Part shown: positions 1-64,000 of the stretch, one piece after another | Numbering within the stretch: the stretch's first letter is position 1 | How the letters are laid out: every line of letters begins with the position of its first letter | Program-made: the position numbers and the translations under genes | DNA from: Leisingera caerulea DSM 24564 | GTDB taxonomy: Bacteria; Pseudomonadota; Alphaproteobacteria; Rhodobacterales; Rhodobacteraceae | Reading direction: 5' to 3' | Assembly (NCBI RefSeq): GCF_000473325.1 | Contig: NZ_AXBI01000011.1 | Location: 1-64,000 of the forward strand | DNA length: 64,000 bases | Notes under the pieces: model-generated | What the model was told of the DNA's origin: nothing | Seen by the model: only the letters and a program-made list of their open reading frames with translations | Databases searched by the model: none

Positions 1-27
1 TGTTCTTATAATGTTCTCACTCCCGGA

Positions 28-888
28 TTGACAAGGCCACGCCCCCGCAATGAACGGAATTCCGCCGGGAACCCAAGCGGGGGGTATTTGCGTTTCCTAA
101 GTATGGGCCTCGCCATTCTGGGAATATGCACGCTGCTGGTCGTCATTACGGACTTCCTGCTGACGACTGTCGCAATCACCGACCGCAAGCTGCCGTCCAG
201 ATGGATTTCGCGGGGCAGCTGGCAGGCCCTGCGCAGACTTCTCCCGCACACGTCGGGCGGACGCACCGTTATCGGCCCGCTTGTCATGTCGTCCATTGGC
301 GCTTTCTGGATTGTCAGCACCGCCCTGTCCTGGCTGCTCATATTTCAGGCGTCCCAATATGCGGTGGTGTACTCAGACACCGGACAGCCAGCCGGTTGGC
401 TTATGGACCTCGGATACGTCGGCGAAGCACTGTCCACCCTTGGCGGCGGCAACAGCCAGCCCGGATCCGCGGGCTGGGAACTGACAACTGTCCTTGTCGG
501 CGTCAACGGCATGATCGTGCTCACCCTCTCGGTGAGCTTTGTCCTGAACACCACCCAGACCGTTGCCGCCGGGCGCGCGTTCCTGGCCCATTCCGCGGCC
601 AGCCGGGACCTGGCCGGCGAACCCGCCAGCGACCTCAAGCCGCTCGCGGATCTTGTCGCCTCGCTGAACAGCGTTCCGCACGCCCTGTATTACTCCTCCC
701 CGGACCCCGCCCTGCGTCTGCCGGAAGGCCTGGAGCAATTCGCCGTCAACTGGCTCGAGCACAGAGGAGACCTGCGCGGCCTGCGCACCATCCTGAACGG
801 ACTGCCGAATTTTGAGGTGCCTGACGAAGCGGACGACCGGGAATTCCTGACCCGCCTCCGGGACTGGTCAGCGGGGTTCACCTTCTGA
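28..888 (+). CDS. Ion-channel-like integral membrane protein
   Basis: About 286 residues if the TTG at 28 is used; the frame is open to the window edge, so the start may lie outside. An in-frame ATG at 103 would start just before the first membrane segment. There are hydrophobic segments near residues 24-47, 92-112 and 152-175. A loop around residues 127-142 resembles the re-entrant pore loop of two-TM ion channels, but it has no TVGYG-type selectivity motif. The C-terminal ~110 residues are soluble and predicted cytoplasmic. I recognise no named family beyond an ion-channel-like architecture. It precedes a second membrane protein on the same strand. The channel role is inferred; the membrane topology is what the sequence shows. 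Confidence 0.6.
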   Translation: MTRPRPRNERNSAGNPSGGYLRFLSMGLAILGICTLLVVITDFLLTTVAITDRKLPSRWISRGSWQALRRLLPHTSGGRTVIGPLVMSSIGAFWIVSTALSWLLIFQASQYAVVYSDTGQPAGWLMDLGYVGEALSTLGGGNSQPGSAGWELTTVLVGVNGMIVLTLSVSFVLNTTQTVAAGRAFLAHSAASRDLAGEPASDLKPLADLVASLNSVPHALYYSSPDPALRLPEGLEQFAVNWLEHRGDLRGLRTILNGLPNFEVPDEADDREFLTRLRDWSAGFTF

Positions 889-984
889 CCGCTCATTTCT
901 GACCGCCCTCACAGTGTGTGGGGGACAACGCCCAGGCCCCCTGCCCCGCGGGAACTTTTGCCCGGCGGTCTGCATTACCCTCCT

Positions 985-1716
985 ATGATTGCAGCCAGTT
1001 TTGCCTTTGCCGCCCTGTTTGCCGCCATTCACCTGTCCATCGGGTGGATGACCTTTCTCGACCGGACCCCCCGAAGCAGGTGGCTGTCGGCTGCCGGCGG
1101 GGTGGCTGTCGCCTATGTGTTCCTCCACATCCTGCCGGAGCTCGCCGCCCACCAAAGCATCTTCTCCGAAGAGCTGGAGCTGTCCCCCGCCAAAGCCGAG
1201 GAGGCCGTCTACCTCTCGGCGCTCGGCGGTCTGGTCCTGTTCTACGGTCTGGAAAAACTGGTCAAAAGCGCCCGCCGCAAAGACACCGCCGGCGGCCGGG
1301 GGCCAACACCCGGCAGCGGTGATTTCTGGCTCCATACCGGCTCCTTCGCGCTCTACAACCTGATCACCGGCTATCTGCTCACCAACCGTGAAACCGAAGG
1401 GGCCTGGTCCCTGCTGGCCTACGGGGTGGCCATGTCGCTGCATTTCGTCACCACCGACTTCGGGCTGCGCCAGGACCACAGCCACAAATACGACCGCACC
1501 GCCAGATGGATCATCGCCGGCGCGGTGCTGGGCGGCTGGGCGCTCGGGGTGAGCGTGCATCTGCCGGAGCTCTGGCTCGGCTTCCTGTTTGCCTTCCTGT
1601 CCGGCGGCATCATCCTCAACGTCCTCAAGGAGGAGCTGCCGGAGGAGCGCGACAGCCGCTTCTGGCCGTTTGCCGGCGCCGCACTGGTCTGCGCCGCCGC
1701 CCTTCTGGCCGCATAG
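985..1716 (+). CDS. ZIP-like integral membrane protein
   Basis: 243 residues from ATG 985; a GTG at 916 would add 23 proline-rich residues that do not look like a membrane-protein start. The protein is almost entirely membrane segments. It has a histidine-containing helix (HILPEL near residue 48), a long loop with basic residues, and a helix with HFVTTDFGLRQDHSHK, an arrangement reminiscent of ZIP-type metal transporters. The family is not certain because the canonical ZIP HSxxDG motif is absent. There is no clear Shine-Dalgarno sequence. It lies in the leader region before the replication operon, with no obvious operon partner. Confidence 0.6.
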   Translation: MIAASFAFAALFAAIHLSIGWMTFLDRTPRSRWLSAAGGVAVAYVFLHILPELAAHQSIFSEELELSPAKAEEAVYLSALGGLVLFYGLEKLVKSARRKDTAGGRGPTPGSGDFWLHTGSFALYNLITGYLLTNRETEGAWSLLAYGVAMSLHFVTTDFGLRQDHSHKYDRTARWIIAGAVLGGWALGVSVHLPELWLGFLFAFLSGGIILNVLKEELPEERDSRFWPFAGAALVCAAALLAA

Positions 1717-1832
1717 CCGGGGACGGCCGCGGGGAACCATTCCCGCCGCCCCGCGTTGAGTCCGTGCCGCCCGCGCAGCTGCCAAACCGTCCCGCGGCAG
1801 CCCGGCGGCCGGCCATTCACAAGGAGGATCCC

Positions 1833-1994
1833 ATGACCAAGCAGCAGCCGAAACACGATGTCATCGAAGGTCTGAAAGGGTCGGAACAGCACCACCCGCT
1901 GAAGAACCAGCCCGGCGAAAAAGGCGACCCGGACCACACCGATCCGAAGTCCGGAAAGTCCGAAGCCAAGGACAAGGACAAAGACGAAGACTGA
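1833..1994 (+). CDS. Small highly charged protein (53 aa)
   Basis: A short reading frame behind a very strong Shine-Dalgarno sequence (AAGGAGGA at 1821-1828), which decides the ATG at 1833. The product is extremely hydrophilic, rich in Lys, Asp, Glu, Pro and Gly, has no hydrophobic core and ends in a KDKDKDED-type acidic/basic tail. It is probably intrinsically disordered. I recognise no family. Such small hydrophilic proteins are often stress-induced, but nothing here proves a role. It is separated from repA by the replication control region. Confidence 0.6.
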   Translation: MTKQQPKHDVIEGLKGSEQHHPLKNQPGEKGDPDHTDPKSGKSEAKDKDKDED

Positions 1995-2111
1995 CCCCGC
2001 CGCCCCGCGCGGCCCGGTATCTCTGACCCTGGGCGCCGCCGCGAACCCGCTTCGCGGCCCGGCGCCCGGCCCCCACCGCCGCTCCTCGATCCTGCCAACT
2101 ATAGAAAACGC

Positions 2112-2176
2112 TTGCACGAATCCCGCTCTTTGGCCAATAGTCACGGAAAAGAGGCGGTAAACGCCAATTTCCGTGA
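2112..2176 (+). promoter_or_regulatory. repA promoter with overlapping inverted-repeat operator
   Basis: A possible promoter reads TTGCAC (2112-2117), 18 bases, then AATAGT (2136-2141), giving a start near 2148. Directly on that start is a perfect 9-bp inverted repeat, TCACGGAAA (2141-2149) and TTTCCGTGA (2168-2176). Nested inside it is a second repeat, GGCG (2153-2156) and CGCC (2162-2165). In repABC plasmids RepA, helped by RepB, represses its own operon from an operator at the promoter; this dyad is in the right place for that role. Assignment by position. Confidence 0.55.
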
Positions 2177-2240
2177 ACACGCCAGGCGGCAAAGACACGG
2201 GTAAAAGGCAGAGCGGCGCAGATGGCAGGCACAAGGGCAG

Positions 2241-3452
2241 ATGGATCATACATACACACCTGAGGATCTCAATGCGGTGATCCGCCAGCATTCCGAATGG
2301 ATTGCCGCCCAGCTGCATGCGCAGCGCGAGAGCCTGTTCCCCCCGAATGCCTCCAAGACGATGCGCAAATTCACCTCCGGCGAGGCCGCGGCCCTGCTCG
2401 GCGTTAATGATTCCTACCTGCGCAAGCTGCATCTGGACGGCAAGGGCCCCTCGCCCGAACTGACCGCCGGCAACCGCCGCCAGTACTCCGCCGAGGACAT
2501 CCAGGAACTGCGCGAACTCTTGGAAAAAACCGCCCGCAAGCCCGGCGACTACCTGCCCGGTCGGCGGGTCAGTCCGGAGGGCGGCGAGGGCTATGCCGAC
2601 CATATGCAGATCATCGGCGTGATGAATTTCAAGGGCGGCTCCGGCAAAACCACCACCTCCGCCCACCTGGCGCAGCGGCTGGCGCTCAAGGGCTACCGGG
2701 TGCTGGCCATCGACCTCGACCCGCAGGCGTCCCTCACTGCCCTGCACGGCGTCCAGCCGGAGTTCGACCTCAAGGACGGCGGCACGCTTTACGATGCCAT
2801 CCGCTATGACGACCCGGCGCCGATCGCCTCGGTGATCCGCAAGACCTATATCCCGAATCTCGACCTCATCCCCGGCAACCTCGAACTGATGGAGTTCGAG
2901 CACGACACCCCCCGCGCCCTGGCCCAAGGCAGCGCCGGATTGTTCTTTTTCCGGGTAAAAGAGGCTCTGACACAGGTCGATTCCGACTATGACGTGGTGG
3001 TGATCGACTGCCCGCCGCAGCTCGGCTTCCTCACCATGTCCGCACTCTCCGCCGCCACCGGCGTGCTGGTCACCATCCACCCGGAAATGCTCGACGTGAT
3101 GTCGATGTCGCAATTCCTGCGCATGACCGCCGACCTGATGGACGTGATCGCGCAAAGCGGCGCCGACATGAGCCACGACTGGATGCGCTACCTGCTGACG
3201 CGCTACGAGCCGTCGGACGCACCGCAGAACCGCATCGTCGCCTTCCTGCGCACCATGTACGGCGACAAGGTGCTGAACGCGCCGATGCTGAAATCCACTG
3301 CAATCTCCGATGCGGGCCTGACGAAACAGACCCTGTACGAGGTCGAACGCAGCGCCTTCACCCGCTCCACCTATGACCGCGCGGTCGAAAGCCTGAACGC
3401 GGTCAACGATGAAATCAGCCAGCTCATTCAGGAAACCTGGGGGCGCTCATGA
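2241..3452 (+). CDS. repA: Plasmid partition ATPase RepA (ParA family)
   Basis: 403 residues. An N-terminal helix-turn-helix (about residues 43-66, ASKTMRKFTSGEAAALLGV...) precedes a ParA ATPase domain with the deviant Walker A motif KGGSGKTT at 131-138. An A' motif (LAIDLDPQAS) and a Walker B-like VVIDCPPQLG segment follow. RepA-type ParA proteins segregate repABC replicons and autorepress the operon. ATG 2241 follows an AAGGG ribosome-binding sequence. The stop overlaps the repB start as ATGA, showing translational coupling. Length and architecture are typical of repABC RepA, so confidence is high. Confidence 0.97.
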   Translation: MDHTYTPEDLNAVIRQHSEWIAAQLHAQRESLFPPNASKTMRKFTSGEAAALLGVNDSYLRKLHLDGKGPSPELTAGNRRQYSAEDIQELRELLEKTARKPGDYLPGRRVSPEGGEGYADHMQIIGVMNFKGGSGKTTTSAHLAQRLALKGYRVLAIDLDPQASLTALHGVQPEFDLKDGGTLYDAIRYDDPAPIASVIRKTYIPNLDLIPGNLELMEFEHDTPRALAQGSAGLFFFRVKEALTQVDSDYDVVVIDCPPQLGFLTMSALSAATGVLVTIHPEMLDVMSMSQFLRMTADLMDVIAQSGADMSHDWMRYLLTRYEPSDAPQNRIVAFLRTMYGDKVLNAPMLKSTAISDAGLTKQTLYEVERSAFTRSTYDRAVESLNAVNDEISQLIQETWGRS

Positions 3453-4468
3453 CCAGCAGCAAGAAATCCCGCCTCTCGATGCTCGACAGCCTGGCTGCGG
3501 CCGGTGCTCCGGCGGCCGCCCCTGCCCCGGCGGCTTCGATGATGTCCAGCAACCGCGCCCTGCGCTCGGCCCGCGACGCGGTGGATTCGCACCGGGTCTG
3601 GGACCTGGAGCCGCATCAGATCGAGGACACCCGCGTCCACGACCGGCTTGACCCCAGCGATATCCACGACCTGCGCGACGCGATTGAGGCAAACGGCCAG
3701 ACCGTGCCGATCCTGGTGCGCCGCCACCCGTCCGAGGCCGACCGTTACCTGCTGGTCTACGGCCGCCGCCGGCTGGAGGCGATCCGCGCCTCCGACAAGG
3801 TCACCAAGGTCCGCGCCCTGGTCGCCAGCCTGGACGATGACGCCGCCGTGCGCGCCCAGATTTCGGAAAACATGGCACGCCGCGACCTCTCTTTCATCGA
3901 AAAGGCGCTGTTCGCGCAGGAGCTGGTGGAAAACGGCTTCGGCAACCAGTCGCAGGTCGCCGAGGTGCTGACCGTCACCAAATCCTCCGTCTCCATGGCC
4001 ATCGCCATTGCCGAGGCGATCGGCCCCGACCTGATCCGCGCCATCGGCCCGGCCCAGGGCATCGGCCGCCCCCGCTGGGACGCGCTGGCCAAGGCGATTG
4101 CAGACACCGGCGCAGACCGTGACGCGCTGATCAGCATTGCCGAAAAGGAATACACCAGTTTTGCCGTCGACGCGGTGACCGAAGGCTCGGAGGCTGCAAC
4201 CGCCGACCCCTCGGTGCTGGCGTTTGAGGCGGTGTTCAGGGCCGCGGTCCCCGCCGCTGCCCCGCAGGACGCCAAGCCCGCGAAAAAGGCCCGGACGCTG
4301 ACGCAGCCGCTCACCGTCGATGGCCGCCGCAGCGCCACCCTGCGCCGCACCGCCAAGGGTGTCAGCCTGGAACTCCCCGGCGGCAGCTTTGCCGACTGGC
4401 TGGAGGCCGAGGCCCAGAATGTGATTGAAGAGCTTCACGCGCGCTGGCAGTCGCGCGGCGAAGAGTAA
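3449..4468 (+). CDS. repB: Plasmid partition protein RepB (ParB family)
   Basis: 339 residues. The ParB/Srx-like N-terminal domain spans about 50-150, with the GRRR box at 105-108 and an ENMARRDLS motif at 140-148. A DNA-binding helix-turn-helix follows at about 163-190. An Ala/Pro-rich linker leads to a C-terminal dimerisation region. It binds parS and works with RepA; the best parS candidate is the palindrome at 5897-5912. It overlaps repA by four bases and is followed by the 172-base repB-repC spacer holding the ctRNA. Confidence 0.97.
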   Translation: MTSSKKSRLSMLDSLAAAGAPAAAPAPAASMMSSNRALRSARDAVDSHRVWDLEPHQIEDTRVHDRLDPSDIHDLRDAIEANGQTVPILVRRHPSEADRYLLVYGRRRLEAIRASDKVTKVRALVASLDDDAAVRAQISENMARRDLSFIEKALFAQELVENGFGNQSQVAEVLTVTKSSVSMAIAIAEAIGPDLIRAIGPAQGIGRPRWDALAKAIADTGADRDALISIAEKEYTSFAVDAVTEGSEAATADPSVLAFEAVFRAAVPAAAPQDAKPAKKARTLTQPLTVDGRRSATLRRTAKGVSLELPGGSFADWLEAEAQNVIEELHARWQSRGEE

Positions 4469-4502
4469 TATATAACAATAACTTAGGAGGCACAGAGCAG
4501 GC

Positions 4503-4555
4503 AAAAAAGAAGGCCCCGCAAAGACGACGCTCCACGAGACCAACTTGTTTCTAGC
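4503..4555 (-). ncRNA. Counter-transcribed RNA controlling repC (RepE/incA-type ctRNA)
   Basis: On the minus strand a promoter reads TTGCGG (4590-4585), 17 bases, then TAACTT (4567-4562), which predicts a start near 4555. It is followed by a 12-bp hairpin: GGTCTCGTGGAG (4541-4530), loop CGTCGT, CTTTGCGGGGCC (4523-4512), all paired when GU pairs are allowed. The hairpin runs into TTC and six T (4508-4503), an intrinsic terminator. A short antisense RNA between repB and repC is the known copy-number and incompatibility determinant of repABC plasmids. Size of about 53 nt is my estimate. Confidence 0.85.
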
Positions 4556-4567
4556 ACCCTCAAGTTA

Positions 4568-4622
4568 GTGGCCGGAGCCGACAACCGCAAGTCCAATGTG
4601 ATTCGCGGGCCGCTGTTTTTTT
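4568..4622 (+). terminator. Attenuator hairpin in the repC leader
   Basis: GTGGCC (4568-4573) can pair with GGCCGC (4608-4613), followed by TG and a run of seven T (4616-4622), about 18 bases before the repC ATG. A second, competing repeat AACTTG (4542-4547) / CAAGTT (4561-4566) lies upstream in the ctRNA target. In repABC plasmids ctRNA binding shifts the repC leader into a terminator fold; this hairpin is the expected terminator form. The pairing was read by eye and no energies were calculated. Confidence 0.6.
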
Positions 4623-4640
4623 GTCTTTCGTGATGATGAC

Positions 4641-5897
4641 ATGGGATATATGCCCCTCACGCCTTTCGGGCGAACGGTGGATGCTGTCCTGCTGAAACAC
4701 CAGCAGGCCGCCGCTGACGGATCTTCTATGCTCAGCACCGTCAGCAAATGGGACGCGCTGCGCGAGCTGGCCGCCGCCCGCAAGACCTATGGTCTCAACG
4801 ACCGCGACCTCTCGGTACTGCAGGCGCTGCTCAGCTTCCTGCCCGGTAAGGACATTGAACCGCAGCCCGGCGTCACCGTGGTGCATCCCTCCAACCGTGC
4901 AATCTGCGAGCGGCTCAACGGAATGCCCAATTCCACCATGCGCCGCCACATGGCCAAGCTGGTCTCAGCGGGCCTCCTGGTCCGCCGCGACAGCCCCAAC
5001 GGCAAACGCTATGTGCGCCGCTATCAGGGGGACCGGGTCGCCTACGGCTTCGACCTCTCCCCCCTCGCCGTCCGCTTTGCCGAGTTCTCGGACGCAGCAG
5101 CGGCTCAGCGCGCTGAGGATGCCCGTATCAAGCAGCTGCGCGAAACCGTCAGCCTGATGCGCCGCGACCTGCTGAACCTCGCCCTCTGCGGCGCTGCGGA
5201 CTATCCTGAGGCCGCTGTCTGGGACCAGTTCCACGACCTCGCCCATCTGACCGCCCGCGACCTCCGCCGCAAGCTTGGCGCGGAAGATCTGGAAGCCCTC
5301 CAGGCCCGCCTCGCCGCCGCCCTGGCTGAGATGAAGCGCCTGTTAGAGCCTTTGTTTGCAGAAGAACCGGGCACCAGTGACGCCCGAAATGAGCACCACT
5401 ATCAGAATTCAAAGAAAGACTCATTTGAATCTGAACAGACCGTTACGGCAGCGCACGCACGGGCTACGGAATCGAAGGACGAAACCGGGTATGCTGAGAA
5501 ACGCTCATCAGACAGGCCCGTGCACCGTGAAACCCCGCCCCAGCCGCCAAAGGCCCCTGCCCCCAGCGGACCAAGCCTCCCGCTCCGCCTGATCCTCGCC
5601 GCCTGCGGTGAGATCCAAGGCTATGCCGGTGGCACCATCCGCCACTGGGGAGACCTCCTGCGCGCCGCCGATACCGTGCGCCCGATGATGGGTATCTCCA
5701 CGGCTGTCTGGGAAGAAACCAAATCCGCCATGGGCGCTGCAGAAGCCGCAACCGTGGTCGCCGCCATGCTGGAACGGTTTTCGGATATCCGCTCCCCCAG
5801 CGGCTATCTCCGGCACCTCAGCGCCAAGGCGGTATCGGGACGCTTCACCAGCGCGCCCATGGTCATGGCCCTCACCCGCCGCGGGGCGGCAGCATAG
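4641..5897 (+). CDS. repC: Replication initiator RepC
   Basis: 418 residues from ATG 4641; a second ATG at 4650 is also possible. The N-terminus (LTPFGRTVDAVLLKHQQ) and the following winged-helix region (WDALRELAAARKTYGLNDRDLSVLQALLSFLP, read in parts) are typical RepC features. The conserved NRAICERLNGMPNSTMRRH segment is also present. RepC is the only protein essential for replication of repABC replicons, and the origin is usually inside repC itself. A low-conservation linker (about 245-310) separates the N- and C-terminal parts, as is usual. No strong ribosome-binding site is visible, in keeping with control by the leader structure. The stop codon runs into the parS palindrome. Confidence 0.97.
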   Translation: MGYMPLTPFGRTVDAVLLKHQQAAADGSSMLSTVSKWDALRELAAARKTYGLNDRDLSVLQALLSFLPGKDIEPQPGVTVVHPSNRAICERLNGMPNSTMRRHMAKLVSAGLLVRRDSPNGKRYVRRYQGDRVAYGFDLSPLAVRFAEFSDAAAAQRAEDARIKQLRETVSLMRRDLLNLALCGAADYPEAAVWDQFHDLAHLTARDLRRKLGAEDLEALQARLAAALAEMKRLLEPLFAEEPGTSDARNEHHYQNSKKDSFESEQTVTAAHARATESKDETGYAEKRSSDRPVHRETPPQPPKAPAPSGPSLPLRLILAACGEIQGYAGGTIRHWGDLLRAADTVRPMMGISTAVWEETKSAMGAAEAATVVAAMLERFSDIRSPSGYLRHLSAKAVSGRFTSAPMVMALTRRGAAA

Positions 5898-5912
5898 TTC
5901 ACAGCTGTGAAC
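5897..5912. promoter_or_regulatory. parS partition site (16-bp perfect palindrome)
   Basis: GTTCACAGCTGTGAAC is perfectly self-complementary over 16 bp and begins on the last base of the repC stop codon. It fits the known pattern of repABC centromere sites (GTT...GC...AAC, 16 bp). It is therefore the probable RepB binding site and partition-incompatibility determinant. I did not find a second copy, but the window was not searched exhaustively for degenerate forms. Confidence 0.85.
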
Positions 5913-5935
5913 TCCCCGCAGCAGTCCCGGCTGCT

Positions 5936-5977
5936 ATGATCCGGATCAACCCGCCGCCGCCTGCGGCATGGCACACT
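5936..5977 (+). promoter_or_regulatory. Fnr-type box and -10 for cbpA
   Basis: ATGATCCGGATCAA (5936-5949) is a one-mismatch Fnr/Dnr dyad. A -10-like CACACT (5972-5977) lies so that the dyad would be centred at about -41.5 from a start near 5984, a class II activator arrangement. It also partly abuts the parS site 23 bp upstream. Confidence 0.55.
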
Positions 5978-6008
5978 GCGGACGCAATGGCGCGGGGAGA
6001 GCTGTGGT

Positions 6009-6929
6009 ATGGAATACAGGGACTACTACAAAATTCTCGGCATCGCACCGGATGCCGAACCCGGCGAAATCAAGCGCGCCTTCCGCAAACTGGCGCGCAA
6101 GTACCACCCGGACATCAATGAAGGTGCCGAAGCAGAGGCGATGTTCAAGGACGTGAACGAAGCCTACGAAGTGCTCAAAGACCCCGAGCGCCGCGCCGCC
6201 TATGACCAGCTGGGCAAACCCGGGTCCGGATCCCAGGACAGCTTCCGCCCGCCGCCGGGATGGGAGGGCGGATTTGAGTTCACCGGCGGCGGCCCGGAGC
6301 GGGCGGAAGCCTTCAGCGACTTCTTCGAGTCCCTCTTCCGGCGCCGGGGGCAGCCATTTGACCGGCCCGGTGCAGACCAGCACGCCCGCCTGCAGCTGGA
6401 CATCGAGGACGCCTACCGCGGGGCAACCCGGGTTCTGAAGCTTCGGGTGCCGCAGGCGGCGCCGGATGGCTCGGTGCAGCTGCAGGATCGCAGCATCACG
6501 GTGCATGTCCCGAAAGGTATCCTCGAAGGCCAGCACATCCGGCTGCCGGGTCAGGGCCTGGCGCCGCTGGGCGGAGGGGTGCCGGGGGATCTGTTTCTGG
6601 AGGTCAGCTTTGCCCCGCATCCGGTGTACCGGGCGGATGGCAAGGATCTGTATCTGGAACTGCCCGTGGCCCCCTGGGAGGCTGCGTTGGGCGGCAAGGT
6701 GATGATACCCACGCCCGATGGCAAGGTCGCGCTGACCGTGCCTGCAAATGCCCGCAGCGGCCAGAAGCTGCGGCTGAAGGGCAAGGGGCTGCCGGGCACA
6801 CCGCCCGGGGACATCTATGCCACCCTGAGGATCGTGAACCCCAAGGTGACAACGGAAGAGGCGCGCAGGGTCTTTGAGCAGATGGCCCGGGAGGTGCCGT
6901 TCAACCCGCGTGCCGGTATCGGAGGATAG
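6009..6929 (+). CDS. cbpA: DnaJ-type co-chaperone CbpA
   Basis: 306 residues. An N-terminal J domain (1-70) carries the Hsp70-stimulating HPD tripeptide at 33-35. It is followed by a Gly/Phe-containing linker and two C-terminal substrate-binding beta domains (about 120-300). There is no CxxCxGxG zinc finger, which separates CbpA from DnaJ; the length matches E. coli CbpA (306). It stimulates DnaK ATPase and binds unfolded protein. The gene pairs with cbpM four bases downstream and has an Fnr-type box upstream. Confidence 0.93.
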   Translation: MEYRDYYKILGIAPDAEPGEIKRAFRKLARKYHPDINEGAEAEAMFKDVNEAYEVLKDPERRAAYDQLGKPGSGSQDSFRPPPGWEGGFEFTGGGPERAEAFSDFFESLFRRRGQPFDRPGADQHARLQLDIEDAYRGATRVLKLRVPQAAPDGSVQLQDRSITVHVPKGILEGQHIRLPGQGLAPLGGGVPGDLFLEVSFAPHPVYRADGKDLYLELPVAPWEAALGGKVMIPTPDGKVALTVPANARSGQKLRLKGKGLPGTPPGDIYATLRIVNPKVTTEEARRVFEQMAREVPFNPRAGIGG

Positions 6930-6933
6930 ACGC

Positions 6934-7233
6934 ATGAAACCCGCAACCGCAAAAACTGCAGTTGTTGTCAGCCTGTCGCTGGATGAGCTGTGCCGGTTTT
7001 GCCAGGCCGACAGAAATTGGGTCATCGAACTGGTCGAACACGGGGTGCTGGAGCCCGAAGGGGCCTCAGTCCAAAGCTGGCAGTTCCACAGTGTGAGCAT
7101 TGCCCGCGCCAAGAAGGCGCGGCGGCTGAACCGGGATCTGGGCGTCAACGCCGCAGGGGTGGCGCTGGTGCTGGATCTGCTGGCGGAACGGGAAGAGATG
7201 CTGCGGCGGCTGGCCGTGCTTGATGACCGCTAG
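6934..7233 (+). CDS. cbpM: Chaperone modulator CbpM
   Basis: 99 residues. ATG 6934 is chosen for the GGAGG at 6921-6925. The protein has the MerR-like helical fold of CbpM: a SLDELCRFC start, the WVIELVEHGVLEP segment, then a WQFHSVSIARAKKARRLNRDL recognition-like helix and a coiled-coil-like C-terminus. In E. coli CbpM binds the J domain of CbpA and blocks its stimulation of DnaK. Gene order cbpA-cbpM with a 4-base gap supports the call. Confidence 0.88.
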   Translation: MKPATAKTAVVVSLSLDELCRFCQADRNWVIELVEHGVLEPEGASVQSWQFHSVSIARAKKARRLNRDLGVNAAGVALVLDLLAEREEMLRRLAVLDDR

Positions 7234-7236
7234 CGG

Positions 7237-7959
7237 ATGTGCTGGAGCCTGGAAGCCTCGGCCGTGATGGCGGCTGCCGGGACCGCCGCGGCGGTGGTCT
7301 GCTGGCGGCAGGGCCAGCCCTTGGCGGTCTGGGGCGCGCTGGGGTACTTCACGGTGATGGAGGTGCTGCAGATTGCGGGGTACCTGAGCGTCGATGAGTG
7401 CAGTTCAGCTGCGAACAAGGGTTCCACGCTTCTGTCCTATCTGCATATCGCCTTCCAACCCATTGTAATCAATGCCTTTGTTCTGGAATTGGTGCCCAGT
7501 GCCGTCCGGCGGCGCTGCCGGGTCTGGGTGCTGGCCCTGAGCTGCGCTGCGGCGGGGGTTATGCTGCTGCAGCTTGTGCCGCTGCCCGCCTTGGGGAGCT
7601 GCGCGCCGGGGGCGCCGTTGTGCGCTGAGGTGCTGTGCACCGTGTCCGGAAGTTGGCATATCGCCTGGAATGTGCCCTATAACGGGCTGCTGGTGCCGGT
7701 GGACCGGGCGTTGGGGGTGCAATCCGGCTTTCCGGCTTACATGGCGGCGGTGTTCCTGATGCCGCTGGCCTATGGGGCGTGGCGGTTTGTGCTGGTGCAT
7801 GTGCTTACCGGGCCGGTGCTGGCCTGGATGCTGACCAGCAACCCCAATGAGATGCCCGCCGTCTGGTGCCTGTTTTCCATCGTGATCCTGTGCATCGGGC
7901 TGAGCCCCTGGGTGCGCGGTGCCGTTTCAACCAGCAGTTGGTGGGGCGTGCGGGTTTGA
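7237..7959 (+). CDS. Seven-TM membrane protein of unknown function (DUF5765-like)
   Basis: 240 residues starting MCWS, with about seven hydrophobic helices along the whole length. Two pairs of Cys (CSS near 51, and C...C in the GSCAPGAPLCAEVLC stretch near 128-142) lie in loops and could be paired or bind metal. I associate the MCWS start and layout with the DUF5765 family, from memory only. It starts four bases after cbpM, so it is probably the third gene of the cbpA operon. No function can be given. Confidence 0.75.
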   Translation: MCWSLEASAVMAAAGTAAAVVCWRQGQPLAVWGALGYFTVMEVLQIAGYLSVDECSSAANKGSTLLSYLHIAFQPIVINAFVLELVPSAVRRRCRVWVLALSCAAAGVMLLQLVPLPALGSCAPGAPLCAEVLCTVSGSWHIAWNVPYNGLLVPVDRALGVQSGFPAYMAAVFLMPLAYGAWRFVLVHVLTGPVLAWMLTSNPNEMPAVWCLFSIVILCIGLSPWVRGAVSTSSWWGVRV

Positions 7960-7966
7960 CGGCGGG

Positions 7967-8008
7967 TTGATCCTGATCACTGCGCCGGGAACTGGCTTGC
8001 GGTATTCT
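7967..8008 (+). promoter_or_regulatory. Fnr-type box and -10 for the alcohol dehydrogenase operon
   Basis: TTGATCCTGATCAC (7967-7980), one mismatch to TTGAT-N4-ATCAA, with TATTCT at 8003-8008. Dyad centre to predicted start is about 41.5 bp. This is one of the clearest class II arrangements in the window. Confidence 0.65.
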
Positions 8009-8028
8009 GAAATGCGGGGAGACGCAGA

Positions 8029-9009
8029 ATGCGTGCAATGGTTTTCCATAAGGCAAAGGAGCCGCTGCGGCTGGAGGAGATTGCCGAGCCGGAACCCGGA
8101 CCCGGGGAGGTTCTGATCCGGGTCGAAGCCTGCGGCGTGTGCCGCACCGATCTGCATATCTTTGACGGTGATTTATCCGGCCCCAAGGTGCCCCTGATCC
8201 TGGGGCATGAGATTGTCGGTCGTATCGCGGCCCTGGGCCCGCAGGCTGAGGGGCTGGAGATCGGCCAGCGGGTGGGAGTGCCCTGGCTGGGGGCCACCTG
8301 CTGCCACTGCCGCTATTGCCGGGAGGGGCAGGAGAACCTGTGCGATGCGCCGGAGTTCACCGGCTATACCCGCAACGGCGGTTTTGCCGAGGCCTGCGTG
8401 GCGGATGCGCGCTTTGTGTTTCCGCTGGGCGGCGGCGATCCGGTTGCGCTGGCGCCGCTGCTGTGCGCCGGGCTGATCGGCTATCGCAGCTACCGCATGG
8501 CGGGGGCGGGCCTTAATATCGGGCTGTACGGGTTTGGCGCTGCGGCGCATATCCTGACGCAGCTGGCGGTCTGGCAGGGCCGCAAGGTGTTTGCGCTAAC
8601 GAAGCCGGGCGACAGCGAAGCGCAGGCGTTTGCCCGCAGCCTGGGCGCGGCCTGGGCGGGCGGGTCTGATGATCTGCCGCCGGAACCGCTGGATGCGGCG
8701 ATCCTGTTTGCGCCCGTGGGCAGCCTGGTGCCCGCCGCCCTGAAGGCCGTGCGCAAGGGGGGCAGGGTGGTCTGCGGCGGCATCCACATGAGCGACATTC
8801 CCGCCTTTCCCTATGCCGATCTGTGGGGCGAGCGGCACATTCTGTCGGTTGCCAATCTGACCCGGCAGGACGGCGAGGACTTCCTGCCGCTGGCCGCCAA
8901 GGCGGGCGTCGTCACTGAACACCGCGCCTACGCCTTGGAAGACGCCAATCAGGCGCTGGAGGACATGCGGCAGGGGCGGCTGCAGGGGGCTGCGGTTCTG
9001 GTGCCCTGA
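8029..9009 (+). CDS. Zinc-dependent alcohol dehydrogenase (MDR superfamily)
   Basis: 326 residues. The catalytic zinc site is represented by C38 (CGVCRTD) and H60-E61 (GHE). Structural-zinc cysteines C91, C94, C97 and C105 have the usual C-x2-C-x2-C-x7-C spacing. A Rossmann segment near 173 (GLYGFGAAAH) replaces the more usual GxGGxG, typical of the shorter 'adh_fam_2' alcohol dehydrogenases. It probably interconverts alcohols and aldehydes with NAD(P); the substrate is unknown. It is first in a likely operon with the Lon-type protease and Usp-like gene, behind an Fnr-type promoter, suggesting a fermentative role. Confidence 0.88.
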   Translation: MRAMVFHKAKEPLRLEEIAEPEPGPGEVLIRVEACGVCRTDLHIFDGDLSGPKVPLILGHEIVGRIAALGPQAEGLEIGQRVGVPWLGATCCHCRYCREGQENLCDAPEFTGYTRNGGFAEACVADARFVFPLGGGDPVALAPLLCAGLIGYRSYRMAGAGLNIGLYGFGAAAHILTQLAVWQGRKVFALTKPGDSEAQAFARSLGAAWAGGSDDLPPEPLDAAILFAPVGSLVPAALKAVRKGGRVVCGGIHMSDIPAFPYADLWGERHILSVANLTRQDGEDFLPLAAKAGVVTEHRAYALEDANQALEDMRQGRLQGAAVLVP

Positions 9010-9030
9010 TCCCGGAAAAAGGAGAGCGCA

Positions 9031-11466
9031 ATGGCTGGAAATCTTGGACCGGACCCTTTGACGGCGGCGGAGCTGCGGCCTGCGCTGCCCTCTGCAAAGC
9101 TGCGGTTCACGCTGACGGATGAGCTGGACGGGGCGCAGGAGTGGCTGGGGCAGGACCGGGCGGTGGATGCGATCCGGATGAGCGCCACGGTCCCGCATGA
9201 GGATTTCCATGTCTTTGTTCTGGGCCAGCCCGGCAGCGGCCGCCATGTGATTGCCCAGTCGATTCTGGCCGGGATCGCGAAGGAAAGGCCGGTCGCCTGC
9301 GACTGGGTTTACGTGAACAACTTCGAACAGCCGCATAAGCCGGTGGCAATCCAGCTGCCGCCCGGTTCGGCCAGCCGTCTGCGCAAGATGATGGAAACGC
9401 TGGTCGATGACCTGGCCAACCAGATCCCGGCGCTGTTTGAGTCCGAGGATTACCAGACCCGGCGCCGGACCATCGAGGAGGATTTCTCGGCTGAGCATGA
9501 AGGCGAGATGGCGGAAATCTTTGACGATGCCCGCGCCAGGAATGTCGCCATCCTGCGCACGCCGGTAGGGTTCAGTTTTGCCGGGCAGCGCGACGGGAAT
9601 GTGCTGACGCAGGAGGACTTCGAGGCGCTGACGGATGAAGAGCGGGAGGAGCTGGAGGCCGCAATCGACAGCGTGCAGCAGCGGATCTCTGACGTGCTGA
9701 AATCGGTGCCCCGCCGGGAAAAGGAGCACCGGCGGCAGGTGGAGCAGCTGAACTATCAGCTGGCTGCGCGCGGGGTGGATGAGGCGATCCGCGAGGTGCT
9801 GGACGCCTTTGCCGGCGAGGCGGAGGTGCAGGCGTATCTGAAGGCGGTGCGCAGCGATCTGGTGGAAAACGCCGAGCTGTTCCTGATGGGCGACAGCGAC
9901 GATGCTGCCGGCCCGTTTCCGGTGGCGACCAGCAAGCGGTTCGAGGAGCCGCAGTTCCAGCGCTACCGGGTCAATGTGATGGTCTCCAACGGCAGCAGCG
10001 GCCAGGGCGCGCCGGTGGTCAAGGAAGAGCTGCCGACGATGGCCAATCTGATCGGGCGCATCGAATATGCGTCCGAGATGGGGGCGCTGATAACCAATTT
10101 CACCATGATCAAGCCGGGGGCGCTGCACCGGGCCAATGGCGGCTATCTGGTGCTGGATGTGCGTCAGGTGCTGAGCGAGCCGCTGGCCTGGGACGCGCTG
10201 AAGCGGTGTTTGCGGACCGGGGAGATCGCGATCTATTCGCCGGGAGAGCGGCTGAGTCTGGTGTCGACCGTCTCGCTGGAGCCGGACCCGGTGCCCTTGC
10301 GTGTGCGGGTGGTGCTGATCGGGGAGCGGCTGCATTACTACCTGCTGTCGGCGCTGGACCCGGATTTCCTGCAGCTGTTCAAGCTGGAGGCGGATTTCGA
10401 CGATCATCTGCGGCTGGAAGAGAGCGGCGCCGTTGAGGGCTATGCGCAGCTGATTGCGCGGCTGGCCCGGCGGGCCGGGACCCGGCCGCTTGATCAGCCT
10501 GCGGTTGAAAGCGTGATGCGCGAAAGCATGCGCCTGAGCGGGGATACTGAGCGGCTGACGCTGAATTTCAGCCGCTTGTCGGACCTGCTGCGGGAGGCGG
10601 AGTTCTGGGCCGGCAGCGGCGGCAGCGCCCATATCGGGCCGCAGCACATCGAACGCGCGGTGGCGGAGAAAGAGCGCCGGGCCGGACGCGTGCGGGAGCT
10701 GGGGCTGGAGACGATCCGGCAGGGCACGGTGATGATAGATACGGACGGCGCGCGCATCGGCCAGATCAACGCGCTGTCGGTCCTGCAGATCGGCGATTAC
10801 AGTTTCGGCAAGCCGTCGCGGCTGACGGCGCGGACCCGGCCTGGCACCGGCAAGCTGGTGGATATCGAACGCGAGACCGAGCTGGGCGGGCCGATCCATT
10901 CCAAGGGGATGCTGATCCTGCAGGGCTATCTGGCGGCCGCCTATGCCACCCGCGCGCCGCTGTCGCTGTGGGCCAGCCTGGTGTTCGAGCAGAGCTATGG
11001 CGGGGTGGAGGGCGACAGCGCCTCGGCGGCGGAGCTGATTGCGCTGCTGTCGTCGCTGGCGGAGGTGCCGCTGGACCAGTCCTTTGCGATCACCGGGTCG
11101 GTCAACCAGTTCGGCGACATTCAGGCGATTGGCGGGGTGAACCAGAAGATCGAAGGCTTCTTTGACGTCTGTGATGCCCGCGGTTTGACCGGCCGCCAGG
11201 GGGTTCTGATCCCGGCGGCCAATGTGCGCAACCTGACCCTGCGCCAGCGCGTCGTCGATGCGGTGGAGGCGGGCCGGTTCCGGGTCATTCCGATGACCAG
11301 CGTGACCGACGGGCTGACGGTGCTGACCGGGCTGGAGGCGGGCGTGCGGGGGGCGGACGGGACCTATCCGGAGGGCAGCCTGAACCGGCGGGTGGAGGAC
11401 CGGCTGCAAGGCTTTGCCGACATCCGCAAGTCCTTTGCAAAGGAGGCTGGCGGCGATGCGGAATGA
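9031..11466 (+). CDS. Lon-type ATP-dependent protease (LonB/AAA_32 class)
   Basis: 811 residues: an N-terminal AAA+ part, a helical insertion (about 150-280), and a C-terminal Lon peptidase domain. The catalytic dyad is visible: S663 in EGDSAS and K706 in GGVNQK, 43 residues apart exactly as in E. coli Lon (S679/K722). The Walker A-like loop at 65-72 reads GQPGSGRH, with Arg and His in place of Lys and Ser/Thr. ATP hydrolysis may therefore be altered, although GxGR loops occur in this subfamily. It is a cytoplasmic quality-control protease. It follows the alcohol dehydrogenase by 21 bases and overlaps the next gene. Confidence 0.92.
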   Translation: MAGNLGPDPLTAAELRPALPSAKLRFTLTDELDGAQEWLGQDRAVDAIRMSATVPHEDFHVFVLGQPGSGRHVIAQSILAGIAKERPVACDWVYVNNFEQPHKPVAIQLPPGSASRLRKMMETLVDDLANQIPALFESEDYQTRRRTIEEDFSAEHEGEMAEIFDDARARNVAILRTPVGFSFAGQRDGNVLTQEDFEALTDEEREELEAAIDSVQQRISDVLKSVPRREKEHRRQVEQLNYQLAARGVDEAIREVLDAFAGEAEVQAYLKAVRSDLVENAELFLMGDSDDAAGPFPVATSKRFEEPQFQRYRVNVMVSNGSSGQGAPVVKEELPTMANLIGRIEYASEMGALITNFTMIKPGALHRANGGYLVLDVRQVLSEPLAWDALKRCLRTGEIAIYSPGERLSLVSTVSLEPDPVPLRVRVVLIGERLHYYLLSALDPDFLQLFKLEADFDDHLRLEESGAVEGYAQLIARLARRAGTRPLDQPAVESVMRESMRLSGDTERLTLNFSRLSDLLREAEFWAGSGGSAHIGPQHIERAVAEKERRAGRVRELGLETIRQGTVMIDTDGARIGQINALSVLQIGDYSFGKPSRLTARTRPGTGKLVDIERETELGGPIHSKGMLILQGYLAAAYATRAPLSLWASLVFEQSYGGVEGDSASAAELIALLSSLAEVPLDQSFAITGSVNQFGDIQAIGGVNQKIEGFFDVCDARGLTGRQGVLIPAANVRNLTLRQRVVDAVEAGRFRVIPMTSVTDGLTVLTGLEAGVRGADGTYPEGSLNRRVEDRLQGFADIRKSFAKEAGGDAE

Positions 11467-12196
11467 TGCGGAAAACGCGGGGCAGGGGGGCCGCGCCAGG
11501 GTGATCCTGGGCGCCAGCTGCTATCCGGATGCGGAGGCGGCGCTGGCGCTGGCGCTGGATCTGGCCCGCCAGCTGGGGGCGGAGCTGCACGGGGTGTTTG
11601 TGCGCGAGACGGCGGTTCTGGCCGCGGGCTATGCGCATTCGCGGGTGGTGTCCTATTCCGGGCAGCGGGAGACCGGGCTGACCGCGGGCGCGCTGGCCCG
11701 GGCGTTCCAGGCCGATGCCCGGCGGTTTGAGGGGCTGCTGGCGCGGCGGGCCAAGGCGGCGGCGCTGGTCAGCTCGTTCCGGGAGGCGGAAGGCCATCTG
11801 CAGGAGGAGCTGCGCCGCTCTGCGGCGGCGGGCGACATCCTGATTTCCGGGTTCAAGCCGATCCTGACCGCGGCGGGCTGCATCGCCGTGATCCTGGCGG
11901 AAGGGCAGGCGGTGCCGGGCTTTGCGCTGCGGCTGGCGCGCAGCGTTCGCAAGCCGCTGGTGGCGCTGGTGGCCTGCGCGCGGCAGGCGCAGCCCGGTTC
12001 CGCGGCCGCGACTGCCGGGCCGCCGGGCGATGTGGCGGAAACCCGGCTGTGCGCAGAGCCGGCGGTGCTGCTGCGGCAGCTGGAGCATATGAGCCCGGCG
12101 GCGGTGATTGTGGCGGCGCCGCTGGCAGGGCTGCCGCCGCCGGCCCGCATCCAGGAGGCGGCGCGCTGCCCGCTGGTCCTGCGCAGCGGCGGCTGA
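11456..12196 (+). CDS. Universal stress protein-like protein
   Basis: 246 residues from ATG 11456, which overlaps the protease stop and has AAAGGAGG ten bases upstream. The N-terminal half (ILGASCYPDAEAALALALDLARQLGAELHGVFV, read in parts) has the first beta-alpha-beta of a Usp domain. The C-terminal half (SPAAVIVAAPL...CPLVLRSGG) resembles the last strands of a second one. The G-x2-G-x9-G nucleotide loop is missing, so ATP binding is doubtful. Probably a degenerate tandem Usp acting with the protease. Family assignment is moderate. Confidence 0.7.
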   Translation: MRNDAENAGQGGRARVILGASCYPDAEAALALALDLARQLGAELHGVFVRETAVLAAGYAHSRVVSYSGQRETGLTAGALARAFQADARRFEGLLARRAKAAALVSSFREAEGHLQEELRRSAAAGDILISGFKPILTAAGCIAVILAEGQAVPGFALRLARSVRKPLVALVACARQAQPGSAAATAGPPGDVAETRLCAEPAVLLRQLEHMSPAAVIVAAPLAGLPPPARIQEAARCPLVLRSGG

Positions 12197-12228
12197 GGCG
12201 GCTGCGATGGCCAAGCGGGCAGGGGGGA

Positions 12229-12269
12229 TTGATGCAAATCATTTCGGCGTGCCGCAGCGGGCCTAGACT
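12229..12269 (+). promoter_or_regulatory. Fnr-type box and -10 upstream of the pfkB operon
   Basis: TTGATGCAAATCAT (12229-12242), one mismatch, with TAGACT at 12264-12269. Spacing is within one base of the -41.5 class II arrangement. It would drive the genes at 12303, 12837 and 13248. Confidence 0.6.
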
Positions 12270-12302
12270 GGCGGCGGCACGGGACACCGTGAGGGGAGAG
12301 CC

Positions 12303-12812
12303 ATGGAGACCAATTGCCTGCCAAAGATGGACATGAGCGACAACACCACCGGCTGCTGCCCCAGGTTCAAGCCGCAAGGGTGGGACGGCCGCCATCTGCA
12401 TTTCGAGAACAAGCCGTTTGTGCGGGCCAAGACGCGCAGCCTGCTGCATATCCCGCTGAACATGGGAACCGTCTTTGCGCGGGTGCAGAAGCATATCGAA
12501 GACGCCGGGGCGCAGGATCCTGAGGGGTATCTGGTGCTCAGCCGGGACCTGTCGCAGTCGGAAGCGGAGCATTTCTTTGCGGTGACCGGCCGGGTGCCCG
12601 GCGAAGAAATGCGGGAGATCACCGGCGATTTCCTGACCCGGGTGTTTGAAGGCCCCTACCGCCGGGCCCGGGACTGGATGCATGACATGGAGGTTGCCGC
12701 TGAAGCAGCGGGCAAAACCGCGGGGCGGATCTTTATGTTCTATACGACCTGCCCCAGATGCGCCCGGGCCTATGGAAAGAATTATGTCATCGGCGTTGCC
12801 GAAGTCATTTAA
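12303..12812 (+). CDS. Conserved Cys-rich protein of unknown function
   Basis: 169 residues. I do not recognise the family. Cysteines C5 and C18-C19 (GCCPRF) and the C-terminal pair in TTCPRCARAYG (C-x2-C) could form a metal or Fe-S site or a redox disulfide. Conserved-looking charged helices (HIPLNMGTVFARVQKHIED) fill the middle. There is no signal peptide or membrane segment, so it is cytoplasmic. A ribosome-binding GGGGAGA precedes ATG 12303. It is the first gene of a likely operon with a small protein and the PfkB kinase under an Fnr-type box. Confidence 0.75.
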   Translation: METNCLPKMDMSDNTTGCCPRFKPQGWDGRHLHFENKPFVRAKTRSLLHIPLNMGTVFARVQKHIEDAGAQDPEGYLVLSRDLSQSEAEHFFAVTGRVPGEEMREITGDFLTRVFEGPYRRARDWMHDMEVAAEAAGKTAGRIFMFYTTCPRCARAYGKNYVIGVAEVI

Positions 12813-12836
12813 CGCGTCACGCAACGGGAGGTGGCC

Positions 12837-13208
12837 ATGCAAGACCCGGAACTGGAAATCCTGATTGAACGGCTGGAAAACCAGTCGGATCTGACCCTGG
12901 CGGATTTTGACGGCGTGCTGCATGCGCTGGCGTTTCTGCTGCCGGATGCGGTGCCGCGTGATGAACACGCCGCGCAGCGGATCGGCACCGCGGATGGGGC
13001 CATGCATGTGGCCGACGATGCTTTTCCGGATTGGGACGTGCATATCCGCGGCCGCGCCTATGGCAAGCACGGGCGCTGGCACTGCACCTTGCGGGAAAAC
13101 GATGCCCGCGACAGCGATGCGGCCATTGGCCTGGGCCAGTCGCCGGTACTGGGCCAGGCGATCCTGGCGGCGGTGCTGCGGCTGGCGATGATCCTGAAAA
13201 AGGACTGA
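12837..13208 (+). CDS. Hypothetical protein (123 aa)
   Basis: 123 residues from ATG 12837, preceded by GGGAGG with five-base spacing; a GTG six bases earlier is less well placed. The sequence is a soluble alpha/beta protein with an acidic N-terminal helix. A His- and Trp-containing core follows (FPDWDVHIRGRAYGKHGRWHC, read in two parts), then a hydrophobic C-terminal helix. I recognise no family. Position between the Cys-rich protein and pfkB, with 24- and 39-base gaps, suggests co-transcription. Confidence 0.65.
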   Translation: MQDPELEILIERLENQSDLTLADFDGVLHALAFLLPDAVPRDEHAAQRIGTADGAMHVADDAFPDWDVHIRGRAYGKHGRWHCTLRENDARDSDAAIGLGQSPVLGQAILAAVLRLAMILKKD

Positions 13209-13247
13209 GCAGATGCGGCCCGGCCCGGCAGCGGGGAAGGAAGGCTG

Positions 13248-14195
13248 ATGTCCCGGATCCTGACAATCACACTCAACCCGGCGGTCGATCTGGCAACCTC
13301 GATAGAGCGGGTGGTGGCGGGTCCCAAGCTGTATTGCAAGGCGCCGCGGGTGGACCCCGGCGGCGGCGGGGTGAATGCGGCGCGGGCGATCCGCAAGCTG
13401 GGCGGCGAGGTCACCGCGCTGGTGGCGGTTGGCGGCGCCATGGGCGAGCAACTGCTGCAGCTTCTGGTGGCGGAAGACGTGCTGGCGGTGGCGGTGCATG
13501 TGCCCGGCGAAACCCGCCAAAGCTTTGCCGTGACGGATGAGACCACCGGCGAACAGTTCCGTTTCAGCGTTCCGGGCGAGACGATGACGGCGGATGACGG
13601 CGCCCGGCTGCTGAGCGCGATTGCGCAGGCGGCGCCGCGCGAGGGCTATGTGGTGCTGAGCGGCGGCGTGACGCCGGGGCTGGCCGATGATTTCCCGCAT
13701 CAGGTGCTGGCGGCGATTGCGCCGCGCACAGACCGTCTGGTGGTGGATACCTCCAAGGCGGCGCTGGCGCATCTGCTGGCCGCGCCCGGCAAGCCCGTGC
13801 ACTTGCTGCGGCTGGACCAGCGGGAGGCGGAGCAGGCGGCGGGGCACGCGCTGCCCGCGGTCGCGGACAGCCTGGCGTTTGCCCAGTCGCTGATTGCGCG
13901 CGGGGTGGCGGAAATCGTCGTCGGCGGGCGCGGTGCCGAGGGGTCGGTTCTGGCCACACGGGAGCAGCGGTTTTTCTGCCGCGCGCCTTTGGTCGGGGTG
14001 CAAAGCAAGATCGGGGCAGGGGATGCCTTTACCGGTGCGCTGACGCTGGCGCTGTCGCGCGGCGCGGCGCTGGATCAGGCGCTGCGCTGGGGGGTGGCCG
14101 CGGCCAGCGCCACGGTTGCAACCGAAGGCACCGCGCTGTTTGAGCGCGGCGCGGTGGAGGCGCTGCTGCCGCAGTGCGAGGTTCAGGCGGTTTAG
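13248..14195 (+). CDS. pfkB: PfkB-family 1-phospho/6-phosphofructokinase
   Basis: 315 residues of the ribokinase/PfkB fold. The first signature (DPGGGGVNAARAIRKLGG) is at about 36-53, and the catalytic GAGD anion-hole motif is at 256-259 with D259 as base. The start SRILTITLNPAVD is that of the fructose-1-P / fructose-6-P / tagatose-6-P kinase branch. It would phosphorylate a sugar phosphate with ATP in glycolysis; the exact substrate cannot be read. It converges on ppsA, and the two stop codons overlap in TTAG at 14192-14195. Pairing a glycolytic kinase with PEP synthase fits control of carbon flow under oxygen limitation. Confidence 0.85.
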   Translation: MSRILTITLNPAVDLATSIERVVAGPKLYCKAPRVDPGGGGVNAARAIRKLGGEVTALVAVGGAMGEQLLQLLVAEDVLAVAVHVPGETRQSFAVTDETTGEQFRFSVPGETMTADDGARLLSAIAQAAPREGYVVLSGGVTPGLADDFPHQVLAAIAPRTDRLVVDTSKAALAHLLAAPGKPVHLLRLDQREAEQAAGHALPAVADSLAFAQSLIARGVAEIVVGGRGAEGSVLATREQRFFCRAPLVGVQSKIGAGDAFTGALTLALSRGAALDQALRWGVAAASATVATEGTALFERGAVEALLPQCEVQAV

Positions 14196-16573
14196 CCTGC
14201 GTCTTCGGCCTTGGCGGCGTTGCGCAGGACCTGCACAAAGCTGTCGGGCGTGACCGAGATGCTGTCGATGCCGAACTCCACCAGGCGGCGGGCATAGTCC
14301 GGGTTGTTGCTGGGCGCCTGGCCGCAGAAGCCGACCTTGGATCCCGCCTTGTGCGCCTCGCGGATCACCGTTTCGATCATCCAAAGCACTGCCGGGTCGT
14401 CCTCGCGGAACAGGTCTGCCAGCGCGCCGGAGTCGCGGTCGATGCCGAGCGTCAGCTGGGTCAGGTCGTTGGAGCCGATGGAGAAGCCGTCGAAGCGTTC
14501 GGCAAATTCCGCCGCGCGCAGGACGTTGGAGGGGATTTCGCACATCACATAGACCTCCAGCCCGTCCTGGCCGCGTTTCAGGCCGTGCTCCGCCATTACT
14601 TCCAGCACCTTGTCGGCCTCTTCGGGGGTGCGGCAGAAGGGGATCATCACCACCACGTTTTTGAACCCCATCTGACCGCGCAGCCGGGCAATCGCCTGGC
14701 ATTCCAGCGCGAACCCGTCGCGGTATTCATCGGAGTAGTAGCGGGAGGCGCCGCGGAAGCCGATCATCGGGTTTTCCTCGGCAGGTTCAAAGGCTTGCCC
14801 GCCCAGGAGGTCGGCGTATTCGTTGGTTTTGAAATCGCTCATCCGGATGATCACCGGCTTGGGGTGGCAGAAGGCGGCGATCCGCGACAGGCCGCGGGCG
14901 AGGCGGTCAACGAAGTATTCGGTCTTAGGGTCATAGCCTGCGGTCAGCGCCTTGATCGCGGCGCGGGTTTCGGGGTCCTGGACCTGATCGAAGCGGGCCA
15001 GCGCCATGGGGTGGACGCGCACCGCGTTGCTGATCACGAATTCCATCCGGGCGAGGCCGACGCCGTCCACGGGCAGCCGCCACCAGCGCAGCGCGGCGCC
15101 GGGGTTGGCGAGGTTGAGCATGATTTGGGTCTTGGGGCGGGGCAGGCCGGCCAGCGATTCCTCGGTGACGGCGATCTGCGACAGGCCCTCGGTCACCACG
15201 CCCTGCTCGCCCCCGGCGCAGGAGACGGTGACGTCCTGCTGATCGTGCAGAACCTCGGTGGCGTTGCCGCAGCCGACGATGGCGGGCAGGCCCAGCTCGC
15301 GGCTGATGATGGCGGCGTGGGAGGTGCGGCCGCCGTGGTCGGTGACGATGGCGGCGGCGCGTTTCATCACCGGCACCCAGTCCGGGTCGGTGGTGCCGGT
15401 CACCAGCACCGAGCCGTCCACGAAGCGGTCTATGTCATCGGCGCTTTCGATGATCGACACCCGGCCTGCGACCGCGCCGCTGCCGACGCTGAGCCCGGTC
15501 AGCAGCACCCGTCCCGGATCCGTTACCGCATAGGAGCGCAGGGTGCCGGCCGCGGCGCGCGACTGCACGGTTTCGGGGCGGGCCTGCACGATGTAGATGC
15601 GGCCGCCGGCGCCGTCGCGGGCCCATTCCATGTCCATCGGGCAGCCATAGTGATCCTCGATCACCTTGGCCTGGCGGGCCAGCAGCAGGATATCGTCGTC
15701 GCTGAGCACGAATTGCGCCCGCTCAGCCTTGGAGGCGGGCACGTTGCGGGGGCTGCCGTCGCGGTCCTGGATCATCTTGACGGCCTTGGCGCCCAGCCGC
15801 TTTTCCAGGATCGGGGTCAGGCCTGGAGTGTCCAGAAAGGGTTTGAAGACCTGGTATTCGTCCGGGTCCACGGCGCCCTGCACCACGTTTTCGCCCAAGC
15901 CCCAGGCGGCGTTGATCAGGACCGCACCGGGAAAGCCGGATTCGGTGTCGATTGAGAACATCACCCCGGCGCCGCCGGTGTCAGCGCGCACCATCTGCTG
16001 CACCCCGACCGACAGCGCCACCTTCATATGATCGAAGCCGTGGATGCGGCGGTAGGAGATCGCCCGGTCGGTGAACAGCGAGGCATAGCATTTGCGGCAG
16101 GCCTCCAGCAGGGCCTGCTCGCCGCGCACGTTCAGGAAGGTCTCCTGCTGGCCCGCGAAACTGGCCTCCGGCAGGTCCTCGGCGGTGGCGCTGGAGCGGA
16201 CGGCGACGGGCACGTCCGGCTGCCCTGCCGCGACGCTGAGGCTGCGGTACTGGGCAAGGACCGCCTGTGCGGTGCGGGCAGGCCAGTCCCCGCCTAGGAT
16301 CAGGGCGCGGATCGCCTTGCCTGCCTTGGGCAGCGTGGTCCGTCCTGCTGCCAGCGCGCCAAGCTCCTGGCGGATCCAGGCTTCAAGCTTGTTGGCGGTC
16401 AGGTAATCGCGATAGGCATCGGCGGTGGTGGCAAACCCCGGCGGCACGCGGATGCCCTTGGCGCCAAGCGCCTGGATCATCTCTCCCAGAGAGGCGTTCT
16501 TGCCGCCGACGAGGCCGGTGTCGGTGCGTTTCACCTTGTCAAAGCTGATCACGGGCGGGGCGGAATGGGGCAT
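14192..16573 (-). CDS. ppsA: Phosphoenolpyruvate synthase
   Basis: 793 residues (E. coli 792). An N-terminal ATP-grasp-like pyruvate phosphate dikinase domain begins DKVKRTDTGLVGGKNASLGEM. It is followed by the phosphohistidine domain with GGRTSHAAIISRELGLPAIVG (catalytic His) and the C-terminal PEP/pyruvate barrel with the CGQAPSNNPDYA motif (catalytic Cys). It converts pyruvate + ATP to PEP + AMP + Pi. ATG 16573 is selected by alignment with the usual N-terminus and GGAG seven bases upstream; a longer open frame to 16822 is not needed. Its promoter carries an Fnr-type box shared with the divergent GerW-like gene. Confidence 0.95.
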   Translation of the reverse strand: MPHSAPPVISFDKVKRTDTGLVGGKNASLGEMIQALGAKGIRVPPGFATTADAYRDYLTANKLEAWIRQELGALAAGRTTLPKAGKAIRALILGGDWPARTAQAVLAQYRSLSVAAGQPDVPVAVRSSATAEDLPEASFAGQQETFLNVRGEQALLEACRKCYASLFTDRAISYRRIHGFDHMKVALSVGVQQMVRADTGGAGVMFSIDTESGFPGAVLINAAWGLGENVVQGAVDPDEYQVFKPFLDTPGLTPILEKRLGAKAVKMIQDRDGSPRNVPASKAERAQFVLSDDDILLLARQAKVIEDHYGCPMDMEWARDGAGGRIYIVQARPETVQSRAAAGTLRSYAVTDPGRVLLTGLSVGSGAVAGRVSIIESADDIDRFVDGSVLVTGTTDPDWVPVMKRAAAIVTDHGGRTSHAAIISRELGLPAIVGCGNATEVLHDQQDVTVSCAGGEQGVVTEGLSQIAVTEESLAGLPRPKTQIMLNLANPGAALRWWRLPVDGVGLARMEFVISNAVRVHPMALARFDQVQDPETRAAIKALTAGYDPKTEYFVDRLARGLSRIAAFCHPKPVIIRMSDFKTNEYADLLGGQAFEPAEENPMIGFRGASRYYSDEYRDGFALECQAIARLRGQMGFKNVVVMIPFCRTPEEADKVLEVMAEHGLKRGQDGLEVYVMCEIPSNVLRAAEFAERFDGFSIGSNDLTQLTLGIDRDSGALADLFREDDPAVLWMIETVIREAHKAGSKVGFCGQAPSNNPDYARRLVEFGIDSISVTPDSFVQVLRNAAKAEDAG

Positions 16574-16603
16574 CTGCGGTCTCCGGTCCTGGGCGGGCCT
16601 GTC

Positions 16604-16645
16604 CATAATGCCATGAATCCCGGCAGGCCGATTGATGCCGCTCAA
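16604..16645 (-). promoter_or_regulatory. Fnr-type box and -10 for ppsA
   Basis: TTGATGCCGCTCAA (16632-16645) is a one-mismatch dyad. On the minus strand CATTAT (16609-16604) is exactly placed for -41.5 activation of ppsA. On the plus strand only a weak GATAGG lies at the matching distance, so activation of the divergent GerW-like gene is less certain. Confidence 0.6.
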
Positions 16646-16712
16646 TCCACGCAGGCTGAGCGGCTGATAGGGTCGCCCCCGTTCAGTGTTGCGAGTGTGA
16701 AAGGTGAGCGGG

Positions 16713-17078
16713 ATGGAAAATGTCGAACGGCTGCTGAAGGGTACGGTGGAGGAACTGGACCGCCTGCTGAATGCCAAGAACGTTCTGGGCGACCCGATCG
16801 AAAAAGGGGAGGCGACGGTCATTCCGATTGTCAGCTACGGGTTCGGCTTTGGCGCCGGCGGCGGCGCGGATACCAAGACGGGCGAAGGCGCGGGCACCGG
16901 CGCGGGCGGCGGCATCAAGCCGCTGGGGGCCATCATCATCGACCAGCGCGGCGCGCGGGTTGAATCGGTGCAAGGCGCGATGACAACGCTGGCGGCGGTG
17001 CTGGGCGATGCCGCCGGAAAGGCCATTGACACGGCGGCGCAGACGGCCGGGGCGAAAGGCGGGAAGGGGCAGGGCTGA
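16713..17078 (+). CDS. GerW/YtfJ-family protein
   Basis: 121 residues matching the Spore_YtfJ family. It has an N-terminal helix (MENVERLLKGTVEELDRLL), then GEATVIPIVSYGFGFGAGGG, a Gly-rich stretch, and the IKPLGAIII segment. In Bacillus GerW is a spore protein needed for some germination responses; non-spore-formers carry relatives of unknown role. ATG 16713 is used; a GTG nine bases upstream is possible. The next gene encodes DUF2953, the same pairing as Bacillus ytfJ-ytfI, which supports a conserved functional unit here at a cell surface or membrane. Confidence 0.85.
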   Translation: MENVERLLKGTVEELDRLLNAKNVLGDPIEKGEATVIPIVSYGFGFGAGGGADTKTGEGAGTGAGGGIKPLGAIIIDQRGARVESVQGAMTTLAAVLGDAAGKAIDTAAQTAGAKGGKGQG

Positions 17079-17080
17079 CC

Positions 17081-17620
17081 GTGGCGGGGCTGGGCACAGC
17101 TTTGGCCGTGCTGCTGGCGGCGCTGCTGGGCCTGATCGTTCTGGTGCTGGTCCTGCCGCTGAGGATCGAGCTGGTGCTGCGCAAGGAGGCGGGGCTGGTG
17201 TTTTCCGCTGCGCTGCGCCCGCTGGGCGGGATCGGCCCGCGGATCCGGCTGTCCGGCAGGCGGAAACCGCCCGCCGCACCCAAGAAGCCAAGCCGCAAGC
17301 GGCGGTATGAGCCGCGCAGGATTGTTCCTGCGGCGGGGCGGCTGGCAGCGGCGGTGCTGCGCCGCATCCGCATCCGCGCCCTGATCCTGGACGCGAAATT
17401 CGGGTCGGGCGACCCGGCGGAGACCGGGCAGCTGTATGGCACGCTGGCGCCGCTGGTGTACGGAACCGCGCCTGCCCGGAGGCTGCAGGTCAGCCTGGAG
17501 CCGGTGTTTGGCCGGGCCGTGCTGTCCGGCCGGGCCGAGCTGGACGTGTCCGTGGTTCCGGCGGCGCTGATCGGGCCGGCGGTCCGGTTCGGCTGGGACG
17601 CCTTCGGGCCGGTCCGGTGA
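17081..17620 (+). CDS. DUF2953 membrane-anchored protein (YtfI-like)
   Basis: 179 residues from GTG 17081, two bases after the GerW-like stop. There is one strong N-terminal membrane helix (about 3-27), then a basic, Pro-rich linker (RRKPPAAPKKPSRKRR). The C-terminal DUF2953-type domain contains the FGSGDPAETGQLYGTLAPL signature. Its function is unknown in any organism. The conserved ytfI-ytfJ neighbourhood suggests the two products act together at the membrane. It overlaps the next gene by four bases. Confidence 0.8.
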   Translation: MAGLGTALAVLLAALLGLIVLVLVLPLRIELVLRKEAGLVFSAALRPLGGIGPRIRLSGRRKPPAAPKKPSRKRRYEPRRIVPAAGRLAAAVLRRIRIRALILDAKFGSGDPAETGQLYGTLAPLVYGTAPARRLQVSLEPVFGRAVLSGRAELDVSVVPAALIGPAVRFGWDAFGPVR

Positions 17621-17886
17621 GCTGGGTGGTCGACCCGCCGGTGAGGGCCGGGGCGCGGGCCTTTGCGGCGGTGTGCCGGATCGCACGGTCCGGCCATGGC
17701 AGTGCGGCGGTGGCCGCCTGCAGCGGCGGGAAGCGGCCTGTGCTGATCCTGATTTTCCACCGCGGCGCGGTGACGGGCGCGGGGATGGATGGCGAAAGCT
17801 ATACCGCTGCTGAGATCAAGCAGCGGTTTCCGCAGGCCATCGCCAGAACGCAGGCCCGGCTGGAGCGGACAATGCAGGGCCAATAA
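17617..17886 (+). CDS. Small hypothetical protein, third gene of the GerW-like operon
   Basis: 89 residues from GTG 17617, overlapping the DUF2953 stop as GTGA. It has a central hydrophobic strand (RPVLILIFHRGA) and a C-terminal amphipathic helix with an E-IKQRF-QAIARTQARLER pattern. I recognise no family. The overlap argues for translation coupled to the upstream gene rather than a chance frame. Coding evidence is otherwise weak. Confidence 0.5.
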   Translation: MSWVVDPPVRAGARAFAAVCRIARSGHGSAAVAACSGGKRPVLILIFHRGAVTGAGMDGESYTAAEIKQRFPQAIARTQARLERTMQGQ

Positions 17887-17928
17887 GGCCGGGCGCCGCA
17901 TCATCCGCGGGGTTGCGGACAGGTCCGG

Positions 17929-18333
17929 CTAGTCCGCCTGCACCGACTGCAGATAGGCAATGAGATTTGCCAGCGGCAGACCGGTCATCATCGGCTGGCC
18001 GCTGGGCAAGGCCAGCGCGACCTGCTGATCGGAGTCCAGAACCGGGCCGAACAGCGGCATTTCACCGCCGTGGGCGAGCACCGGCGCGCGGCCATCCACC
18101 TGCCGGGCGACGGCTTCCAGCGGAAAGGTGCCGCCGTTGCGGGCGGCCAGCCGCGTCAGGTCCGGTGTTTCGATGGCCAGCATCTCTGCCATCGGGCCGG
18201 TGCCTGTGGCGTCCCGGCCATGGCACTGCCAGCAATAGGTCCGGTAGAGATCCCGCCCGTCCTGCGGGTCCGGCTCCTGCGCGCTGGCGGCGCCAGCGGC
18301 TGCACATATCAAAATCATCGCGCGAAAGAACAC
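17929..18333 (-). CDS. Periplasmic c-type cytochrome
   Basis: 134 residues from GTG 18333, chosen because GGAGGAGG lies eight bases upstream on the minus strand. A signal peptide (VFFRAMILICAAAGAASA) is followed by one CxxCH haem site (CWQCH) and a C-terminal Met region (PMMTGLP) that can give the axial ligand. It is a small mono-haem class I cytochrome, exported and matured in the periplasm. The electron partner is unknown. The gene stands alone between the GerW-like operon and the Na/Pi transporter and has its own Fnr-type promoter. Confidence 0.85.
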   Translation of the reverse strand: MFFRAMILICAAAGAASAQEPDPQDGRDLYRTYCWQCHGRDATGTGPMAEMLAIETPDLTRLAARNGGTFPLEAVARQVDGRAPVLAHGGEMPLFGPVLDSDQQVALALPSGQPMMTGLPLANLIAYLQSVQAD

Positions 18334-18371
18334 CAGAATCCTCCTCCTCTGCCGTGGTCCTTGTTGCGGCG

Positions 18372-18414
18372 AGTATAGGAGCCGCCGCCGGGGCGCGGCT
18401 TTAACCTGCCTCAA
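18372..18414 (-). promoter_or_regulatory. Fnr-type box and -10 for the cytochrome c gene
   Basis: On the minus strand TTGAGGCAGGTTAA (18414-18401) lies upstream of a good -10, TATACT (18377-18372). The dyad is degenerate in its inner bases, but the spacing is within one base of -41.5. Confidence 0.45.
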
Positions 18415-18461
18415 GTTCCTGCTTTGAGGCCGTGCTGCCCCGCCTGCCAAAGGGGCGGGTC

Positions 18462-20078
18462 TCAGTCCGGACCGGGATCCAGCTCTGCTTTCTCAGTCTT
18501 GCGGCGGGGGCCGGGACTGCTGTTTTCCAGCAGGTTCAAGTGCAGGCGTATGCGCCACAGGTGGTAGGACACCCTGTGCAGCCAGCGGACCGCATCAAGC
18601 CGGGTCCAGGCGGTTTCGTCCGGCAAGGTGCCCTCCGCCGCCTCGGAGATCAGCCGGTCGCGTTGCGAGCTGCGCTGCGCCCGCGTGATGCGGCGGACGC
18701 GGTCGAGCGTTTTTTCGCAGTCCTCAGGGCTGGTGACGTTCTCGAAACCGGCGGTTGCCAGGGCCAGCAGGCCGGTGAGGCGCCGCAGCCGCCCGTCGTT
18801 CGGCAATTCGCTGATCCTGTCGGTTTGCGTGCAGCGGTACAGCAGCCGGTCCAGATGATCGAGGATGTGGTACATGCCCTTGATTTCGGCAAACTCCGCA
18901 CTGGCATTGCCGGACAGTTCGATCTTGTCGAGGTAGGTGCTGGTTTCCGTGACGGCCGCGGAGATGTGGCCCCACTCGTAGCCGCTGCTGCCCGGGACGG
19001 GGGCGCCGGTGAGTGTTCTGAGGTGGTGGACGGCGGCGGCCGTGATCCGGTTCACGGCCACTTTGGCGGCGGCGGTTGCGGCTGCCGGATCGCGCAGGAT
19101 CAGATGGCCCAGCGATTGCGTCAGCGCCGCCCCGCGGTCCGGGACCAGAAACTCGATCAGCCGGGCAAACGGGCGCGCGAAGGGCAGGATCAGGATCACG
19201 CCCAAGAGGTTGAAGATGCTGTGAAAGGCGACCAGCGCGGTCAGCGGCTGTGCGGACCCGTGCCAGTACGATACCGCGGCAGCAAACGGCCCCAGCAGAA
19301 AGAACGCCATGACGCCCGTCATCAGGTTGTAGATCACATGCGCAACGCCGGTGCGCCGGGCCATGGTGCCGCCGCCGAGCGTCGCCAGAACCGCCGTGAA
19401 GGTGGTGCCGACGTCCATGCCGATGACCAGCGCCGCGGCCTGCGGGAAATTCACCGCTCCGGCGCTGAGGGCGGCCAGGGCGGTGGCGACGCCGGCGCTG
19501 GAGGATTGGGTGACCAGGGTGATCAGCACGCCGAGAGCCACCAGTTTCAGACGGCCCGCCCAGCTGTCGGAGGGGAAATCGGCGGGGGTGACGATGCCCT
19601 GGAAGGCCTCAAGCCCGGATTTCATCTGTTCGATGCCGATGAAGATCAGGCTGAAGCCCGCCAGCGCCTGGCCCAGATAGGAGACCTTGCGTTTGCCGGA
19701 AAGGGCCAGCAGCGCGCCCAGCAGGATCACCGGCAGCATGGCCTGGCCGAGGTCGAGCTTGAAGCCCAGGATGGCGACCAGCCAGCCGGTCATGGTGGTG
19801 CCGATGTTGGCGCCGAAGATGATCCCCAGCGCCTGCGGAAAGGTCAGCAGCCCGGAGGCGACGAATCCGACGGCGGCGACGGTTGTGGCGCTGGAGGACT
19901 GGATCGCCGCGGTGGTCACAGCGCCGGTTGCCGCGCCGGTGGCGGGGGTGGAGGTGAACCGGCCCAGAATGCTGCGCAGGCGGGCCCCGGCAAGTGTCTT
20001 GAGACCGCCGGTCAGCAGCAGCATGCCGATCAGAAAGAGGCCGATGCCGCCAAGCGCCGGCAACACATTCCAGTACAT
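18462..20078 (-). CDS. Na/Pi cotransporter family protein with PhoU-like domain
   Basis: 538 residues from ATG 20078; a TTG at 20114 would add 12. Eight or more membrane helices carry the two inverted QSSSA motifs of this family (AAIQSSSATTVA and VTQSSSAGVATA), with GANIGTT and GMDVGTT loops. The last ~200 residues form a helical cytosolic PhoU-like domain. It belongs with NptA/YjbB-type sodium-phosphate carriers; direction of transport is not knowable here. It faces the acetyl-CoA synthetase operon, with about 115 bp between starts. Confidence 0.9.
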   Translation of the reverse strand: MYWNVLPALGGIGLFLIGMLLLTGGLKTLAGARLRSILGRFTSTPATGAATGAVTTAAIQSSSATTVAAVGFVASGLLTFPQALGIIFGANIGTTMTGWLVAILGFKLDLGQAMLPVILLGALLALSGKRKVSYLGQALAGFSLIFIGIEQMKSGLEAFQGIVTPADFPSDSWAGRLKLVALGVLITLVTQSSSAGVATALAALSAGAVNFPQAAALVIGMDVGTTFTAVLATLGGGTMARRTGVAHVIYNLMTGVMAFFLLGPFAAAVSYWHGSAQPLTALVAFHSIFNLLGVILILPFARPFARLIEFLVPDRGAALTQSLGHLILRDPAAATAAAKVAVNRITAAAVHHLRTLTGAPVPGSSGYEWGHISAAVTETSTYLDKIELSGNASAEFAEIKGMYHILDHLDRLLYRCTQTDRISELPNDGRLRRLTGLLALATAGFENVTSPEDCEKTLDRVRRITRAQRSSQRDRLISEAAEGTLPDETAWTRLDAVRWLHRVSYHLWRIRLHLNLLENSSPGPRRKTEKAELDPGPD

Positions 20079-20134
20079 CTGAAACAGAGTGCCAGAATCG
20101 CTGCGGCTCAGCAAATCCGGCGCCTGCCGCCTGA

Positions 20135-20176
20135 TTGATGCGGGTTATAGCGGCGCGCCCGCTGCCGGGGGAACAT
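20135..20176 (+). promoter_or_regulatory. Possible Fnr-type box and -10 for the acs-pdh operon
   Basis: TTGATGCGGGTTAT (20135-20148), one mismatch to TTGAT-N4-GTTAA, with GAACAT (20171-20176) at the right distance for -41.5. The leader would be only about 11 bases. A good left half-site but modest -10 keeps confidence low. Confidence 0.4.
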
Positions 20177-20193
20177 GGGGCCGGGAGGATGCC

Positions 20194-21923
<1,730 letters not shown>

Positions 21924-21927
<4 letters not shown>

Positions 21928-23921
21928 GCACCCAGGGGAAAACCCGCCTTGACCGCGGCCATGTGCGCGACCTGCTGACGGCGATGATGCGGGTCCGCAT
22001 GTTCGAGGACGCCTGCGCCAAGCTGTACACGCAGGAAAAGATCCGCGGCTTTCTGCATCTTTACGACGGCGAGGAGGCGGTTGCCGCGGGCGTGATCCCG
22101 CTGCTGGCGGAGGGCGACCGGGTTGTCGCCACCTACCGCGAGCATGGGCACGCGCTGGTGCGCGGGGTTTCGATGGATGCGGTGATGGCGGAGATGTTCG
22201 GCAAGGCCGAGGGCTGCTCCGGCGGGCGCGGCGGGTCGATGCATCTGTATGATGCGGGGACCAATTTCTATGGCGGCAACGCGATTGTCGGCGGCGGGCT
22301 GCCCTTGGCGGCGGGGCTGGCGCTGGCCGACCATATGCGCGGCGATCCGCATGTCACCGCCTGTTTCTTTGGCGAGGGGGCGGTGGCCGAAGGCGAGTTT
22401 CACGAGGCGATGAACCTGGCCGCCCTGTGGGGGCTGCCGGTGCTGTTTGTCTGTGAAAACAACGGCTATGCCATGGGCACGGCGCTGGGGCGCAGCGAGT
22501 CCGAGACCGATATCAGCGCCAAGGCCGCCGCCTATGGGGTGGCGGCCGAGGTGGTGGACGGGATGGATGTGGTGGCGGTTGAGACCGCGGCGCGGCGGGC
22601 CTTGGCAGCGATCCGCGAGACCGGCAAGCCGGTGTTCCTGGAGTGCCGCACCTACCGGTTCCGGGCGCATTCGATGTTCGACGCCCAGCTCTACCGGGAC
22701 AAGGCGGAAGTAGAGGACTGGCGCAAGCGCGGCCCGATTGTCCGCTTCCGCACTTGGCTGCTGGAGGCCGGGCTGATCCATGAGGAGGAAATCGCCGCGA
22801 TTGAGGCGGAGATCGAAGGGGAGATCGCAGCGGCGGTGCAGTTCGCCGAAGACGCATCGTGGGAGCCGGTGGAAGATCTGACGCGCCACGTCCTGGGGCC
22901 GCAGCCCGGTCCGGTTGCGCCGGCGGCGCCCGGCGGGGAAACCGAAATGGTCAGCTACCGGGAGGCGGTGCGGGCGGCGCTGCGCGATGCGATGACGCGC
23001 GACGAACGGGTGTTCCTGATGGGCGAGGATGTGGGCGCCTATGGCGGCTGCTATGCGGTGTCGATGGGGCTGATGGAGGAATTCGGCGAGGCCCGCATCC
23101 GTGACACACCGCTGTCGGAGTCCGGCTTTACCGGCGCCGGGATCGGCGCGGCGATGGCGGGGATGCGCCCGGTGGTGGAGCTGATGACGGTGAACTTCTC
23201 GCTGCTGGCCCTGGATCAGATCCTGAACACCGCCGCCACCGTCCGGCACATGTCCGGCGGCCAGTTCGGGGTGCCGCTGGTGATCCGCATGGCCACGGGC
23301 GCGGGCAAGCAGCTGGCGGCGCAGCACTCGCACAGTCTGGAGGGGTGGTATGCCCATATCCCGGGGCTGAAGGTGCTGGCCCCGGCCACCGTCGAGGATG
23401 CGCGGGGGATGCTGTGGACGGCGCTGTGCGATCCCGATCCGGTGCTGATCTTTGAAAACGTGATGCTTTATAACCGCGAGGCGGCGCTGAGCAGCACCGC
23501 GGGGCCGGTGGATATCTCAAATGCCGCAGTCCGCCGCGAAGGCAGCGATGTCAGCCTGATCACCTATGGCGGGTCGCTGTTCAAGACGCTGGAGGCGGCG
23601 GAGGCGCTGCAGAGCGAGGGCATCTCGGCGGAGGTGATCGACCTGCGCAGCCTGCGGCCGCTGGATGATGCCACGATCCTGGCTTCGGTCGCCAAGACCC
23701 GCCGCGCGGTGATCGTGGACGAAGGCTGGCGCTCCGGCTCGCTGGCGGCGGAGATTTCGGCGCGGATCATGGAGCAGGGGTTCTGGACGCTGGACGCGCC
23801 GGCCGGGCGGGTCTGTTCGGCAGAGGTGCCGATCCCCTATCCCAAGCATCTGGAAGATGCGGCGATCCCGCAGGTGCCGGCCATCGTGGCGGCGGTGCGG
23901 GCGATGATGGGAGCGGCGTAG
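21924..23921 (+). CDS. Pyruvate dehydrogenase-type E1, alpha and beta fused
   Basis: 665 residues joining E1-alpha (about 1-325) and E1-beta (about 345-665), normally separate proteins. The ThDP-binding motif is [17 protein letters not shown]...NN in the alpha part, and the beta part shows GEDVGAYGG and the [17 protein letters not shown] segment. It decarboxylates a 2-oxo acid (pyruvate, or an acetoin-like substrate) and passes the acyl group to lipoyl-E2. The linker is rich in Pro, Ala and Gly. It overlaps acsA by four bases and is followed one base later by E2. No E3 gene is present in the operon. Substrate is inferred from family. Confidence 0.93.
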
Positions 23922-23922
23922 G

Positions 23923-25074
23923 ATGGGTCTGTTCACGATGCCCTCGCTTGGCTCTGACATGGAGAGCGGCACGCTGGCTGAATGGCTGGTGGCGCCGGGT
24001 GATACCGTGGTGCGCGGCGATGCGGTGGCGGTGGTCGAAACCCAGAAGGGTGCCATCGAAATCGAGTGTTTCGAAGCCGGCACGGTGCAGGAGCTGAAGG
24101 CGCAGCCCGGCCAGGTGCTGCCGGTGGGGGCGCCGATGGCGGTCATTCGGGCGGCGGGCGAGGCGGCGCCGGAGCCCGCAGCCGCGCCGCAGCCCGCTGC
24201 GGCTGCCGCCCCCGCGCCTGCCCCGGTTGCTGCGCCGCCCGCCCCGGCAAAGGCGGGCGCGCTCAGGGCGTCGCCTGCGGCGCGGCTGCGGGCGGCGGAT
24301 CTGGGGGTGGACCTGGGCGGCCTCACGGGCAGCGGCCCGGGCGGCGCCATCGTGCTGGCGGATGTGGACGCAAGCGGCGGGGGCGGCACCGGCAAACCGG
24401 CCTCGCGCCTGGATGAGATGCGCAAGGCGATTGCCGCGGCGATGACCCGCGCCAAGCAGACGATCCCGCATTTCTACCTGTCGCAGACCATGGACGTGCA
24501 GGATGCCGTTGATCTGCTGGCTGCGCGCAATGCCGGGGTGCCGCCGGCGGAACGCATCCTGCTGGGCGCGGTGCTGCTGCGGGCGGCGGCGCTGGCGGCG
24601 CAAAGGGAGGACTCTCTGAACGGGCATTACAGCGATGGCGCCTTTCAGCCCGCCGCGCAGGTCAACCCCGGTATTGCGGTGGCGCTGCGCGGCGGCGGGC
24701 TGGTGGCGCCGGCGCTGGAGGATGCGCCGTCGATGCCGCTGGCTGAGACCATGGCGGCGATGCGCGACCTCGTCTCGCGGGCGCGGGCGGGGCGGCTGAC
24801 GAGTTCCGAGATGACCCGCGGCACCCTGACCGTGTCCAGCCTGGGCGGCGGCGGCGTCGGCGAGGTGATGGCGGGGGTGATCTTTCCGCCGCAGGTGGCG
24901 CTGATCGGGATCGGCGCGCCGCAGCTGCGCCCCTGGGTGGCCGGGGGCCGCGTTGTGCCGCGCAGGGTTGTCACCGTGACCGTGGCCGCCGATCACCGGG
25001 TTAGCGGCGGTCGGCAGGCGGCGCGGTTCCTGAGCGAGTTTGAAACACTGGTTTCCCAGCCGGAGGCGCTATGA
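23923..25074 (+). CDS. Dihydrolipoamide acyltransferase (E2)
   Basis: 383 residues. A lipoyl domain (1-78) carries the lipoyl lysine K42 in VETQKGA. An Ala/Pro-rich linker (about 85-112), a peripheral-subunit-binding domain (about 115-148) and a C-terminal acyltransferase domain follow. The catalytic motif near 357-363 reads DHRVSGG instead of the usual DHRxxDG. His358 is kept but the Asp at 362 is Gly, which may change or lower transferase activity. It is cytoplasmic and forms the core of the complex with the fused E1. It overlaps the acyl carrier protein gene by ATGA. Confidence 0.92.
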   Translation: MGLFTMPSLGSDMESGTLAEWLVAPGDTVVRGDAVAVVETQKGAIEIECFEAGTVQELKAQPGQVLPVGAPMAVIRAAGEAAPEPAAAPQPAAAAAPAPAPVAAPPAPAKAGALRASPAARLRAADLGVDLGGLTGSGPGGAIVLADVDASGGGGTGKPASRLDEMRKAIAAAMTRAKQTIPHFYLSQTMDVQDAVDLLAARNAGVPPAERILLGAVLLRAAALAAQREDSLNGHYSDGAFQPAAQVNPGIAVALRGGGLVAPALEDAPSMPLAETMAAMRDLVSRARAGRLTSSEMTRGTLTVSSLGGGGVGEVMAGVIFPPQVALIGIGAPQLRPWVAGGRVVPRRVVTVTVAADHRVSGGRQAARFLSEFETLVSQPEAL

Positions 25075-25322
25075 CCCAGACCGATATGCGTGCCGTTTTC
25101 CTGGAAGAGCTGACACGGGTGGCCCCCGACATCGACCCCGCAGGGGTGTCGGACGCAGATCATCTGCAGGATGATCTGGAGCTGGATTCGATGGATATCC
25201 TGAATCTGGCGGCGGCCCTGCACCAGCGGCTTGGCATCGAAATCCCGGAGGCGGATTATCCCCGGATCGCAACGGTGGGGGCCGCCGCTGCCTATCTTTC
25301 TGCCGCGGCGGCTGCGGATTAG
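25071..25322 (+). CDS. Acyl carrier protein
   Basis: 83 residues, acidic, four-helix ACP fold, with the phosphopantetheine attachment Ser40 in the LELDSMDIL motif. An ACP in an operon with acyl-CoA ligase, E1 and E2 is unusual. It could accept an acyl group from the ligase or E2 instead of CoA. Translation is coupled to E2 by a four-base overlap, so the association is tight. It is not the housekeeping AcpP, whose motif and neighbours (fab genes) differ. Confidence 0.9.
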   Translation: MTQTDMRAVFLEELTRVAPDIDPAGVSDADHLQDDLELDSMDILNLAAALHQRLGIEIPEADYPRIATVGAAAAYLSAAAAAD

Positions 25323-25390
25323 GCAGCGCGCGCCAGGCTGAGCGGTTATCCGCCGGGCTGCGGCCCGCTGCGGCCTGCCGGGGCGGGTGT

Positions 25391-25432
25391 TTGATTTTAA
25401 TTAAAGCGGCTCCGGCGGGCAGGTGGCACAAT
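25391..25432 (+). promoter_or_regulatory. Fnr-type box and -10 for the phasin-like gene
   Basis: TTGATTTTAATTAA (25391-25404), one mismatch, with CACAAT at 25427-25432 placed exactly for a dyad centred at -41.5. It stands out as an AT-rich patch in GC-rich surroundings. Confidence 0.65.
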
Positions 25433-25469
25433 AGCGGCAAGGTGAAATCCGCTGCGAGGAGATGCACAG

Positions 25470-25916
25470 ATGCCAGAAAAATCGACATACAAAAGTGCGG
25501 GGATTTTTGCGGAAGCGCTGAAGCCGTGGCAAAGCGCGATGCAGTTCAACCCGATGTACAAGCCGCAAGTGGAGCAATTCTGGAACGTTCAGGAGAAGCT
25601 CCTGGATGAAGCGGAAGTGTTCGCGCGCCATTGGTTCGAGCGCCGGCATGAGGCGGCGCGGACCGCCCTGGACACGGCCCGGACGATAGCATCGGACGGC
25701 TCCGGGGCGCCGGTTTCGGTGGCCGAAGCCTTTGCGGAATGGCAGCGCCATTCGGCAGAGCGTATTGCCGAGGACGGCCAGGAATGGCTTGGCATGATGT
25801 CCCGCTGCGCCCGCTACATGAGCGATACCGAAGCGGACGCGGTGGAAGAGACCATCGGCGAAGCGGTGAAGATGACCAAGAAGGCCACCAAGACCGCGCA
25901 GTCCGATCCGGTCTGA
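25470..25916 (+). CDS. Phasin-like protein
   Basis: 148 residues, all-helical and amphipathic, with the phasin pattern of an N-terminal Phe/Trp-rich start, FNPMYKPQVEQFWNVQEKLLDEAE, and long helices with regularly spaced Ala. The C-terminus is Lys/Thr-rich (KMTKKATKTAQ). Phasins coat polyhydroxyalkanoate granules. The presence of 3-hydroxybutyrate dehydrogenase and a thiolase elsewhere in the window fits. The call rests on helical pattern and composition, so a general stress or structural protein is possible. It has a monocistronic look with its own Fnr-type promoter. Confidence 0.65.
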   Translation: MPEKSTYKSAGIFAEALKPWQSAMQFNPMYKPQVEQFWNVQEKLLDEAEVFARHWFERRHEAARTALDTARTIASDGSGAPVSVAEAFAEWQRHSAERIAEDGQEWLGMMSRCARYMSDTEADAVEETIGEAVKMTKKATKTAQSDPV

Positions 25917-25965
25917 GCCGGACCCGCGCAAACTGCGTCCCGCAAGGCGGCGGGGCGCGGCGCGG

Positions 25966-27018
25966 TCAGCCGATGCGGTACAGCGCGGCAATCGAGCTGA
26001 AGTAGACCGCGAGCACGAGCCAGGAATCGAGGCCCGCGCCCAGAACCCTCGGCGTGCGGCGGATCAGCAGCCCCGCGACATAGATCGCCGTGACCAGTAT
26101 CCCGGTGGCAATGCTGAGCTGGGCGCCGGTGGTGGCGTGGTCCAGGATCGGCCCGCCCCGGTAGGCGATGTCGGCCGGCAGCAGCAGAGCCAGCATGATC
26201 AGGTTGCTGCCGAAAATGTTGGAAATCGCCATCGTGTAGGCGCCGATGCGGGCGGCGGCCAGCGTTGTGCTGAGTTCCGGCAACGAGGTTGCGGCGGCCA
26301 GCAAAGTCACCCCGATAAAAGACGCGCCCAGCTGCGTCCGCTCCGCCAGCAGATCGGCGCTGATCGCCAGCGCCGCGCCGGCCGCCACGATCAGCAGGCT
26401 GTATCCCGCGGAGCGCAGCAGCAGCACGCGGTTGCTGGCAGCGTCCGGCGCGCGCAGGTGGGCGCGCAGCGTCTTGCGGCGCTCCTGTTCGTCCGGCAGG
26501 TCGACTGGCGCCCAGGTGGTTTTGCGGTCGAAGGCGCGCAGCAGATAGATCACCAGCGGAAATCCGGCCGCCAGCAGGATGGCGCCCAGCCCGATCCCCG
26601 GGCCCAGGTCGAGGTCGCCCAGAAAGGTGACGCACAGCAGGACGCTCAGCAAAGCGATCAGCAGCACCGCCAGCAGGGCATGGTTGGGCTTGCGCGGCCA
26701 GGAGGTCAGCGCGTAGCGCACCGCAAAGATGTCGGCGACCGCCAAGATGGCAGTCTGCATGGTGATGCCGCCGAACATGTTGCCCAGCACCAGCTGGGCA
26801 TTGCCCACCTGCGCCGCGGTGACGGTGGTGACGATTTCCGGCAGTTCGGTGACGGTGGCGAGGAACAGCAGCCCGACGAATTCCTTGGCCAGCCCGTAAC
26901 GCTCCGAGAGTTCATCCCCGGCCATCGCCAGCCGGGTGCCCGCAAACCACACCACCAGCGCCGCGGCGGCGAACACTGCGGCAAGTCCGTAGACAGGCAG
27001 GGCATCCGGGCCGGGCAT
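25966..27018 (-). CDS. Calcium/sodium (cation/proton) exchanger, CaCA superfamily
   Basis: 350 residues from ATG 27018. About ten or eleven membrane helices carry two inverted alpha-repeats: ATVTELPEIVTTVTAA with GNMFGG, and AATSLPELSTTLAAA with SNIFGSN. The acidic residue after the SLPE/ELPE motifs is the cation ligand in this superfamily. A hydrophilic central loop (about 175-205) separates the halves. It exchanges Ca2+ (or another cation) for Na+ or H+. It starts 11 bases after the upstream Usp gene on the same strand, so the two are probably co-transcribed. Confidence 0.88.
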   Translation of the reverse strand: MPGPDALPVYGLAAVFAAAALVVWFAGTRLAMAGDELSERYGLAKEFVGLLFLATVTELPEIVTTVTAAQVGNAQLVLGNMFGGITMQTAILAVADIFAVRYALTSWPRKPNHALLAVLLIALLSVLLCVTFLGDLDLGPGIGLGAILLAAGFPLVIYLLRAFDRKTTWAPVDLPDEQERRKTLRAHLRAPDAASNRVLLLRSAGYSLLIVAAGAALAISADLLAERTQLGASFIGVTLLAAATSLPELSTTLAAARIGAYTMAISNIFGSNLIMLALLLPADIAYRGGPILDHATTGAQLSIATGILVTAIYVAGLLIRRTPRVLGAGLDSWLVLAVYFSSIAALYRIG

Positions 27019-27029
27019 GAGGGCCGCGG

Positions 27030-27872
27030 TCAGCCGGACATCAGCACCGGGATCCGGGCCTCCCGCAGCACGTGTTCGGAGGCATCGCCGAAGATCAGCC
27101 GGTGCAGCCTGGAGTGGCCGTAGCCGCCCATGATCACCAGATCGCACTGCTGGCTGGCGGCCTCCATCAGGATGCGGATGCCTGGCGGTTGTTCGGTGTC
27201 CTGGATCTGGCGGACCTCTGCCGTGACCCCGTGGCGGGACAGCACGCGGGCGATTTCAAGGCCTTCGGTGTCGAACTCCGCCGAGCGGTGATGCGGCTCC
27301 TGGACGGTGACGATCTCAGCAAATCCGGCGCGCTGCAGGAAGGGCAGGCCGTCGTGCAGGGCACGGGCCGACTCGCGGCTGCCGTTCCAGGCGGTCAGGA
27401 TGCGGGTGCCGACCGGCTTGCCGCCCCAGTCATCCGGCAGCAGCAGCACCGGGCGGCCGCTGTTCACGACCAGCTCCTTTTGGAATCCGGCCTGATCGAA
27501 GCGTTCCTGCTGCCGGTCGGGCAGCAGCGCCAGGATCAGATCGGAGCGGGTGGCCGATTCCAGCAGCTCGTCCGCGGCGTCCGGCGAGCGGGCCGCGCGC
27601 GAGCGCCATTCCGCCGTGCAGCCGGCCGTGTCCGCCGCCGCCTGGAACAGCTTCTCGATCTTCTGGTCCTCTTCGGCGACGCGCCGGTTGAAGTCGCCCA
27701 GCACGATTTCATCGGCAGCGATTGCGATGCCGGAGTAGGGCACCAGCGCTTCGCGCGTGTGCAGGCCGGTCAGATGGGCGTCGAATTGCTGCGCCAGCCC
27801 GCAGGCCGCCGGCAGCAGGCGGCTCGCGGAAAACTCCGAAGTCAGGCAGGCAAGAATGGTCTTGTAACTCAT
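27030..27872 (-). CDS. Tandem-domain universal stress protein
   Basis: 280 residues with two Usp folds (about 1-140 and 150-280). The second ends with MGGYGHSRLHRLIFG, the G-x2-G-x9-G nucleotide loop; the first is degenerate. The family binds ATP and supports survival under energy or oxygen stress. The start is unusual: a 14-bp tandem duplication (27861-27888) repeats the start region. The Shine-Dalgarno sequence precedes the upstream GTG copy, which encodes a five-codon peptide (MSYKP) whose TGA overlaps this ATG. Promoter with an Fnr-type box at 27982. Confidence 0.9.
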   Translation of the reverse strand: MSYKTILACLTSEFSASRLLPAACGLAQQFDAHLTGLHTREALVPYSGIAIAADEIVLGDFNRRVAEEDQKIEKLFQAAADTAGCTAEWRSRAARSPDAADELLESATRSDLILALLPDRQQERFDQAGFQKELVVNSGRPVLLLPDDWGGKPVGTRILTAWNGSRESARALHDGLPFLQRAGFAEIVTVQEPHHRSAEFDTEGLEIARVLSRHGVTAEVRQIQDTEQPPGIRILMEAASQQCDLVIMGGYGHSRLHRLIFGDASEHVLREARIPVLMSG

Positions 27873-27888
27873 GGCTTGTAACTCACGG
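27861..27888 (-). repeat. 14-bp tandem duplication at the Usp start codon
   Basis: CTTGTAACTCATGG (27861-27874) is followed directly by CTTGTAACTCACGG (27875-27888), one mismatch. On the coding strand this gives GTG-AGT-TAC-AAG-CCA-TGA upstream of ATG-AGT-TAC-AAG. The change in spacing leaves the real ATG without its own ribosome-binding site, so initiation probably depends on coupling to the leader peptide. Confidence 0.8.
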
Positions 27889-27952
27889 CTTGGGTGTCCC
27901 TTCCCGGATGCGGATGCCTGCAGCGGTACCGGCGCCGCGGGCCTGACTATGA

Positions 27953-27995
27953 GATATAGCAGATCGCCCGGGTGTCAGGGGTTGATGCCGGTCAA
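27953..27995 (-). promoter_or_regulatory. Fnr-type box and -10 for usp and the exchanger
   Basis: TTGATGCCGGTCAA (27982-27995), a near-consensus dyad, with TATATC (27958-27953) on the minus strand within one base of the -41.5 arrangement. Confidence 0.6.
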
Positions 27996-28027
27996 CCCGT
28001 GCAGGGCGCGGCCGGCTGCCGGGCGCT

Positions 28028-28041
28028 TTAACGCTGGTTAA
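28028..28041 (+). promoter_or_regulatory. Palindromic Crp/Fnr-type box upstream of hsp20
   Basis: TTAACGCTGGTTAA has perfect five-base arms, TTAAC-N4-GTTAA. It lies 33 bp from the usp box, in the 236-bp gap between divergent usp and hsp20. The expected -10 position (28064-28069, GAGTCT) is poor, so the promoter itself is uncertain. Confidence 0.45.
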
Positions 28042-28108
28042 TGCGCGAACCGGAGGTCTGGCGGAGTCTGGTGGGGACAGCGACTCATGAATTTCCGAAG
28101 GAACCCGG

Positions 28109-28666
28109 ATGATGACCGACAAACAGGACCCGAAACACACCGAGCCGGATGCCAGCCAGGACACCGGGGTTGCCGAGCGCACCTGGGGACCGCTTTGGAA
28201 CATCCGGGACGAGATCGACGATCTGCTGGAGGACCTGAACGCCGGCAGTTTCTTTGCGCCGCTGCGCCGCCGCAGAAAGGGGCAGGGGCGCCGGATCAGC
28301 GGGGCGCTGCCTGAGTTCACCTGGAAAGTGCCGGTGCTGGATGTGATCGACAAGGAGGACGAGCTGAAGCTGAGCGCCGAGCTGCCCGGCCTGACCGAGG
28401 ACGACATGGACCTGCGGGTGAGCGACAGTATGTTGACCCTGCGCGGCGAAAAGAAGGAAGACCGCGAGGAGGGGGACAAGGAGGGCGACTATTACCTGAG
28501 CGAACGGCGGTTCGGCGCGTTCGAGCGCAGCGTGCGGATCCCGGAGGGCATCGACCGCAGCAAGATCGAAGCCACCTTCAAGAACGGGGTTCTGACCGTG
28601 CGCCTGCCGAAGACGCCGGAAGCCCGTACCCCGGCGCAGAAAATTGATGTGAAACCGGCCTCCTGA
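28109..28666 (+). CDS. Hsp20/alpha-crystallin small heat-shock protein
   Basis: 185 residues. The N-terminal arm (1-75) is charged and binds clients in this family. The alpha-crystallin domain (about 75-175) contains VLDVIDKEDELKLSAELPG, the LTLRGEKKED strand and the C-terminal ATFKNGVLTVRLPKT motif. It is an ATP-independent holdase that works with the DnaK/CbpA system. ATG 28109 follows GAAGGAA. It is transcribed with the CBS gene 55 bases downstream. Confidence 0.93.
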   Translation: MMTDKQDPKHTEPDASQDTGVAERTWGPLWNIRDEIDDLLEDLNAGSFFAPLRRRRKGQGRRISGALPEFTWKVPVLDVIDKEDELKLSAELPGLTEDDMDLRVSDSMLTLRGEKKEDREEGDKEGDYYLSERRFGAFERSVRIPEGIDRSKIEATFKNGVLTVRLPKTPEARTPAQKIDVKPAS

Positions 28667-28721
28667 CGGTTCGGGCGCAGGTGACGGGCAGGCTGCCGGC
28701 GGCAGGGAAAGGAGAGGCCCA

Positions 28722-29138
28722 ATGCTTGTAGAAGAGATCATGTCGGTGCCCGCACGGTTTGCCCGCCGGGAGGACAGCGTGGCCAGCGCTGCGGAGCAGA
28801 TGCGCAGCCTGGGGATCGGCGTGCTGCCGGTAGTCGATGACGGCGAGGTTGTCGGCGTTGTCACCGATCGGGATCTAGCCCTGGTGCTGGCCGGGCAGGA
28901 CGGTTTGCTGAAGGGGCTGTCGATTGCCGCCGTGATGAATGACGGGGTGATCTGCTGCCGGGCGGAAGACAGCATCGAAGCCGCGGCGGCGCTGATGGGG
29001 GATCACCAGGTCCGCCGCCTGCCGGTGCTGGATGATGCGGGACGGCTGGCCGGGCTCTTGTCGGTGACGGACATCGCCGTCCATGCCTCGGAACAGCTGG
29101 CCGGTGAGGCCCTGGGCGAGATCGCCGAATACCGTTAG
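28722..29138 (+). CDS. Two-CBS-domain protein
   Basis: 138 residues made up of two CBS motifs: about 1-60 (VEEIMSVPARFARREDSVASAAEQM...GVVTDRDLA) and 70-130 (AVMNDGVICCRAEDSIEAAAALM...GLLSVTDIA). Such stand-alone CBS pairs bind adenine nucleotides or act as energy sensors. GGAAAGGAGAGG precedes the start. Its stop overlaps, tail to tail, the stop of the Crp/Fnr regulator in TTAG at 29135-29138. Confidence 0.92.
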   Translation: MLVEEIMSVPARFARREDSVASAAEQMRSLGIGVLPVVDDGEVVGVVTDRDLALVLAGQDGLLKGLSIAAVMNDGVICCRAEDSIEAAAALMGDHQVRRLPVLDDAGRLAGLLSVTDIAVHASEQLAGEALGEIAEYR

Positions 29139-29887
29139 TCCGGCAGCGGCGTGATTTCGGCTGCCAGCCGCTCCGGCTCCACCCCGGCGATGTCCGACAG
29201 GGTGCCAAGATCGGTGATCCGGATGTCCATGTGATCGGCGGTTTCGACCAGTCCGTTCCTGACAAAGCGGCGCAGGGTCCGGCAGACGTGGACGGCGGTC
29301 AGGCCGGTGAAATCGCCGATGTGCCTTTGGGTGAGCGGCAGGTGAAAGGCGCAATTTTCCGACAGGCCCAGCGGTTTCAGCCGCAGGCACAGCTCGATCA
29401 GCGCATAGGCGATGCGGCTTTCGGCGCTGCCGCGCCCCAGGCGCAGCATGCGTTCCGACAGCCGGGCGCGTTCGGCAGCCTGAACGTGTTCATTTGCCCG
29501 CGCCAGACGCGGCGATTCCGCCAGCATCCGATGCCAGACCGCCAGCGGAATGACCGAAATCAGCGCCTCCGTGACCGCCTCGATGTTGAGCCCGGCCGTT
29601 TTGCCGTCGGCCGAGGTGGGATCCGCGATATCGCCCGGCAGCATGAAATCAATCAGCTGCACTTCGCCGTTCAGAGAGGATTTCGAGGTGGCCAGCCAGC
29701 CGTCGATCACAACGATGACCTTGCAGTTGTGCTCGCCGTCATGCAGCAGGATCTTATTCGCCGGGACGCGCTGGACGTTTCGGCGGAAACTGTTGAGCGC
29801 GGTGTCGCGGCTGTCAAACTCCATCGCGCCAACCCTCAGGCTGGTCACGTTGGTGTATTGTATCGGGATTGCGCCTTGGCTGGTCAC
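29135..29887 (-). CDS. Crp/Fnr-family transcriptional regulator
   Basis: 250 residues from GTG 29887 (AGGG nearby); ATG 29824 would cut into the sensor domain. An N-terminal cyclic-nucleotide-binding-like barrel is followed by a long dimer helix and a winged helix-turn-helix (LPLTQRHIGDFTGLTAVHVCRTLRRF). There is no N-terminal Cys cluster, so it is not an oxygen-sensing Fe-S Fnr. The recognition helix has Val-x2-Cys-Arg where Fnr has Glu-x2-Ser-Arg, so it may read a different site such as TTAAC-N4-GTTAA at 28028. It sits in the middle of the stress island, a natural local regulator. Confidence 0.88.
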   Translation of the reverse strand: MTSQGAIPIQYTNVTSLRVGAMEFDSRDTALNSFRRNVQRVPANKILLHDGEHNCKVIVVIDGWLATSKSSLNGEVQLIDFMLPGDIADPTSADGKTAGLNIEAVTEALISVIPLAVWHRMLAESPRLARANEHVQAAERARLSERMLRLGRGSAESRIAYALIELCLRLKPLGLSENCAFHLPLTQRHIGDFTGLTAVHVCRTLRRFVRNGLVETADHMDIRITDLGTLSDIAGVEPERLAAEITPLPD

Positions 29888-30037
29888 TGATACTTTCCCT
29901 GCAAGAAATGCCAGTAGGGATCCTGATCCGCATACTGTACCGCACAATGACCGGCGGTAGAGTGATATGGCCCCGCGGTGCAAGTGACACGATACTGGCG
30001 CAAAGCGATTCTGTCGACCGGACGCGGCGCCGCGGCC
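29888..30037. other. 150-bp intergenic region between crp and the amidotransferase
   Basis: Upstream of the regulator and downstream of the amidotransferase, both on the minus strand. It contains no reading frame I trust and no clear Fnr-type dyad. A weak AGGG element at about 29893-29900 would serve the GTG start of the regulator. Confidence 0.4.
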
Positions 30038-30862
30038 TTAGCCCGGCTGCGGGAGCGGCCGCATCTGCAGCCGGAAGTCCGCCGTTGCCTGGAACACCAC
30101 ACCGTTGGGCACCTCCTGCCAGGGCTCGTCAAAGGTGACGGGTTCGGAGGCGACCTCAACTGACCTGTAATCCGTGTTATGTTTATGTTTGACATGCGTC
30201 TCGCCGCAGACGGTGCAGATGTGCAGATGGTCGCGGCGCAGGTGGAACAGGGAACGGTTGAGCCGTGCGCCCACCAGGTGCGGCCCGTCGGTCAGCACGA
30301 TGTTGAGGCCCGGCGGGCGGGACGGGTCGATCTCTGCGCACCAGGCGGTAATCTGGATGAGGGCGTCGTGCACGGTGTCCAGCAGCCCCTTTTCGGGGTG
30401 GCGCAGGAACAGGCTGAGCAGGTAGCGGAACACATGCTCGCTGTCGGTCTGGCCGTGAATTCCGGACCGGTGCAACGGATCCATCCCGTCCAGCAGCCGG
30501 AACCGGATCTGCTCAAAATTCGGAATGGTGCCGTTATGCGCGAAGATCCAGCGCCCGTAATGGAACGGATGGGTGTTTTCGACGCTGGTGGCGCCGACCG
30601 TTGCGCGGCGGACATGGGCAACCGCCGTGCGGCCATAGACCCGCGCGGCGGCCTTGGCGAAATGTTCGCCGTGATAGGCTGCCCAGACCTGCTTTTCGAT
30701 GACCGGAACGCCGTCGGGGTAATCCGCAACCCCCCAGCCGTGGCCGTGCATCATGCCTTCCATGTCGCCCTGGCTTTGCGCCATCAGCGCATTCTGAGCC
30801 TTCACCAGGCCGCATTCGACGCGGGTCGGCTCATTGGCGTGCATGGCATAGAGGCGGCACAT
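30038..30862 (-). CDS. Class II glutamine amidotransferase (YafJ/EgtC-like)
   Basis: 274 residues. The N-terminal MCRLYAMHA places the nucleophile at Cys2 after Met removal. HGHGWGVADYPDG, AHVRRATVG (substrate-binding Arg), HPFHYGRWIFAHNGTI and GQTDSEHVF complete the Ntn-hydrolase glutaminase site. These enzymes release ammonia or hydrolyse a gamma-glutamyl amide; there is no synthetase domain attached, so a partner is expected. The divergent ATP-grasp gene 79 bp away is the obvious candidate. A CxxC pair (HICTVCGETHVKHKH) near 216 could bind zinc. Confidence 0.9.
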   Translation of the reverse strand: MCRLYAMHANEPTRVECGLVKAQNALMAQSQGDMEGMMHGHGWGVADYPDGVPVIEKQVWAAYHGEHFAKAAARVYGRTAVAHVRRATVGATSVENTHPFHYGRWIFAHNGTIPNFEQIRFRLLDGMDPLHRSGIHGQTDSEHVFRYLLSLFLRHPEKGLLDTVHDALIQITAWCAEIDPSRPPGLNIVLTDGPHLVGARLNRSLFHLRRDHLHICTVCGETHVKHKHNTDYRSVEVASEPVTFDEPWQEVPNGVVFQATADFRLQMRPLPQPG

Positions 30863-30886
30863 ATTTTTTCCGGTCAGGTCGGGCCA

Positions 30887-30909
30887 GGGAATACTGTGAT
30901 ACTATTCCC
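30887..30909. promoter_or_regulatory. Inverted repeat in the divergent amidotransferase/ATP-grasp promoter region
   Basis: GGGAATA (30887-30893) and TATTCCC (30903-30909) form a perfect 7-bp inverted repeat around a 9-base centre. It is in the middle of the 79-bp space between the two divergent starts. The centre also repeats ATACT. It is well placed to be a shared operator; no known binding family is implied. Confidence 0.5.
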
Positions 30910-30941
30910 GGCAAGCCTAGCCGTAAAGAAGGGGGGCAGTT

Positions 30942-32369
30942 TTGAACCCGTCTCAAACCCGGGATGCGCGGGGCGGGCCGGCCGTGGATGCGATTGCAGA
31001 CAGGCTGGCCCGGGATGAGCCCGCGCTGAGAACCTCGCGCGATCTGTGGCCGGGCGTGCAGCAGGGCACCGGCAGCGGCGCGTCCCTGTTCATCGGGGAT
31101 CAGGTGGGAATTGCCCTGTTCACACCCGAAATGGCCGGGACCCGCGACTATCGCATGGCGCTGCTTGCCAAACCCGGCGACGCGGTTGTGGTGCGGCAGC
31201 GCAGCCCGGACTTTGAGGCCTATCTGGCCGAATATCTTGGCATCCGCCAGGTCCGGTTTCTGCAAGCGCAGGGCGCCGATCCGGCGCCGGTGGCCAAGCA
31301 GTGCCGCACCAGCCCGGCGCTGTTTGCGCCGTTGCTGGAGCTGCTGCGGGCGGCAGGGTCGCTGACATTGCACGGCTATCTGGTGACCGGTCATCTGTGG
31401 CAGCTGGCGCAGGCGCTGGCCGCCGCTGCCGGGCTGCCGGTCTATGTTGCGGGCCCCTCGCCGCGGATGTCGCGCCGGGTCAATGACAAGCTGTGGTTCT
31501 GGGACGTTGCGCGGGAGATCGCCGGGCCGGAGTCGGTGCCGCCCACCGCCTTTGCCTTTGGCCCGGCGGCGGCGGCCGGGCAGATGGCCCGCCTGGTGCG
31601 GGTTTCCGGGCAAGCCGTGGTCAAGGTGCCGGACAGCGCGGGGGCGGCCGGGAATATCCGGTTCAGCGCGGCGCAGCTTGAAGGGCTTGGCACTGCGGCG
31701 CTGTGCGGCCAGCTGGAACAGCGGCTGCGGGCCGCAGGATGGGAGGGCGGGTATCCGGTGCTGGTGGGGGTGTGGGAAAGCGGGGTGGAAAAAAGCCCGT
31801 CGGTGCAGATGTGGCTGCCGCACGCCAGCGAGGGGCCGCCGGAAATCCTGGGGCTGTTCGAGCAGCGCGTGCAGGGGCGCGAGGGCAAGTTCGCCGGGGC
31901 GCGGTATGCCAGCCTGACGCGCGAAACCGAGGAAACGCTGGCGGCGGACGCCATGCGCCTTGGCGCCATGTTCCAAAAGGCCGGCTATTTCGGGCCCTGT
32001 TCGCTGGATGCGGTGCTGCGGAGGCTACCCTCAGGCGCGGAACAGATTCACTGGATCGAATGCAACGGGCGCTGGAGCGGCGTGTCGATCCCGCTTGCCG
32101 CTGCAACCGGGCTGATGGGACGGCAGCCGGAGGGGATCGTCATCGTGCAGCAAAACCTTGAGAGTGAGGCGCCCCTGGGCATTCCCCGGCAGTGCGGCAT
32201 CCTGGGGGACCTTCTGTTCCGGCGCGGCCAGTCATCCGAAGGAGTGATCCTGCTCTCACCGCCGCATCCGCTGCGCGCCTCGCTCAACGCGGCGGCCGTT
32301 GCCGCCGGCCAGGCGCGGGCAGAGGCCCTTATGGAGGCGGCTTTCGAGCGGATCAGCGCAGCAGTGTAA
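30942..32369 (+). CDS. ATP-grasp-like ligase (pre-ATP-grasp type)
   Basis: 475 residues from TTG 30942, preceded by AAGAAGGGGGG. The C-terminal half shows ATP-grasp features: a lysine-containing strand (GQAVVKVPDSAGAAGNIRFS) and the metal-binding FGPCSLDAVLRR ... HWIECNGRWSGVS segment, where Asp/Glu/Asn would hold Mg-ATP. The N-terminal half (about 1-200) is a separate alpha/beta domain. Such enzymes join a carboxylate to an amine via an acyl phosphate, as in peptide ligases. Substrate is unknown. Divergence from a class II amidotransferase suggests a two-gene pathway making an amide or short peptide. Confidence 0.7.
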   Translation: MNPSQTRDARGGPAVDAIADRLARDEPALRTSRDLWPGVQQGTGSGASLFIGDQVGIALFTPEMAGTRDYRMALLAKPGDAVVVRQRSPDFEAYLAEYLGIRQVRFLQAQGADPAPVAKQCRTSPALFAPLLELLRAAGSLTLHGYLVTGHLWQLAQALAAAAGLPVYVAGPSPRMSRRVNDKLWFWDVAREIAGPESVPPTAFAFGPAAAAGQMARLVRVSGQAVVKVPDSAGAAGNIRFSAAQLEGLGTAALCGQLEQRLRAAGWEGGYPVLVGVWESGVEKSPSVQMWLPHASEGPPEILGLFEQRVQGREGKFAGARYASLTRETEETLAADAMRLGAMFQKAGYFGPCSLDAVLRRLPSGAEQIHWIECNGRWSGVSIPLAAATGLMGRQPEGIVIVQQNLESEAPLGIPRQCGILGDLLFRRGQSSEGVILLSPPHPLRASLNAAAVAAGQARAEALMEAAFERISAAV

Positions 32370-32430
32370 AAGCGCAGACCAGCCGGGCCGCGTGCTGCTG
32401 CCCGCAGTCCGGCACCCGTTCCGGGAGGCA

Positions 32431-32472
32431 TTGACACCCATCAATGCGGCGCGGCCCGGTTTGGCCGATCCT
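32431..32472 (+). promoter_or_regulatory. Fnr-type box and -10 for the DUF2267 gene
   Basis: TTGACACCCATCAA (32431-32444) is a full-consensus TTGAY-N4-ATCAA dyad. GATCCT (32467-32472) is at the -10 position, giving a -41.5 centre and a start about 25 bases before the ATG. Confidence 0.6.
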
Positions 32473-32503
32473 GAACCGGCAATCTTTAGCTGGAGGGAGA
32501 ATT

Positions 32504-32929
32504 ATGGCGACCACGGGCATCAAGACTCTTGATCATGCGCCGCAGGTTTTTGCCGAATGGCTGAACCAGCTTTGCGACGACCTCGGCTGGCCGGATAAAT
32601 CCAGGGCCTATCTGCTGCTGCACGAAACACTGCATGCCATTCGCGATTTCCTGTCCGTTGACGAAGCCGCCGACCTGGCGGCCCAGCTTCCTGTGCTGGT
32701 CCGGGGCGTGTTCTATGCCGGCTGGGACCCGTCCAAGACACCGGCGAAACCCCGCAGCAAGAAGGATCTGCTGGCCCGCATCGAAGCGCGGTTTGACAAG
32801 GATCCGCTGGACGACCCCGAACGCGCCGTGGCTGCGGTGTTCGATCTGTTGCGCCGCCATGTTTCGAAAGGGGAGTTCGATCAGGTCAAAAACGCGATGC
32901 GCAAGCCGATCCGGGACCTTTGGGACTAG
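32504..32929 (+). CDS. DUF2267 protein
   Basis: 141 residues from ATG 32504 with GGAGGGAGA upstream. All-helical. The family signature is clear: WLNQLCDDLGW, RAYLLLHETLHAIRDFL, VDEAADLAAQLPVLVRGVFYAGWDP, and a C-terminal helix ending EFDQVKNAMRKPIRDLW. Its biochemical role is unknown; family members often occur beside stress genes. It is monocistronic and driven by a consensus Fnr-type box, next to a convergent Usp gene. Confidence 0.88.
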   Translation: MATTGIKTLDHAPQVFAEWLNQLCDDLGWPDKSRAYLLLHETLHAIRDFLSVDEAADLAAQLPVLVRGVFYAGWDPSKTPAKPRSKKDLLARIEARFDKDPLDDPERAVAAVFDLLRRHVSKGEFDQVKNAMRKPIRDLWD

Positions 32930-33001
32930 GCGGCGGCACCTGGAAAAAGACGGCCCGCGGGCGCGCCCTGACGCCGGTGCCTTTGCCCTTCCGGTGCCGG
33001 G

Positions 33002-33529
33002 TTATTGGGTGACAACCACTGTGCAGGCCGCGTGGTGCAGGACCTTCTGGGACACGCTTCCCATCAGGATTTCGCGCACCTGACCCAGCCCGCGCCTGCC
33101 GATGACGATCATCCCTGCATTTTCGAGTTCGGCGGTTTTCAGAATACCGTCCGCGTAATCGCCCGCAGACAGGTGCGTGACCACGTCCTGCGCGCCGGCA
33201 TCCTTGGCTCGGTGCTCTGCCCAATTGAGGATTGTCTCGCCGATGGCCAGAATCGCGTTTGCCTTTTCGCGCTCTTCGGTGGCGCTGGCGAACAGCCCCA
33301 GGAAGTTCGCGGGCTGGCCGCGGGGGGTAAGGTCCTGGGCTGCCGCCACTTGTTCATACAGCTGCTCGGACCTGGCGAGCTGCATCATTTCCGCGGCCGG
33401 CCGCCCGTGCAGGTAAACGTGAACGATGCTGAGGCCGCGCCCAAGCTTGTTGGACAATTCCGCCGCGCAATCCACCGCGCGGTTGCCTGATGCCGATCCG
33501 TCAGTGGCAACGAGAATTCTTTCAGTCAT
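33002..33529 (-). CDS. Universal stress protein, single domain
   Basis: 175 residues from ATG 33529. One Usp domain: ERILVATDGSASGNRAVDCAAEL at the N-terminus and the complete ATP loop GRRGLGQVREILMGS (G-x2-G-x9-G-S) near the C-terminus, ending HAACTVVVTQ. It is the best-preserved ATP-binding Usp of the window. An insertion of about 30 residues (75-105) makes it longer than the usual 140-150. Own promoter with a Crp/Fnr-type box. Confidence 0.92.
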   Translation of the reverse strand: MTERILVATDGSASGNRAVDCAAELSNKLGRGLSIVHVYLHGRPAAEMMQLARSEQLYEQVAAAQDLTPRGQPANFLGLFASATEEREKANAILAIGETILNWAEHRAKDAGAQDVVTHLSAGDYADGILKTAELENAGMIVIGRRGLGQVREILMGSVSQKVLHHAACTVVVTQ

Positions 33530-33563
33530 GGCCTGCTTCCTGTCATGGTGGGGTGTGCCGGGA

Positions 33564-33605
33564 AGTTTAGCCAGGCAAGGGCCCGGCCGCATTGCCTGGC
33601 GTTAA
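33564..33605 (-). promoter_or_regulatory. Crp/Fnr-type box and -10 for usp
   Basis: On the minus strand TTAACGCCAGGCAA (33605-33592) with TAAACT (33569-33564) exactly at the -41.5 geometry. Confidence 0.5.
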
Positions 33606-33834
33606 TAACGCGAGGGTGGCTCAAAGTGCCGGTATGCGCTTGGCACCGGCCGATGCCTGGCAGATCCGATCCAGGGCTTTCAGCTGCCGGGCAGCCGCAG
33701 GGACGCAACTGGCGCCAGCGGTTCTGACGCCGGTCCGGATCTGCAGGAAAACAGCCCGGCCGCCGGGCAACTGCGCTTGCCGTGTTGAACCAGCGTGCCG
33801 CGGTGCTGACTGCCGGGGGGCCGTGCCCCGCCCC

Positions 33835-33876
33835 TTAACCGCAGTCAATGCGCCGGGTGCAGGCGCATGGTCAAAT
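33835..33876 (+). promoter_or_regulatory. Crp/Fnr-type box and -10 for the sulfite dehydrogenase operon
   Basis: TTAACCGCAGTCAA (33835-33848) with TCAAAT (33871-33876, five of six bases of TATAAT) exactly at the -41.5 geometry; predicted start near 33883. Confidence 0.6.
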
Positions 33877-34030
33877 GGCTGCATTCAATTCCGGCGGCGG
33901 CACCCAAACGCGGCTGCCGCTTGCCGGAGGCTGCCGCGAGGACTGACCGGTGCTGCCCCGTGACCCGTCCTGCATGCCTTTGGTGCACGGCGGCCCGGCG
34001 GGCAGCACCGCGAGTAAAGGGAATGCAACC

Positions 34031-35287
34031 ATGGCATCGAAAGACAAGCTGAAACCCGCAGCCGCGGACACGGAGGCTGACATGGGATCCGGCCGCCGCC
34101 GGTTCCTGAAAACCGCAGGCTTGGCCAGCCTGGGCGCCGCCGCAGGCATGGCGGTGCCGTTTCACCGGAATCTGCCGCACGGGTTCTTTCCCGCCGCGAT
34201 GGCCAGCGAGAACGGCCTGGCGGGCAAAGACGGGCTGACGCTGCTGAACGACCGGCCGCTGAACGCCGAGACCCCGCCGGAGCTGCTGGACGATCCCATC
34301 ACGCCAACGGCGCGGCACTTCATCCGCAACAACGGAATTGCCCCCGATGACACCAGCGCGGAGGGCTGGACGCTGACGGTGGACGGGTTCGCGGACAGCC
34401 CGCAGGAGCTTTCCATAGCCGATCTCAGGGACCGCTTTGAAGTGGTCACCCTGGCGCTGACGCTGGAATGCGGCGGCAACGGGCGGGCCTTTTTCGACCC
34501 GCCCGCCAGCGGCAACCAGTGGACCTATGGCGCCGTGGCCTGTTCGGAGTGGACCGGGGTGCGGCTGCGCGACGTGCTGGAGGCTGCCGGGGTTCAGGAC
34601 AACGTGGTCTATACCGCGCATTACGGCGCGGACGAGCATCTGTCGGGGGATCCGGACAAGCTGCCGATCTCGCGCGGGCTGCCGATTGCCAAGGCGCTAA
34701 CGGATACGGTGCTGATCGCCTTTCAGATGAACGGCGCCGATCTGCACCCGATGAACGGCGCGCCGCTGCGGCTGGTGGTGCCGGGCTGGCCCGGCTCCTG
34801 CTCGCAGAAATGGCTGACCCGGATCGAACTGCGCGACCAGGTGCATGACGGGCCGAAGATGACCGGCACCTCCTATCGCGTTCCTGAATATCCGGTGGCA
34901 CCGGGCGACGACGTCCCCAAGGAGGATTTCCGCATCATCGAGCGGATGCCGGTGAAATCCCTGATCACTTTCCCCGCCAACGGCGCTGCGTCCGGCATGG
35001 AAACCGAGGTGCGCGGCCACGCCTGGTCCGGCGACCGCACGGTGGACCGGCTGGACGTCTCTTATGACTTCGGGGCCAGCTGGCAGGCGGCGAAACTCGA
35101 CCCGCCCGCCAACGACGGCGCCTGGCAGAACTGGCGCACAACGGTGCGCTTCCCGGTGGCCGGCTATTACGAGATCTGGGCCCGCGCCACCGACAGCGAG
35201 GGGGAGATGCAGCGGTTCGCCATCGACTGGAACCCCAAGGGGTATCTGAACAACCGGATGCACCGCGTCGGCCTGCGGGCCGGCTGA
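34031..35287 (+). CDS. Sulfite dehydrogenase molybdenum subunit (SorA/SoxC-like)
   Basis: 418 residues from ATG 34031, preceded by AAAGGG. A Tat signal (RRRFLKTAGLASLG) is followed by the sulfite-oxidase molybdopterin domain with the Mo-ligating Cys147 in LTLECGGNGR. A C-terminal dimerisation domain contains VKSLITFPANG and GHAWSGDRTVDRLDVSYDFG. It would oxidise sulfite to sulfate in the periplasm, passing electrons to the cytochrome c encoded by the next gene (start overlapping the stop as TGATG), the SorA-SorB arrangement. SoxC is the main alternative, but there are no other sox genes here. Confidence 0.85.
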   Translation: MASKDKLKPAAADTEADMGSGRRRFLKTAGLASLGAAAGMAVPFHRNLPHGFFPAAMASENGLAGKDGLTLLNDRPLNAETPPELLDDPITPTARHFIRNNGIAPDDTSAEGWTLTVDGFADSPQELSIADLRDRFEVVTLALTLECGGNGRAFFDPPASGNQWTYGAVACSEWTGVRLRDVLEAAGVQDNVVYTAHYGADEHLSGDPDKLPISRGLPIAKALTDTVLIAFQMNGADLHPMNGAPLRLVVPGWPGSCSQKWLTRIELRDQVHDGPKMTGTSYRVPEYPVAPGDDVPKEDFRIIERMPVKSLITFPANGAASGMETEVRGHAWSGDRTVDRLDVSYDFGASWQAAKLDPPANDGAWQNWRTTVRFPVAGYYEIWARATDSEGEMQRFAIDWNPKGYLNNRMHRVGLRAG

Positions 35288-35628
35288 TGCCGGGGCAAAG
35301 CGCATCCCGCAGCGCGGCCCGCCCGGTACGCCTGTGGCTGGCTGCCGCCTGCGCGCTTGCGGCGGTTCCGGGCGCCGCGGAAGAGGGGGAGTTCGGCCAG
35401 CTGGTCGTGGCGGAGGGGGCGGAGGAGACCTTTTACGCCTGCACCGCCTGCCATTCTGAGATGATCGTCGCCCAGCAGGGCAAGACCCGCGAAGGCTGGG
35501 CGGATCTGCTGGACTGGATGACCGAGGAGCAGGGCATGGCCGAACTGGACCCTGCCGAGCGCGACGTCATCCTCGATTACCTCGCCGCGCATTACAACAC
35601 CGACCGGCCGAACTTCCCGCGCCGGTGA
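35287..35628 (+). CDS. c-type cytochrome, SorB-like
   Basis: 113 residues: basic N-terminus and signal peptide (RLWLAAACALAAVPGAAE), one haem site CTACH near residue 52, and the segment EMIVAQQGKTREGWADLLDWM typical of the cytochrome subunit of sulfite dehydrogenase. A Met in the C-terminal half can be the sixth ligand. It is the natural electron acceptor of the upstream molybdoenzyme, to which it is translationally coupled. Confidence 0.87.
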   Translation: MPGQSASRSAARPVRLWLAAACALAAVPGAAEEGEFGQLVVAEGAEETFYACTACHSEMIVAQQGKTREGWADLLDWMTEEQGMAELDPAERDVILDYLAAHYNTDRPNFPRR

Positions 35629-35656
35629 GACAGATATCACAGCAAGGAGTTTTGCT

Positions 35657-36487
35657 ATGACACTCAAGTCCCTGGCGGTTGCGCTGTTTTCGGCAGAAGA
35701 CGCGCAGCGGCTCATGCCCTTTGCCGCGGACACGGCCAGCCGCAGCGGCGCCCATCTGACCGGCGTGATGCCTGTCGAAGCGCAGGTGCCCTTTGCCGGG
35801 ACCGAGGGCGGACTGGTCAGCTATGGCGCGGCCTATGTGCCGGAATGGCAGCAGGAGGAGGCAGAGGCCGCGGCCAAAACCTTTGAGGCGGCTGCGGCGG
35901 GGCGCGATTTCCCGTATGATCTGAGGCAGCAGCCGCTGGGCAGCCAAAGCGCCGAGGATTTCCTGCTGGACAACGTGGCTGCCGCAGATCTGGTGATCGC
36001 GGGGCAATGCCCGCCGGAGGGCGCCAGATACAGCCAGCGCCAGCTGCAGGAGCAGCTGATCCGCCGCTCGGGCCGCCCGGTGCTGATCGTTCCCGAAGGC
36101 TGGGACCCGGCGCCTGTCGGCGCGCATATCCTGATCGGCTGGAGCAACACCCGCGAGGCCAGGCGCGCCGCCCATGACGCCCGTGCCCTGGCGCAGCCGG
36201 GCGCCACCCTGTCCATCCTTCACATCGGCGACGGCAGCGACGGGCTGGCCTGCCGCGAGGACATGGCGGCCGCCTTTGACCGGCACGGCCACCCGGTGAC
36301 GCTGATCAACCGCGAACGCACCGCCCAGGACACCGGGACCATGCTGCTGAAGGTGGCGGTGGAATGCGGCGCCGACATGCTGGCCGCCGGTGCCTTCGGG
36401 CATTCCTGGGCCTATGATTTCGTGATCGGCGCCGCCACCCGCGAGCTGCTGGCGCATGCGAAACTGCCGGTCCTGTTCTCCAGGTAA
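35657..36487 (+). CDS. Tandem-domain universal stress protein
   Basis: 276 residues with two Usp folds. The second ends AGAFGHSWAYDFVIGAAT, a G-x2-G-x9-G loop; the first is degenerate. CAAGGAG precedes ATG 35657. It follows the cytochrome by 28 bases and precedes the beta-CASP hydrolase by 24, so it is probably part of the sulfite dehydrogenase transcript. It is similar in plan to the Usps at 27030 and 60431, suggesting paralogues. Confidence 0.9.
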   Translation: MTLKSLAVALFSAEDAQRLMPFAADTASRSGAHLTGVMPVEAQVPFAGTEGGLVSYGAAYVPEWQQEEAEAAAKTFEAAAAGRDFPYDLRQQPLGSQSAEDFLLDNVAAADLVIAGQCPPEGARYSQRQLQEQLIRRSGRPVLIVPEGWDPAPVGAHILIGWSNTREARRAAHDARALAQPGATLSILHIGDGSDGLACREDMAAAFDRHGHPVTLINRERTAQDTGTMLLKVAVECGADMLAAGAFGHSWAYDFVIGAATRELLAHAKLPVLFSR

Positions 36488-36511
36488 GCCCCGGCAAATC
36501 AGGAGATCGCC

Positions 36512-37894
36512 ATGCCGCCGCCAAGCAGTCCCAGGCTGCGTTTCCTAGGGGCCACCGGTACGGTCACCGGCTCCCGCTACCTGATTGAGGCCGGACAGCA
36601 GCGGGTGCTGGTCGATTGCGGGCTGTACCAGGGGTACAAGCAGCTGAGGCGGCGCAACCGCAAGCCGTTCCCGGTGCGCCCCGGTTCGATCACCGCCATT
36701 CTGCTGACCCATGCCCATCTGGATCATTCCGGCTATTTGCCGGCGCTGATCCGGTCGGGCTGCCGGGCGCCGGTCTATTGCACACCGCCCACCCGCGACC
36801 TGTGCGGGCTGCTGCTGCGCGACAGCGGCCGCCTGCAGGAGGAGGAGGCCCAGCATGCCCGGCGCAAGGGCTACTCCCGGCACAAGCGCCCGAACCCGCT
36901 GTACACTGAACAGGACGCCCGCGCCGCCCTGCGCCGGTTCAAGACGCATCCCTTCGGGGTGCCGCTGGATCTTGGCGGCGGCCTGAGCGCCGAGTTCATC
37001 CGCGCGGGCCATTTGCTGGGCGCCGCGCAGATCCGGATCACCGTCGGCGGCAGGACGGTGCATTTCAGCGGCGACCTGGGCCAGGACCGCGACCCGCTGA
37101 TGCCGCCGCCGGAACCCTTTGCCGGGGCCGATGTGCTGGTCTGCGAGTCGACCTACGGCGACCGCCTGCACCCGGCCGTGGCCCCCGAGGATGAGCTGGC
37201 GGGCATCCTGGCCCCGTTCCTGAAGCAAAAAGGCATTGTGCTGATCCCCGCCTTTGCGGTCGGGCGCGCCCAGGGCATCACCTACCACCTGTCGCGGCTG
37301 ATGGCGGCGGGCCGCATTCCGCGGGTTCCGGTGTACCTCGACAGCCCGATGGCGTCGGATGCCACCGATATCTATATCCGCCACTGCGCCGAGCACCGCA
37401 TCCCCTGGCAGGACTGCGCCGCCGTCTTCCAGCTGCCGGCCCGGACCAATTCGGTGGCCGAGTCCAGAGAGCTGAACACGCTGGAAGGACCGATGGTTAT
37501 CCTGTCGGCCAGCGGCATGATCACCGGCGGGCGCATTTTGCATCACGTGGTGAACTTCGGCGGCAGCCTGCGCACCATGATCGTGCTGTCGGGCTATCAG
37601 GCGGGCGGCACCCGCGGCGCCTCGCTGGCGGCGGGAGAGCGGCGGCTGCGCATCTTCGGCAAGGACCACGTGATCCGCGCAAGGGTTGCGCAGCTGGAAA
37701 CATTATCAGGCCACGCCGATGCCGATGAGCTGCTCCGGTGGATGGCAGCCGGCCCTGCGCCTGAGATGACTTACCTCACGCACGGCGAACCGGAAGCTGC
37801 CGAGATGCTGCGGCGGCGGCTTTGGCATGAATTGGGCCGCCCGTCCCGGGTGCCCGAGCATTTGGAATCCATCCGTATTGATACCCCGTCATGA
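36512..37894 (+). CDS. Beta-CASP metallo-beta-lactamase RNA/DNA hydrolase
   Basis: 460 residues. The metallo-beta-lactamase zinc motif THAHLDH is at 66-72, with later His/Asp ligands in RAGHLLGAAQI and HFSGDLG. The beta-CASP insertion follows (AFAVGRAQGITYHLSRL, VYLDSPMA), and LSGHADADELLRWM contains the C-terminal His. Members cut RNA 3' ends (CPSF73/Ysh1-like); a role in stress RNA turnover is an inference. There is no C-terminal KH domain. GGAGA lies upstream of ATG 36512. Confidence 0.9.
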   Translation: MPPPSSPRLRFLGATGTVTGSRYLIEAGQQRVLVDCGLYQGYKQLRRRNRKPFPVRPGSITAILLTHAHLDHSGYLPALIRSGCRAPVYCTPPTRDLCGLLLRDSGRLQEEEAQHARRKGYSRHKRPNPLYTEQDARAALRRFKTHPFGVPLDLGGGLSAEFIRAGHLLGAAQIRITVGGRTVHFSGDLGQDRDPLMPPPEPFAGADVLVCESTYGDRLHPAVAPEDELAGILAPFLKQKGIVLIPAFAVGRAQGITYHLSRLMAAGRIPRVPVYLDSPMASDATDIYIRHCAEHRIPWQDCAAVFQLPARTNSVAESRELNTLEGPMVILSASGMITGGRILHHVVNFGGSLRTMIVLSGYQAGGTRGASLAAGERRLRIFGKDHVIRARVAQLETLSGHADADELLRWMAAGPAPEMTYLTHGEPEAAEMLRRRLWHELGRPSRVPEHLESIRIDTPS

Positions 37895-37978
37895 CCCGGG
37901 CGCGCGCCGGATGCCGCCAGTTGGCACGCGTCAGTCAATGGCCATGAGATGCTGTGACAGGGCCTGCGCCCCTGGGCC

Positions 37979-38752
37979 TTATGCCAGGTTCGCCAGCTCA
38001 CGTGCTGCCTTCTGCAAGCATGGCAGAAAATCCGTCAGGTCCTGCAGGCTGCGACGCTGCACCGGTGCGTGGACCGAAAGCGTTGCAAGCAGCCGGCCGC
38101 GGGCGTCCCGCACGGGGACGGCGACGGCGACCATGCCGTCAATGAACTCTTCGTCGTCGGTGGAATAGCCGCGGCCGGCAATTGCGCCCAACTCCGCGGT
38201 GATCGCGTCCGGATCGGTGCAGGTCTTACCGGTCACCGCTTCCAACGGGCGGGCGCGCAGAACGGCCTCCAGCGTGCTGGGCTTGAGGGTGGAAAGGTAC
38301 ATCTTGCCGCTGGCGGTGCAGTGGAAGGGCACCTGGGTGCCGATCGGCAGCTGAATGCGCAGCGGCCACTTGGTTTCCACCCGGTCCAGATAGGTCATCC
38401 CCTCGCGGTCGGGGGTGGCAAGGTTGCAGGTCTCGCCCAGCTCTTCGGCGACACTTTTGAGGATGCTGAGGCGGCCGGTGCGCAGGTGTTCGGACGACAC
38501 GGTGTTGAGCGCCAGCTGGCGCAGGCGGGGGCCGGGGCCGTAGGCCCGCCCGTCCAGATCGCGCTGCAGGAAGCCTTCCGCCTCAGCCGTCTGCATCAGC
38601 CTGTGAACGGTCGGCTTGGGCAGGCCCATCGCCTCGATCATCTCAGCCGGTTTCACCGCAACGCCGCGGCAGGCGACCTCCTCCAGCAGCACCAGAAGGC
38701 GCAGGTTGGTGGGGATCTGCCCCTCATTCTTGTCCAGCGTACCCGCTGCCAT
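37979..38752 (-). CDS. IclR-family transcriptional regulator
   Basis: 257 residues. An N-terminal winged helix (LRLLVLLEEVACRGVAVKPAEMIEAMGLPKPTVHRLMQ, read in parts) is followed by the IclR effector domain with GMTYLDRVETKWPL, PFHCTASGKMYLSTL and the C-terminal GRGYSTDDEEFIDGMVAVAVPV signature. It is co-oriented with and 13 bases from the TRAP large subunit, so it probably controls the TRAP/GMC unit in response to the transported substrate. Confidence 0.92.
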   Translation of the reverse strand: MAAGTLDKNEGQIPTNLRLLVLLEEVACRGVAVKPAEMIEAMGLPKPTVHRLMQTAEAEGFLQRDLDGRAYGPGPRLRQLALNTVSSEHLRTGRLSILKSVAEELGETCNLATPDREGMTYLDRVETKWPLRIQLPIGTQVPFHCTASGKMYLSTLKPSTLEAVLRARPLEAVTGKTCTDPDAITAELGAIAGRGYSTDDEEFIDGMVAVAVPVRDARGRLLATLSVHAPVQRRSLQDLTDFLPCLQKAARELANLA

Positions 38753-38765
38753 CGCCGCCTCACCG

Positions 38766-40124
38766 CTATTTATCGGGCAGCAGCACCAGGGCGAATTCGG
38801 GAACCAGAGAGACCAGGACCCAAACGCCGATCAGCGCTGCAAGGTAAGGGACCGTATAGCGAAGCAGCCGGAAATACGGAACACCGGTCACACCCGATGC
38901 GACATAGAGGTTCAGCCCGTAGGGCGGGGTGATGAAGCCGATGGAGGCGCCGACCAGGAAAATCACCGAGAAATGGATCGGGTCGACCCCCGCGGAGGCG
39001 GCGATGGGGGCCAGGATCGGCGCCAGGATGATGGTGACCGGCAGGCTTTCCAAGACCATGCCGGAGAAGAAAACGATCACCATCGAGGTGAACAGCACCG
39101 CGTGGTAGCCGCCCATCGAGGTGACAAACCCCCCGATCACCTGCTGAGCACCCAAGAGCGACAGGATTTGCTGCATGACCACGGAGATCGCAATCAGCGG
39201 CGCCAGGATTCCGGTGATCTGGGCCGAGCGCACCACGATCCCCGGGATTTGCGGGATGGTGAACCCTTCGACCACCAGCATTTCGGCATAGGATTTTTCT
39301 TCCCATGTCTTGCCGCTGCGGGCGCCGGTGATTTTGGTGACCACCCAGGACAGGACACCCGCGATAACGCAGAAACCGACAGTCACGCCCGCCGCCTCGG
39401 TGGGGGAGAACTTGCCGGTGTAGATGCCCCACAGCACCAGCCCGATGGCAAAGAAGCCCAGCCAGGCGCCGAAGGCGGTTTTCAGGACCCGGTTCAGCTG
39501 CAGCGGGATCAGGAAGCCCCAGCCGTTCTTGCGGCAGATGACCCAGCAGGCCAGCTGCATGCCGATGACCATCATCGCGCCGGGCAGGATGCCGGCCACG
39601 AACAGATCCGAGATCGGCAGGTTCATCAGGAAGCCGTAGACAATAAAGATGATCGAGGGCGGAATGATGATGCCGACGGTGCCGCCCGCCGCGGCGGTGG
39701 CGGCCGAGAACCGCTCGTCATAGCCGCCTTTGACCATTTCGGGGTGCAGCATTGAGCCGATGGTGGCTGTTGTCGCCGAGTTCGAGCCCGAAATCGCGGC
39801 AAACAGCCCGCAGGCGCCCAGCGAGGCCATCGCCAGCCCGCCCCGCATCCAGCCGAGGCAGGCATAGGCAAAATCCGAAAGGCGCCGGGCAATGCCGGAC
39901 TGGTTGATCAGGTCGCCGGTCAGGATGAACAGTGGCATCGCCAACAGGGCAAAGCCCTTGTTGAACACGTTGAGAAGCTCGGCGCCCATGTTGTCGAGCG
40001 TCAGCCCCAGCACAAAGGAGCAGCCGATCACCCAATAGCCGATCACCAAAAGCACCGGCACCCCCAGCATGAACAGGAAGGTGACCCCAATCGAGATCAG
40101 CGTGACCCAGGTTCCCGTATCCAT
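38766..40124 (-). CDS. TRAP transporter large permease (DctM family)
   Basis: 452 residues from ATG 40124 (GGAGG upstream); a longer upstream frame is not used. About 12 membrane helices, with typical DctM motifs: PLFILTGDLINQSGIA, MASLGACGLFAAISGSNSATTATIG (substrate/sodium loop) and the C-terminal TPPYGLNLYVASG. It couples sodium to solute uptake with DctQ and DctP. The start overlaps the dctQ stop (TAATG). A loop insertion of about 30 residues near 270-300 is longer than in DctM proper. Confidence 0.93.
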   Translation of the reverse strand: MDTGTWVTLISIGVTFLFMLGVPVLLVIGYWVIGCSFVLGLTLDNMGAELLNVFNKGFALLAMPLFILTGDLINQSGIARRLSDFAYACLGWMRGGLAMASLGACGLFAAISGSNSATTATIGSMLHPEMVKGGYDERFSAATAAAGGTVGIIIPPSIIFIVYGFLMNLPISDLFVAGILPGAMMVIGMQLACWVICRKNGWGFLIPLQLNRVLKTAFGAWLGFFAIGLVLWGIYTGKFSPTEAAGVTVGFCVIAGVLSWVVTKITGARSGKTWEEKSYAEMLVVEGFTIPQIPGIVVRSAQITGILAPLIAISVVMQQILSLLGAQQVIGGFVTSMGGYHAVLFTSMVIVFFSGMVLESLPVTIILAPILAPIAASAGVDPIHFSVIFLVGASIGFITPPYGLNLYVASGVTGVPYFRLLRYTVPYLAALIGVWVLVSLVPEFALVLLPDK

Positions 40125-40792
40125 TACACATCCCCTCCGATCACGGCCTGTTTGATCAGCGGCGCGCCGCTGCGGTAGTTGCGGATGTCGTCGCCCAGGT
40201 TTTCGAACACCCGGGCGATCATCAGGACAAAGGACATCGGCGCGGTGATCAGGAACCACCATTGCAGCACGCTGTCGGTGCCCAGCACGATCTGGAAATT
40301 CGACGCCGACAGCGCGGTCAGCCGGGTGGTGGTGACAAAGACGATGACGGCAAAGCCGAACCACAGCACCGCGTCCAGTGCAAGGCAGCCCATTTGCGCC
40401 CAGCGGGGCATGATGGTGCGGAATTCGGAAAAGCTGAGGTGTGTCCGCAGCCGCACGTTAAAGGCGGCGCCGAACCAGGCCATGATCATGAACAGCAGGG
40501 GCGGGATGGTCGTGGACCAGGGCTGCTGGTTCTTGAACACGAAGCGGTCGATCACTCCCCAGAAGATGATGAAGGCAATCGCCAGGTAGCTCCACACCAT
40601 GATGGAGCGCTCCAAGTGCCGGTCCAAAAGCGGCACCAGGCGGTAGACCAGCATCACCAGCAGGCCGCCAAGCGCGGCGGCAACGGTGCCCAGCACCCAG
40701 GCGGCATTGCTTTCCAAGGCATTGCGGATCTCCCAGCTGTCCTGGGACGCGAAGGCGCTGATGATGGCGCCGATGTCCGACCAAAGCTGCAT
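40124..40792 (-). CDS. TRAP transporter small permease (DctQ family)
   Basis: 222 residues with four membrane helices (about 33-53, 66-86, 97-115, 140-160, possibly a fifth re-entrant) and the SIMVWSYLAIAFIIFWGVIDRF and RTHLSFSEF segments of DctQ. It is slightly longer than the usual 160-200. It pairs with the large permease, whose start overlaps its stop. Confidence 0.87.
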   Translation of the reverse strand: MQLWSDIGAIISAFASQDSWEIRNALESNAAWVLGTVAAALGGLLVMLVYRLVPLLDRHLERSIMVWSYLAIAFIIFWGVIDRFVFKNQQPWSTTIPPLLFMIMAWFGAAFNVRLRTHLSFSEFRTIMPRWAQMGCLALDAVLWFGFAVIVFVTTTRLTALSASNFQIVLGTDSVLQWWFLITAPMSFVLMIARVFENLGDDIRNYRSGAPLIKQAVIGGDV

Positions 40793-40897
40793 CTGTTCCT
40801 CCCCTCATTGCCGCTGTGACCCCGCCGGATCAGCCCGGGCAAACAAGGCCGGCGCGTGCCTCTGGCGCCGGCCCTCTGCTCGCGGTTCAGGCCTGTA

Positions 40898-42130
40898 TCA
40901 GCCCTTCCACCAGCGGCGCGGCTCCACGTTTTCGGGCTTCATGTCCTTTTCGACTTCGCGCGCGATGGTGTAGATCTCCTGATAGGTGTCGATGCCGCCG
41001 GCCCATTTGTTCAGGCGGTCGCGCCACTGTTCCCACAGCTGCGGCTGGAACTCGGGTGAGCACATTTCCTCGGCCATGCGGATTTCGCTGTCCGGCAGGA
41101 AAGCCGGGCGCACGCCGTTCTCCACAAAAATCGTGCCGGGCAGCTGCGGGTCGCTGAAACCAACGGTCTTGACCAGTGCCGCCTCGTTTGCGGCCTGCAC
41201 ATGGGCCTGCGCCCAGTAGGCGCTCTCCATCACTGCGTCCTGCAGGTAGCCTTCGAGGCCGTCAAAGACCTTGGCCGACATTGAGGTGTGCTCGGTTCCG
41301 CAGAAGAACTTGAGGTCGACCGACTGCGAGACCACCGGCGCCATGTTGGCATAGGCCACGGCGGAGGCCCAGGTTTCGGCGCCGTCGATCAGGCCCTGTT
41401 TCAGCCCGTCGAGGGTCTCTTCCCAGGCCACCGGCACCGGGTTCAGGTTCAGTGCCTTCATGGCGATCCGGCCCAGCTGGGTGCCGGTCACCCGGTTCTT
41501 GGTGCCGAACAGCTGTTCCAGTTTGGTGATGGTCGGCTGGTCCTTGTATTTCAGGCCCAGCTGGATGCCGCGCAGCTCGCAGTGGCTGAACAGGAACTTC
41601 AGCCCGTGGCGCTTCTCCAGCGGGTCGCGCAGGATTTCCTGGCTCTTGGGGTGATAGAGGAAATGGTACTGCGAGGCGCGGCCCGGGAACATGAAGGCAT
41701 AATCCAGCACGTTCAGGTAAGGCGCGCCGCCAGCCGAATTCTGGGTCGATGCGGCGTAAATGTCGACGATGCCCTGCTGGGTTTTCTCCACACAGCTCAG
41801 CTGGCCGCAGATCTGATTGTCGCCGATGAATTCAATGCGGATTTCGCCGTCGGTGCGGGCCTCCAGGTCACGGGCGAATTCCAGCGCCCCTGCCCGTTCG
41901 ATCAGCAAGTTGCGCGCGTTAAAGCCCGAGGCGCCGAACTTCAGCGTGTGCTTGGCGGGCTTGGCATAGCGCTTTTCATATGTCGATTCCGCCGCCGAGG
42001 CGAGATTCGCCAGGCTCATCGCGCCGCCAAAGCCGCCGGCGGCCAGCAGTGTCGAGCTCATCCCGTAAGTCCCTGCCACACGGAACAGATCCCGCCGCGA
42101 GATGCGGCTCAATTTGTTGGTCAGCCCCAT
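40898..42130 (-). CDS. TRAP transporter solute-binding protein (DctP family)
   Basis: 410 residues from ATG 42130, with GGAGG eight bases before. The Tat-like signal SRRDLFRVAG shows export of a folded protein. The DctP fold follows: LKFGASGFNARN, YAASTQNSAGGAPYLNVLDYAFMFPG, RVTGTQLGRIAMKALNLNPVPVAWEETLDGLKQGLIDG (read in parts) and an Arg expected to bind the carboxylate. Ligand unknown, probably a carboxylate or hydroxyl compound handled by the divergent GMC oxidoreductase. It is longer than most DctP proteins (330-350). Confidence 0.9.
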   Translation of the reverse strand: MGLTNKLSRISRRDLFRVAGTYGMSSTLLAAGGFGGAMSLANLASAAESTYEKRYAKPAKHTLKFGASGFNARNLLIERAGALEFARDLEARTDGEIRIEFIGDNQICGQLSCVEKTQQGIVDIYAASTQNSAGGAPYLNVLDYAFMFPGRASQYHFLYHPKSQEILRDPLEKRHGLKFLFSHCELRGIQLGLKYKDQPTITKLEQLFGTKNRVTGTQLGRIAMKALNLNPVPVAWEETLDGLKQGLIDGAETWASAVAYANMAPVVSQSVDLKFFCGTEHTSMSAKVFDGLEGYLQDAVMESAYWAQAHVQAANEAALVKTVGFSDPQLPGTIFVENGVRPAFLPDSEIRMAEEMCSPEFQPQLWEQWRDRLNKWAGGIDTYQEIYTIAREVEKDMKPENVEPRRWWKG

Positions 42131-42240
42131 AATTTTCCTCCCTAACATCAATTATTGAGACGTTTAGTATCAAAAAACGCTAGATCAATTTGCACATCCT
42201 GTATAGAAGTTTTTTCATCGAGGGATCGGGAGGGACGGTT
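42131..42240. promoter_or_regulatory. AT-rich divergent promoter region of TRAP and GMC genes
   Basis: 110 bp between the TRAP receptor (minus) and the GMC gene (plus), clearly more AT-rich than its surroundings. It contains AAAAAAC and TATAGA-type elements (TATAGA near 42201) and a degenerate dyad around TTGAGACGTTTAGTATCAA. No consensus IclR operator can be stated. GGGAGGG before 42241 is the GMC ribosome-binding site. Confidence 0.45.
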
Positions 42241-43830
42241 TTGGAGGCGGATTTCATTGTCATCGGCGCAGGGTCGTCCGGCTGTGTTGTCGCAAACCGG
42301 CTGAGTGCGGATCCGCGCAGCAAGGTGGTTCTGCTGGAGGCCGGCGGGCGGGACATAAATCCCTGGATTCATATTCCGGTCGGCTACTTCAAAACCATGC
42401 ACAACCCGTCCGTTGACTGGTGTTACAAGACCGAACCGGATCCGGGTCTCAATGGCCGTTCGATCGACTGGCCGCGGGGCAAGGTTCTGGGCGGGTCATC
42501 CTCGCTGAACGGGCTTCTTTATGTGCGCGGCCAGAAAGAGGACTATGACCGCTGGCGCCAGATGGGCAACGAAGGCTGGGGCTGGGAGGATGTGCTGCCA
42601 TTGTTCAAGCGCTCCGAGGATCAGGAGCGCGGCGCTGATGAATATCACGGCACCGGCGGGCCGCTGGCGGTCTCCAACATGCGCATTCAGCGCCCGATCT
42701 GCGATGCTTGGGTCGCCGCGGCGCAGGAGGCCGGATACCCATTCAACCCGGATTACAATGGCGCCAGGCAGGAGGGCGTCGGCTATTTTCAGCTGACCAC
42801 CCGCAACGGCCGCCGCTGCAGCGCGGCGGTGGCGTTTCTGAAACCGGCGCGGAGCCGGGCCAACCTGCAGATCATCACCCATGCCCTGGTGGAAAAGATC
42901 AACCTGGACGGGCGCCAGGCGACGGGCGTCACCTATCTGGACCAGGCAGGCCGGCGGCAGACCATTACAGCGCGCAAGGAAGTCATCCTGTCTGCTGGTG
43001 CGATCAACTCGCCGCAGACCCTGATGCTGTCGGGAATCGGACCAGCAGCGCAGCTGAAGGCCAATGGAATTGAACCTCTGGTCGATTTGCCGGGCGTTGG
43101 CCAGGGGCTGCAAGACCATCTGCAGGCGCGGCTGGTTTACAAGTGCAACGAGCCGACGCTGAACGACGAGGTGCGCAGCCTGTTCAATCAGATGCGGATC
43201 GCATTGAAATACGCGCTGTTCCGGGCCGGGCCGATGACCATGGCCGCGAGCCTTGCAACCGGCTTCATGAAAACCCGGCCTGATGTGGCCACACCTGATA
43301 TTCAGTTCCATGTTCAGCCCTGGTCGGCGGACAGCCCCGGCGAGGGGGTCCATCCGTTCTCGGCCTTCACCATGTCGGTCTGCCAGCTGCGCCCCGAAAG
43401 CCGCGGCGAGATCCGGCTGAACGGGCCGGACCCGGAGAGCTATCCGAAAATCATACCCAATTACCTGTCGGCGGAGACCGATTGCCGGACTATTGTGGAT
43501 GGTGTGAACATCGCCCGGCGGATTGCCCGCCACAGCCCGTTGTCCTCCAAGATTGCGGAAGAGTTCCGGCCCCATTCCAGCCTGGAGATGGAAGACTATG
43601 ACGGCACGCTGGACTGGGCGCGCAGCAATTCCGTTTCGATCTACCACCCGACGGGAACCTGCAGGATGGGCCAGGGCCCGGACGCAGTGGTGGACGCCGG
43701 TTTGCGGGTGCATGGGGTCCGGGGGCTGCGGGTGGCCGATTGCTCAATCATGCCGGAAATCGTCTCCGGCAATACCAATGCGCCTGCGATCATGATCGGG
43801 GAAAAAGCCAGCGATCTGATCACCCAATAG
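42241..43830 (+). CDS. GMC-family FAD oxidoreductase (choline dehydrogenase-like)
   Basis: 529 residues from TTG 42241, chosen because GGGAGGG lies six or seven bases upstream and the FAD motif starts at once. Residues 9-14 are GAGSSG (dinucleotide-binding), with [13 protein letters not shown] behind. GMC signature regions [15 protein letters not shown] and [22 protein letters not shown] are present. The active-site His is in [10 protein letters not shown], and the C-terminus has [17 protein letters not shown]. It oxidises an alcohol to aldehyde or acid; BetA-like length but substrate unknown. It is divergent from the TRAP genes, so the transported compound is the likely substrate. Confidence 0.92.
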
Positions 43831-43952
43831 CTGTTTCACTCTGCCCCGGAGCTATGCCTGGCCGTTCAGACCGCTACCGGTCAGTCCTGCCGCGTGTTCA
43901 AGAAGGCTTCATCTGCAATTTTCATTTAGCCCTCTGTTCTGCCGGTACGCGA

Positions 43953-45161
43953 TCATGGCTTTCCGACGCTGCGCCCGCTCAGGACCGGGCGGCGGACCGG
44001 GCCGGACAGGGCGGGCAGGAAACCCGCGACGAAGGCCAGCCATCCCGCACACCAAAGCAGCGCTGCGGCAGTTATCAGGGTTTCGGCATGCGCAGGAAAA
44101 AGGGGAACCGCCAACCGGACCCACGCCGTGAGCCAGACCAGAACAACCCCGGCCTTGAATCCGGAACCGGCCCGCATTGTCCCGTCCGGGGCGTGGCAGG
44201 CGGCCCGCCCGGCAATGGCCATGATCAGCCCCGGCATGGCCCCGATGGTAATCGCGTGGACAGCCGCTGCCATTGGGTAGCCGGAAAAGCCAAGCCCGGC
44301 GGCCCCGATGGCCAGCGCGCCAAGCGGCAGCCAGAGAAAAGCCATGTGCTGCGCTGCCAGCAGCGGATTGCGAAGCGTCGCGCAGGTGCGCCAGCCCTTC
44401 ATGGTCCAGAGCATTGTCACCGCTGACGCAATCAATGCTGCATGGGCCGCGCCGGAAAAGCCGGCCAGTGTCAGGACCACCACCAGTGCCAGCAGCCCCT
44501 GCGGCAAGAAGCACAGCCGCGTCCAGCCCTGCACCGGCGGGCCTGAATAGCCCTGCTGCGCCAGCCAGTTGCGCGTAAATGCAGGGACCGCTCGCGCGCC
44601 GGCGCTGAACATCAGCAGGATCAGGCCGGTCAGGATAATCCGGGCAAGCGCAAGGCAGCCCCATATATCGCCGGCGGCCGCTCCGGTCAGGAAAACGGCT
44701 TCGCCGGCGCCCAGGGCTGGAACTGCCGCGGCCAGCCCCAGCTTGCGATAGGCCTTGGCTGCGGCAATCTGCCGGCAAAGGAAGACGGAGAGGCCAAGGA
44801 AGAAAGCCGCATTGAGCAATAGCGGCACCGCAAACGGCAGCGCTTCGAAACCGGCAGTTGCGATCCGTGCCAGGACCCAGGCCAGCGTCAATGCCTTCAA
44901 ACCTGTGCCGCGCAATGGCGGCTGCGCGGTCCAGCCGGGCAACGCCGTCAGAAGATAGCCGCCGATTGCCGCGGCGGTGAAGCCAAAGATCAGCTCATGG
45001 ACATGCCACAAAACGGCAGTCGGAAAAGCCGGGGCAGGCAAGCCCAGTCGGACGCCCAATGGCCACCAAGCCACAGTCAGCAGTGCGCACAGGAACGCAG
45101 ACAGGAAAAGCGGGCGGTGCGGCGCGTCCCAGAACGCGCTGAAATCCCGCCCCGAAATCAA
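43953..45161 (-). CDS. nnrS: NnrS-family haem-copper membrane protein
   Basis: 402 residues from TTG 45161, whose TTGA overlaps the ubiV stop. Twelve predicted membrane helices; His residues in VLWHVHELIFGFTAAAIGGYLLTALPGWT (read in parts) and in AVHAITIGAMPGLIMAI are the conserved metal/haem positions of NnrS. NnrS lowers nitric oxide toxicity and is usually NO/Fnr-Dnr controlled. It is the last gene of ubiT-ubiU-ubiV-nnrS. The start has only a weak ribosome-binding site, consistent with coupling. Confidence 0.85.
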   Translation of the reverse strand: MISGRDFSAFWDAPHRPLFLSAFLCALLTVAWWPLGVRLGLPAPAFPTAVLWHVHELIFGFTAAAIGGYLLTALPGWTAQPPLRGTGLKALTLAWVLARIATAGFEALPFAVPLLLNAAFFLGLSVFLCRQIAAAKAYRKLGLAAAVPALGAGEAVFLTGAAAGDIWGCLALARIILTGLILLMFSAGARAVPAFTRNWLAQQGYSGPPVQGWTRLCFLPQGLLALVVVLTLAGFSGAAHAALIASAVTMLWTMKGWRTCATLRNPLLAAQHMAFLWLPLGALAIGAAGLGFSGYPMAAAVHAITIGAMPGLIMAIAGRAACHAPDGTMRAGSGFKAGVVLVWLTAWVRLAVPLFPAHAETLITAAALLWCAGWLAFVAGFLPALSGPVRRPVLSGRSVGKP

Positions 45162-46063
45162 GCCGAGGCCGGATCTGCGGACCAGGAGGCTCCGCACGGC
45201 CCTGTCAGGAACCCGTCGCTCAGCCGGATGTCCGGCGAGATTTTCCGGACCTCGCTGGCAAGAGCCCCGCGGGGCGACTCTCCGTTCAAACGCGCGCGGT
45301 AGGCTTGGCAAAGGCCGGAAAACCCGTGCGATTGCGGTGACAGGCGCAGGGCGGAAACCCCCGCTGCGGCCAGGGCCTCGATGTGGTAGTCCGCGCAGGC
45401 ATAGCTGTCCGACAGGGTCTGCACGCCGTTCATGGCCATAAAGGGCTGACCCTCCAGCGTGCGCACTTCCAGCCCGTCCGGGTCCGCTTCGCAAGCAAAC
45501 TGGCAGTTGTCTTTGGTCCGCTTGTGCAGGCGCGCGTGATAGCAGCGCCCGGATACCGCCAGCGGCAGCCGGCCATGGCCCCAGACCTCAATGGCTACAC
45601 CCAGCCCGCTTGCCGCCCGGGCCAGCGTCTCAACCGAGGCGAGCGGCAATTCCGGCGGCAGGCAGACGCGTTTGGCCCCCAGCGACGCCAGCCAGGCCAA
45701 TGTCCCCTCGTTATAGACGTTTATCAGCGGCCCGACGTGAAAACCGGTGCCCTGGGGCAAATTCGCCAGCGCTGTCAGGTCGTTGATTTCAACCGTCACC
45801 CCCATTTCCGCCAGTTCTGCGGTCAGCTTGCGCTCGCGCTTGAGGGTCACCAGCGCCAGGCTGGTCAGCACTGCCTCCTTGCCTGCATCAGCCAGGGCAG
45901 CCAGCGCCTCCGGGATGCGGTCCTGATAGAATGGCAGGCGTTTGGAGCACACCAGCTCACCCAGGACGACCCGGTCAACGGGGGTTCCGGCCAGTTCGCG
46001 GTAGAACGTGCTCCATTGTTCGGCCGGCCAGAAGAATTGGTTCGGCCCGACAGTCAGTTCCAT
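45158..46063 (-). CDS. ubiV: Oxygen-independent ubiquinone hydroxylation protein UbiV
   Basis: 301 residues of the U32 peptidase family. Four candidate [4Fe-4S] cysteines, C39, C174, C187 and C191, keep the spacing of E. coli UbiV (39/180/193/197). UbiU and UbiV form a complex that hydroxylates the ubiquinone ring without O2, using prephenate as oxygen donor. It lies four bases downstream of ubiU and overlaps nnrS. The assignment follows from the cysteine pattern and the ubiT-ubiU-ubiV gene order. Confidence 0.94.
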   Translation of the reverse strand: MELTVGPNQFFWPAEQWSTFYRELAGTPVDRVVLGELVCSKRLPFYQDRIPEALAALADAGKEAVLTSLALVTLKRERKLTAELAEMGVTVEINDLTALANLPQGTGFHVGPLINVYNEGTLAWLASLGAKRVCLPPELPLASVETLARAASGLGVAIEVWGHGRLPLAVSGRCYHARLHKRTKDNCQFACEADPDGLEVRTLEGQPFMAMNGVQTLSDSYACADYHIEALAAAGVSALRLSPQSHGFSGLCQAYRARLNGESPRGALASEVRKISPDIRLSDGFLTGPCGASWSADPASA

Positions 46064-46067
46064 GCTG

Positions 46068-47045
46068 TTATCTCCAGGTCTTCTTGTAGGCGCCGGTGGT
46101 CATGGCCTGACCCTCGGACAGGCGCGCCAGCATCCCCTGCGGCAGCGGCTGGCCTGCCTCCAGCGCATCAACGGCGGCGCGGAAGTTGCGCACGACTTGC
46201 GCCACATACGACTTGGAGCGCTGCCGCCCTTCGATCTTCAGCGCCGTGACACCGGCCTTGTGCAGCTGCGGGATCAGTTGCTCGGCATTCAGGCTTGCCG
46301 GGTCTTCAAACAGGTGGCCGGTTTGGCCGCCGGCGGAAAAGCAGCCTTTGCAGAGTGTCGGATACGGGGCAGGCTCATCCTTTGCCGCACGGTGGATCGT
46401 ATATCCGCCAAGCTTGGCATCCAGCGCGCCGTTGTCGTTGTGATACTCCACATGGCTGGCGGGAGAGCAGACGCCGTTCATGTTCGGTGACAGCCCGGTC
46501 GCATAAGAGGACAGCGAACAGCGCCCCTCAGCCATCACGCACAGGCCGCCAAAGACGAAAACTTCGGTCTCGGCCTCTGTTTCGGCATTGATGGCGGCGA
46601 TTTCCGGCACCGAGAGAACCCGCGGCAGCACCACCCGTTTCACACCAAAGGTCCTGGCATAGTAGTTGATAATGTCCGCATTGGCGGCGGCGGCTTGCAC
46701 AGAAAGATGCAGGCGCAGGCCGGGGTGGGTGCGCGCGGCATAGTCCAGCAAACCCGGGTCGGCCAGGATGACGGCATCGGCTCCGGCGTTTTCGGCATCG
46801 TCGATGGCGCGGTGCCAGACAGGCTGATCGCCTGCGCGCGGAAAGGTATTGACCGCCACCAGGACCTTGGCGCCATGGCTGTGGGCAAAGGCCACGCCGT
46901 CGCGCATCTCGCTGCGGTCGAAGTTCAGCCCGGGAAAATTGCGGGCGTTGGTCTCGTCGTTGAAGCCGCAATAGACAGTATGCGCTCCGGCTTTGACCGC
47001 GGCCCGCAGCGCGGCGGGCGTGCCGGCCGGGCAGACGATTTCCAT
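46068..47045 (-). CDS. ubiU: Oxygen-independent ubiquinone hydroxylation protein UbiU
   Basis: 325 residues when started at ATG 47045 (MEIVCPAG), which overlaps the ubiT stop as TGATG and matches the E. coli start; an ATG six bases upstream is possible. The Fe-S cysteines fall at C169, C176, C193 and C232, the same numbers as in E. coli UbiU. U32 peptidase barrel. Partner of UbiV in anaerobic ring hydroxylation of ubiquinone. Confidence 0.95.
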   Translation of the reverse strand: MEIVCPAGTPAALRAAVKAGAHTVYCGFNDETNARNFPGLNFDRSEMRDGVAFAHSHGAKVLVAVNTFPRAGDQPVWHRAIDDAENAGADAVILADPGLLDYAARTHPGLRLHLSVQAAAANADIINYYARTFGVKRVVLPRVLSVPEIAAINAETEAETEVFVFGGLCVMAEGRCSLSSYATGLSPNMNGVCSPASHVEYHNDNGALDAKLGGYTIHRAAKDEPAPYPTLCKGCFSAGGQTGHLFEDPASLNAEQLIPQLHKAGVTALKIEGRQRSKSYVAQVVRNFRAAVDALEAGQPLPQGMLARLSEGQAMTTGAYKKTWR

Positions 47046-47584
47046 CACCATGCCGCGTCCTCCGCTGGACGGGCCAGGCAGACACCTGTGCGCCGCCCGG
47101 CAAACCCCGCGGCCTGCAGCAGAAGGCCGGAAAACGGCCCGGACATGGCAGCAATCTCCTGGGAAATATCCAGCTCAGCGTCATCCACGGCATTGCGGAG
47201 GGCCAGCGCCGCAGCGGTATCGCCTTCGATCACAAGATCACGCGAGAAAAACAGGGCGTCCCCGTCATAGGCACCGTGGACCAGTCCCAGCAGCGCTGCC
47301 AGCGGGCCGGAAATCCGGGCGGCTCCGTCACAGCTGCGGCGTGTGGCGCGGACCGACGGGAGGCCATCGTTCGGATCAAGGCAAAGAACAACGGGCAGGT
47401 CGGTGGGATCCAGGACAAACCGCGTGCGGCTGTGCTCTCCCAAGCGGCGGAACAGGCCGGGATGGCGCCTGGCGATACGGCGCGAGCAGGCCGTCAGCGA
47501 AAGGGACAATGGCCCGAGGGGCAGTATTCGCAGCAGGCGCGCAAGCGCTGCGGGACATTGGGGGATCCGGGTTCGGGTCAACAA
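47045..47584 (-). CDS. ubiT: Anaerobic ubiquinone biosynthesis accessory factor UbiT (SCP2 domain)
   Basis: 179 residues from TTG 47584 with AAAAGGA upstream. An N-terminal amphipathic part with basic residues is followed by the SCP2 lipid-binding fold and the UbiT signature ALFFSRDLVIEGDTAAALALRNAVDDAELD (read in parts). It is thought to bind prenylated intermediates and stands in for UbiJ under anaerobiosis. First gene of the ubiT-ubiU-ubiV-nnrS operon, behind an Fnr-type box. Confidence 0.9.
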   Translation of the reverse strand: MLTRTRIPQCPAALARLLRILPLGPLSLSLTACSRRIARRHPGLFRRLGEHSRTRFVLDPTDLPVVLCLDPNDGLPSVRATRRSCDGAARISGPLAALLGLVHGAYDGDALFFSRDLVIEGDTAAALALRNAVDDAELDISQEIAAMSGPFSGLLLQAAGFAGRRTGVCLARPAEDAAW

Positions 47585-47622
47585 AGAAATCCTTTTCCGC
47601 CGGTTACTTCGGTCGCTGGTGT

Positions 47623-47664
47623 GTTCTAGGCCCCGGTCCGCCGCCCAAGTTTGTCGTGCGTCAA
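47623..47664 (-). promoter_or_regulatory. Fnr-type box and -10 for ubiTUV-nnrS
   Basis: TTGTCGTGCGTCAA (47651-47664), one mismatch to TTGAY-N4-GTCAA. On the minus strand TAGAAC (47628-47623) is exactly at -41.5 geometry. Towards ubiD the -10 position reads poorly. In E. coli ubiUV are Fnr-activated, so the function fits. Confidence 0.6.
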
Positions 47665-47699
47665 ATTCGCGGTGCGAAACTCTGCTAGGGCTCAGCGGA

Positions 47700-49229
47700 A
47701 TTCAGCCTTGGAGCAGTCCCGTTCGCACGCATCCGCCATATCCCAGCCTGCGCCATTTCCTCGACTGGTGCGCTGCAACCGGCCAGTTCCGGCGGGTTCC
47801 GGATCCGGTTTCCGTGCGCCACCGGATGACGGCAGTGCACCGCGCAGTGCTGGAAGCCGGGGGGCCGGTGCTGCAATTCGACCGTCCGGTTTTGGACGAT
47901 GGCCGGATTTCGGACATTCCGGTTGTGGCGAACCTCTTCGGGACCGCTGACCGGGCGGCCGCCGGGCTGGGGGTCTCTCAATCTCAGCTGGACGATCTGG
48001 GGGCCTTTCTGGCTGCGCTCAGATCGCCCGCCCCGCCCGATGGCCTGCGGGATGCCCTGTCGCGCTGGCCCATGCTGAAGGCGGCGCTGGCCGCCCGGCC
48101 GAAGATGGTGAAAACCGCGCCGGTGCAGGCCGTCATCCATGAGGGGCCGGAGGCCAGCTTGTCAAACCTTCCGGTGCAGACCCATTGGCCCGGGGATGCG
48201 GGGCCGCTGATCACTTGGCCGGTGGTGATCACCCGCCCGCACGGCAGCGCCCCGGAAAACGTCAGCAGCTATAATGCGGGCGTGTACAGAACCCAGGTGC
48301 TGGACCGCTCGCAGCTGATCATGCGCTGGCTGCCGCACCGCGGCGGCGCCGCGCATCACCGCAGCTGGGCAAGGCAGGGCGAACCGATGCCGGCGGCTGT
48401 GGTTCTGGGCGCAGACCCGGCCACGCTGATGTCCGCTGCGCTGCCGTTGCCGGAGACCGTGTCGGAACTGGCCTTTGCCGGGGCCCTGGGCGGCGCCCGG
48501 CCGCGCTTGGCCGCCTGCAAAACCATTCCCCTGATGGTGCCTGCCGATGCAGAAATCGTTCTGGAAGGCTGGGTGTCTCCGGATGAAACAGCGCCCGAAG
48601 GCCCCTTTGGCGACCACACCGGGTATTACAATCCGGCCGAGCCCTTTCCCGTCATGCAGGTCAGCGCGGTAACCTGCCGTGAGAACCCGATTTACCTGTC
48701 CACCTACACCGGCCGGCCGCCGGATGAACCCGCCATCATCGGCGAGGTTTTCAACCGGCTGGCGTTGCCCGCGATCCAAGCCCAGATACCTGAAATTCGC
48801 GACCTTTGGCTGCCGCCGGCCGCCTGTTCCTACCGCATTGCCATTGTCAGCATCGACAAACGCTACCCGGGCCAGGCCCGCAGGGTGATGATGGCGCTTT
48901 GGGGGATGCTGCCGCAATTCAGCTACACCAAGATAATGATTGCAGTGGACGCGGACACCGACCCGCGGAAATGGGACGACATCGCCTGGGTTCTGGCCAC
49001 ACGCATGGATCCGTCCCGCGATGTCATGATCCTGGAGAATACACCTATGGACTACCTTGATTTCGCGTCCCCGCAACCGGGATTGGCCGGCAAGATCGGC
49101 ATTGACGCCACAACAAAAACCGGCAGCGAAACAAGCCGTGAATGGGGGCAGGTCATGCAGGGAGCGCCGCAGGACCAGGCCTTTGCCGCCGATTTGGTTG
49201 CCCGTTTGATGCCGGACTTGAAGGGGTGA
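47700..49229 (+). CDS. ubiD: UbiD-family prenylated-FMN decarboxylase
   Basis: About 509 residues; the N-terminal family homology begins near 47739 (PPYPSLRHFLDWCAATGQF). UbiD features follow: HRAVLEAGGPVLQF, the prFMN-binding VSSYNAGVYRTQVLDR, EIVLEGWVSPDETAPEGPFGDHTGYY (catalytic Glu-Arg-Glu region, read in parts), and a C-terminal KIGIDATTKTG. It decarboxylates the polyprenyl-hydroxybenzoate ubiquinone precursor. The start is unsolved: no ATG/GTG/TTG lies between the in-frame region and 47748, and the first ATG (47826) would remove conserved sequence. 47700 (ATT) is only a placeholder; ACG 47727 or CTG 47748 are alternatives. The downstream ubiX starts three bases after the stop. Confidence 0.85.
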   Translation: MQPWSSPVRTHPPYPSLRHFLDWCAATGQFRRVPDPVSVRHRMTAVHRAVLEAGGPVLQFDRPVLDDGRISDIPVVANLFGTADRAAAGLGVSQSQLDDLGAFLAALRSPAPPDGLRDALSRWPMLKAALAARPKMVKTAPVQAVIHEGPEASLSNLPVQTHWPGDAGPLITWPVVITRPHGSAPENVSSYNAGVYRTQVLDRSQLIMRWLPHRGGAAHHRSWARQGEPMPAAVVLGADPATLMSAALPLPETVSELAFAGALGGARPRLAACKTIPLMVPADAEIVLEGWVSPDETAPEGPFGDHTGYYNPAEPFPVMQVSAVTCRENPIYLSTYTGRPPDEPAIIGEVFNRLALPAIQAQIPEIRDLWLPPAACSYRIAIVSIDKRYPGQARRVMMALWGMLPQFSYTKIMIAVDADTDPRKWDDIAWVLATRMDPSRDVMILENTPMDYLDFASPQPGLAGKIGIDATTKTGSETSREWGQVMQGAPQDQAFAADLVARLMPDLKG

Positions 49230-49231
49230 GC

Positions 49232-49804
49232 GTGCGGCGGGTAGTGCTGGGCGTTTCGGGCGCCTCGGGGGCAATGCTCAGCCTGGCAGCAGCGCGGCAT
49301 CTGGCATCAGCCGGAGTGGAGATTGACCTGGTGGCCAGCGCCGCCGCCAAGCGCACGCTGGCCGAAGAATGCGGCCCTGATGCAGTGGAAACGCTCATGG
49401 CCCTTGCCGCGCGCACCCACGCGGTCACTGACATCGGCGCAGCTATCGCCTCAGGTTCGGTTCCGGTGTCGGGGATGATCGTCGCGCCCTGCTCGATGCG
49501 CTCCCTGGCAGCAATCGCGCACGGGCTTGACGATAATCTGCTGACACGGGCCGCCAGCGTGCAGCTCAAGGAGCGCAGGCGGCTGATCCTGCTGGCACGC
49601 GAGACGCCGCTGACGCTTGCCCATCTGCGCAATATGGCCGCGGTGACCGAGATGGGCGCAATCGTTATGCCGCCGGTGCCTGCATACTATCTTGCCCATG
49701 CCACATTAGCAGAGGCCGCCAGCCAGACGGCTGCCCGTGCCGTTGACCTCTTGGCGCTGTCCGCCCCTCACGCGCAGGCCTGGCGGCCCAAGGCTGCAGG
49801 CTGA
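49232..49804 (+). CDS. ubiX: Flavin prenyltransferase UbiX
   Basis: 190 residues from GTG 49232, with AAGGGG at five-base spacing; GTG 49226, overlapping the ubiD stop, is also possible. Flavoprotein fold with GVSGASGAM (FMN phosphate loop), the VAPCSMRSLAAIAHG motif, and RRLILLARETPLTLAHLRNM plus PPVPAYY of UbiX. It makes the prenylated FMN cofactor needed by UbiD next to it. The ubiD-ubiX pair is divergent from ubiTUV, completing an anaerobic ubiquinone module. Confidence 0.93.
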   Translation: MRRVVLGVSGASGAMLSLAAARHLASAGVEIDLVASAAAKRTLAEECGPDAVETLMALAARTHAVTDIGAAIASGSVPVSGMIVAPCSMRSLAAIAHGLDDNLLTRAASVQLKERRRLILLARETPLTLAHLRNMAAVTEMGAIVMPPVPAYYLAHATLAEAASQTAARAVDLLALSAPHAQAWRPKAAG

Positions 49805-49840
49805 CTGCCCGCTTGCCAGCGTGCGGCGGTCACCCGGCGG

Positions 49841-50644
49841 CTACTGCGCCGTCCAGCCGCCATCGACGGGGATCGACGTCCCCGTGACATTATGCGCCTC
49901 GCGCGCGCACAGCCAGAGCGCCAGCGCACCGATCTCGGAGGGGTCGGAGGTGCGGCGCGAGGGTTGTTTCTCGGCCAGGAGATCGGCGATCCCCGCAGCC
50001 CTGTCGCCGCCATGCAGGGCGGCGCGGGCCTGGACTTGCGGCTCGATGATTGCGGTTTCGGTCCAGCCGGGGCAGATGCAGTTGACAGTGATACCCCCCG
50101 TTTCGCGGCTGCCCTGGCCTGCGTATTCCAGCGCCGCGACCCGCGACAGCCCCACCAGCCCGAATTTCGACGCCACATAGGGCGCCTTGTTCACCGAAGC
50201 GACCAGCCCGTGGACCGAGGCAATATTGACGACGCGCCCGTATCCGCGCTCGGCCATTTTCGGCATCGCCAGACGCATCGTGTGAAAGGCCCCGGTCAGG
50301 TTGACGCCCAGAACCGCCTCCCAGGTGGCGGCGTCGGCCTCCGCCAGGGAAACCGTTTTCTGAATGCCCGCATTGTTGGCAAGAATGTCGGTGCCGCCCC
50401 ATGCATCCATTTCGGCCATCATGGCTTCGACCGCGTTTGCGTCCCGCATGTCCGCATCGAAGAACCGCGTTTCCGGCGCGCCGGCAGCCGTGACTTCGGC
50501 CATTGCGGCCCGGGCCTGTTCCCGGCCGGCCAGCCCGTGCACTGCCACCCGGGCGCCCGCCCCGGCAAATGCTTTGGCCATAGCCAGCCCGATGCCCTGA
50601 ACCGACCCTGTTACAAGTGCGGTCTTTCCGGTCAGATCAGTCAT
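49841..50644 (-). CDS. bdhA: D-3-hydroxybutyrate dehydrogenase (SDR)
   Basis: 267 residues from ATG 50644 with AGGAG. Classical SDR: cofactor loop TGSVQGIG at 12-19, NNAG at 90-93, catalytic Ser143, Tyr156 and Lys160. The ASVHGLVASVNKAPYVASKFGLVGLSR region (read in parts) is typical of 3-hydroxybutyrate dehydrogenases. It interconverts 3-hydroxybutyrate and acetoacetate with NAD, the last step of PHB breakdown. It lies 55 bases downstream of the thiolase in the same orientation. A different hydroxy-acid substrate cannot be excluded. Confidence 0.85.
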   Translation of the reverse strand: MTDLTGKTALVTGSVQGIGLAMAKAFAGAGARVAVHGLAGREQARAAMAEVTAAGAPETRFFDADMRDANAVEAMMAEMDAWGGTDILANNAGIQKTVSLAEADAATWEAVLGVNLTGAFHTMRLAMPKMAERGYGRVVNIASVHGLVASVNKAPYVASKFGLVGLSRVAALEYAGQGSRETGGITVNCICPGWTETAIIEPQVQARAALHGGDRAAGIADLLAEKQPSRRTSDPSEIGALALWLCAREAHNVTGTSIPVDGGWTAQ

Positions 50645-50699
50645 GTCTTTGCTCCTGTTGCTGCGCGGCGCGCAATTCGGTGCAGCCGCTCTGCGGGGG

Positions 50700-51854
50700 T
50701 CATGAACAAGCCTCCAGAATGGAGCAGTAATTGGCAACGCCCGATCCGCCCATGTTGAAAACACCCGCCAGGCCGGCGCCCGGTTTCTGCAGCGGCCCGG
50801 CCTGTCCGGTGACCTGCTGCGCGGCCAGCACATGCATGGACACACCGGTGGCGCCGACCGGGTGGCCCTTGGCCTTCAGCCCGCCCGACAGGTTCACAGG
50901 CAGGCTGCCGCCGGCCATCACGGTGCCCTCTGCCACCGCGCGGGCCCCCTGGCCGGCCGGGGCCAGGCCCATCGCCTCATAGATCATCAGTTCGGCAATG
51001 GTGAAACAGTCATGCACCTCGGCCAGGTCGAGGTCATTCACCCCGATGCCGGCCTGGTCATAGGCCATTTCAAACGCACGCGCCGCACCTGCAAGGCGGG
51101 TCATGTCCCGCCGCGACATGGGCAGGAAATCATTGACCTGGCAGGCGGCGCGGAACCCCGCCGCGCATTCAAAGCCGCCGCGGTCTCCGGCCACCATCAC
51201 CAGCGCGGCGGCGCCGTCCGAAATAAGCGAGCAATCCGTCAGCCGCAGCGGCGCGGCAATCACCGGGTTCTTGTCGCTGGGCGTGTTGCAGAACTCAAAG
51301 CTCACGTCCCGGCGCATCTGCGCCAGCGGATTGGCCTGCGCGTTTGCATGGTTCTTGACGGCGATCCGGGCCAGCGTTTCGGACTGGCCGCCATAGGCCT
51401 GGAAATAACCGCTGGCGATCCGGGCAAAGATCTGCGGAAAGCTGACCCCGGCCTCCTCGGTCTGATACGAGGCGCCGGCCAGCGCCTCGGTCACCCCTTT
51501 GGTGTCAAGCGAGGTCATCTTCTCCGCGCCGATCACCAGCACAGTCCGGGCCGATCCTGCCCGGATCGCATCGCGCGCCGCATAGACCGCCGCCGAGCCC
51601 GAAGCACAGGCGTTTTCCACCCGGGTTGCAGGGGTGAACCGCAGGCGGTCATCCAGGCCCAGCACAAGCGACGACGCAAAGGCGTCCGGCACCATGCCGC
51701 TGTTGAAATGCCCCAGCCAGATGCCGTCAATCTCTGCCGGGTCGACACAGGCCATCTCAATCGCTTCCGCGGCGGCGGCCTGAATCAGCTCCTCGAAACT
51801 CTGATCCAGCGCACCGAATTGCGTGTGGCCCCAGCCGACTATTTTCGCGTCCAT
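50700..51854 (-). CDS. Thiolase (SCP-x/acetyl-CoA acetyltransferase-like)
   Basis: 384 residues. Nucleophilic Cys83 in VENACASGS, ISDGAAALVMV, EVHDCFTIAELMIYEAMGL and the GHPVGATGVSMHVLA motif with the catalytic His. This is the SCP-x-like thiolase branch, which often lacks the final Cys-Gly loop of classical PhaA; the role may be acyl-CoA cleavage rather than acetoacetyl-CoA synthesis. It is transcribed ahead of the hydroxybutyrate dehydrogenase and divergently from the PAS-LuxR regulator. Confidence 0.88.
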   Translation of the reverse strand: MDAKIVGWGHTQFGALDQSFEELIQAAAAEAIEMACVDPAEIDGIWLGHFNSGMVPDAFASSLVLGLDDRLRFTPATRVENACASGSAAVYAARDAIRAGSARTVLVIGAEKMTSLDTKGVTEALAGASYQTEEAGVSFPQIFARIASGYFQAYGGQSETLARIAVKNHANAQANPLAQMRRDVSFEFCNTPSDKNPVIAAPLRLTDCSLISDGAAALVMVAGDRGGFECAAGFRAACQVNDFLPMSRRDMTRLAGAARAFEMAYDQAGIGVNDLDLAEVHDCFTIAELMIYEAMGLAPAGQGARAVAEGTVMAGGSLPVNLSGGLKAKGHPVGATGVSMHVLAAQQVTGQAGPLQKPGAGLAGVFNMGGSGVANYCSILEACS

Positions 51855-51865
51855 ATCTGTCTCCC

Positions 51866-51926
51866 TTGACGTGCAGGCAGGCTAATTGTGTAACGATGGC
51901 CCCGCGATCCGTGTAATTACGTAATT
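51866..51926 (+). promoter_or_regulatory. luxR-type gene promoter with palindromic operator
   Basis: TTGACG (51866-51871), 17 bases, TGTAAC (51889-51894), predicted start near 51901. AATTACGTAATT (51915-51926), a perfect 12-bp palindrome, lies just after the start. GTGTAA occurs at 51888-51893 and again at 51911-51916. The place suggests autoregulation by the PAS-LuxR protein and perhaps control of the divergent thiolase. Confidence 0.5.
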
Positions 51927-51930
51927 TCCC

Positions 51931-52479
51931 ATGAATGCCGACCTTGAAACCCTTGCCTTCGATCATGCCCCTATCGGCCTGGTTTACGCCGAAAACCGTT
52001 TGATCCGCCGCTGCAACCCCCGGTTTGCGCGCATGTTCGGCTACCGGGCGGAGGAACTCGCAGGGCGGTCTCTTTCCGTGCTGTACCCGTCGATGGAGGA
52101 ATACCGGCGCATTGGCGACCTGGGCCTGCGCAAGATGCAGGGCACCGGCCAGTACGAAGATGAGCGCATCATGTGCCGCCGGGGCGGTGCGCATTTCTGG
52201 TGCCGGGTGCGGGGGCAGTCGCTTGACGCGGACAAGCCTTTTGCCCGGTCGGTATGGAGTTTTGCCGATATTTCCGAGCAGCGCCCGGTCACAGAGATGA
52301 CAGCGCGGGAGCGGCAGGTGGCCAAAATGATGGCCGAAGGGCTCACCAGCAAGGAGATCGCGCGCGGGCTCGGCATCTCGCCGCGGACGGTCGAAGCGCA
52401 CCGCGCCCGGCTATTGGATAAATTCGGCGCCCGGAACTCGCTGGAACTGATCGCGCGCATAACCGGGGTGCCGATTTAG
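51931..52479 (+). CDS. PAS domain LuxR-family transcriptional regulator
   Basis: 182 residues: a PAS sensor domain (about 5-115; APIGLVYAENRLIRRCNPRFARMFGY, read in parts) and a C-terminal LuxR helix-turn-helix (about 118-178; MTARERQVAKMMAEGLTSKEIARGLGISPRTVEAHRARLL, in parts). There is no receiver domain, so the signal is probably a small ligand or redox state bound by PAS. It is divergent from the thiolase gene and probably controls the thiolase-bdhA pair. ATG 51931 lacks an obvious Shine-Dalgarno sequence. Confidence 0.92.
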   Translation: MNADLETLAFDHAPIGLVYAENRLIRRCNPRFARMFGYRAEELAGRSLSVLYPSMEEYRRIGDLGLRKMQGTGQYEDERIMCRRGGAHFWCRVRGQSLDADKPFARSVWSFADISEQRPVTEMTARERQVAKMMAEGLTSKEIARGLGISPRTVEAHRARLLDKFGARNSLELIARITGVPI

Positions 52480-52641
52480 AGTGCTTTGACTTCCGCGCCT
52501 GCGCGGCCTGGGCTCCGGCTTCCGGCCGGTGCCGCCCCGCAATCCAAGCGCAACCGCGATCGCATCCGCGGACGCGCTGTGCAAGGGCGGCCGCCGGCAC
52601 GTTTTTTTGCGGCGCGCGGGCAGCCCAGGGGGCGTTCAGGC

Positions 52642-53265
52642 TCAGGCAGAAACTGGAACAAGTTCGGCGGCAAGCTCCAGCACAAGGCCGCTGACCGCCT
52701 GCCGGGCCTGTTCCTGCGATTTCTTGCCGCGCAGCTGGCGGCCAAGCGCGGAGCCGCGGGCAGAGGCTTCCTGTGCCAGCAGCAGCAATGCAATTTCCCG
52801 CAGCTGATGCATCGCCAGATCCGCCTCATCCTGCCCCAGCAGCTCTTCAAGCTTTGCCGGGGCTGTGCATCCGGCCAGCAGGTGCTTCAGGGCTGCTCCG
52901 TGCTTTGACGCCTCGGCCTGGGCAATGCAGATGTCCGTCATGCCCGCCATTTCGGATTGGAAGACCTCAACCGGCACAAAAGCGGTCTGCCGGGAGTAGC
53001 CAGCCTGCCGCTCGACATGAAGTTCCCGCTGTGCCGGGTCATAGGACACAACCAGACCCTCAATCGACACATCCGACGCCACCAGCTGCCCGAAGCGCTT
53101 GCGCAGGCTGAGCGCTTCGGCAAAGAGCACCAGCTGCAAAAGGCCGGCCTGCGGCAGATCGCAGGAAAGGCGCTGGATACCGCTGCGGCCGGCGTGCTTG
53201 TAGTTGAGCGCGAGCCTGGCACCGCCGTCCTGCCGCGCCTCCATCGAGAATATCTTTGCAGGCAT
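52642..53265 (-). CDS. Conserved protein of unknown function (207 aa)
   Basis: 207 residues. The N-terminal half is mostly beta (ARLALNYKHAGRSGIQRLSCDL ... VSIEGLVVSYDPAQRELHVERQAG, read in parts). The C-terminal half is helical and Ala/Leu-rich. There is no membrane segment or signal, and I do not recognise the family. It stands alone between the PAS-LuxR gene and the exporter, on the opposite strand, with no Fnr-type box. The start ATG 53265 has no strong ribosome-binding site. Confidence 0.65.
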   Translation of the reverse strand: MPAKIFSMEARQDGGARLALNYKHAGRSGIQRLSCDLPQAGLLQLVLFAEALSLRKRFGQLVASDVSIEGLVVSYDPAQRELHVERQAGYSRQTAFVPVEVFQSEMAGMTDICIAQAEASKHGAALKHLLAGCTAPAKLEELLGQDEADLAMHQLREIALLLLAQEASARGSALGRQLRGKKSQEQARQAVSGLVLELAAELVPVSA

Positions 53266-53396
53266 GGCGCGCGTTATATGGAAGGCTGCGGGACCTTCAA
53301 GCGGCGTCCGGCTCGGCCTGCAGCGCTAAGCGGCCAGGCGCCTAAGGCCAGGCGGCGCAGGCGCAGCGGCGGCCGCTGTGTCTGACCGGCGCCGGG

Positions 53397-53438
53397 TTGA
53401 TGCAGAGCAAGGCATCCCGCCGCAGATCCGATTACGCT
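53397..53438 (+). promoter_or_regulatory. Possible Fnr-type box and -10 for the exporter operon
   Basis: TTGATGCAGAGCAA (53397-53410), one mismatch, with TACGCT (53433-53438) exactly at -41.5 geometry. A competing -10 (TATTGT, 53446-53451) would favour the later ATG at 53472. Confidence 0.45.
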
Positions 53439-53453
53439 TGGCAGGTATTGTAG

Positions 53454-54467
53454 ATGACCGGGCGCGTGGCCATGCAAAAGAAAACAGGCGCAATATTTGC
53501 CGCTGCGGCCGTGCTGCTAGTGGCCGCCGCAATGTACCTGTTCGTTTCCGAGGACGGCACGGAGCTGCCGGAGGGCTTGGTTCAGGGTAACGGCCGGATC
53601 GAGGCCGAACAGGTGGAGATCGCCCCCGCAAGGGCCGGCCGGGTGGCGCAGGTTCTGGCGGCGGAGGGCAGCCTGGTTGCGGCGGGCGATGTTCTGGTGG
53701 TGATGGACACTGACGAGCTGTCGGCGGCGCATGACCGGGCCCAGGCCGAAGCCGCGCTGGCGCGCCAGACCAAGGCCGAGGCAGAGGCGCTGGTTGTCCA
53801 GCGCCAGAGCGAGCACCGCCGCGCCGAGCATGAGCTGGAGCGCGCCACCGCGCTTCTGGCCGGGCACAACATCTCCGAAACCGTCTTTGAGGAGCGCGAC
53901 ACCGCCCATCAGGTTGCAGAGGCGGTGCTGGGCGCTGCGCAGGCGCGGGTTGCCACCGCCGACGCCGGGATCGCGGCGGCAGAGGCCGAGGTGCGCCGGA
54001 TCGCCGCGCAGATCGAGGACAGCACCCTGACCGCGCCGATGCCGGGCCGGGTTCTGTACCGGCTGGCAGAACCGGGCGAGGTGGTGGGCGCCGGCGGGCC
54101 GATCCTGACGCTGCTCAGCCTTGAGAACATCTATATGGAGGTGTTCCTGCCCGCCCGCGAGGCCGGTCTCCTGCCGATCGGCGCCGAGGCCCGCATCGTG
54201 CTGGACGCGCTGCCCGATTACGCCATTCCCGCAACCGTCACCTTTGTCTCGCCAGAGGCCCAGTTCACCCCCAAGCAGGTCGAGACCCTCAGCGAGCGCG
54301 AGCAGCTGGTGTTCCGCGTCCGGGTCCGCATCCCCGAAGACCTGGTGGCGGCGCGGATCGAGCATGTGAAGACCGGCCTGCGCGGGGTGGCAGTGATCCG
54401 GCTGGACCCGGACCAGGCCTGGCCCGAAGCGCTGGATCGCCGCATCCCGCCTGAGCTGTTCGAATGA
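53454..54467 (+). CDS. HlyD-family membrane fusion protein (YhiI-like)
   Basis: 337 residues from ATG 53454 (ATG 53472 is an alternative). One N-terminal membrane helix (about 9-31), then a lipoyl-like half (GNGRIEAEQVEIAPARAGRV), a coiled-coil hairpin rich in Ala, Glu and Arg (about 88-175), the second lipoyl half and a beta-barrel. It links an inner-membrane ABC exporter to the outer envelope. It overlaps the ABC gene by ATGA. Gene order equals E. coli yhiI-rbbA-yhhJ. Confidence 0.9.
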   Translation: MTGRVAMQKKTGAIFAAAAVLLVAAAMYLFVSEDGTELPEGLVQGNGRIEAEQVEIAPARAGRVAQVLAAEGSLVAAGDVLVVMDTDELSAAHDRAQAEAALARQTKAEAEALVVQRQSEHRRAEHELERATALLAGHNISETVFEERDTAHQVAEAVLGAAQARVATADAGIAAAEAEVRRIAAQIEDSTLTAPMPGRVLYRLAEPGEVVGAGGPILTLLSLENIYMEVFLPAREAGLLPIGAEARIVLDALPDYAIPATVTFVSPEAQFTPKQVETLSEREQLVFRVRVRIPEDLVAARIEHVKTGLRGVAVIRLDPDQAWPEALDRRIPPELFE

Positions 54468-57163
54468 CCGCCGCGGCAGGAGGCCCTCCCGGCATCCGCA
54501 TCGCGGAGGTGAGCCACCGCTACCGCAAGCATACCGCCCTGGACGCGGTCACGCTGGATCTGCCGCCGGGCCGGCTGGTGGGGTTCATCGGTCCCGACGG
54601 GGTCGGCAAGTCCACCCTTCTGGGCCTGATCACCGGCGCCAAGAAACTGCAGGCCGGGTCGATTGACGTGCTGGGCGGCCCGATCGGCAACGCCGCCCAC
54701 CGGCGCCGGGTCTGCTCCGCCATTGCCTTCATGCCGCAGGGGCTGGGCCGCAACCTCTATCCGGAACTGTCAGTGCGCGAGAACCTGGAGTTTTTCTCGC
54801 GCCTCTTCGGCCAGGGGCAGGAAGAGCGCGAGATCCGCATTGCCGCGCTGCTCACCGCCACCGGGCTGGCGCCTTTTGCGGACCGGCTGATGGGCCGGCT
54901 GTCGGGCGGCATGAAACAGAAGCTGGGCCTGTGCTGCGCCCTGATCCATGACCCCGAACTGCTGGTGCTGGATGAGCCGACCACCGGGGTCGATCCGCTG
55001 TCGCGCCGCCAGTTCTGGGCGCTGGTCAGCGCCATCCGCAACCAAAGCCCCGGCCTCTCGGTACTGGTCTCGACCGCCTACATGGAGGAGGCGCAGAGTT
55101 TCGACTGGATTGTCGCCATGGACGCCGGGCGGGTGCTGTTCCAAGGCCCCCCGGAAGACTTGAGAGGCACCGCGCCCGATCTTGAAACCGCCTACCGGCA
55201 GCTGCGCGCGCAGGGCGAACCGCTGGACATCCAGGTCGCGGCGCCCGATCACCGGATCAGCACCGAACCGGTCATCACCGCCCGCGGGCTGACCCGGCGC
55301 TTCGGCGATTTCGTTGCGGTCGACAGCGTCGATTTCACCATCGGCCGGGGCGAGATCTTCGGCTTTCTGGGCTCCAACGGCTGCGGCAAGTCGACCACCA
55401 TGAAGATGCTGACCGGCCTTTTGCCGATCAGCTCCGGCGCGGCGCAGCTGTTCGGCAAGCCGGTCGATGCCCGCAACCGCGCGCTGCGCCGCGAGATCGG
55501 CTATATGAGTCAGGCGTTTTCTCTTTATGGCGAGTTGAGCGTGCAGCAGAACCTGCAGCTTCACGCCCGCATTTTCGGGATCAAAGACCGCGAGGCCCGG
55601 GTCGCGGAACTGACCCGGCGCTTTGGCCTTGCGGCGCACAGCACCACCCTGGCCGCCGCCCTGCCCCTTGGCATCAAGCAGCGGCTGTCGCTGGCGGTTG
55701 CGGTGATCCACCGCCCGCGGGTGCTGATCCTGGACGAGCCGACCTCCGGCGTCGATCCGGAGGCGCGCGACATGTTCTGGGCGCTGCTGGTCGAGCTGTC
55801 GCGCACCGAGGGGGTGACGATATTCGTCTCCACCCATTTCATGGGCGAGGCCGAACGCTGCGACCGGGTGTCCTTCATGCACGCGGGCAAGGTTCTGGCC
55901 GAGGGCACCCCCGAAGAGCTGATGGCCGCCGAAGCGGCTGACAGCCTGGAGGAGGCGTTCATCTCCATCCTCAAGGCCGCGGACCCCCCTGCCCCGGTCG
56001 CCGCGCCGGAGACCGGCGTGCAGGCCGCCCGCGCCAGCACGGGCGGCGGCCTCGGGCGCGCCCTGGCCTATGCCCGGCGCGAAACGGTGGAGGTGCTGCG
56101 CGACCATGTGCGCCTGGCCTTTGCCTTCCTCGGCTCGGTGATCCTGATGCTGGTGTTCTGCTTCGGCATCTCGCTGGACATCGACGAGCTGGACTACGCC
56201 GCGCTCGACCTGTCGCAAAGCCCCGAAAGCCGCGCCTATCTGGCGGAAATCTCCGGCTCCCGCTACTTCCGCCCCACCCCGCCCCTGGCCAGCGCCGCCG
56301 AGGGCCGCAGCCGGCTGGTCTCGGGCGAGGTGTCGCTGGTGGTTGAGCTGCCGCCCGATTTCGGGCGCAAGCTGCGCGCAAATGAACCGGCAGAGGTGCT
56401 GGCCATTGTCGATGGCGCCATCCCGTTCAAGGGCGAAACGGTCGAGGGCTATGCCGCCGGGCTGCATCAGACATTTTTAAGCGCCCAGGCTGCCGCCAGC
56501 GGCACCCGCCAGCCCGAAATCGCCCGGATAGAGCCGCGGTTCCGCTATAACCAAAGCTTCGAAAGCATCGCCGCCATGGCGCCTGCGATGCCCGCAATCC
56601 TGCTGATCATGCTGCCCGCGGTGCTGATGGCGGTCAGCGTCGCGCGGGAAAAGGAACTGGGCTCGGTCACCAATTTTTACGTGACGCCAACCACCCGGCT
56701 GGAATTCCTGATCGGCAAGCAGATCCCCTATATCGTGATCGCCTATCTGAACTTCCTGCTGCTGACGGCGATGACCATCGCGGTCTTCGGGGTGCCGCTC
56801 AAGGGCGACCCGCTGCCCCTGGCCCTTGGCGCGCTGCTCTATGTCTGGGCCGCCACCTCCTACGGGCTGCTGATCGCCACCATGACCTCCAGCCAGGTGG
56901 CGGCAACCTTTGCAACCACTATCGCGTCGGTGGTGCCGACAATCCAGTTCTCCGGCCTGCTGCAGCCGGTCTCAACGCTGGAGGGCGGCGCCCAGACCAT
57001 CGGCTCGCTGTGGCCGTCGTCCTATTTCCTGCACCTGAACGTGGGCGCCTTCACCAAGGGGCTGGGCTGGGAGGCGCTGCTGCCCGACATCCTGGCGCTG
57101 GCCTGCTTCGGCCCGGTGTTCACCCTGCTGGCCGCGCTGTCGCTGCGCGCGCAGGAGAAATAG
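54464..57163 (+). CDS. rbbA: RbbA-like ABC transporter: two ATPase domains fused to a permease
   Basis: 899 residues (E. coli RbbA 911). NBD1: Walker A GPDGVGKST (43-51), signature LSGGMKQK, Walker B LLVLDEPTTGVDP. NBD2: Walker A GSNGCGKST (about 303-311) and Walker B VLILDEPTSGVDP, but the signature reads LPLGIKQR, so only one composite ATP site may be fully active. The last ~350 residues are an ABC-2 permease with about six helices. It functions with the HlyD protein and the next permease as an exporter; RbbA is also described as ribosome-associated in E. coli. Substrate unknown. Confidence 0.92.
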   Translation: MTAAAGGPPGIRIAEVSHRYRKHTALDAVTLDLPPGRLVGFIGPDGVGKSTLLGLITGAKKLQAGSIDVLGGPIGNAAHRRRVCSAIAFMPQGLGRNLYPELSVRENLEFFSRLFGQGQEEREIRIAALLTATGLAPFADRLMGRLSGGMKQKLGLCCALIHDPELLVLDEPTTGVDPLSRRQFWALVSAIRNQSPGLSVLVSTAYMEEAQSFDWIVAMDAGRVLFQGPPEDLRGTAPDLETAYRQLRAQGEPLDIQVAAPDHRISTEPVITARGLTRRFGDFVAVDSVDFTIGRGEIFGFLGSNGCGKSTTMKMLTGLLPISSGAAQLFGKPVDARNRALRREIGYMSQAFSLYGELSVQQNLQLHARIFGIKDREARVAELTRRFGLAAHSTTLAAALPLGIKQRLSLAVAVIHRPRVLILDEPTSGVDPEARDMFWALLVELSRTEGVTIFVSTHFMGEAERCDRVSFMHAGKVLAEGTPEELMAAEAADSLEEAFISILKAADPPAPVAAPETGVQAARASTGGGLGRALAYARRETVEVLRDHVRLAFAFLGSVILMLVFCFGISLDIDELDYAALDLSQSPESRAYLAEISGSRYFRPTPPLASAAEGRSRLVSGEVSLVVELPPDFGRKLRANEPAEVLAIVDGAIPFKGETVEGYAAGLHQTFLSAQAAASGTRQPEIARIEPRFRYNQSFESIAAMAPAMPAILLIMLPAVLMAVSVAREKELGSVTNFYVTPTTRLEFLIGKQIPYIVIAYLNFLLLTAMTIAVFGVPLKGDPLPLALGALLYVWAATSYGLLIATMTSSQVAATFATTIASVVPTIQFSGLLQPVSTLEGGAQTIGSLWPSSYFLHLNVGAFTKGLGWEALLPDILALACFGPVFTLLAALSLRAQEK

Positions 57164-58288
57164 ATGCGGCGGCTGTCCCGCATATTCTGGCTCGGCCTCA
57201 AGGAGATGATGAGCCTGCGCCGCGACTGGGTGATGATGGCGCTGCTGGTCTGGTCCTTCACGCTGTCGCCGGTGATGGAGGCAACAGGCGTGGCAACCTC
57301 AGTGAACAACGCCTCGATCGCCTTTGCCGACGAGGACAACTCGCCCCTGTCCCGCAAACTGGCCGAAGCGTTCTTTCCGCCGGAATTTCAGCCGGTGGTT
57401 CAGGTCGCCCCCGGCACCGGCGCCGCGCGGATGGACGCGGGCGATTTTCTGTTTGTGGTGGCGGTGCCGCCCGGCTTCGAAAAGGATCTGCGCGCCGCCC
57501 GCGTGCCGGAAATCCAGGTGCTGGTTGATGCCACCGCGATGGAGCAGGCAGGCATCGGCGTGCAGTACATCACCAGCATCCTCAGCACCGAGATCCGCCG
57601 CTTTGCCATCGGTGCCGACCTGGCAGAGCCGCAGGCCCTGGGCATCATCATCCGCAGTGCCTTCAACCCCAACCGCGACACCGTGCGCTTTGCCGGCATC
57701 AACGCGCTGATCGGCCAGATCATGTGGCTGACCACGATCCTGACCGGCGCCGCGATGATCCGCGAACGCGAGCACGGCACCATTGAGCACCTGCTGGCGA
57801 TGCCGCTGTCGCCCTTTGACATTGCAGCGGCCAAGATCTGGGCCAACGCCACGGTGGTGCTGGCCGGGGCAGCGCTGTCGCTGGCCTTTGTGATGCAGGG
57901 GGTCCTGGGCATCCGCATCGCCGGGTCCACGATGCTGTTCCTCTGCGGCACGGCGCTGTTTCTGTTCACCGCCACCGCGCTGGGGGTGTTCCTGGCAACC
58001 GTGGCGCGCTCGATGGCGCAGTTTGCGCTGTTGGTGATGCTGACCATTCTGCCGATGCTGATGCTGTCGGGCGGCGAAACCCCGGTGGAGAGCCAGCCCG
58101 TCTGGCTGCAGGCCATCACCACTTTCCTGCCCTCGCGCCACTACATGGCCGCCAGCCAGGCCATCGTCTTCAAGGGCGCAGGCTTTGAAACCGTCTGGCC
58201 GGAGTTCCTGTGGATGGCGCTGCTGGGCGCCGCGCTGCTGGCCACCAGCCTGCTGCTGTTCCGCCGCTCGGTGGCGCACGACAGCTAG
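57164..58288 (+). CDS. ABC-2 type permease (YhhJ-like)
   Basis: 374 residues (E. coli YhhJ about 375). One N-terminal helix, a large periplasmic loop (about 45-175), then five helices with the ABC-2 core motif REREHGTIEHLLAMPLSPFDI. It starts on the base after the rbbA-like stop, so translation is coupled. Together the three genes give a complete envelope exporter. Its stop overlaps tail to tail (CTAG) the stop of the next Usp gene. Confidence 0.9.
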   Translation: MRRLSRIFWLGLKEMMSLRRDWVMMALLVWSFTLSPVMEATGVATSVNNASIAFADEDNSPLSRKLAEAFFPPEFQPVVQVAPGTGAARMDAGDFLFVVAVPPGFEKDLRAARVPEIQVLVDATAMEQAGIGVQYITSILSTEIRRFAIGADLAEPQALGIIIRSAFNPNRDTVRFAGINALIGQIMWLTTILTGAAMIREREHGTIEHLLAMPLSPFDIAAAKIWANATVVLAGAALSLAFVMQGVLGIRIAGSTMLFLCGTALFLFTATALGVFLATVARSMAQFALLVMLTILPMLMLSGGETPVESQPVWLQAITTFLPSRHYMAASQAIVFKGAGFETVWPEFLWMALLGAALLATSLLLFRRSVAHDS

Positions 58289-58692
58289 CGGATCACAACC
58301 ACGGTGCAGGCGGCGTGGCGCACAACCCGCGCCGCCGTCGATCCCAGGAAATAGTCCTGCAGCCCGGGCCGGTGCGACGCGATGACGATGCAATCGGCGC
58401 CCTGCTGATCGGCATAATCGGTAATCGCGCGACCGGCATGGCCGGTGACAACCACAGCCTTGACGTCTTTCACCCCGCCCAGATCGGCCTTGAGCGACGC
58501 CAGCATTTCGTCATGGGTATGCTCCAGCAGACCTTCCGGCAGCTGCTGAACCACATATCCGGGAATGGCTTCGGCCACGGTGAGCGCGGTGATCTTGCCG
58601 CCGCTGTCTGCCAGCAGCCGGGCGGCCTCCATTGCAGCGGCAGTGTTGGAGCCGTGATCCGGTGCGATGGGCACAAGCACATTCTTGTACAT
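58285..58692 (-). CDS. Universal stress protein, single domain (UspA-like)
   Basis: 135 residues from ATG 58692, six bases after GGAGG; another ATG directly upstream is less well spaced. Compact Usp fold starting MYKNVLVPIAPDHGSN and ending VVRHAACTVVVIR. The nucleotide loop is SHRPGLQDYFLGST, with the G-x2-G part changed. It resembles the Usp at 33002 at the C-terminus. Own promoter with a Crp/Fnr-type box. Confidence 0.92.
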   Translation of the reverse strand: MYKNVLVPIAPDHGSNTAAAMEAARLLADSGGKITALTVAEAIPGYVVQQLPEGLLEHTHDEMLASLKADLGGVKDVKAVVVTGHAGRAITDYADQQGADCIVIASHRPGLQDYFLGSTAARVVRHAACTVVVIR

Positions 58693-58718
58693 CATGTTCC
58701 TCCTCAGGTGGTTGCACA

Positions 58719-58760
58719 ACGTTACGCCCGCGGCGTCCGGCCTGCATTGATTGAGGTTAT
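58719..58760 (-). promoter_or_regulatory. Crp/Fnr-type box and -10 for usp
   Basis: On the minus strand ATAACCTCAATCAA (58760-58747), one mismatch, with TAACGT (58724-58719) at exactly the -41.5 geometry. Confidence 0.5.
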
Positions 58761-58804
58761 CCGGCTCAGCGTAGTGCCTCTCGCCGCACAGCAGCCGGTC
58801 CGGA

Positions 58805-60331
58805 TCACGCCGGGAACAGGGTGTCCTGCACCAGCCCGGCCACCTGTCCGGCCTCGCCGCCGCAGGCGATCCGGGTCCAGCCGGCCGGGTCCGCGCTGCG
58901 CTTCAGCTGCGCGTGCAGCACATCCGCATCCGCATCCGAGGCATCGCCGGTGCGGGCGGCGATCCGCTGCTCCAGCACGGCCGGATCAGCATGCAGCCAG
59001 ATGCCATCAAAGGGCACCCCCAGCCGCGCCGCCAGCGCCAGCGCCTGTTTCCGGTAACCCGCCTCCAGAAAAGTCGCATCAACGATAACGCTGTGGCCGG
59101 CGCGCAGGGCCTGCTCTGCCAGATCCAGCAGCCGGGCGTAGACTTTTGCGGTGACGTCCGGGCCATAGCCTTCGGCCGGCAGCCGGTCCAGCGGGGCGGC
59201 GCCGAACAGCGCCTTGCGCTCCACATCGCTGCGCAGGTGCACCGCGCCGGGCGCGGGCCGCAGCAGCGGCGCGACGCGCGCCGCAACCGTGGTTTTGCCG
59301 GTGCCCGACAGCCCGCCAACCGCCACCAGCCGCGGCGGCGCGGCGGCAAGGCAGTCCGCCGCCAGATCCAGATAGCTGCGGGCGTCCCCGGCAGCCTCTT
59401 CGGAGCCGCTGCCGGCCATCCCCTGCACCGTGACCATCGCCCGGATCGCGGCCCGCAGCGCCATGAACAGCGGCAGCGCAGCCAGCCCGCCATAGTCCCC
59501 CGCCGCCTGCAAATAGCTGTTCAGCGCCGCATTCGCCTGCGCTGCCGCGCCCCGGTGCAGCAGATCCATCAGCAAAAAGCCAAAGTCATAAAACACGTCG
59601 CAGGTGCCCAGCCGCTCATCGAACTCCAGCGCGTCAAAGGGCACCGGCCTGCCGTTGATCAGCACAAGGTTTCTCAGATGCAGATCCCCGTGGCACCTGC
59701 GCACATAGCCCGCGGCTGAGCGCTCCGTGAGACGCGGCGCGGCCTGCGCAAAGACCTGATCGGCTCTGTCCAGAAACGCCGCCACCCTGCCGCGGCCCAG
59801 CACCGGCTCCATGGCGTCAAAAGCCTCCCGCAGCTCATCTATGATCTCCCGGATCAGCACGGCACCGTCGGCACCCCGCCTCTCCGCATCCGCATGATAG
59901 GCGGCCACCGCGCTGCCAAGCCGGCCTGCCAATTCAACGGACAGCCCGCCGGCATCGGCGATACGGCTCAGCTCCGCCTCCCGCGGGAACCGGTGCATCC
60001 GCAGAACGTACTCGACCGGAGCCCCCGCGCCGTCCAGCGCCAGCCCCCCTGAGGCGTCGCGGGTCACCGCAACCACCCGGTCATAGATTTCGGGGGCTGC
60101 CGGGGCATTGAGGGCAAGCTCGCGCTCCAGAACAGCCTTGCGCGAGTCAAGCGATGAAAAGTCCAGATAGCTGTAGCGCACTGCCCGCTTGATCTTGAAC
60201 GCCAGGCCGCCGGTCAGGAACACATGGGCGGAGTGCGTCGTGACCACTTCAACGGGCCCGTCAGACCCATAGGCTGACGGGCTGCTCAGAAAGGCCACCG
60301 CTTCGGCCTGCTGGGTTTCTCCCGGATGCAT
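58805..60331 (-). CDS. Fusion of aminoglycoside-phosphotransferase-like kinase and P-loop ATPase
   Basis: 508 residues. The N-terminal domain (about 1-330) is kinase-like, with the Brenner motif CHGDLHLRN and the metal-binding FDALEFDERLGTCDVFYD. The C-terminal domain (about 335-508) is a P-loop NTPase of the AAA_33/zeta-toxin-like kind, with GGLSGTGKTTVA and a late Arg-rich lid. Such fusions are widespread but their substrates are unknown; both halves probably phosphorylate small molecules. An Fnr-type box lies 46 bp upstream. It is in the same orientation as the neighbouring Usp gene. Confidence 0.9.
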   Translation of the reverse strand: MHPGETQQAEAVAFLSSPSAYGSDGPVEVVTTHSAHVFLTGGLAFKIKRAVRYSYLDFSSLDSRKAVLERELALNAPAAPEIYDRVVAVTRDASGGLALDGAGAPVEYVLRMHRFPREAELSRIADAGGLSVELAGRLGSAVAAYHADAERRGADGAVLIREIIDELREAFDAMEPVLGRGRVAAFLDRADQVFAQAAPRLTERSAAGYVRRCHGDLHLRNLVLINGRPVPFDALEFDERLGTCDVFYDFGFLLMDLLHRGAAAQANAALNSYLQAAGDYGGLAALPLFMALRAAIRAMVTVQGMAGSGSEEAAGDARSYLDLAADCLAAAPPRLVAVGGLSGTGKTTVAARVAPLLRPAPGAVHLRSDVERKALFGAAPLDRLPAEGYGPDVTAKVYARLLDLAEQALRAGHSVIVDATFLEAGYRKQALALAARLGVPFDGIWLHADPAVLEQRIAARTGDASDADADVLHAQLKRSADPAGWTRIACGGEAGQVAGLVQDTLFPA

Positions 60332-60348
60332 TGGCTTACCCCCGTGGC

Positions 60349-60390
60349 AGATTAGCAGCGCCGCCGCCCTGCCGCCTTGAGCAAGGTCAA
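60349..60390 (-). promoter_or_regulatory. Fnr-type box and -10 for the kinase-ATPase fusion
   Basis: TTGAGCAAGGTCAA (60377-60390), one mismatch, with TAATCT (60354-60349) on the minus strand at exactly -41.5 geometry; the leader would be about 11 bases. Confidence 0.5.
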
Positions 60391-60430
60391 GCGGCGGCGG
60401 TCCGGACTTGGCAAAGGCGGCACTGCCGGA

Positions 60431-61276
60431 TCAATGGGCAAACAGAACCGGCAGTTCTGTCTGTTCGATCATCGTTCTGGTGGTGCCGCCGAACACCGCC
60501 TCGCGCAGGCGGGAATGGCCATAGGCGCCCATGACCACCAGATCCGCCCCGGCTTCCCGCGCACGGTCCTGGATGGCGCGGCCGACATCATGCCCGCCGC
60601 TGAGGAATTGCGAGACGGTCACAGTGCAGCCGTGGTGGCTGAGCCATGCCGCGGCATCCGTGCCGGGGTCCTCGCCGTCCCGCTCGTCTGTCAGATCCGG
60701 GTCAAAGCACCCGATGACAACCTCCTGCGCGCGGCGCATCCAGGGCAGCGCCGCATGGGCCGCGCGGGAGGCGGCCAGGCTGCTGTTCCACGCCAGGAAG
60801 ATGCGGCTGTAGCTTGCAAACGGCGCGCTGTTCAAGATCACCGGAACCGGCGACTGGAACAGCAGGCCGTGCAGCGCCTCCCGGAAGACCCCGTCTTTTT
60901 CCCTGACCCCCCCGGCGAACCCGGCAATGTCGCAGGACATGGCGCGGCGCGCGCACAGCAGCCGGATTTCGGCACCCGCAGACACCGCATACTGAACGTC
61001 GCCGGAACAGCCGCTCTGTGCCAGCAGCCCGTTAATTCCGGCGGCCCGGGTTTCTATCGCCGATTTCGACTCCGCGAACCGGTCAACCCAGTCCGCCGGC
61101 ATCGCCGCCGAGCCAAAGGCGGTTGCGCCGGACATGAAGTAGGGCCGGGCAGGCAAAGTCTCCAGCAGCAGGCAGGCCAGATAGGCGTCCTGTTTCCGGG
61201 CGGCCTCGGCTGCGGCGGTGACCGCCGCATCGCTGGTGTCTCTGCTGAGCACGATAAGAGAGGTTTTGCGTTGCAT
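60431..61276 (-). CDS. Tandem-domain universal stress protein
   Basis: 281 residues from ATG 61276, with GGAGG seven bases upstream. Two Usp folds; the second has MGAYGHSRLREAVFGG (G-x2-G-x9-G), the first is degenerate. Of the window's Usps this most resembles the one at 27030 around the nucleotide loop (YGHSRL). The two are probably paralogues within the island. Confidence 0.92.
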   Translation of the reverse strand: MQRKTSLIVLSRDTSDAAVTAAAEAARKQDAYLACLLLETLPARPYFMSGATAFGSAAMPADWVDRFAESKSAIETRAAGINGLLAQSGCSGDVQYAVSAGAEIRLLCARRAMSCDIAGFAGGVREKDGVFREALHGLLFQSPVPVILNSAPFASYSRIFLAWNSSLAASRAAHAALPWMRRAQEVVIGCFDPDLTDERDGEDPGTDAAAWLSHHGCTVTVSQFLSGGHDVGRAIQDRAREAGADLVVMGAYGHSRLREAVFGGTTRTMIEQTELPVLFAH

Positions 61277-61328
61277 GGCGGGCCTCCGGCAAATGGATCG
61301 CGGCAGGCGGGCATGCACACCGCGCCAG

Positions 61329-61371
61329 TCAGTAGATCAGGTCTGCACGCGGATGCCATGATCCCGATCAA
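61329..61371 (-). promoter_or_regulatory. Fnr-type box for usp
   Basis: On the minus strand TTGATCGGGATCAT (61371-61358), one mismatch. The -10 at the matching place (TACTGA, 61334-61329) is weak. The box overlaps the first unit of a three-fold repeat. Confidence 0.5.
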
Positions 61372-61408
61372 TCAGGCCCCCGATCATTCAGGCCCCGATC
61401 ATTCACGC
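61363..61408. repeat. Three imperfect 15-16 bp direct repeats
   Basis: CCCGATCAATCAGGC (61363-61377), CCCGATCATTCAGGC (61379-61393) and CCCGATCATTCACGC (61394-61408) follow one another. Each contains a GATCA half of the Fnr-type box. The last unit runs into the 3' end of the P-type ATPase gene, so the array may have arisen by slippage from the regulatory box. Confidence 0.75.
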
Positions 61409-64000
61409 CTGTGCGACGGCCCGCCCCTGCTGGCGGCGGCTGGCGAAATAGCGCAGCGTCTTCAGGATCTCGGGCACCAGCAGGATGGGCAGCACCAGCA
61501 GGCCGATCAGCATCCACTGGTCGCCTTGCAGCGGCACCGTGTGCAGCAGCGCCTGCAGCGGCGGCCAGTATACCGCCGCCACCTGCGCCCCGATGGTCAC
61601 CGTTAGGGCGGCCAGCAGGAACGGGTTGGTGAAAAAGCCGATCCGCCAGCACGGCAGATGCAGCGAGCGGAAGGCAAATACGCTGGCTTTTTCAAAAATG
61701 ACCATGGCGGTAAAGGCGGCGGTGCGGGCCAGATCCTCGTTGCCATCCAACAGATGCAGAAACAGCCACAGGCTGGCGAGCCCGGTATAAAGCCCCAGCG
61801 CCAGAATGGTCAGCAGGCCGGCTTTCCCCACAATCGGCGTGTCTTTCCTGCGCGGGGGATGCTCCATCTGGTCCGGCTCGCCCTTCTCCAGCCCCAGCGC
61901 CACCGCCGTCACCCCGTCGGTGACCAGGTTCATCCACAGAATCTGGGTCGCCAGGAAGATCAGCGGCCCGCCGATCAGGATGTTGATCAGCAGCGCAATG
62001 ACTTCACCGGCGTTCGAGGACAGCAGGTAGCGCACGAACTTGCGCACATTGCCGAACTGCCGCCGCCCCTCGCCGATGGCCCGCACGATGGTGGCGAAAT
62101 TGTCGTCCAGCAGCACCAGGTCAGAGGCATCCTTGGCCACATCGGTCCCCCGCACCCCCATTGAAACACCAATGTCGGCCTTCTTGAGCGCTGGCGCGTC
62201 ATTCACGCCGTCGCCGGTCATCGCCACAATCTGATGCTGTGCCTGCAGCGCCGAGACGATCCGCATCTTGTGGGCGGGCCGGGTGCGGGCAAACAGCACC
62301 TCCCCCTGCAAAAGCTGGCTCAATCCGGCGTCTTCCAGCGCTTCCAGCTCATCGCCGGTGACCGTCCTTGCAGGCGGCAGGCCCAGCTGGCCGGCAATCG
62401 CCTGCGCGGTCAGCGGGCTGTCGCCGGTGATCATGATCACCCGGATCCCGGCGGAGCGGGCCGCGTCGATCGCAGGCCGCACCTCGGGCCGCGGCGGGTC
62501 GATCAGCCCGGCCAGCCCCAGGAAGGCCAGATCCTCTTCGGCAATAACCTCCCCCCGGGCCGCGCCTGCGGCCAGGCCAATCACCCGCAGCCCCTCCCCT
62601 GCCATCGCCTCATAGGCGGCAGTGATGGCATCGGCCTCCCCGGCGCCCAGGCTGCGCGGGCCGTCCTGCGTCATCACCTGGCTGCAAATCCGCAGCACCT
62701 GCTCCGGCGCGCCCTTGGTCAGGACCTTGGCCCCGCCACCGCGGCTGCGCACCAGCACGCTCATCCGCTTGCGTTCGCTGCTGAAGGGGATTTCCGCCAG
62801 CACGCTGTCCGGCGGCGGCAGATCCGCCCAGCCCTTGTAGCCCAGGGTGACCAGCGCGCCCTCGGTGGGGGCACCGGTCATCTCCCAGTGATCGCCTTCG
62901 CGGTGCAGGCTGGCGTGGGTGCAGGTCAGCCCGGCCTCCAGAATGGCGGCCAGCACAGCGTCCTCCTTGGCACCGGTGACCGCGCCGTCATAGGCGATAT
63001 GGCCGGCCGGGTCATAGCCGGTGCCCGTGACCTGATAGACACGGTCCAAGGTCCAGACCTGCGTCACCGTCATCTTGTTTTCCGTCAGCGTGCCGGTCTT
63101 GTCGGTGCAGATCACCGACGCCGCCCCCAGCGTTTCCACCGCCTGCAGGCGGCGGGCCAGCGCCTGCTGGCGCACCATCGCCGCCGCCCCCAGCGCCAGG
63201 GTGATGGTGACCACCGCGGGCAGCCCCTCGGGCACCATCGCCACCGACAGCGACAGGCCGGTCATGAACATCTCGGCCACGTCGCGCCCCATATACAGCC
63301 CAAGCGCCAGAATGGCGCTGGCAATCGCCAAGGCGGCAAATCCCAGCTGCCGGGCCAGGCGGCCCAGCTGCACCTGCAGGTTGGTTTTCTTCAGGCCCAC
63401 CGAACCCGTCAGCGAGGCGATCTTGCCGAACGAGGTCTGCGCGCCGGTGGCGGTCACCTCCGCCAGCGCCCGCCCGGCGGCCACCACGGTGCCGGCGTGA
63501 ACCTCGGCAGCTTCCGCGCCGGGGGCCTTGTCGATGGGAACGGATTCGCCGGTCAGGGCGCTTTCATCCACCCGCAGCCCGGCGGCCTCCTGCACGATTG
63601 CATCGGCCGGGATCCGGGCGCCGGCCTCCAGAATGACAAGATCGCCGGGCACCAGTTCCCGCGCCGCAATCAGCCGCTCGCGCCCGTCGCGCAGCACCAA
63701 GGCCTGCGGCGACAGCATGCTGCGCAGGCTCTCCAGCGCGGTTTCCGCCCGCCATTCCTGCACGAACCCCAGCACCCCGTTCAGCGCAATCACCAGCCCG
63801 ATCGCCAGCGTGTCGGCATATTCGCCCAGGGTAAAAGCGATGATCCCGGCCACGATCAGGATCACCACCAGGAAATTGCTGAACTGGCGCAGGAACACCC
63901 GCAGCGGCCCGGCCCGCTTGGCCCTCGGCAGCTCGTTCCAGCCGTATGTGCGGCGGGCGGCCTCTGCCTCCTGCTGTGTCAGCCCGGTCAGTGCCAGGCC
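61403..64000 (-). CDS. Cation-transporting P-type ATPase (Ca2+-ATPase-like), 5' part beyond window
   Basis: 865 residues visible and open to the window edge; the N-terminal part missing is likely short. Family landmarks are the phosphorylation motif CTDKTGTLTENKMT (Asp codon near 63101), actuator-domain ALTGESVPI, the M4 motif VPEGLPAVVTI, hinge MTGDGVNDAPALKKADIG, and the M6 segment ILWMNLVTDGVTAVALG. The M4 and M6 motifs are those of P2A/SERCA-type Ca2+ pumps, so Ca2+ export is likely, with Mn2+ or Na+ possible. A C-terminal cation-ATPase domain is present. It joins the Ca/Na exchanger at 25966 as a second cation-efflux system. Confidence 0.93.
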   Translation of the reverse strand, partial: GLALTGLTQQEAEAARRTYGWNELPRAKRAGPLRVFLRQFSNFLVVILIVAGIIAFTLGEYADTLAIGLVIALNGVLGFVQEWRAETALESLRSMLSPQALVLRDGRERLIAARELVPGDLVILEAGARIPADAIVQEAAGLRVDESALTGESVPIDKAPGAEAAEVHAGTVVAAGRALAEVTATGAQTSFGKIASLTGSVGLKKTNLQVQLGRLARQLGFAALAIASAILALGLYMGRDVAEMFMTGLSLSVAMVPEGLPAVVTITLALGAAAMVRQQALARRLQAVETLGAASVICTDKTGTLTENKMTVTQVWTLDRVYQVTGTGYDPAGHIAYDGAVTGAKEDAVLAAILEAGLTCTHASLHREGDHWEMTGAPTEGALVTLGYKGWADLPPPDSVLAEIPFSSERKRMSVLVRSRGGGAKVLTKGAPEQVLRICSQVMTQDGPRSLGAGEADAITAAYEAMAGEGLRVIGLAAGAARGEVIAEEDLAFLGLAGLIDPPRPEVRPAIDAARSAGIRVIMITGDSPLTAQAIAGQLGLPPARTVTGDELEALEDAGLSQLLQGEVLFARTRPAHKMRIVSALQAQHQIVAMTGDGVNDAPALKKADIGVSMGVRGTDVAKDASDLVLLDDNFATIVRAIGEGRRQFGNVRKFVRYLLSSNAGEVIALLINILIGGPLIFLATQILWMNLVTDGVTAVALGLEKGEPDQMEHPPRRKDTPIVGKAGLLTILALGLYTGLASLWLFLHLLDGNEDLARTAAFTAMVIFEKASVFAFRSLHLPCWRIGFFTNPFLLAALTVTIGAQVAAVYWPPLQALLHTVPLQGDQWMLIGLLVLPILLVPEILKTLRYFASRRQQGRAVAQA

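Follow-up and report, generated by a model that had tools for sequence, protein, structure and literature searches.

We propose, with a probability of about 0.7, that the Leisingera caerulea plasmid described here carries a regulon for survival at low oxygen and low energy, which is controlled by two Crp/Fnr inputs, the chromosomal FnrL and a plasmid-encoded regulator, P0001. The window, i.e., the whole analysed stretch of 64,000 nucleotides, forms together with the remaining 6,306 bases a RepABC plasmid of 70,306 bp, of which 6,413 bases (9%) are intergenic according to gene calls made in this analysis; the genome of the host has a size of 5.34 Mb. Many stress and energy operons of the plasmid appear, judged from their sequence, to possess an Fnr-type promoter switch, of which two related types are apparent. 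The boxes, their spacing and conservation, the two motifs and the linkage of the second motif to its regulator were computed. Binding, activation and the signals sensed by the two regulators we infer as follows: FnrL as chromosomal oxygen sensor would read TTGAT-N4-ATCAA-type boxes (cbpA, adh, hydrolase-pfkB, ppsA, two Usp genes, HlyD-ABC and the AAA gene) and P0001 would read GCA-TTRAC-N4-GTYAA-TGC boxes (hsp20-CBS, DUF2267, the Usp gene at 33475 and sulfite oxidase), both would act as class II activators from position -41.5, and intermediate boxes (18401, 20135, 58747 and 47651) may respond to both. The replicon would then be organised largely around low-oxygen promoters and its genes coupled to the oxygen sensor of the host and to the plasmid's own regulator, which is amenable to experimental testing.

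The original prediction listed seventeen TTRAY-N4-RTYAA dyads with zero to three mismatches and regarded all of them as one Fnr/Dnr kind. The dyads exist at all seventeen positions (Table 1), five being exact and twelve containing one mismatch. An FnrL matrix (F) was derived from 26 of the 28 sequences under Rhodobacter sphaeroides FnrL ChIP peaks (PMC2908626, Table 2), with two non-canonical sequences left out and 10 computed extra sites unused. At scores of at least 13.9 it finds 10 sites on the whole plasmid, all of them intergenic and among the seventeen boxes, far above the mean of 0.06 (maximum 2) in 500 shuffles of the intergenic DNA and of 0.74 (maximum 3) in 200 shuffles of the whole plasmid; in a 400-kb sample of genomic DNA outside the plasmid, 4 FnrL-matrix sites were located in the 78.8 kb called intergenic and 10 in coding DNA. 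The boxes at 18401, 20135, 28028, 33592, 33835, 47651 and 58747 score just 4.8-11.1, and 28028 (4.8) and 33592 (5.3) lie below all 26 ChIP sites used, the lowest of which scores 10.7. For a second matrix (C), built from sites at distant loci of P0001-like regulators in other genera with the plasmid held out, the score exceeds the F score at 28028, 33592, 33835 and 18401, while 20135 and 58747 are about equally low with both matrices and 47651 is rated equal. Hence, an Fnr-type set far above chance is retained from the prediction, whereas four boxes fit best, or also, the extended operator of the plasmid Crp/Fnr subfamily and four are intermediate; one motif for all boxes was rejected in view of the two motifs obtained by de novo search and matrix scores.

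Table 1. Fnr-type boxes and the regulator gene on the plasmid (F, FnrL matrix score; C, second-motif matrix score; gene starts in brackets)
Feature	Position	Strand	Target genes or domains	F	C	-10-like hexamer (offset)
F-type box	5936..5949	+	cbpA-cbpM-DUF5765 (6009)	16.7	-0.9	
F-type box	7967..7980	+	Zn alcohol dehydrogenase (8029) and Lon-like gene	14.0	-0.4	TATTCT (36)
F-type box	12229..12242	+	hydrolase (12303) to pfkB-family kinase	16.7	2.9	TAGACT (35)
F-type box	16632..16645	.	between ppsA (16573, -) and YtfJ-like gene (16713, +)	16.5	4.3	both sides: CATTAT (35), TAGGGT (36)
Intermediate box	18401..18414	-	cytochrome c gene (18333, -)	8.4	10.8	TATACT (37)
Intermediate box	20135..20148	+	acsA-pdhA-E2-ACP run (20194) or Na/Pi gene (20078, -)	8.6	8.9	
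Mixed box	25391..25404	+	phasin-like gene (25470)	14.6	7.3	
F-type box	27982..27995	-	Usp gene (27872, -)	19.3	7.3	TATATC (37), minus side
C-type box (VHVCR operator)	28028..28041	+	hsp20 (28109), then CBS protein (28722)	4.8	26.3	
P0001, plasmid-encoded Crp/Fnr regulator, VHVCR subfamily	29135..29824	-	HTH_Crp_2 + cNMP_binding			
Dual C/F box, GCA and TGC flanks both	32431..32444	+	DUF2267 gene (32504)	19.3	18.3	
C-type box	33592..33605	-	Usp gene (33475, -)	5.3	16.5	TAAACT (36)
C-type box	33835..33848	+	sulfite-oxidase-like gene (34031) and genes after	11.1	21.8	TCAAAT (36)
Weak F/intermediate box	47651..47664	-	SCP2 (47584, -), U32, U32, NnrS	10.3	4.9	TAGAAC (36), minus side
F-type box	53397..53410	+	HlyD-ABC exporter operon (53454)	15.2	-1.0	TACGCT (36)
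Intermediate box, one GCA flank	58747..58760	-	Usp gene (58692, -)	8.6	7.1	TAACGT (36)
F-type box	60377..60390	-	AAA_33 gene (60331, -)	14.8	7.7	TAATCT (36)
F-type box	61358..61371	-	Usp gene (61276, -)	16.7	1.4	TCTACT (35)

A -10-like hexamer 29-30 bp from the dyad centre had also been predicted, and most promoters, not all, bear this out. Among 20 oriented promoters the mean -10 score is highest, at 0.96, for offset 36, which places the first base of the hexamer 29.5 bp away from the centre of the dyad; the second-best offset has a mean of -2.01. The pattern xAxxxT is found at offset 35-37 in 14 of 18 orientations compared to a background of 11%, and the mean observed for these 18 was equalled by 0 of 20,000 random-offset draws, in a test that is favourable as orientations were picked by gene and five alternatives excluded. 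Because the hexamer peaks at this distance, the dyads would be centred at -41.5, and with dyad and -10 element so arranged the boxes have the architecture predicted for class II promoters. Hexamers are weak at 5936, 20135, 28028 and 32431, and 27982 has no good one towards hsp20. Most of the boxes compared with Leisingera relatives, a comparison that leaves 47651 and 58747 outside, are conserved, with identity at 341 of 380 core positions and 2251 of 3417 flanking positions. The boxes at 5936 and 33835 are conserved in three relatives each, 25391 in four, 28028 in L040, L026 and L038, and 18401 in one only; the counterpart of 32431 is likewise dual in L040 and L038, and L038 carries TTGATGCGCATCAT at the position of 20135.

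The expectation that the targets are functionally coherent agrees with published low-oxygen gene sets. Proteins and transcripts reported to be upregulated at 0.5% O2 in Bradyrhizobium diazoefficiens include the same gene kinds as the plasmid set, namely Usp, CBS, DnaJ-like, PEP synthase, 1-PFK-family kinase, AdhP, Hsp20, HlyD and MBL proteins (PMC6515984); further matches are families that were predicted to belong to FixK, DNR and FNR regulons in alpha-proteobacteria (PMC2908626, Table 1). However, the Bradyrhizobium set is described as chromosomal and linked to FixLJ-FixK2 (PMC6515984). The R. sphaeroides FnrL regulon shares the TTGAT-N4-ATCAA box and Usp and SCP2/U32/ubiD targets, and an FnrL orthologue is present here, but in that account the regulon is mainly chromosomal (PMC2908626), whereas the set described here lies on a plasmid, comprises mostly other genes and has some boxes that are not FnrL-like. 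In the roseobacter Dinoroseobacter shibae, the Crp/Fnr regulator DnrE controls for the most part extrachromosomal genes; its own gene is described as chromosomal and within the denitrification cluster (PMC5398030), unlike the P0001 gene, which lies on the plasmid among its boxes. The IclR/TRAP/GMC unit lacks a box, as had been noted, its best scores in the two stretches scored being 5.8 (F) and 4.9 (C). For 47651, ubiD (47826, +) is perhaps a second target; it was rejected as the main one since the minus-strand run from SCP2 to NnrS, with its hexamer at offset 36, is the better target.

The second motif was obtained de novo from 25 distant loci encoding regulators with the recognition helix VHVCR and reads GCA-TTRAC-N4-GTYAA-TGC; this search found TTAAC-N4-GTTAA 24 times compared to 0.18 expected. 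C-type sites are present at 21 of these 25 loci and absent from four, and the FnrL loci of the same genomes (17) yielded TTGAT-N4-ATCAA. On the plasmid, the top six C-matrix matches are all intergenic and among the seventeen boxes, with 28028, the best match, 33835, 32431 and 33592 ranking highest, all within about 4 kb of P0001; scores of at least 12 are absent from the 400-kb sample of other genomic DNA. Of 35 flanked sites in 17 other genomes, 23 are no more than 25 kb away from the regulator, where 0.54 would be expected, although the flanked pattern is missing in 4 of 17 regulator-bearing genomes and present in 5 of 18 without it. Genomes with and without the regulator are separated by location and TGC flank, not by TTAAC-N4-GTYAA counts by themselves, which are not separable by eye. 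The TTAAC core alone was rejected as a diagnostic because it also precedes cytochrome d1 (nirS-type), Fer4_5 (nosR-like) and cytochrome c (norC-like) genes; in 20 regions hand-picked from a listing, such sites carry GCA/TGC flanks on 2 of 46 sides compared to 37 of 90 at VHVCR loci. CtrA, which binds TTAAC-N5-GTTAAC (PMC7232146), was rejected as reader, its spacer being 5 while the de novo TTAAC motif has spacer 4 and is not in the top six at spacer 5.

P0001 has the recognition helix TGLTAVHVCRT, i.e., VxxCR and not the ExxSR with Glu and Arg that is described for the FNR, FixK and DNR families (PMC2908626). Its score against the NCBIfam FnrL model is 62.5 bits (cut-off 300), and the N-terminal [4Fe-4S] cysteine cluster of the FNR family is absent, the first cysteine being Cys34, which is present in 3 of 32 homologues. 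In contrast, the chromosomal FnrL (P0002) reaches 458.2 bits against the same cut-off and possesses the CGDC...CARC cluster and an LETVSR helix. We group P0001 with regulators that share its clade and VHVCR helix and have GCA-TTRAC-N4-GTYAA-TGC operators near the regulator gene; the clade has 33 rows (support 99/98), 32 with the helix cysteine, by selection, and one (L079) with Asn, and the cysteine occurs in 120 of 120 homologues among the matches listed. The nearest folds of a structure model are FNR, FixK2 and CRP, and the model does not indicate a signal. Five distant homologues have a box upstream of their own gene; autoregulation of P0001 was rejected, since no box precedes its gene on the plasmid. 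The start of P0001 lies 21 residues downstream of that annotated in relatives.

An unlikely alternative is a single regulon of FnrL, possibly with the C1 FnrL-like protein L010, an FnrL relative (221 bits), in which all seventeen boxes would represent a single, variable Fnr site and P0001 would act on other targets. Ten boxes do score like ChIP sites, and FnrL of D. shibae acts also through TTAAC-N4-GTCAA at nirS-nosR2 (PMC5398030), but 28028 and 33592 score below every ChIP site, TTAAC-N4-GTYAA is absent at the FnrL loci of 17 genomes, and the only three TTRAY-N4-RTYAA-TGC sites of the 5.34-Mb genome are on the plasmid beside P0001. Quite improbable is a nitric-oxide branch in which the chromosomal Nnr-like NO regulator L006 (helix LHTVSR) reads the TTRAC boxes: the nirS-nosR2 site, with a TTAAC-N4-GTCAA core near -41.5 resembling the plasmid boxes, is proven to depend on FnrL/DnrD (PMC5398030), TTAAC-N4-GTCAA marks the cytochrome d1, Fer4_5 and cytochrome c genes of the sampled genomes, and nnrS is on the plasmid, yet those sampled sites mostly lack the flanks, which the plasmid C-type boxes carry while adjoining P0001. 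That the seven boxes scoring below 12 on the FnrL matrix arose by chance, which would leave just some ten genuine F-type boxes, is very improbable, as four of the seven are in the top five of the independent C matrix and orthologues of 18401, 20135, 28028, 33592 and 33835 keep the box.

The reading with FnrL and P0001 as separate inputs would divide what is commonly treated as one 'Fnr/Dnr' group of sites into separable classes, and it would offer a defined operator together with its targets for the P0001 subfamily. Our literature searches found no published description of a VHVCR Crp/Fnr subfamily; a predicted logo for the group of P0001 may be given in Figure 2B of PMC2908626, and D. shibae DnrF might belong to the subfamily. 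More tentatively, the VHVCR regulators might be an undescribed Crp/Fnr class with the conserved helix cysteine as thiol switch at a DNA-contact position, the reduced form binding GCA-TTRAC-N4-GTYAA-TGC and the oxidised form not, so that plasmids and islands would carry a private low-oxygen survival regulon beside the FnrL regulon of the host. FixK2 has the helix LETVSR and a redox cysteine, C183, at a different place than Cys181 of P0001. Such a private regulon would comprise phasin, CBS and Hsp20 proteins, and an ATP-synthase-like operon, dodecin and a ribosome-hibernation-like factor would belong to it in other genera. The phasin-like protein encoded at 25470 matches Phasin_2 below the cut-off, which is exceeded by 2 of 7 homologues scanned.

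The contig (70,306 bases, in a 5.34-Mb genome of nine contigs), whose bases 1–64,000 make up the window, carries repABC. Its identity is about 98% to ~70-kb Leisingera caerulea plasmids and, over the queried first half, about 91% to ~60-kb L. aquaemixtae plasmids. Codon-based gene calling yielded 59 genes in the window, where it missed an SCP2 gene, and 64 on the whole plasmid. All 17 boxes of the original prediction are present with zero or one mismatch to TTRAY-N4-RTYAA, and they were tested with a symmetric FnrL matrix, which was built from 26 of the 28 R. sphaeroides ChIP-peak sites of Table 2 in PMC2908626 and from nothing in the window. Each of its ten best plasmid matches is an intergenic site and coincides with one of these boxes, zero coding sites on the plasmid reach 13.9, and shuffled intergenic DNA gives 0.06 sites at this cut-off (maximum 2 in 500). 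A 400-kb control from the same genome contains four such sites in 78.8 kb called intergenic, a rate that is diluted because missed genes swell the share left unassigned by the gene caller (20% of the 400-kb controls vs. 9% of the plasmid); the comparison of intergenic with coding DNA inside the plasmid is free of this dilution. The proposed -41.5 position agrees with the predicted spacing: scoring of -10-like hexamers at every offset in 20 oriented promoters revealed a single sharp peak, at which 29.5 bp separate the dyad centre from the first base of the hexamer, and xAxxxT occurs at offset 35–37 in 14 of 18 chosen orientations (background 11%).

A second motif was found at loci of distant homologues (34–51% identity) of P0001, the plasmid-encoded Crp/Fnr regulator with the recognition helix VHVCR. 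Covering all 5-base half-sites and spacers 0–10 in 25 loci, with six Leisingera loci, two duplicates and five VHVNR-helix loci left out, the de novo search returned TTAAC-N4-GTTAA as by far the top motif (24 vs. 0.18 expected), followed at spacer 4 by TTGAC (15.5 vs. 0.78), TTGAT (9.5 vs. 0.4) and also TTTAC. When a single mismatch is allowed, 21 of the 25 loci together have 45 intergenic sites, which show GCA/TGC flanks and share the -10 offset (at offset 36, 14/55 orientations exceed the cut). In 17 genomes with a homologue, the motif of the 17 FnrL loci is TTGAT-N4-ATCAA, which has three sites at VHVCR loci, and TTAAC-N4-GTYAA occurs 0 times at FnrL loci vs. 17 times at VHVCR loci (10.1 vs. 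30.4 kb intergenic). Of 56 TTAAC-N4-GTYAA places among the matches listed for 21 genomes with a P0001 match (four VHVNR-type), 22 are no more than 25 kb away from the regulator (0.78 expected). With the TGC flank, 23 of 35 distinct places are this close (0.54 expected); the TGC-flanked pattern is present in 13/17 genomes with a homologue vs. 5/18 without.

On the plasmid, a matrix built from the 45 non-Leisingera sites ranks 28028, 33835, 32431, 33592, 18401 and 20135 highest, in this order, all of them predicted intergenic boxes; the first four score 16.5–26.3 within about 4 kb of P0001, and no score reaches 12 on the 400-kb control. TGC/GCA flanks 7 of 34 box sides (background 2.6% per side), and the three places with TTRAY-N4-RTYAA-TGC in the whole genome are all on the plasmid. 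Of the proposed single Fnr/Dnr regulon, the Fnr-type set is real, but the boxes appear to split into two kinds, FnrL-like F-type (TTGAT-N4-ATCAA) and C-type (GCA-TTRAC-N4-GTYAA-TGC), the predicted VHVCR operator. A plasmid regulon with two inputs is the best reading of these motifs. Alternatively, the TTRAC boxes might be assigned to a chromosomal Nnr-like NO regulator, since the FnrL/DnrD-dependent site proven at nirS-nosR2 of D. shibae is TTAAC-N4-GTCAA (PMC5398030) and sampled TTAAC-N4-GTCAA sites away from VHVCR regulators precede cytochrome d1, Fer4_5 and cytochrome c genes. However, TGC/GCA flanks only 2/46 sides at these sites vs. 37/90 at VHVCR loci (Fisher P 1.5e-6), the 20 sampled regions being hand-picked from the matches listed, with AAA-spacer sites over-represented. 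The sampled sites in L127–L146, which precede denitrification-type genes, often carry CC...GG flanks along with AAA or TTT spacers and in this differ from VHVCR sites.

Box conservation was followed in Leisingera relatives for 14 boxes (at least one relative for 13, none for 61358; 47651, 58747 and 60377 left out). Identity is 341/380 positions in the box core vs. 2251/3417 in the surroundings, counting also L039 at 16632 and L038 at 27982, relatives with no alignment at the box. The dyad is often preserved when box bases change; box 7967 is mirrored, at 20135 a relative reads TTGATGCGCATCAT, and TTAAC becomes TTGAC at 28028 and 33592. Box classes are mostly kept, with C-type at hsp20 or CBS and at sulfite oxidase, F-type at cbpA, adh, hydrolase and ppsA, and dual type at DUF2267. 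A 20.6-kb stretch of Leisingera M527 without the regulator has three F-type and zero C-type sites. The relatives' loci hold seven above-cut-off sites inside called coding DNA.

P0001 lacks an N-terminal cysteine cluster, and its VHVCR clade has support of 99/98. Loss of Glu209 may have relaxed the G at position 3. In our alignments to FixK2 and FNR, Cys181, inside the predicted recognition helix, corresponds to FNR Ser212, a residue named in PMC2908626 and numbered here by our own alignment. Its equivalent is found in 120/120 homologues among the matches listed; L079, a clade member found separately, has Asn. By analogy, a thiol switch is plausible because FixK2 loses activity on oxidation of another cysteine near the DNA-binding domain (PMC9104804). 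Another replicon of this genome encodes a second FnrL-like protein (L010, contig C1; 221 bits to the FnrL model) with the helix AATISR and without the FNR N-terminal cysteine pattern.

Elsewhere, C-type boxes precede eight CBS proteins matching that of the plasmid, eight phasin-like genes (nine box-gene links), five VHVCR regulator genes, one P-type ATPase and genes with ATP-synt_ab, DcuC, PhaC, dodecin or S30AE domains, which suggests low-energy persistence as a theme; an RTX-repeat protein, a histidine kinase and one gene without Pfam match fit less well. The ATP-synthase-beta-like genes of L033 and L104 possibly mark an alternative ATPase operon controlled by the VHVCR regulator.

Coordinates of the regulator and of individual loci
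Feature	Sequence	Position	Strand	Content
P0001	plasmid	29135-29824	-	Crp/Fnr regulator
Box	plasmid	16632-16645		divergent promoter of ppsA and a YtfJ-like gene
Gene run	plasmid	43953-47584	-	SCP2-domain gene, two U32 peptidases, NnrS, all one direction
SCP2 gene	plasmid	47045-47584		missed by gene calling
ATP-synthase-beta-like gene	L033	11243-12658		behind C-type boxes; ATP-synt_ab plus V/A-type C-terminal match
ATP-synthase-beta-like gene	L104	13372-14766		as for L033

The run from the SCP2 gene to NnrS, in which no gap between genes scores as a promoter box, is an anaerobic-ubiquinone-like and NO-tolerance operon. At the ppsA box, a -10-like hexamer stands at class II distance in both directions.
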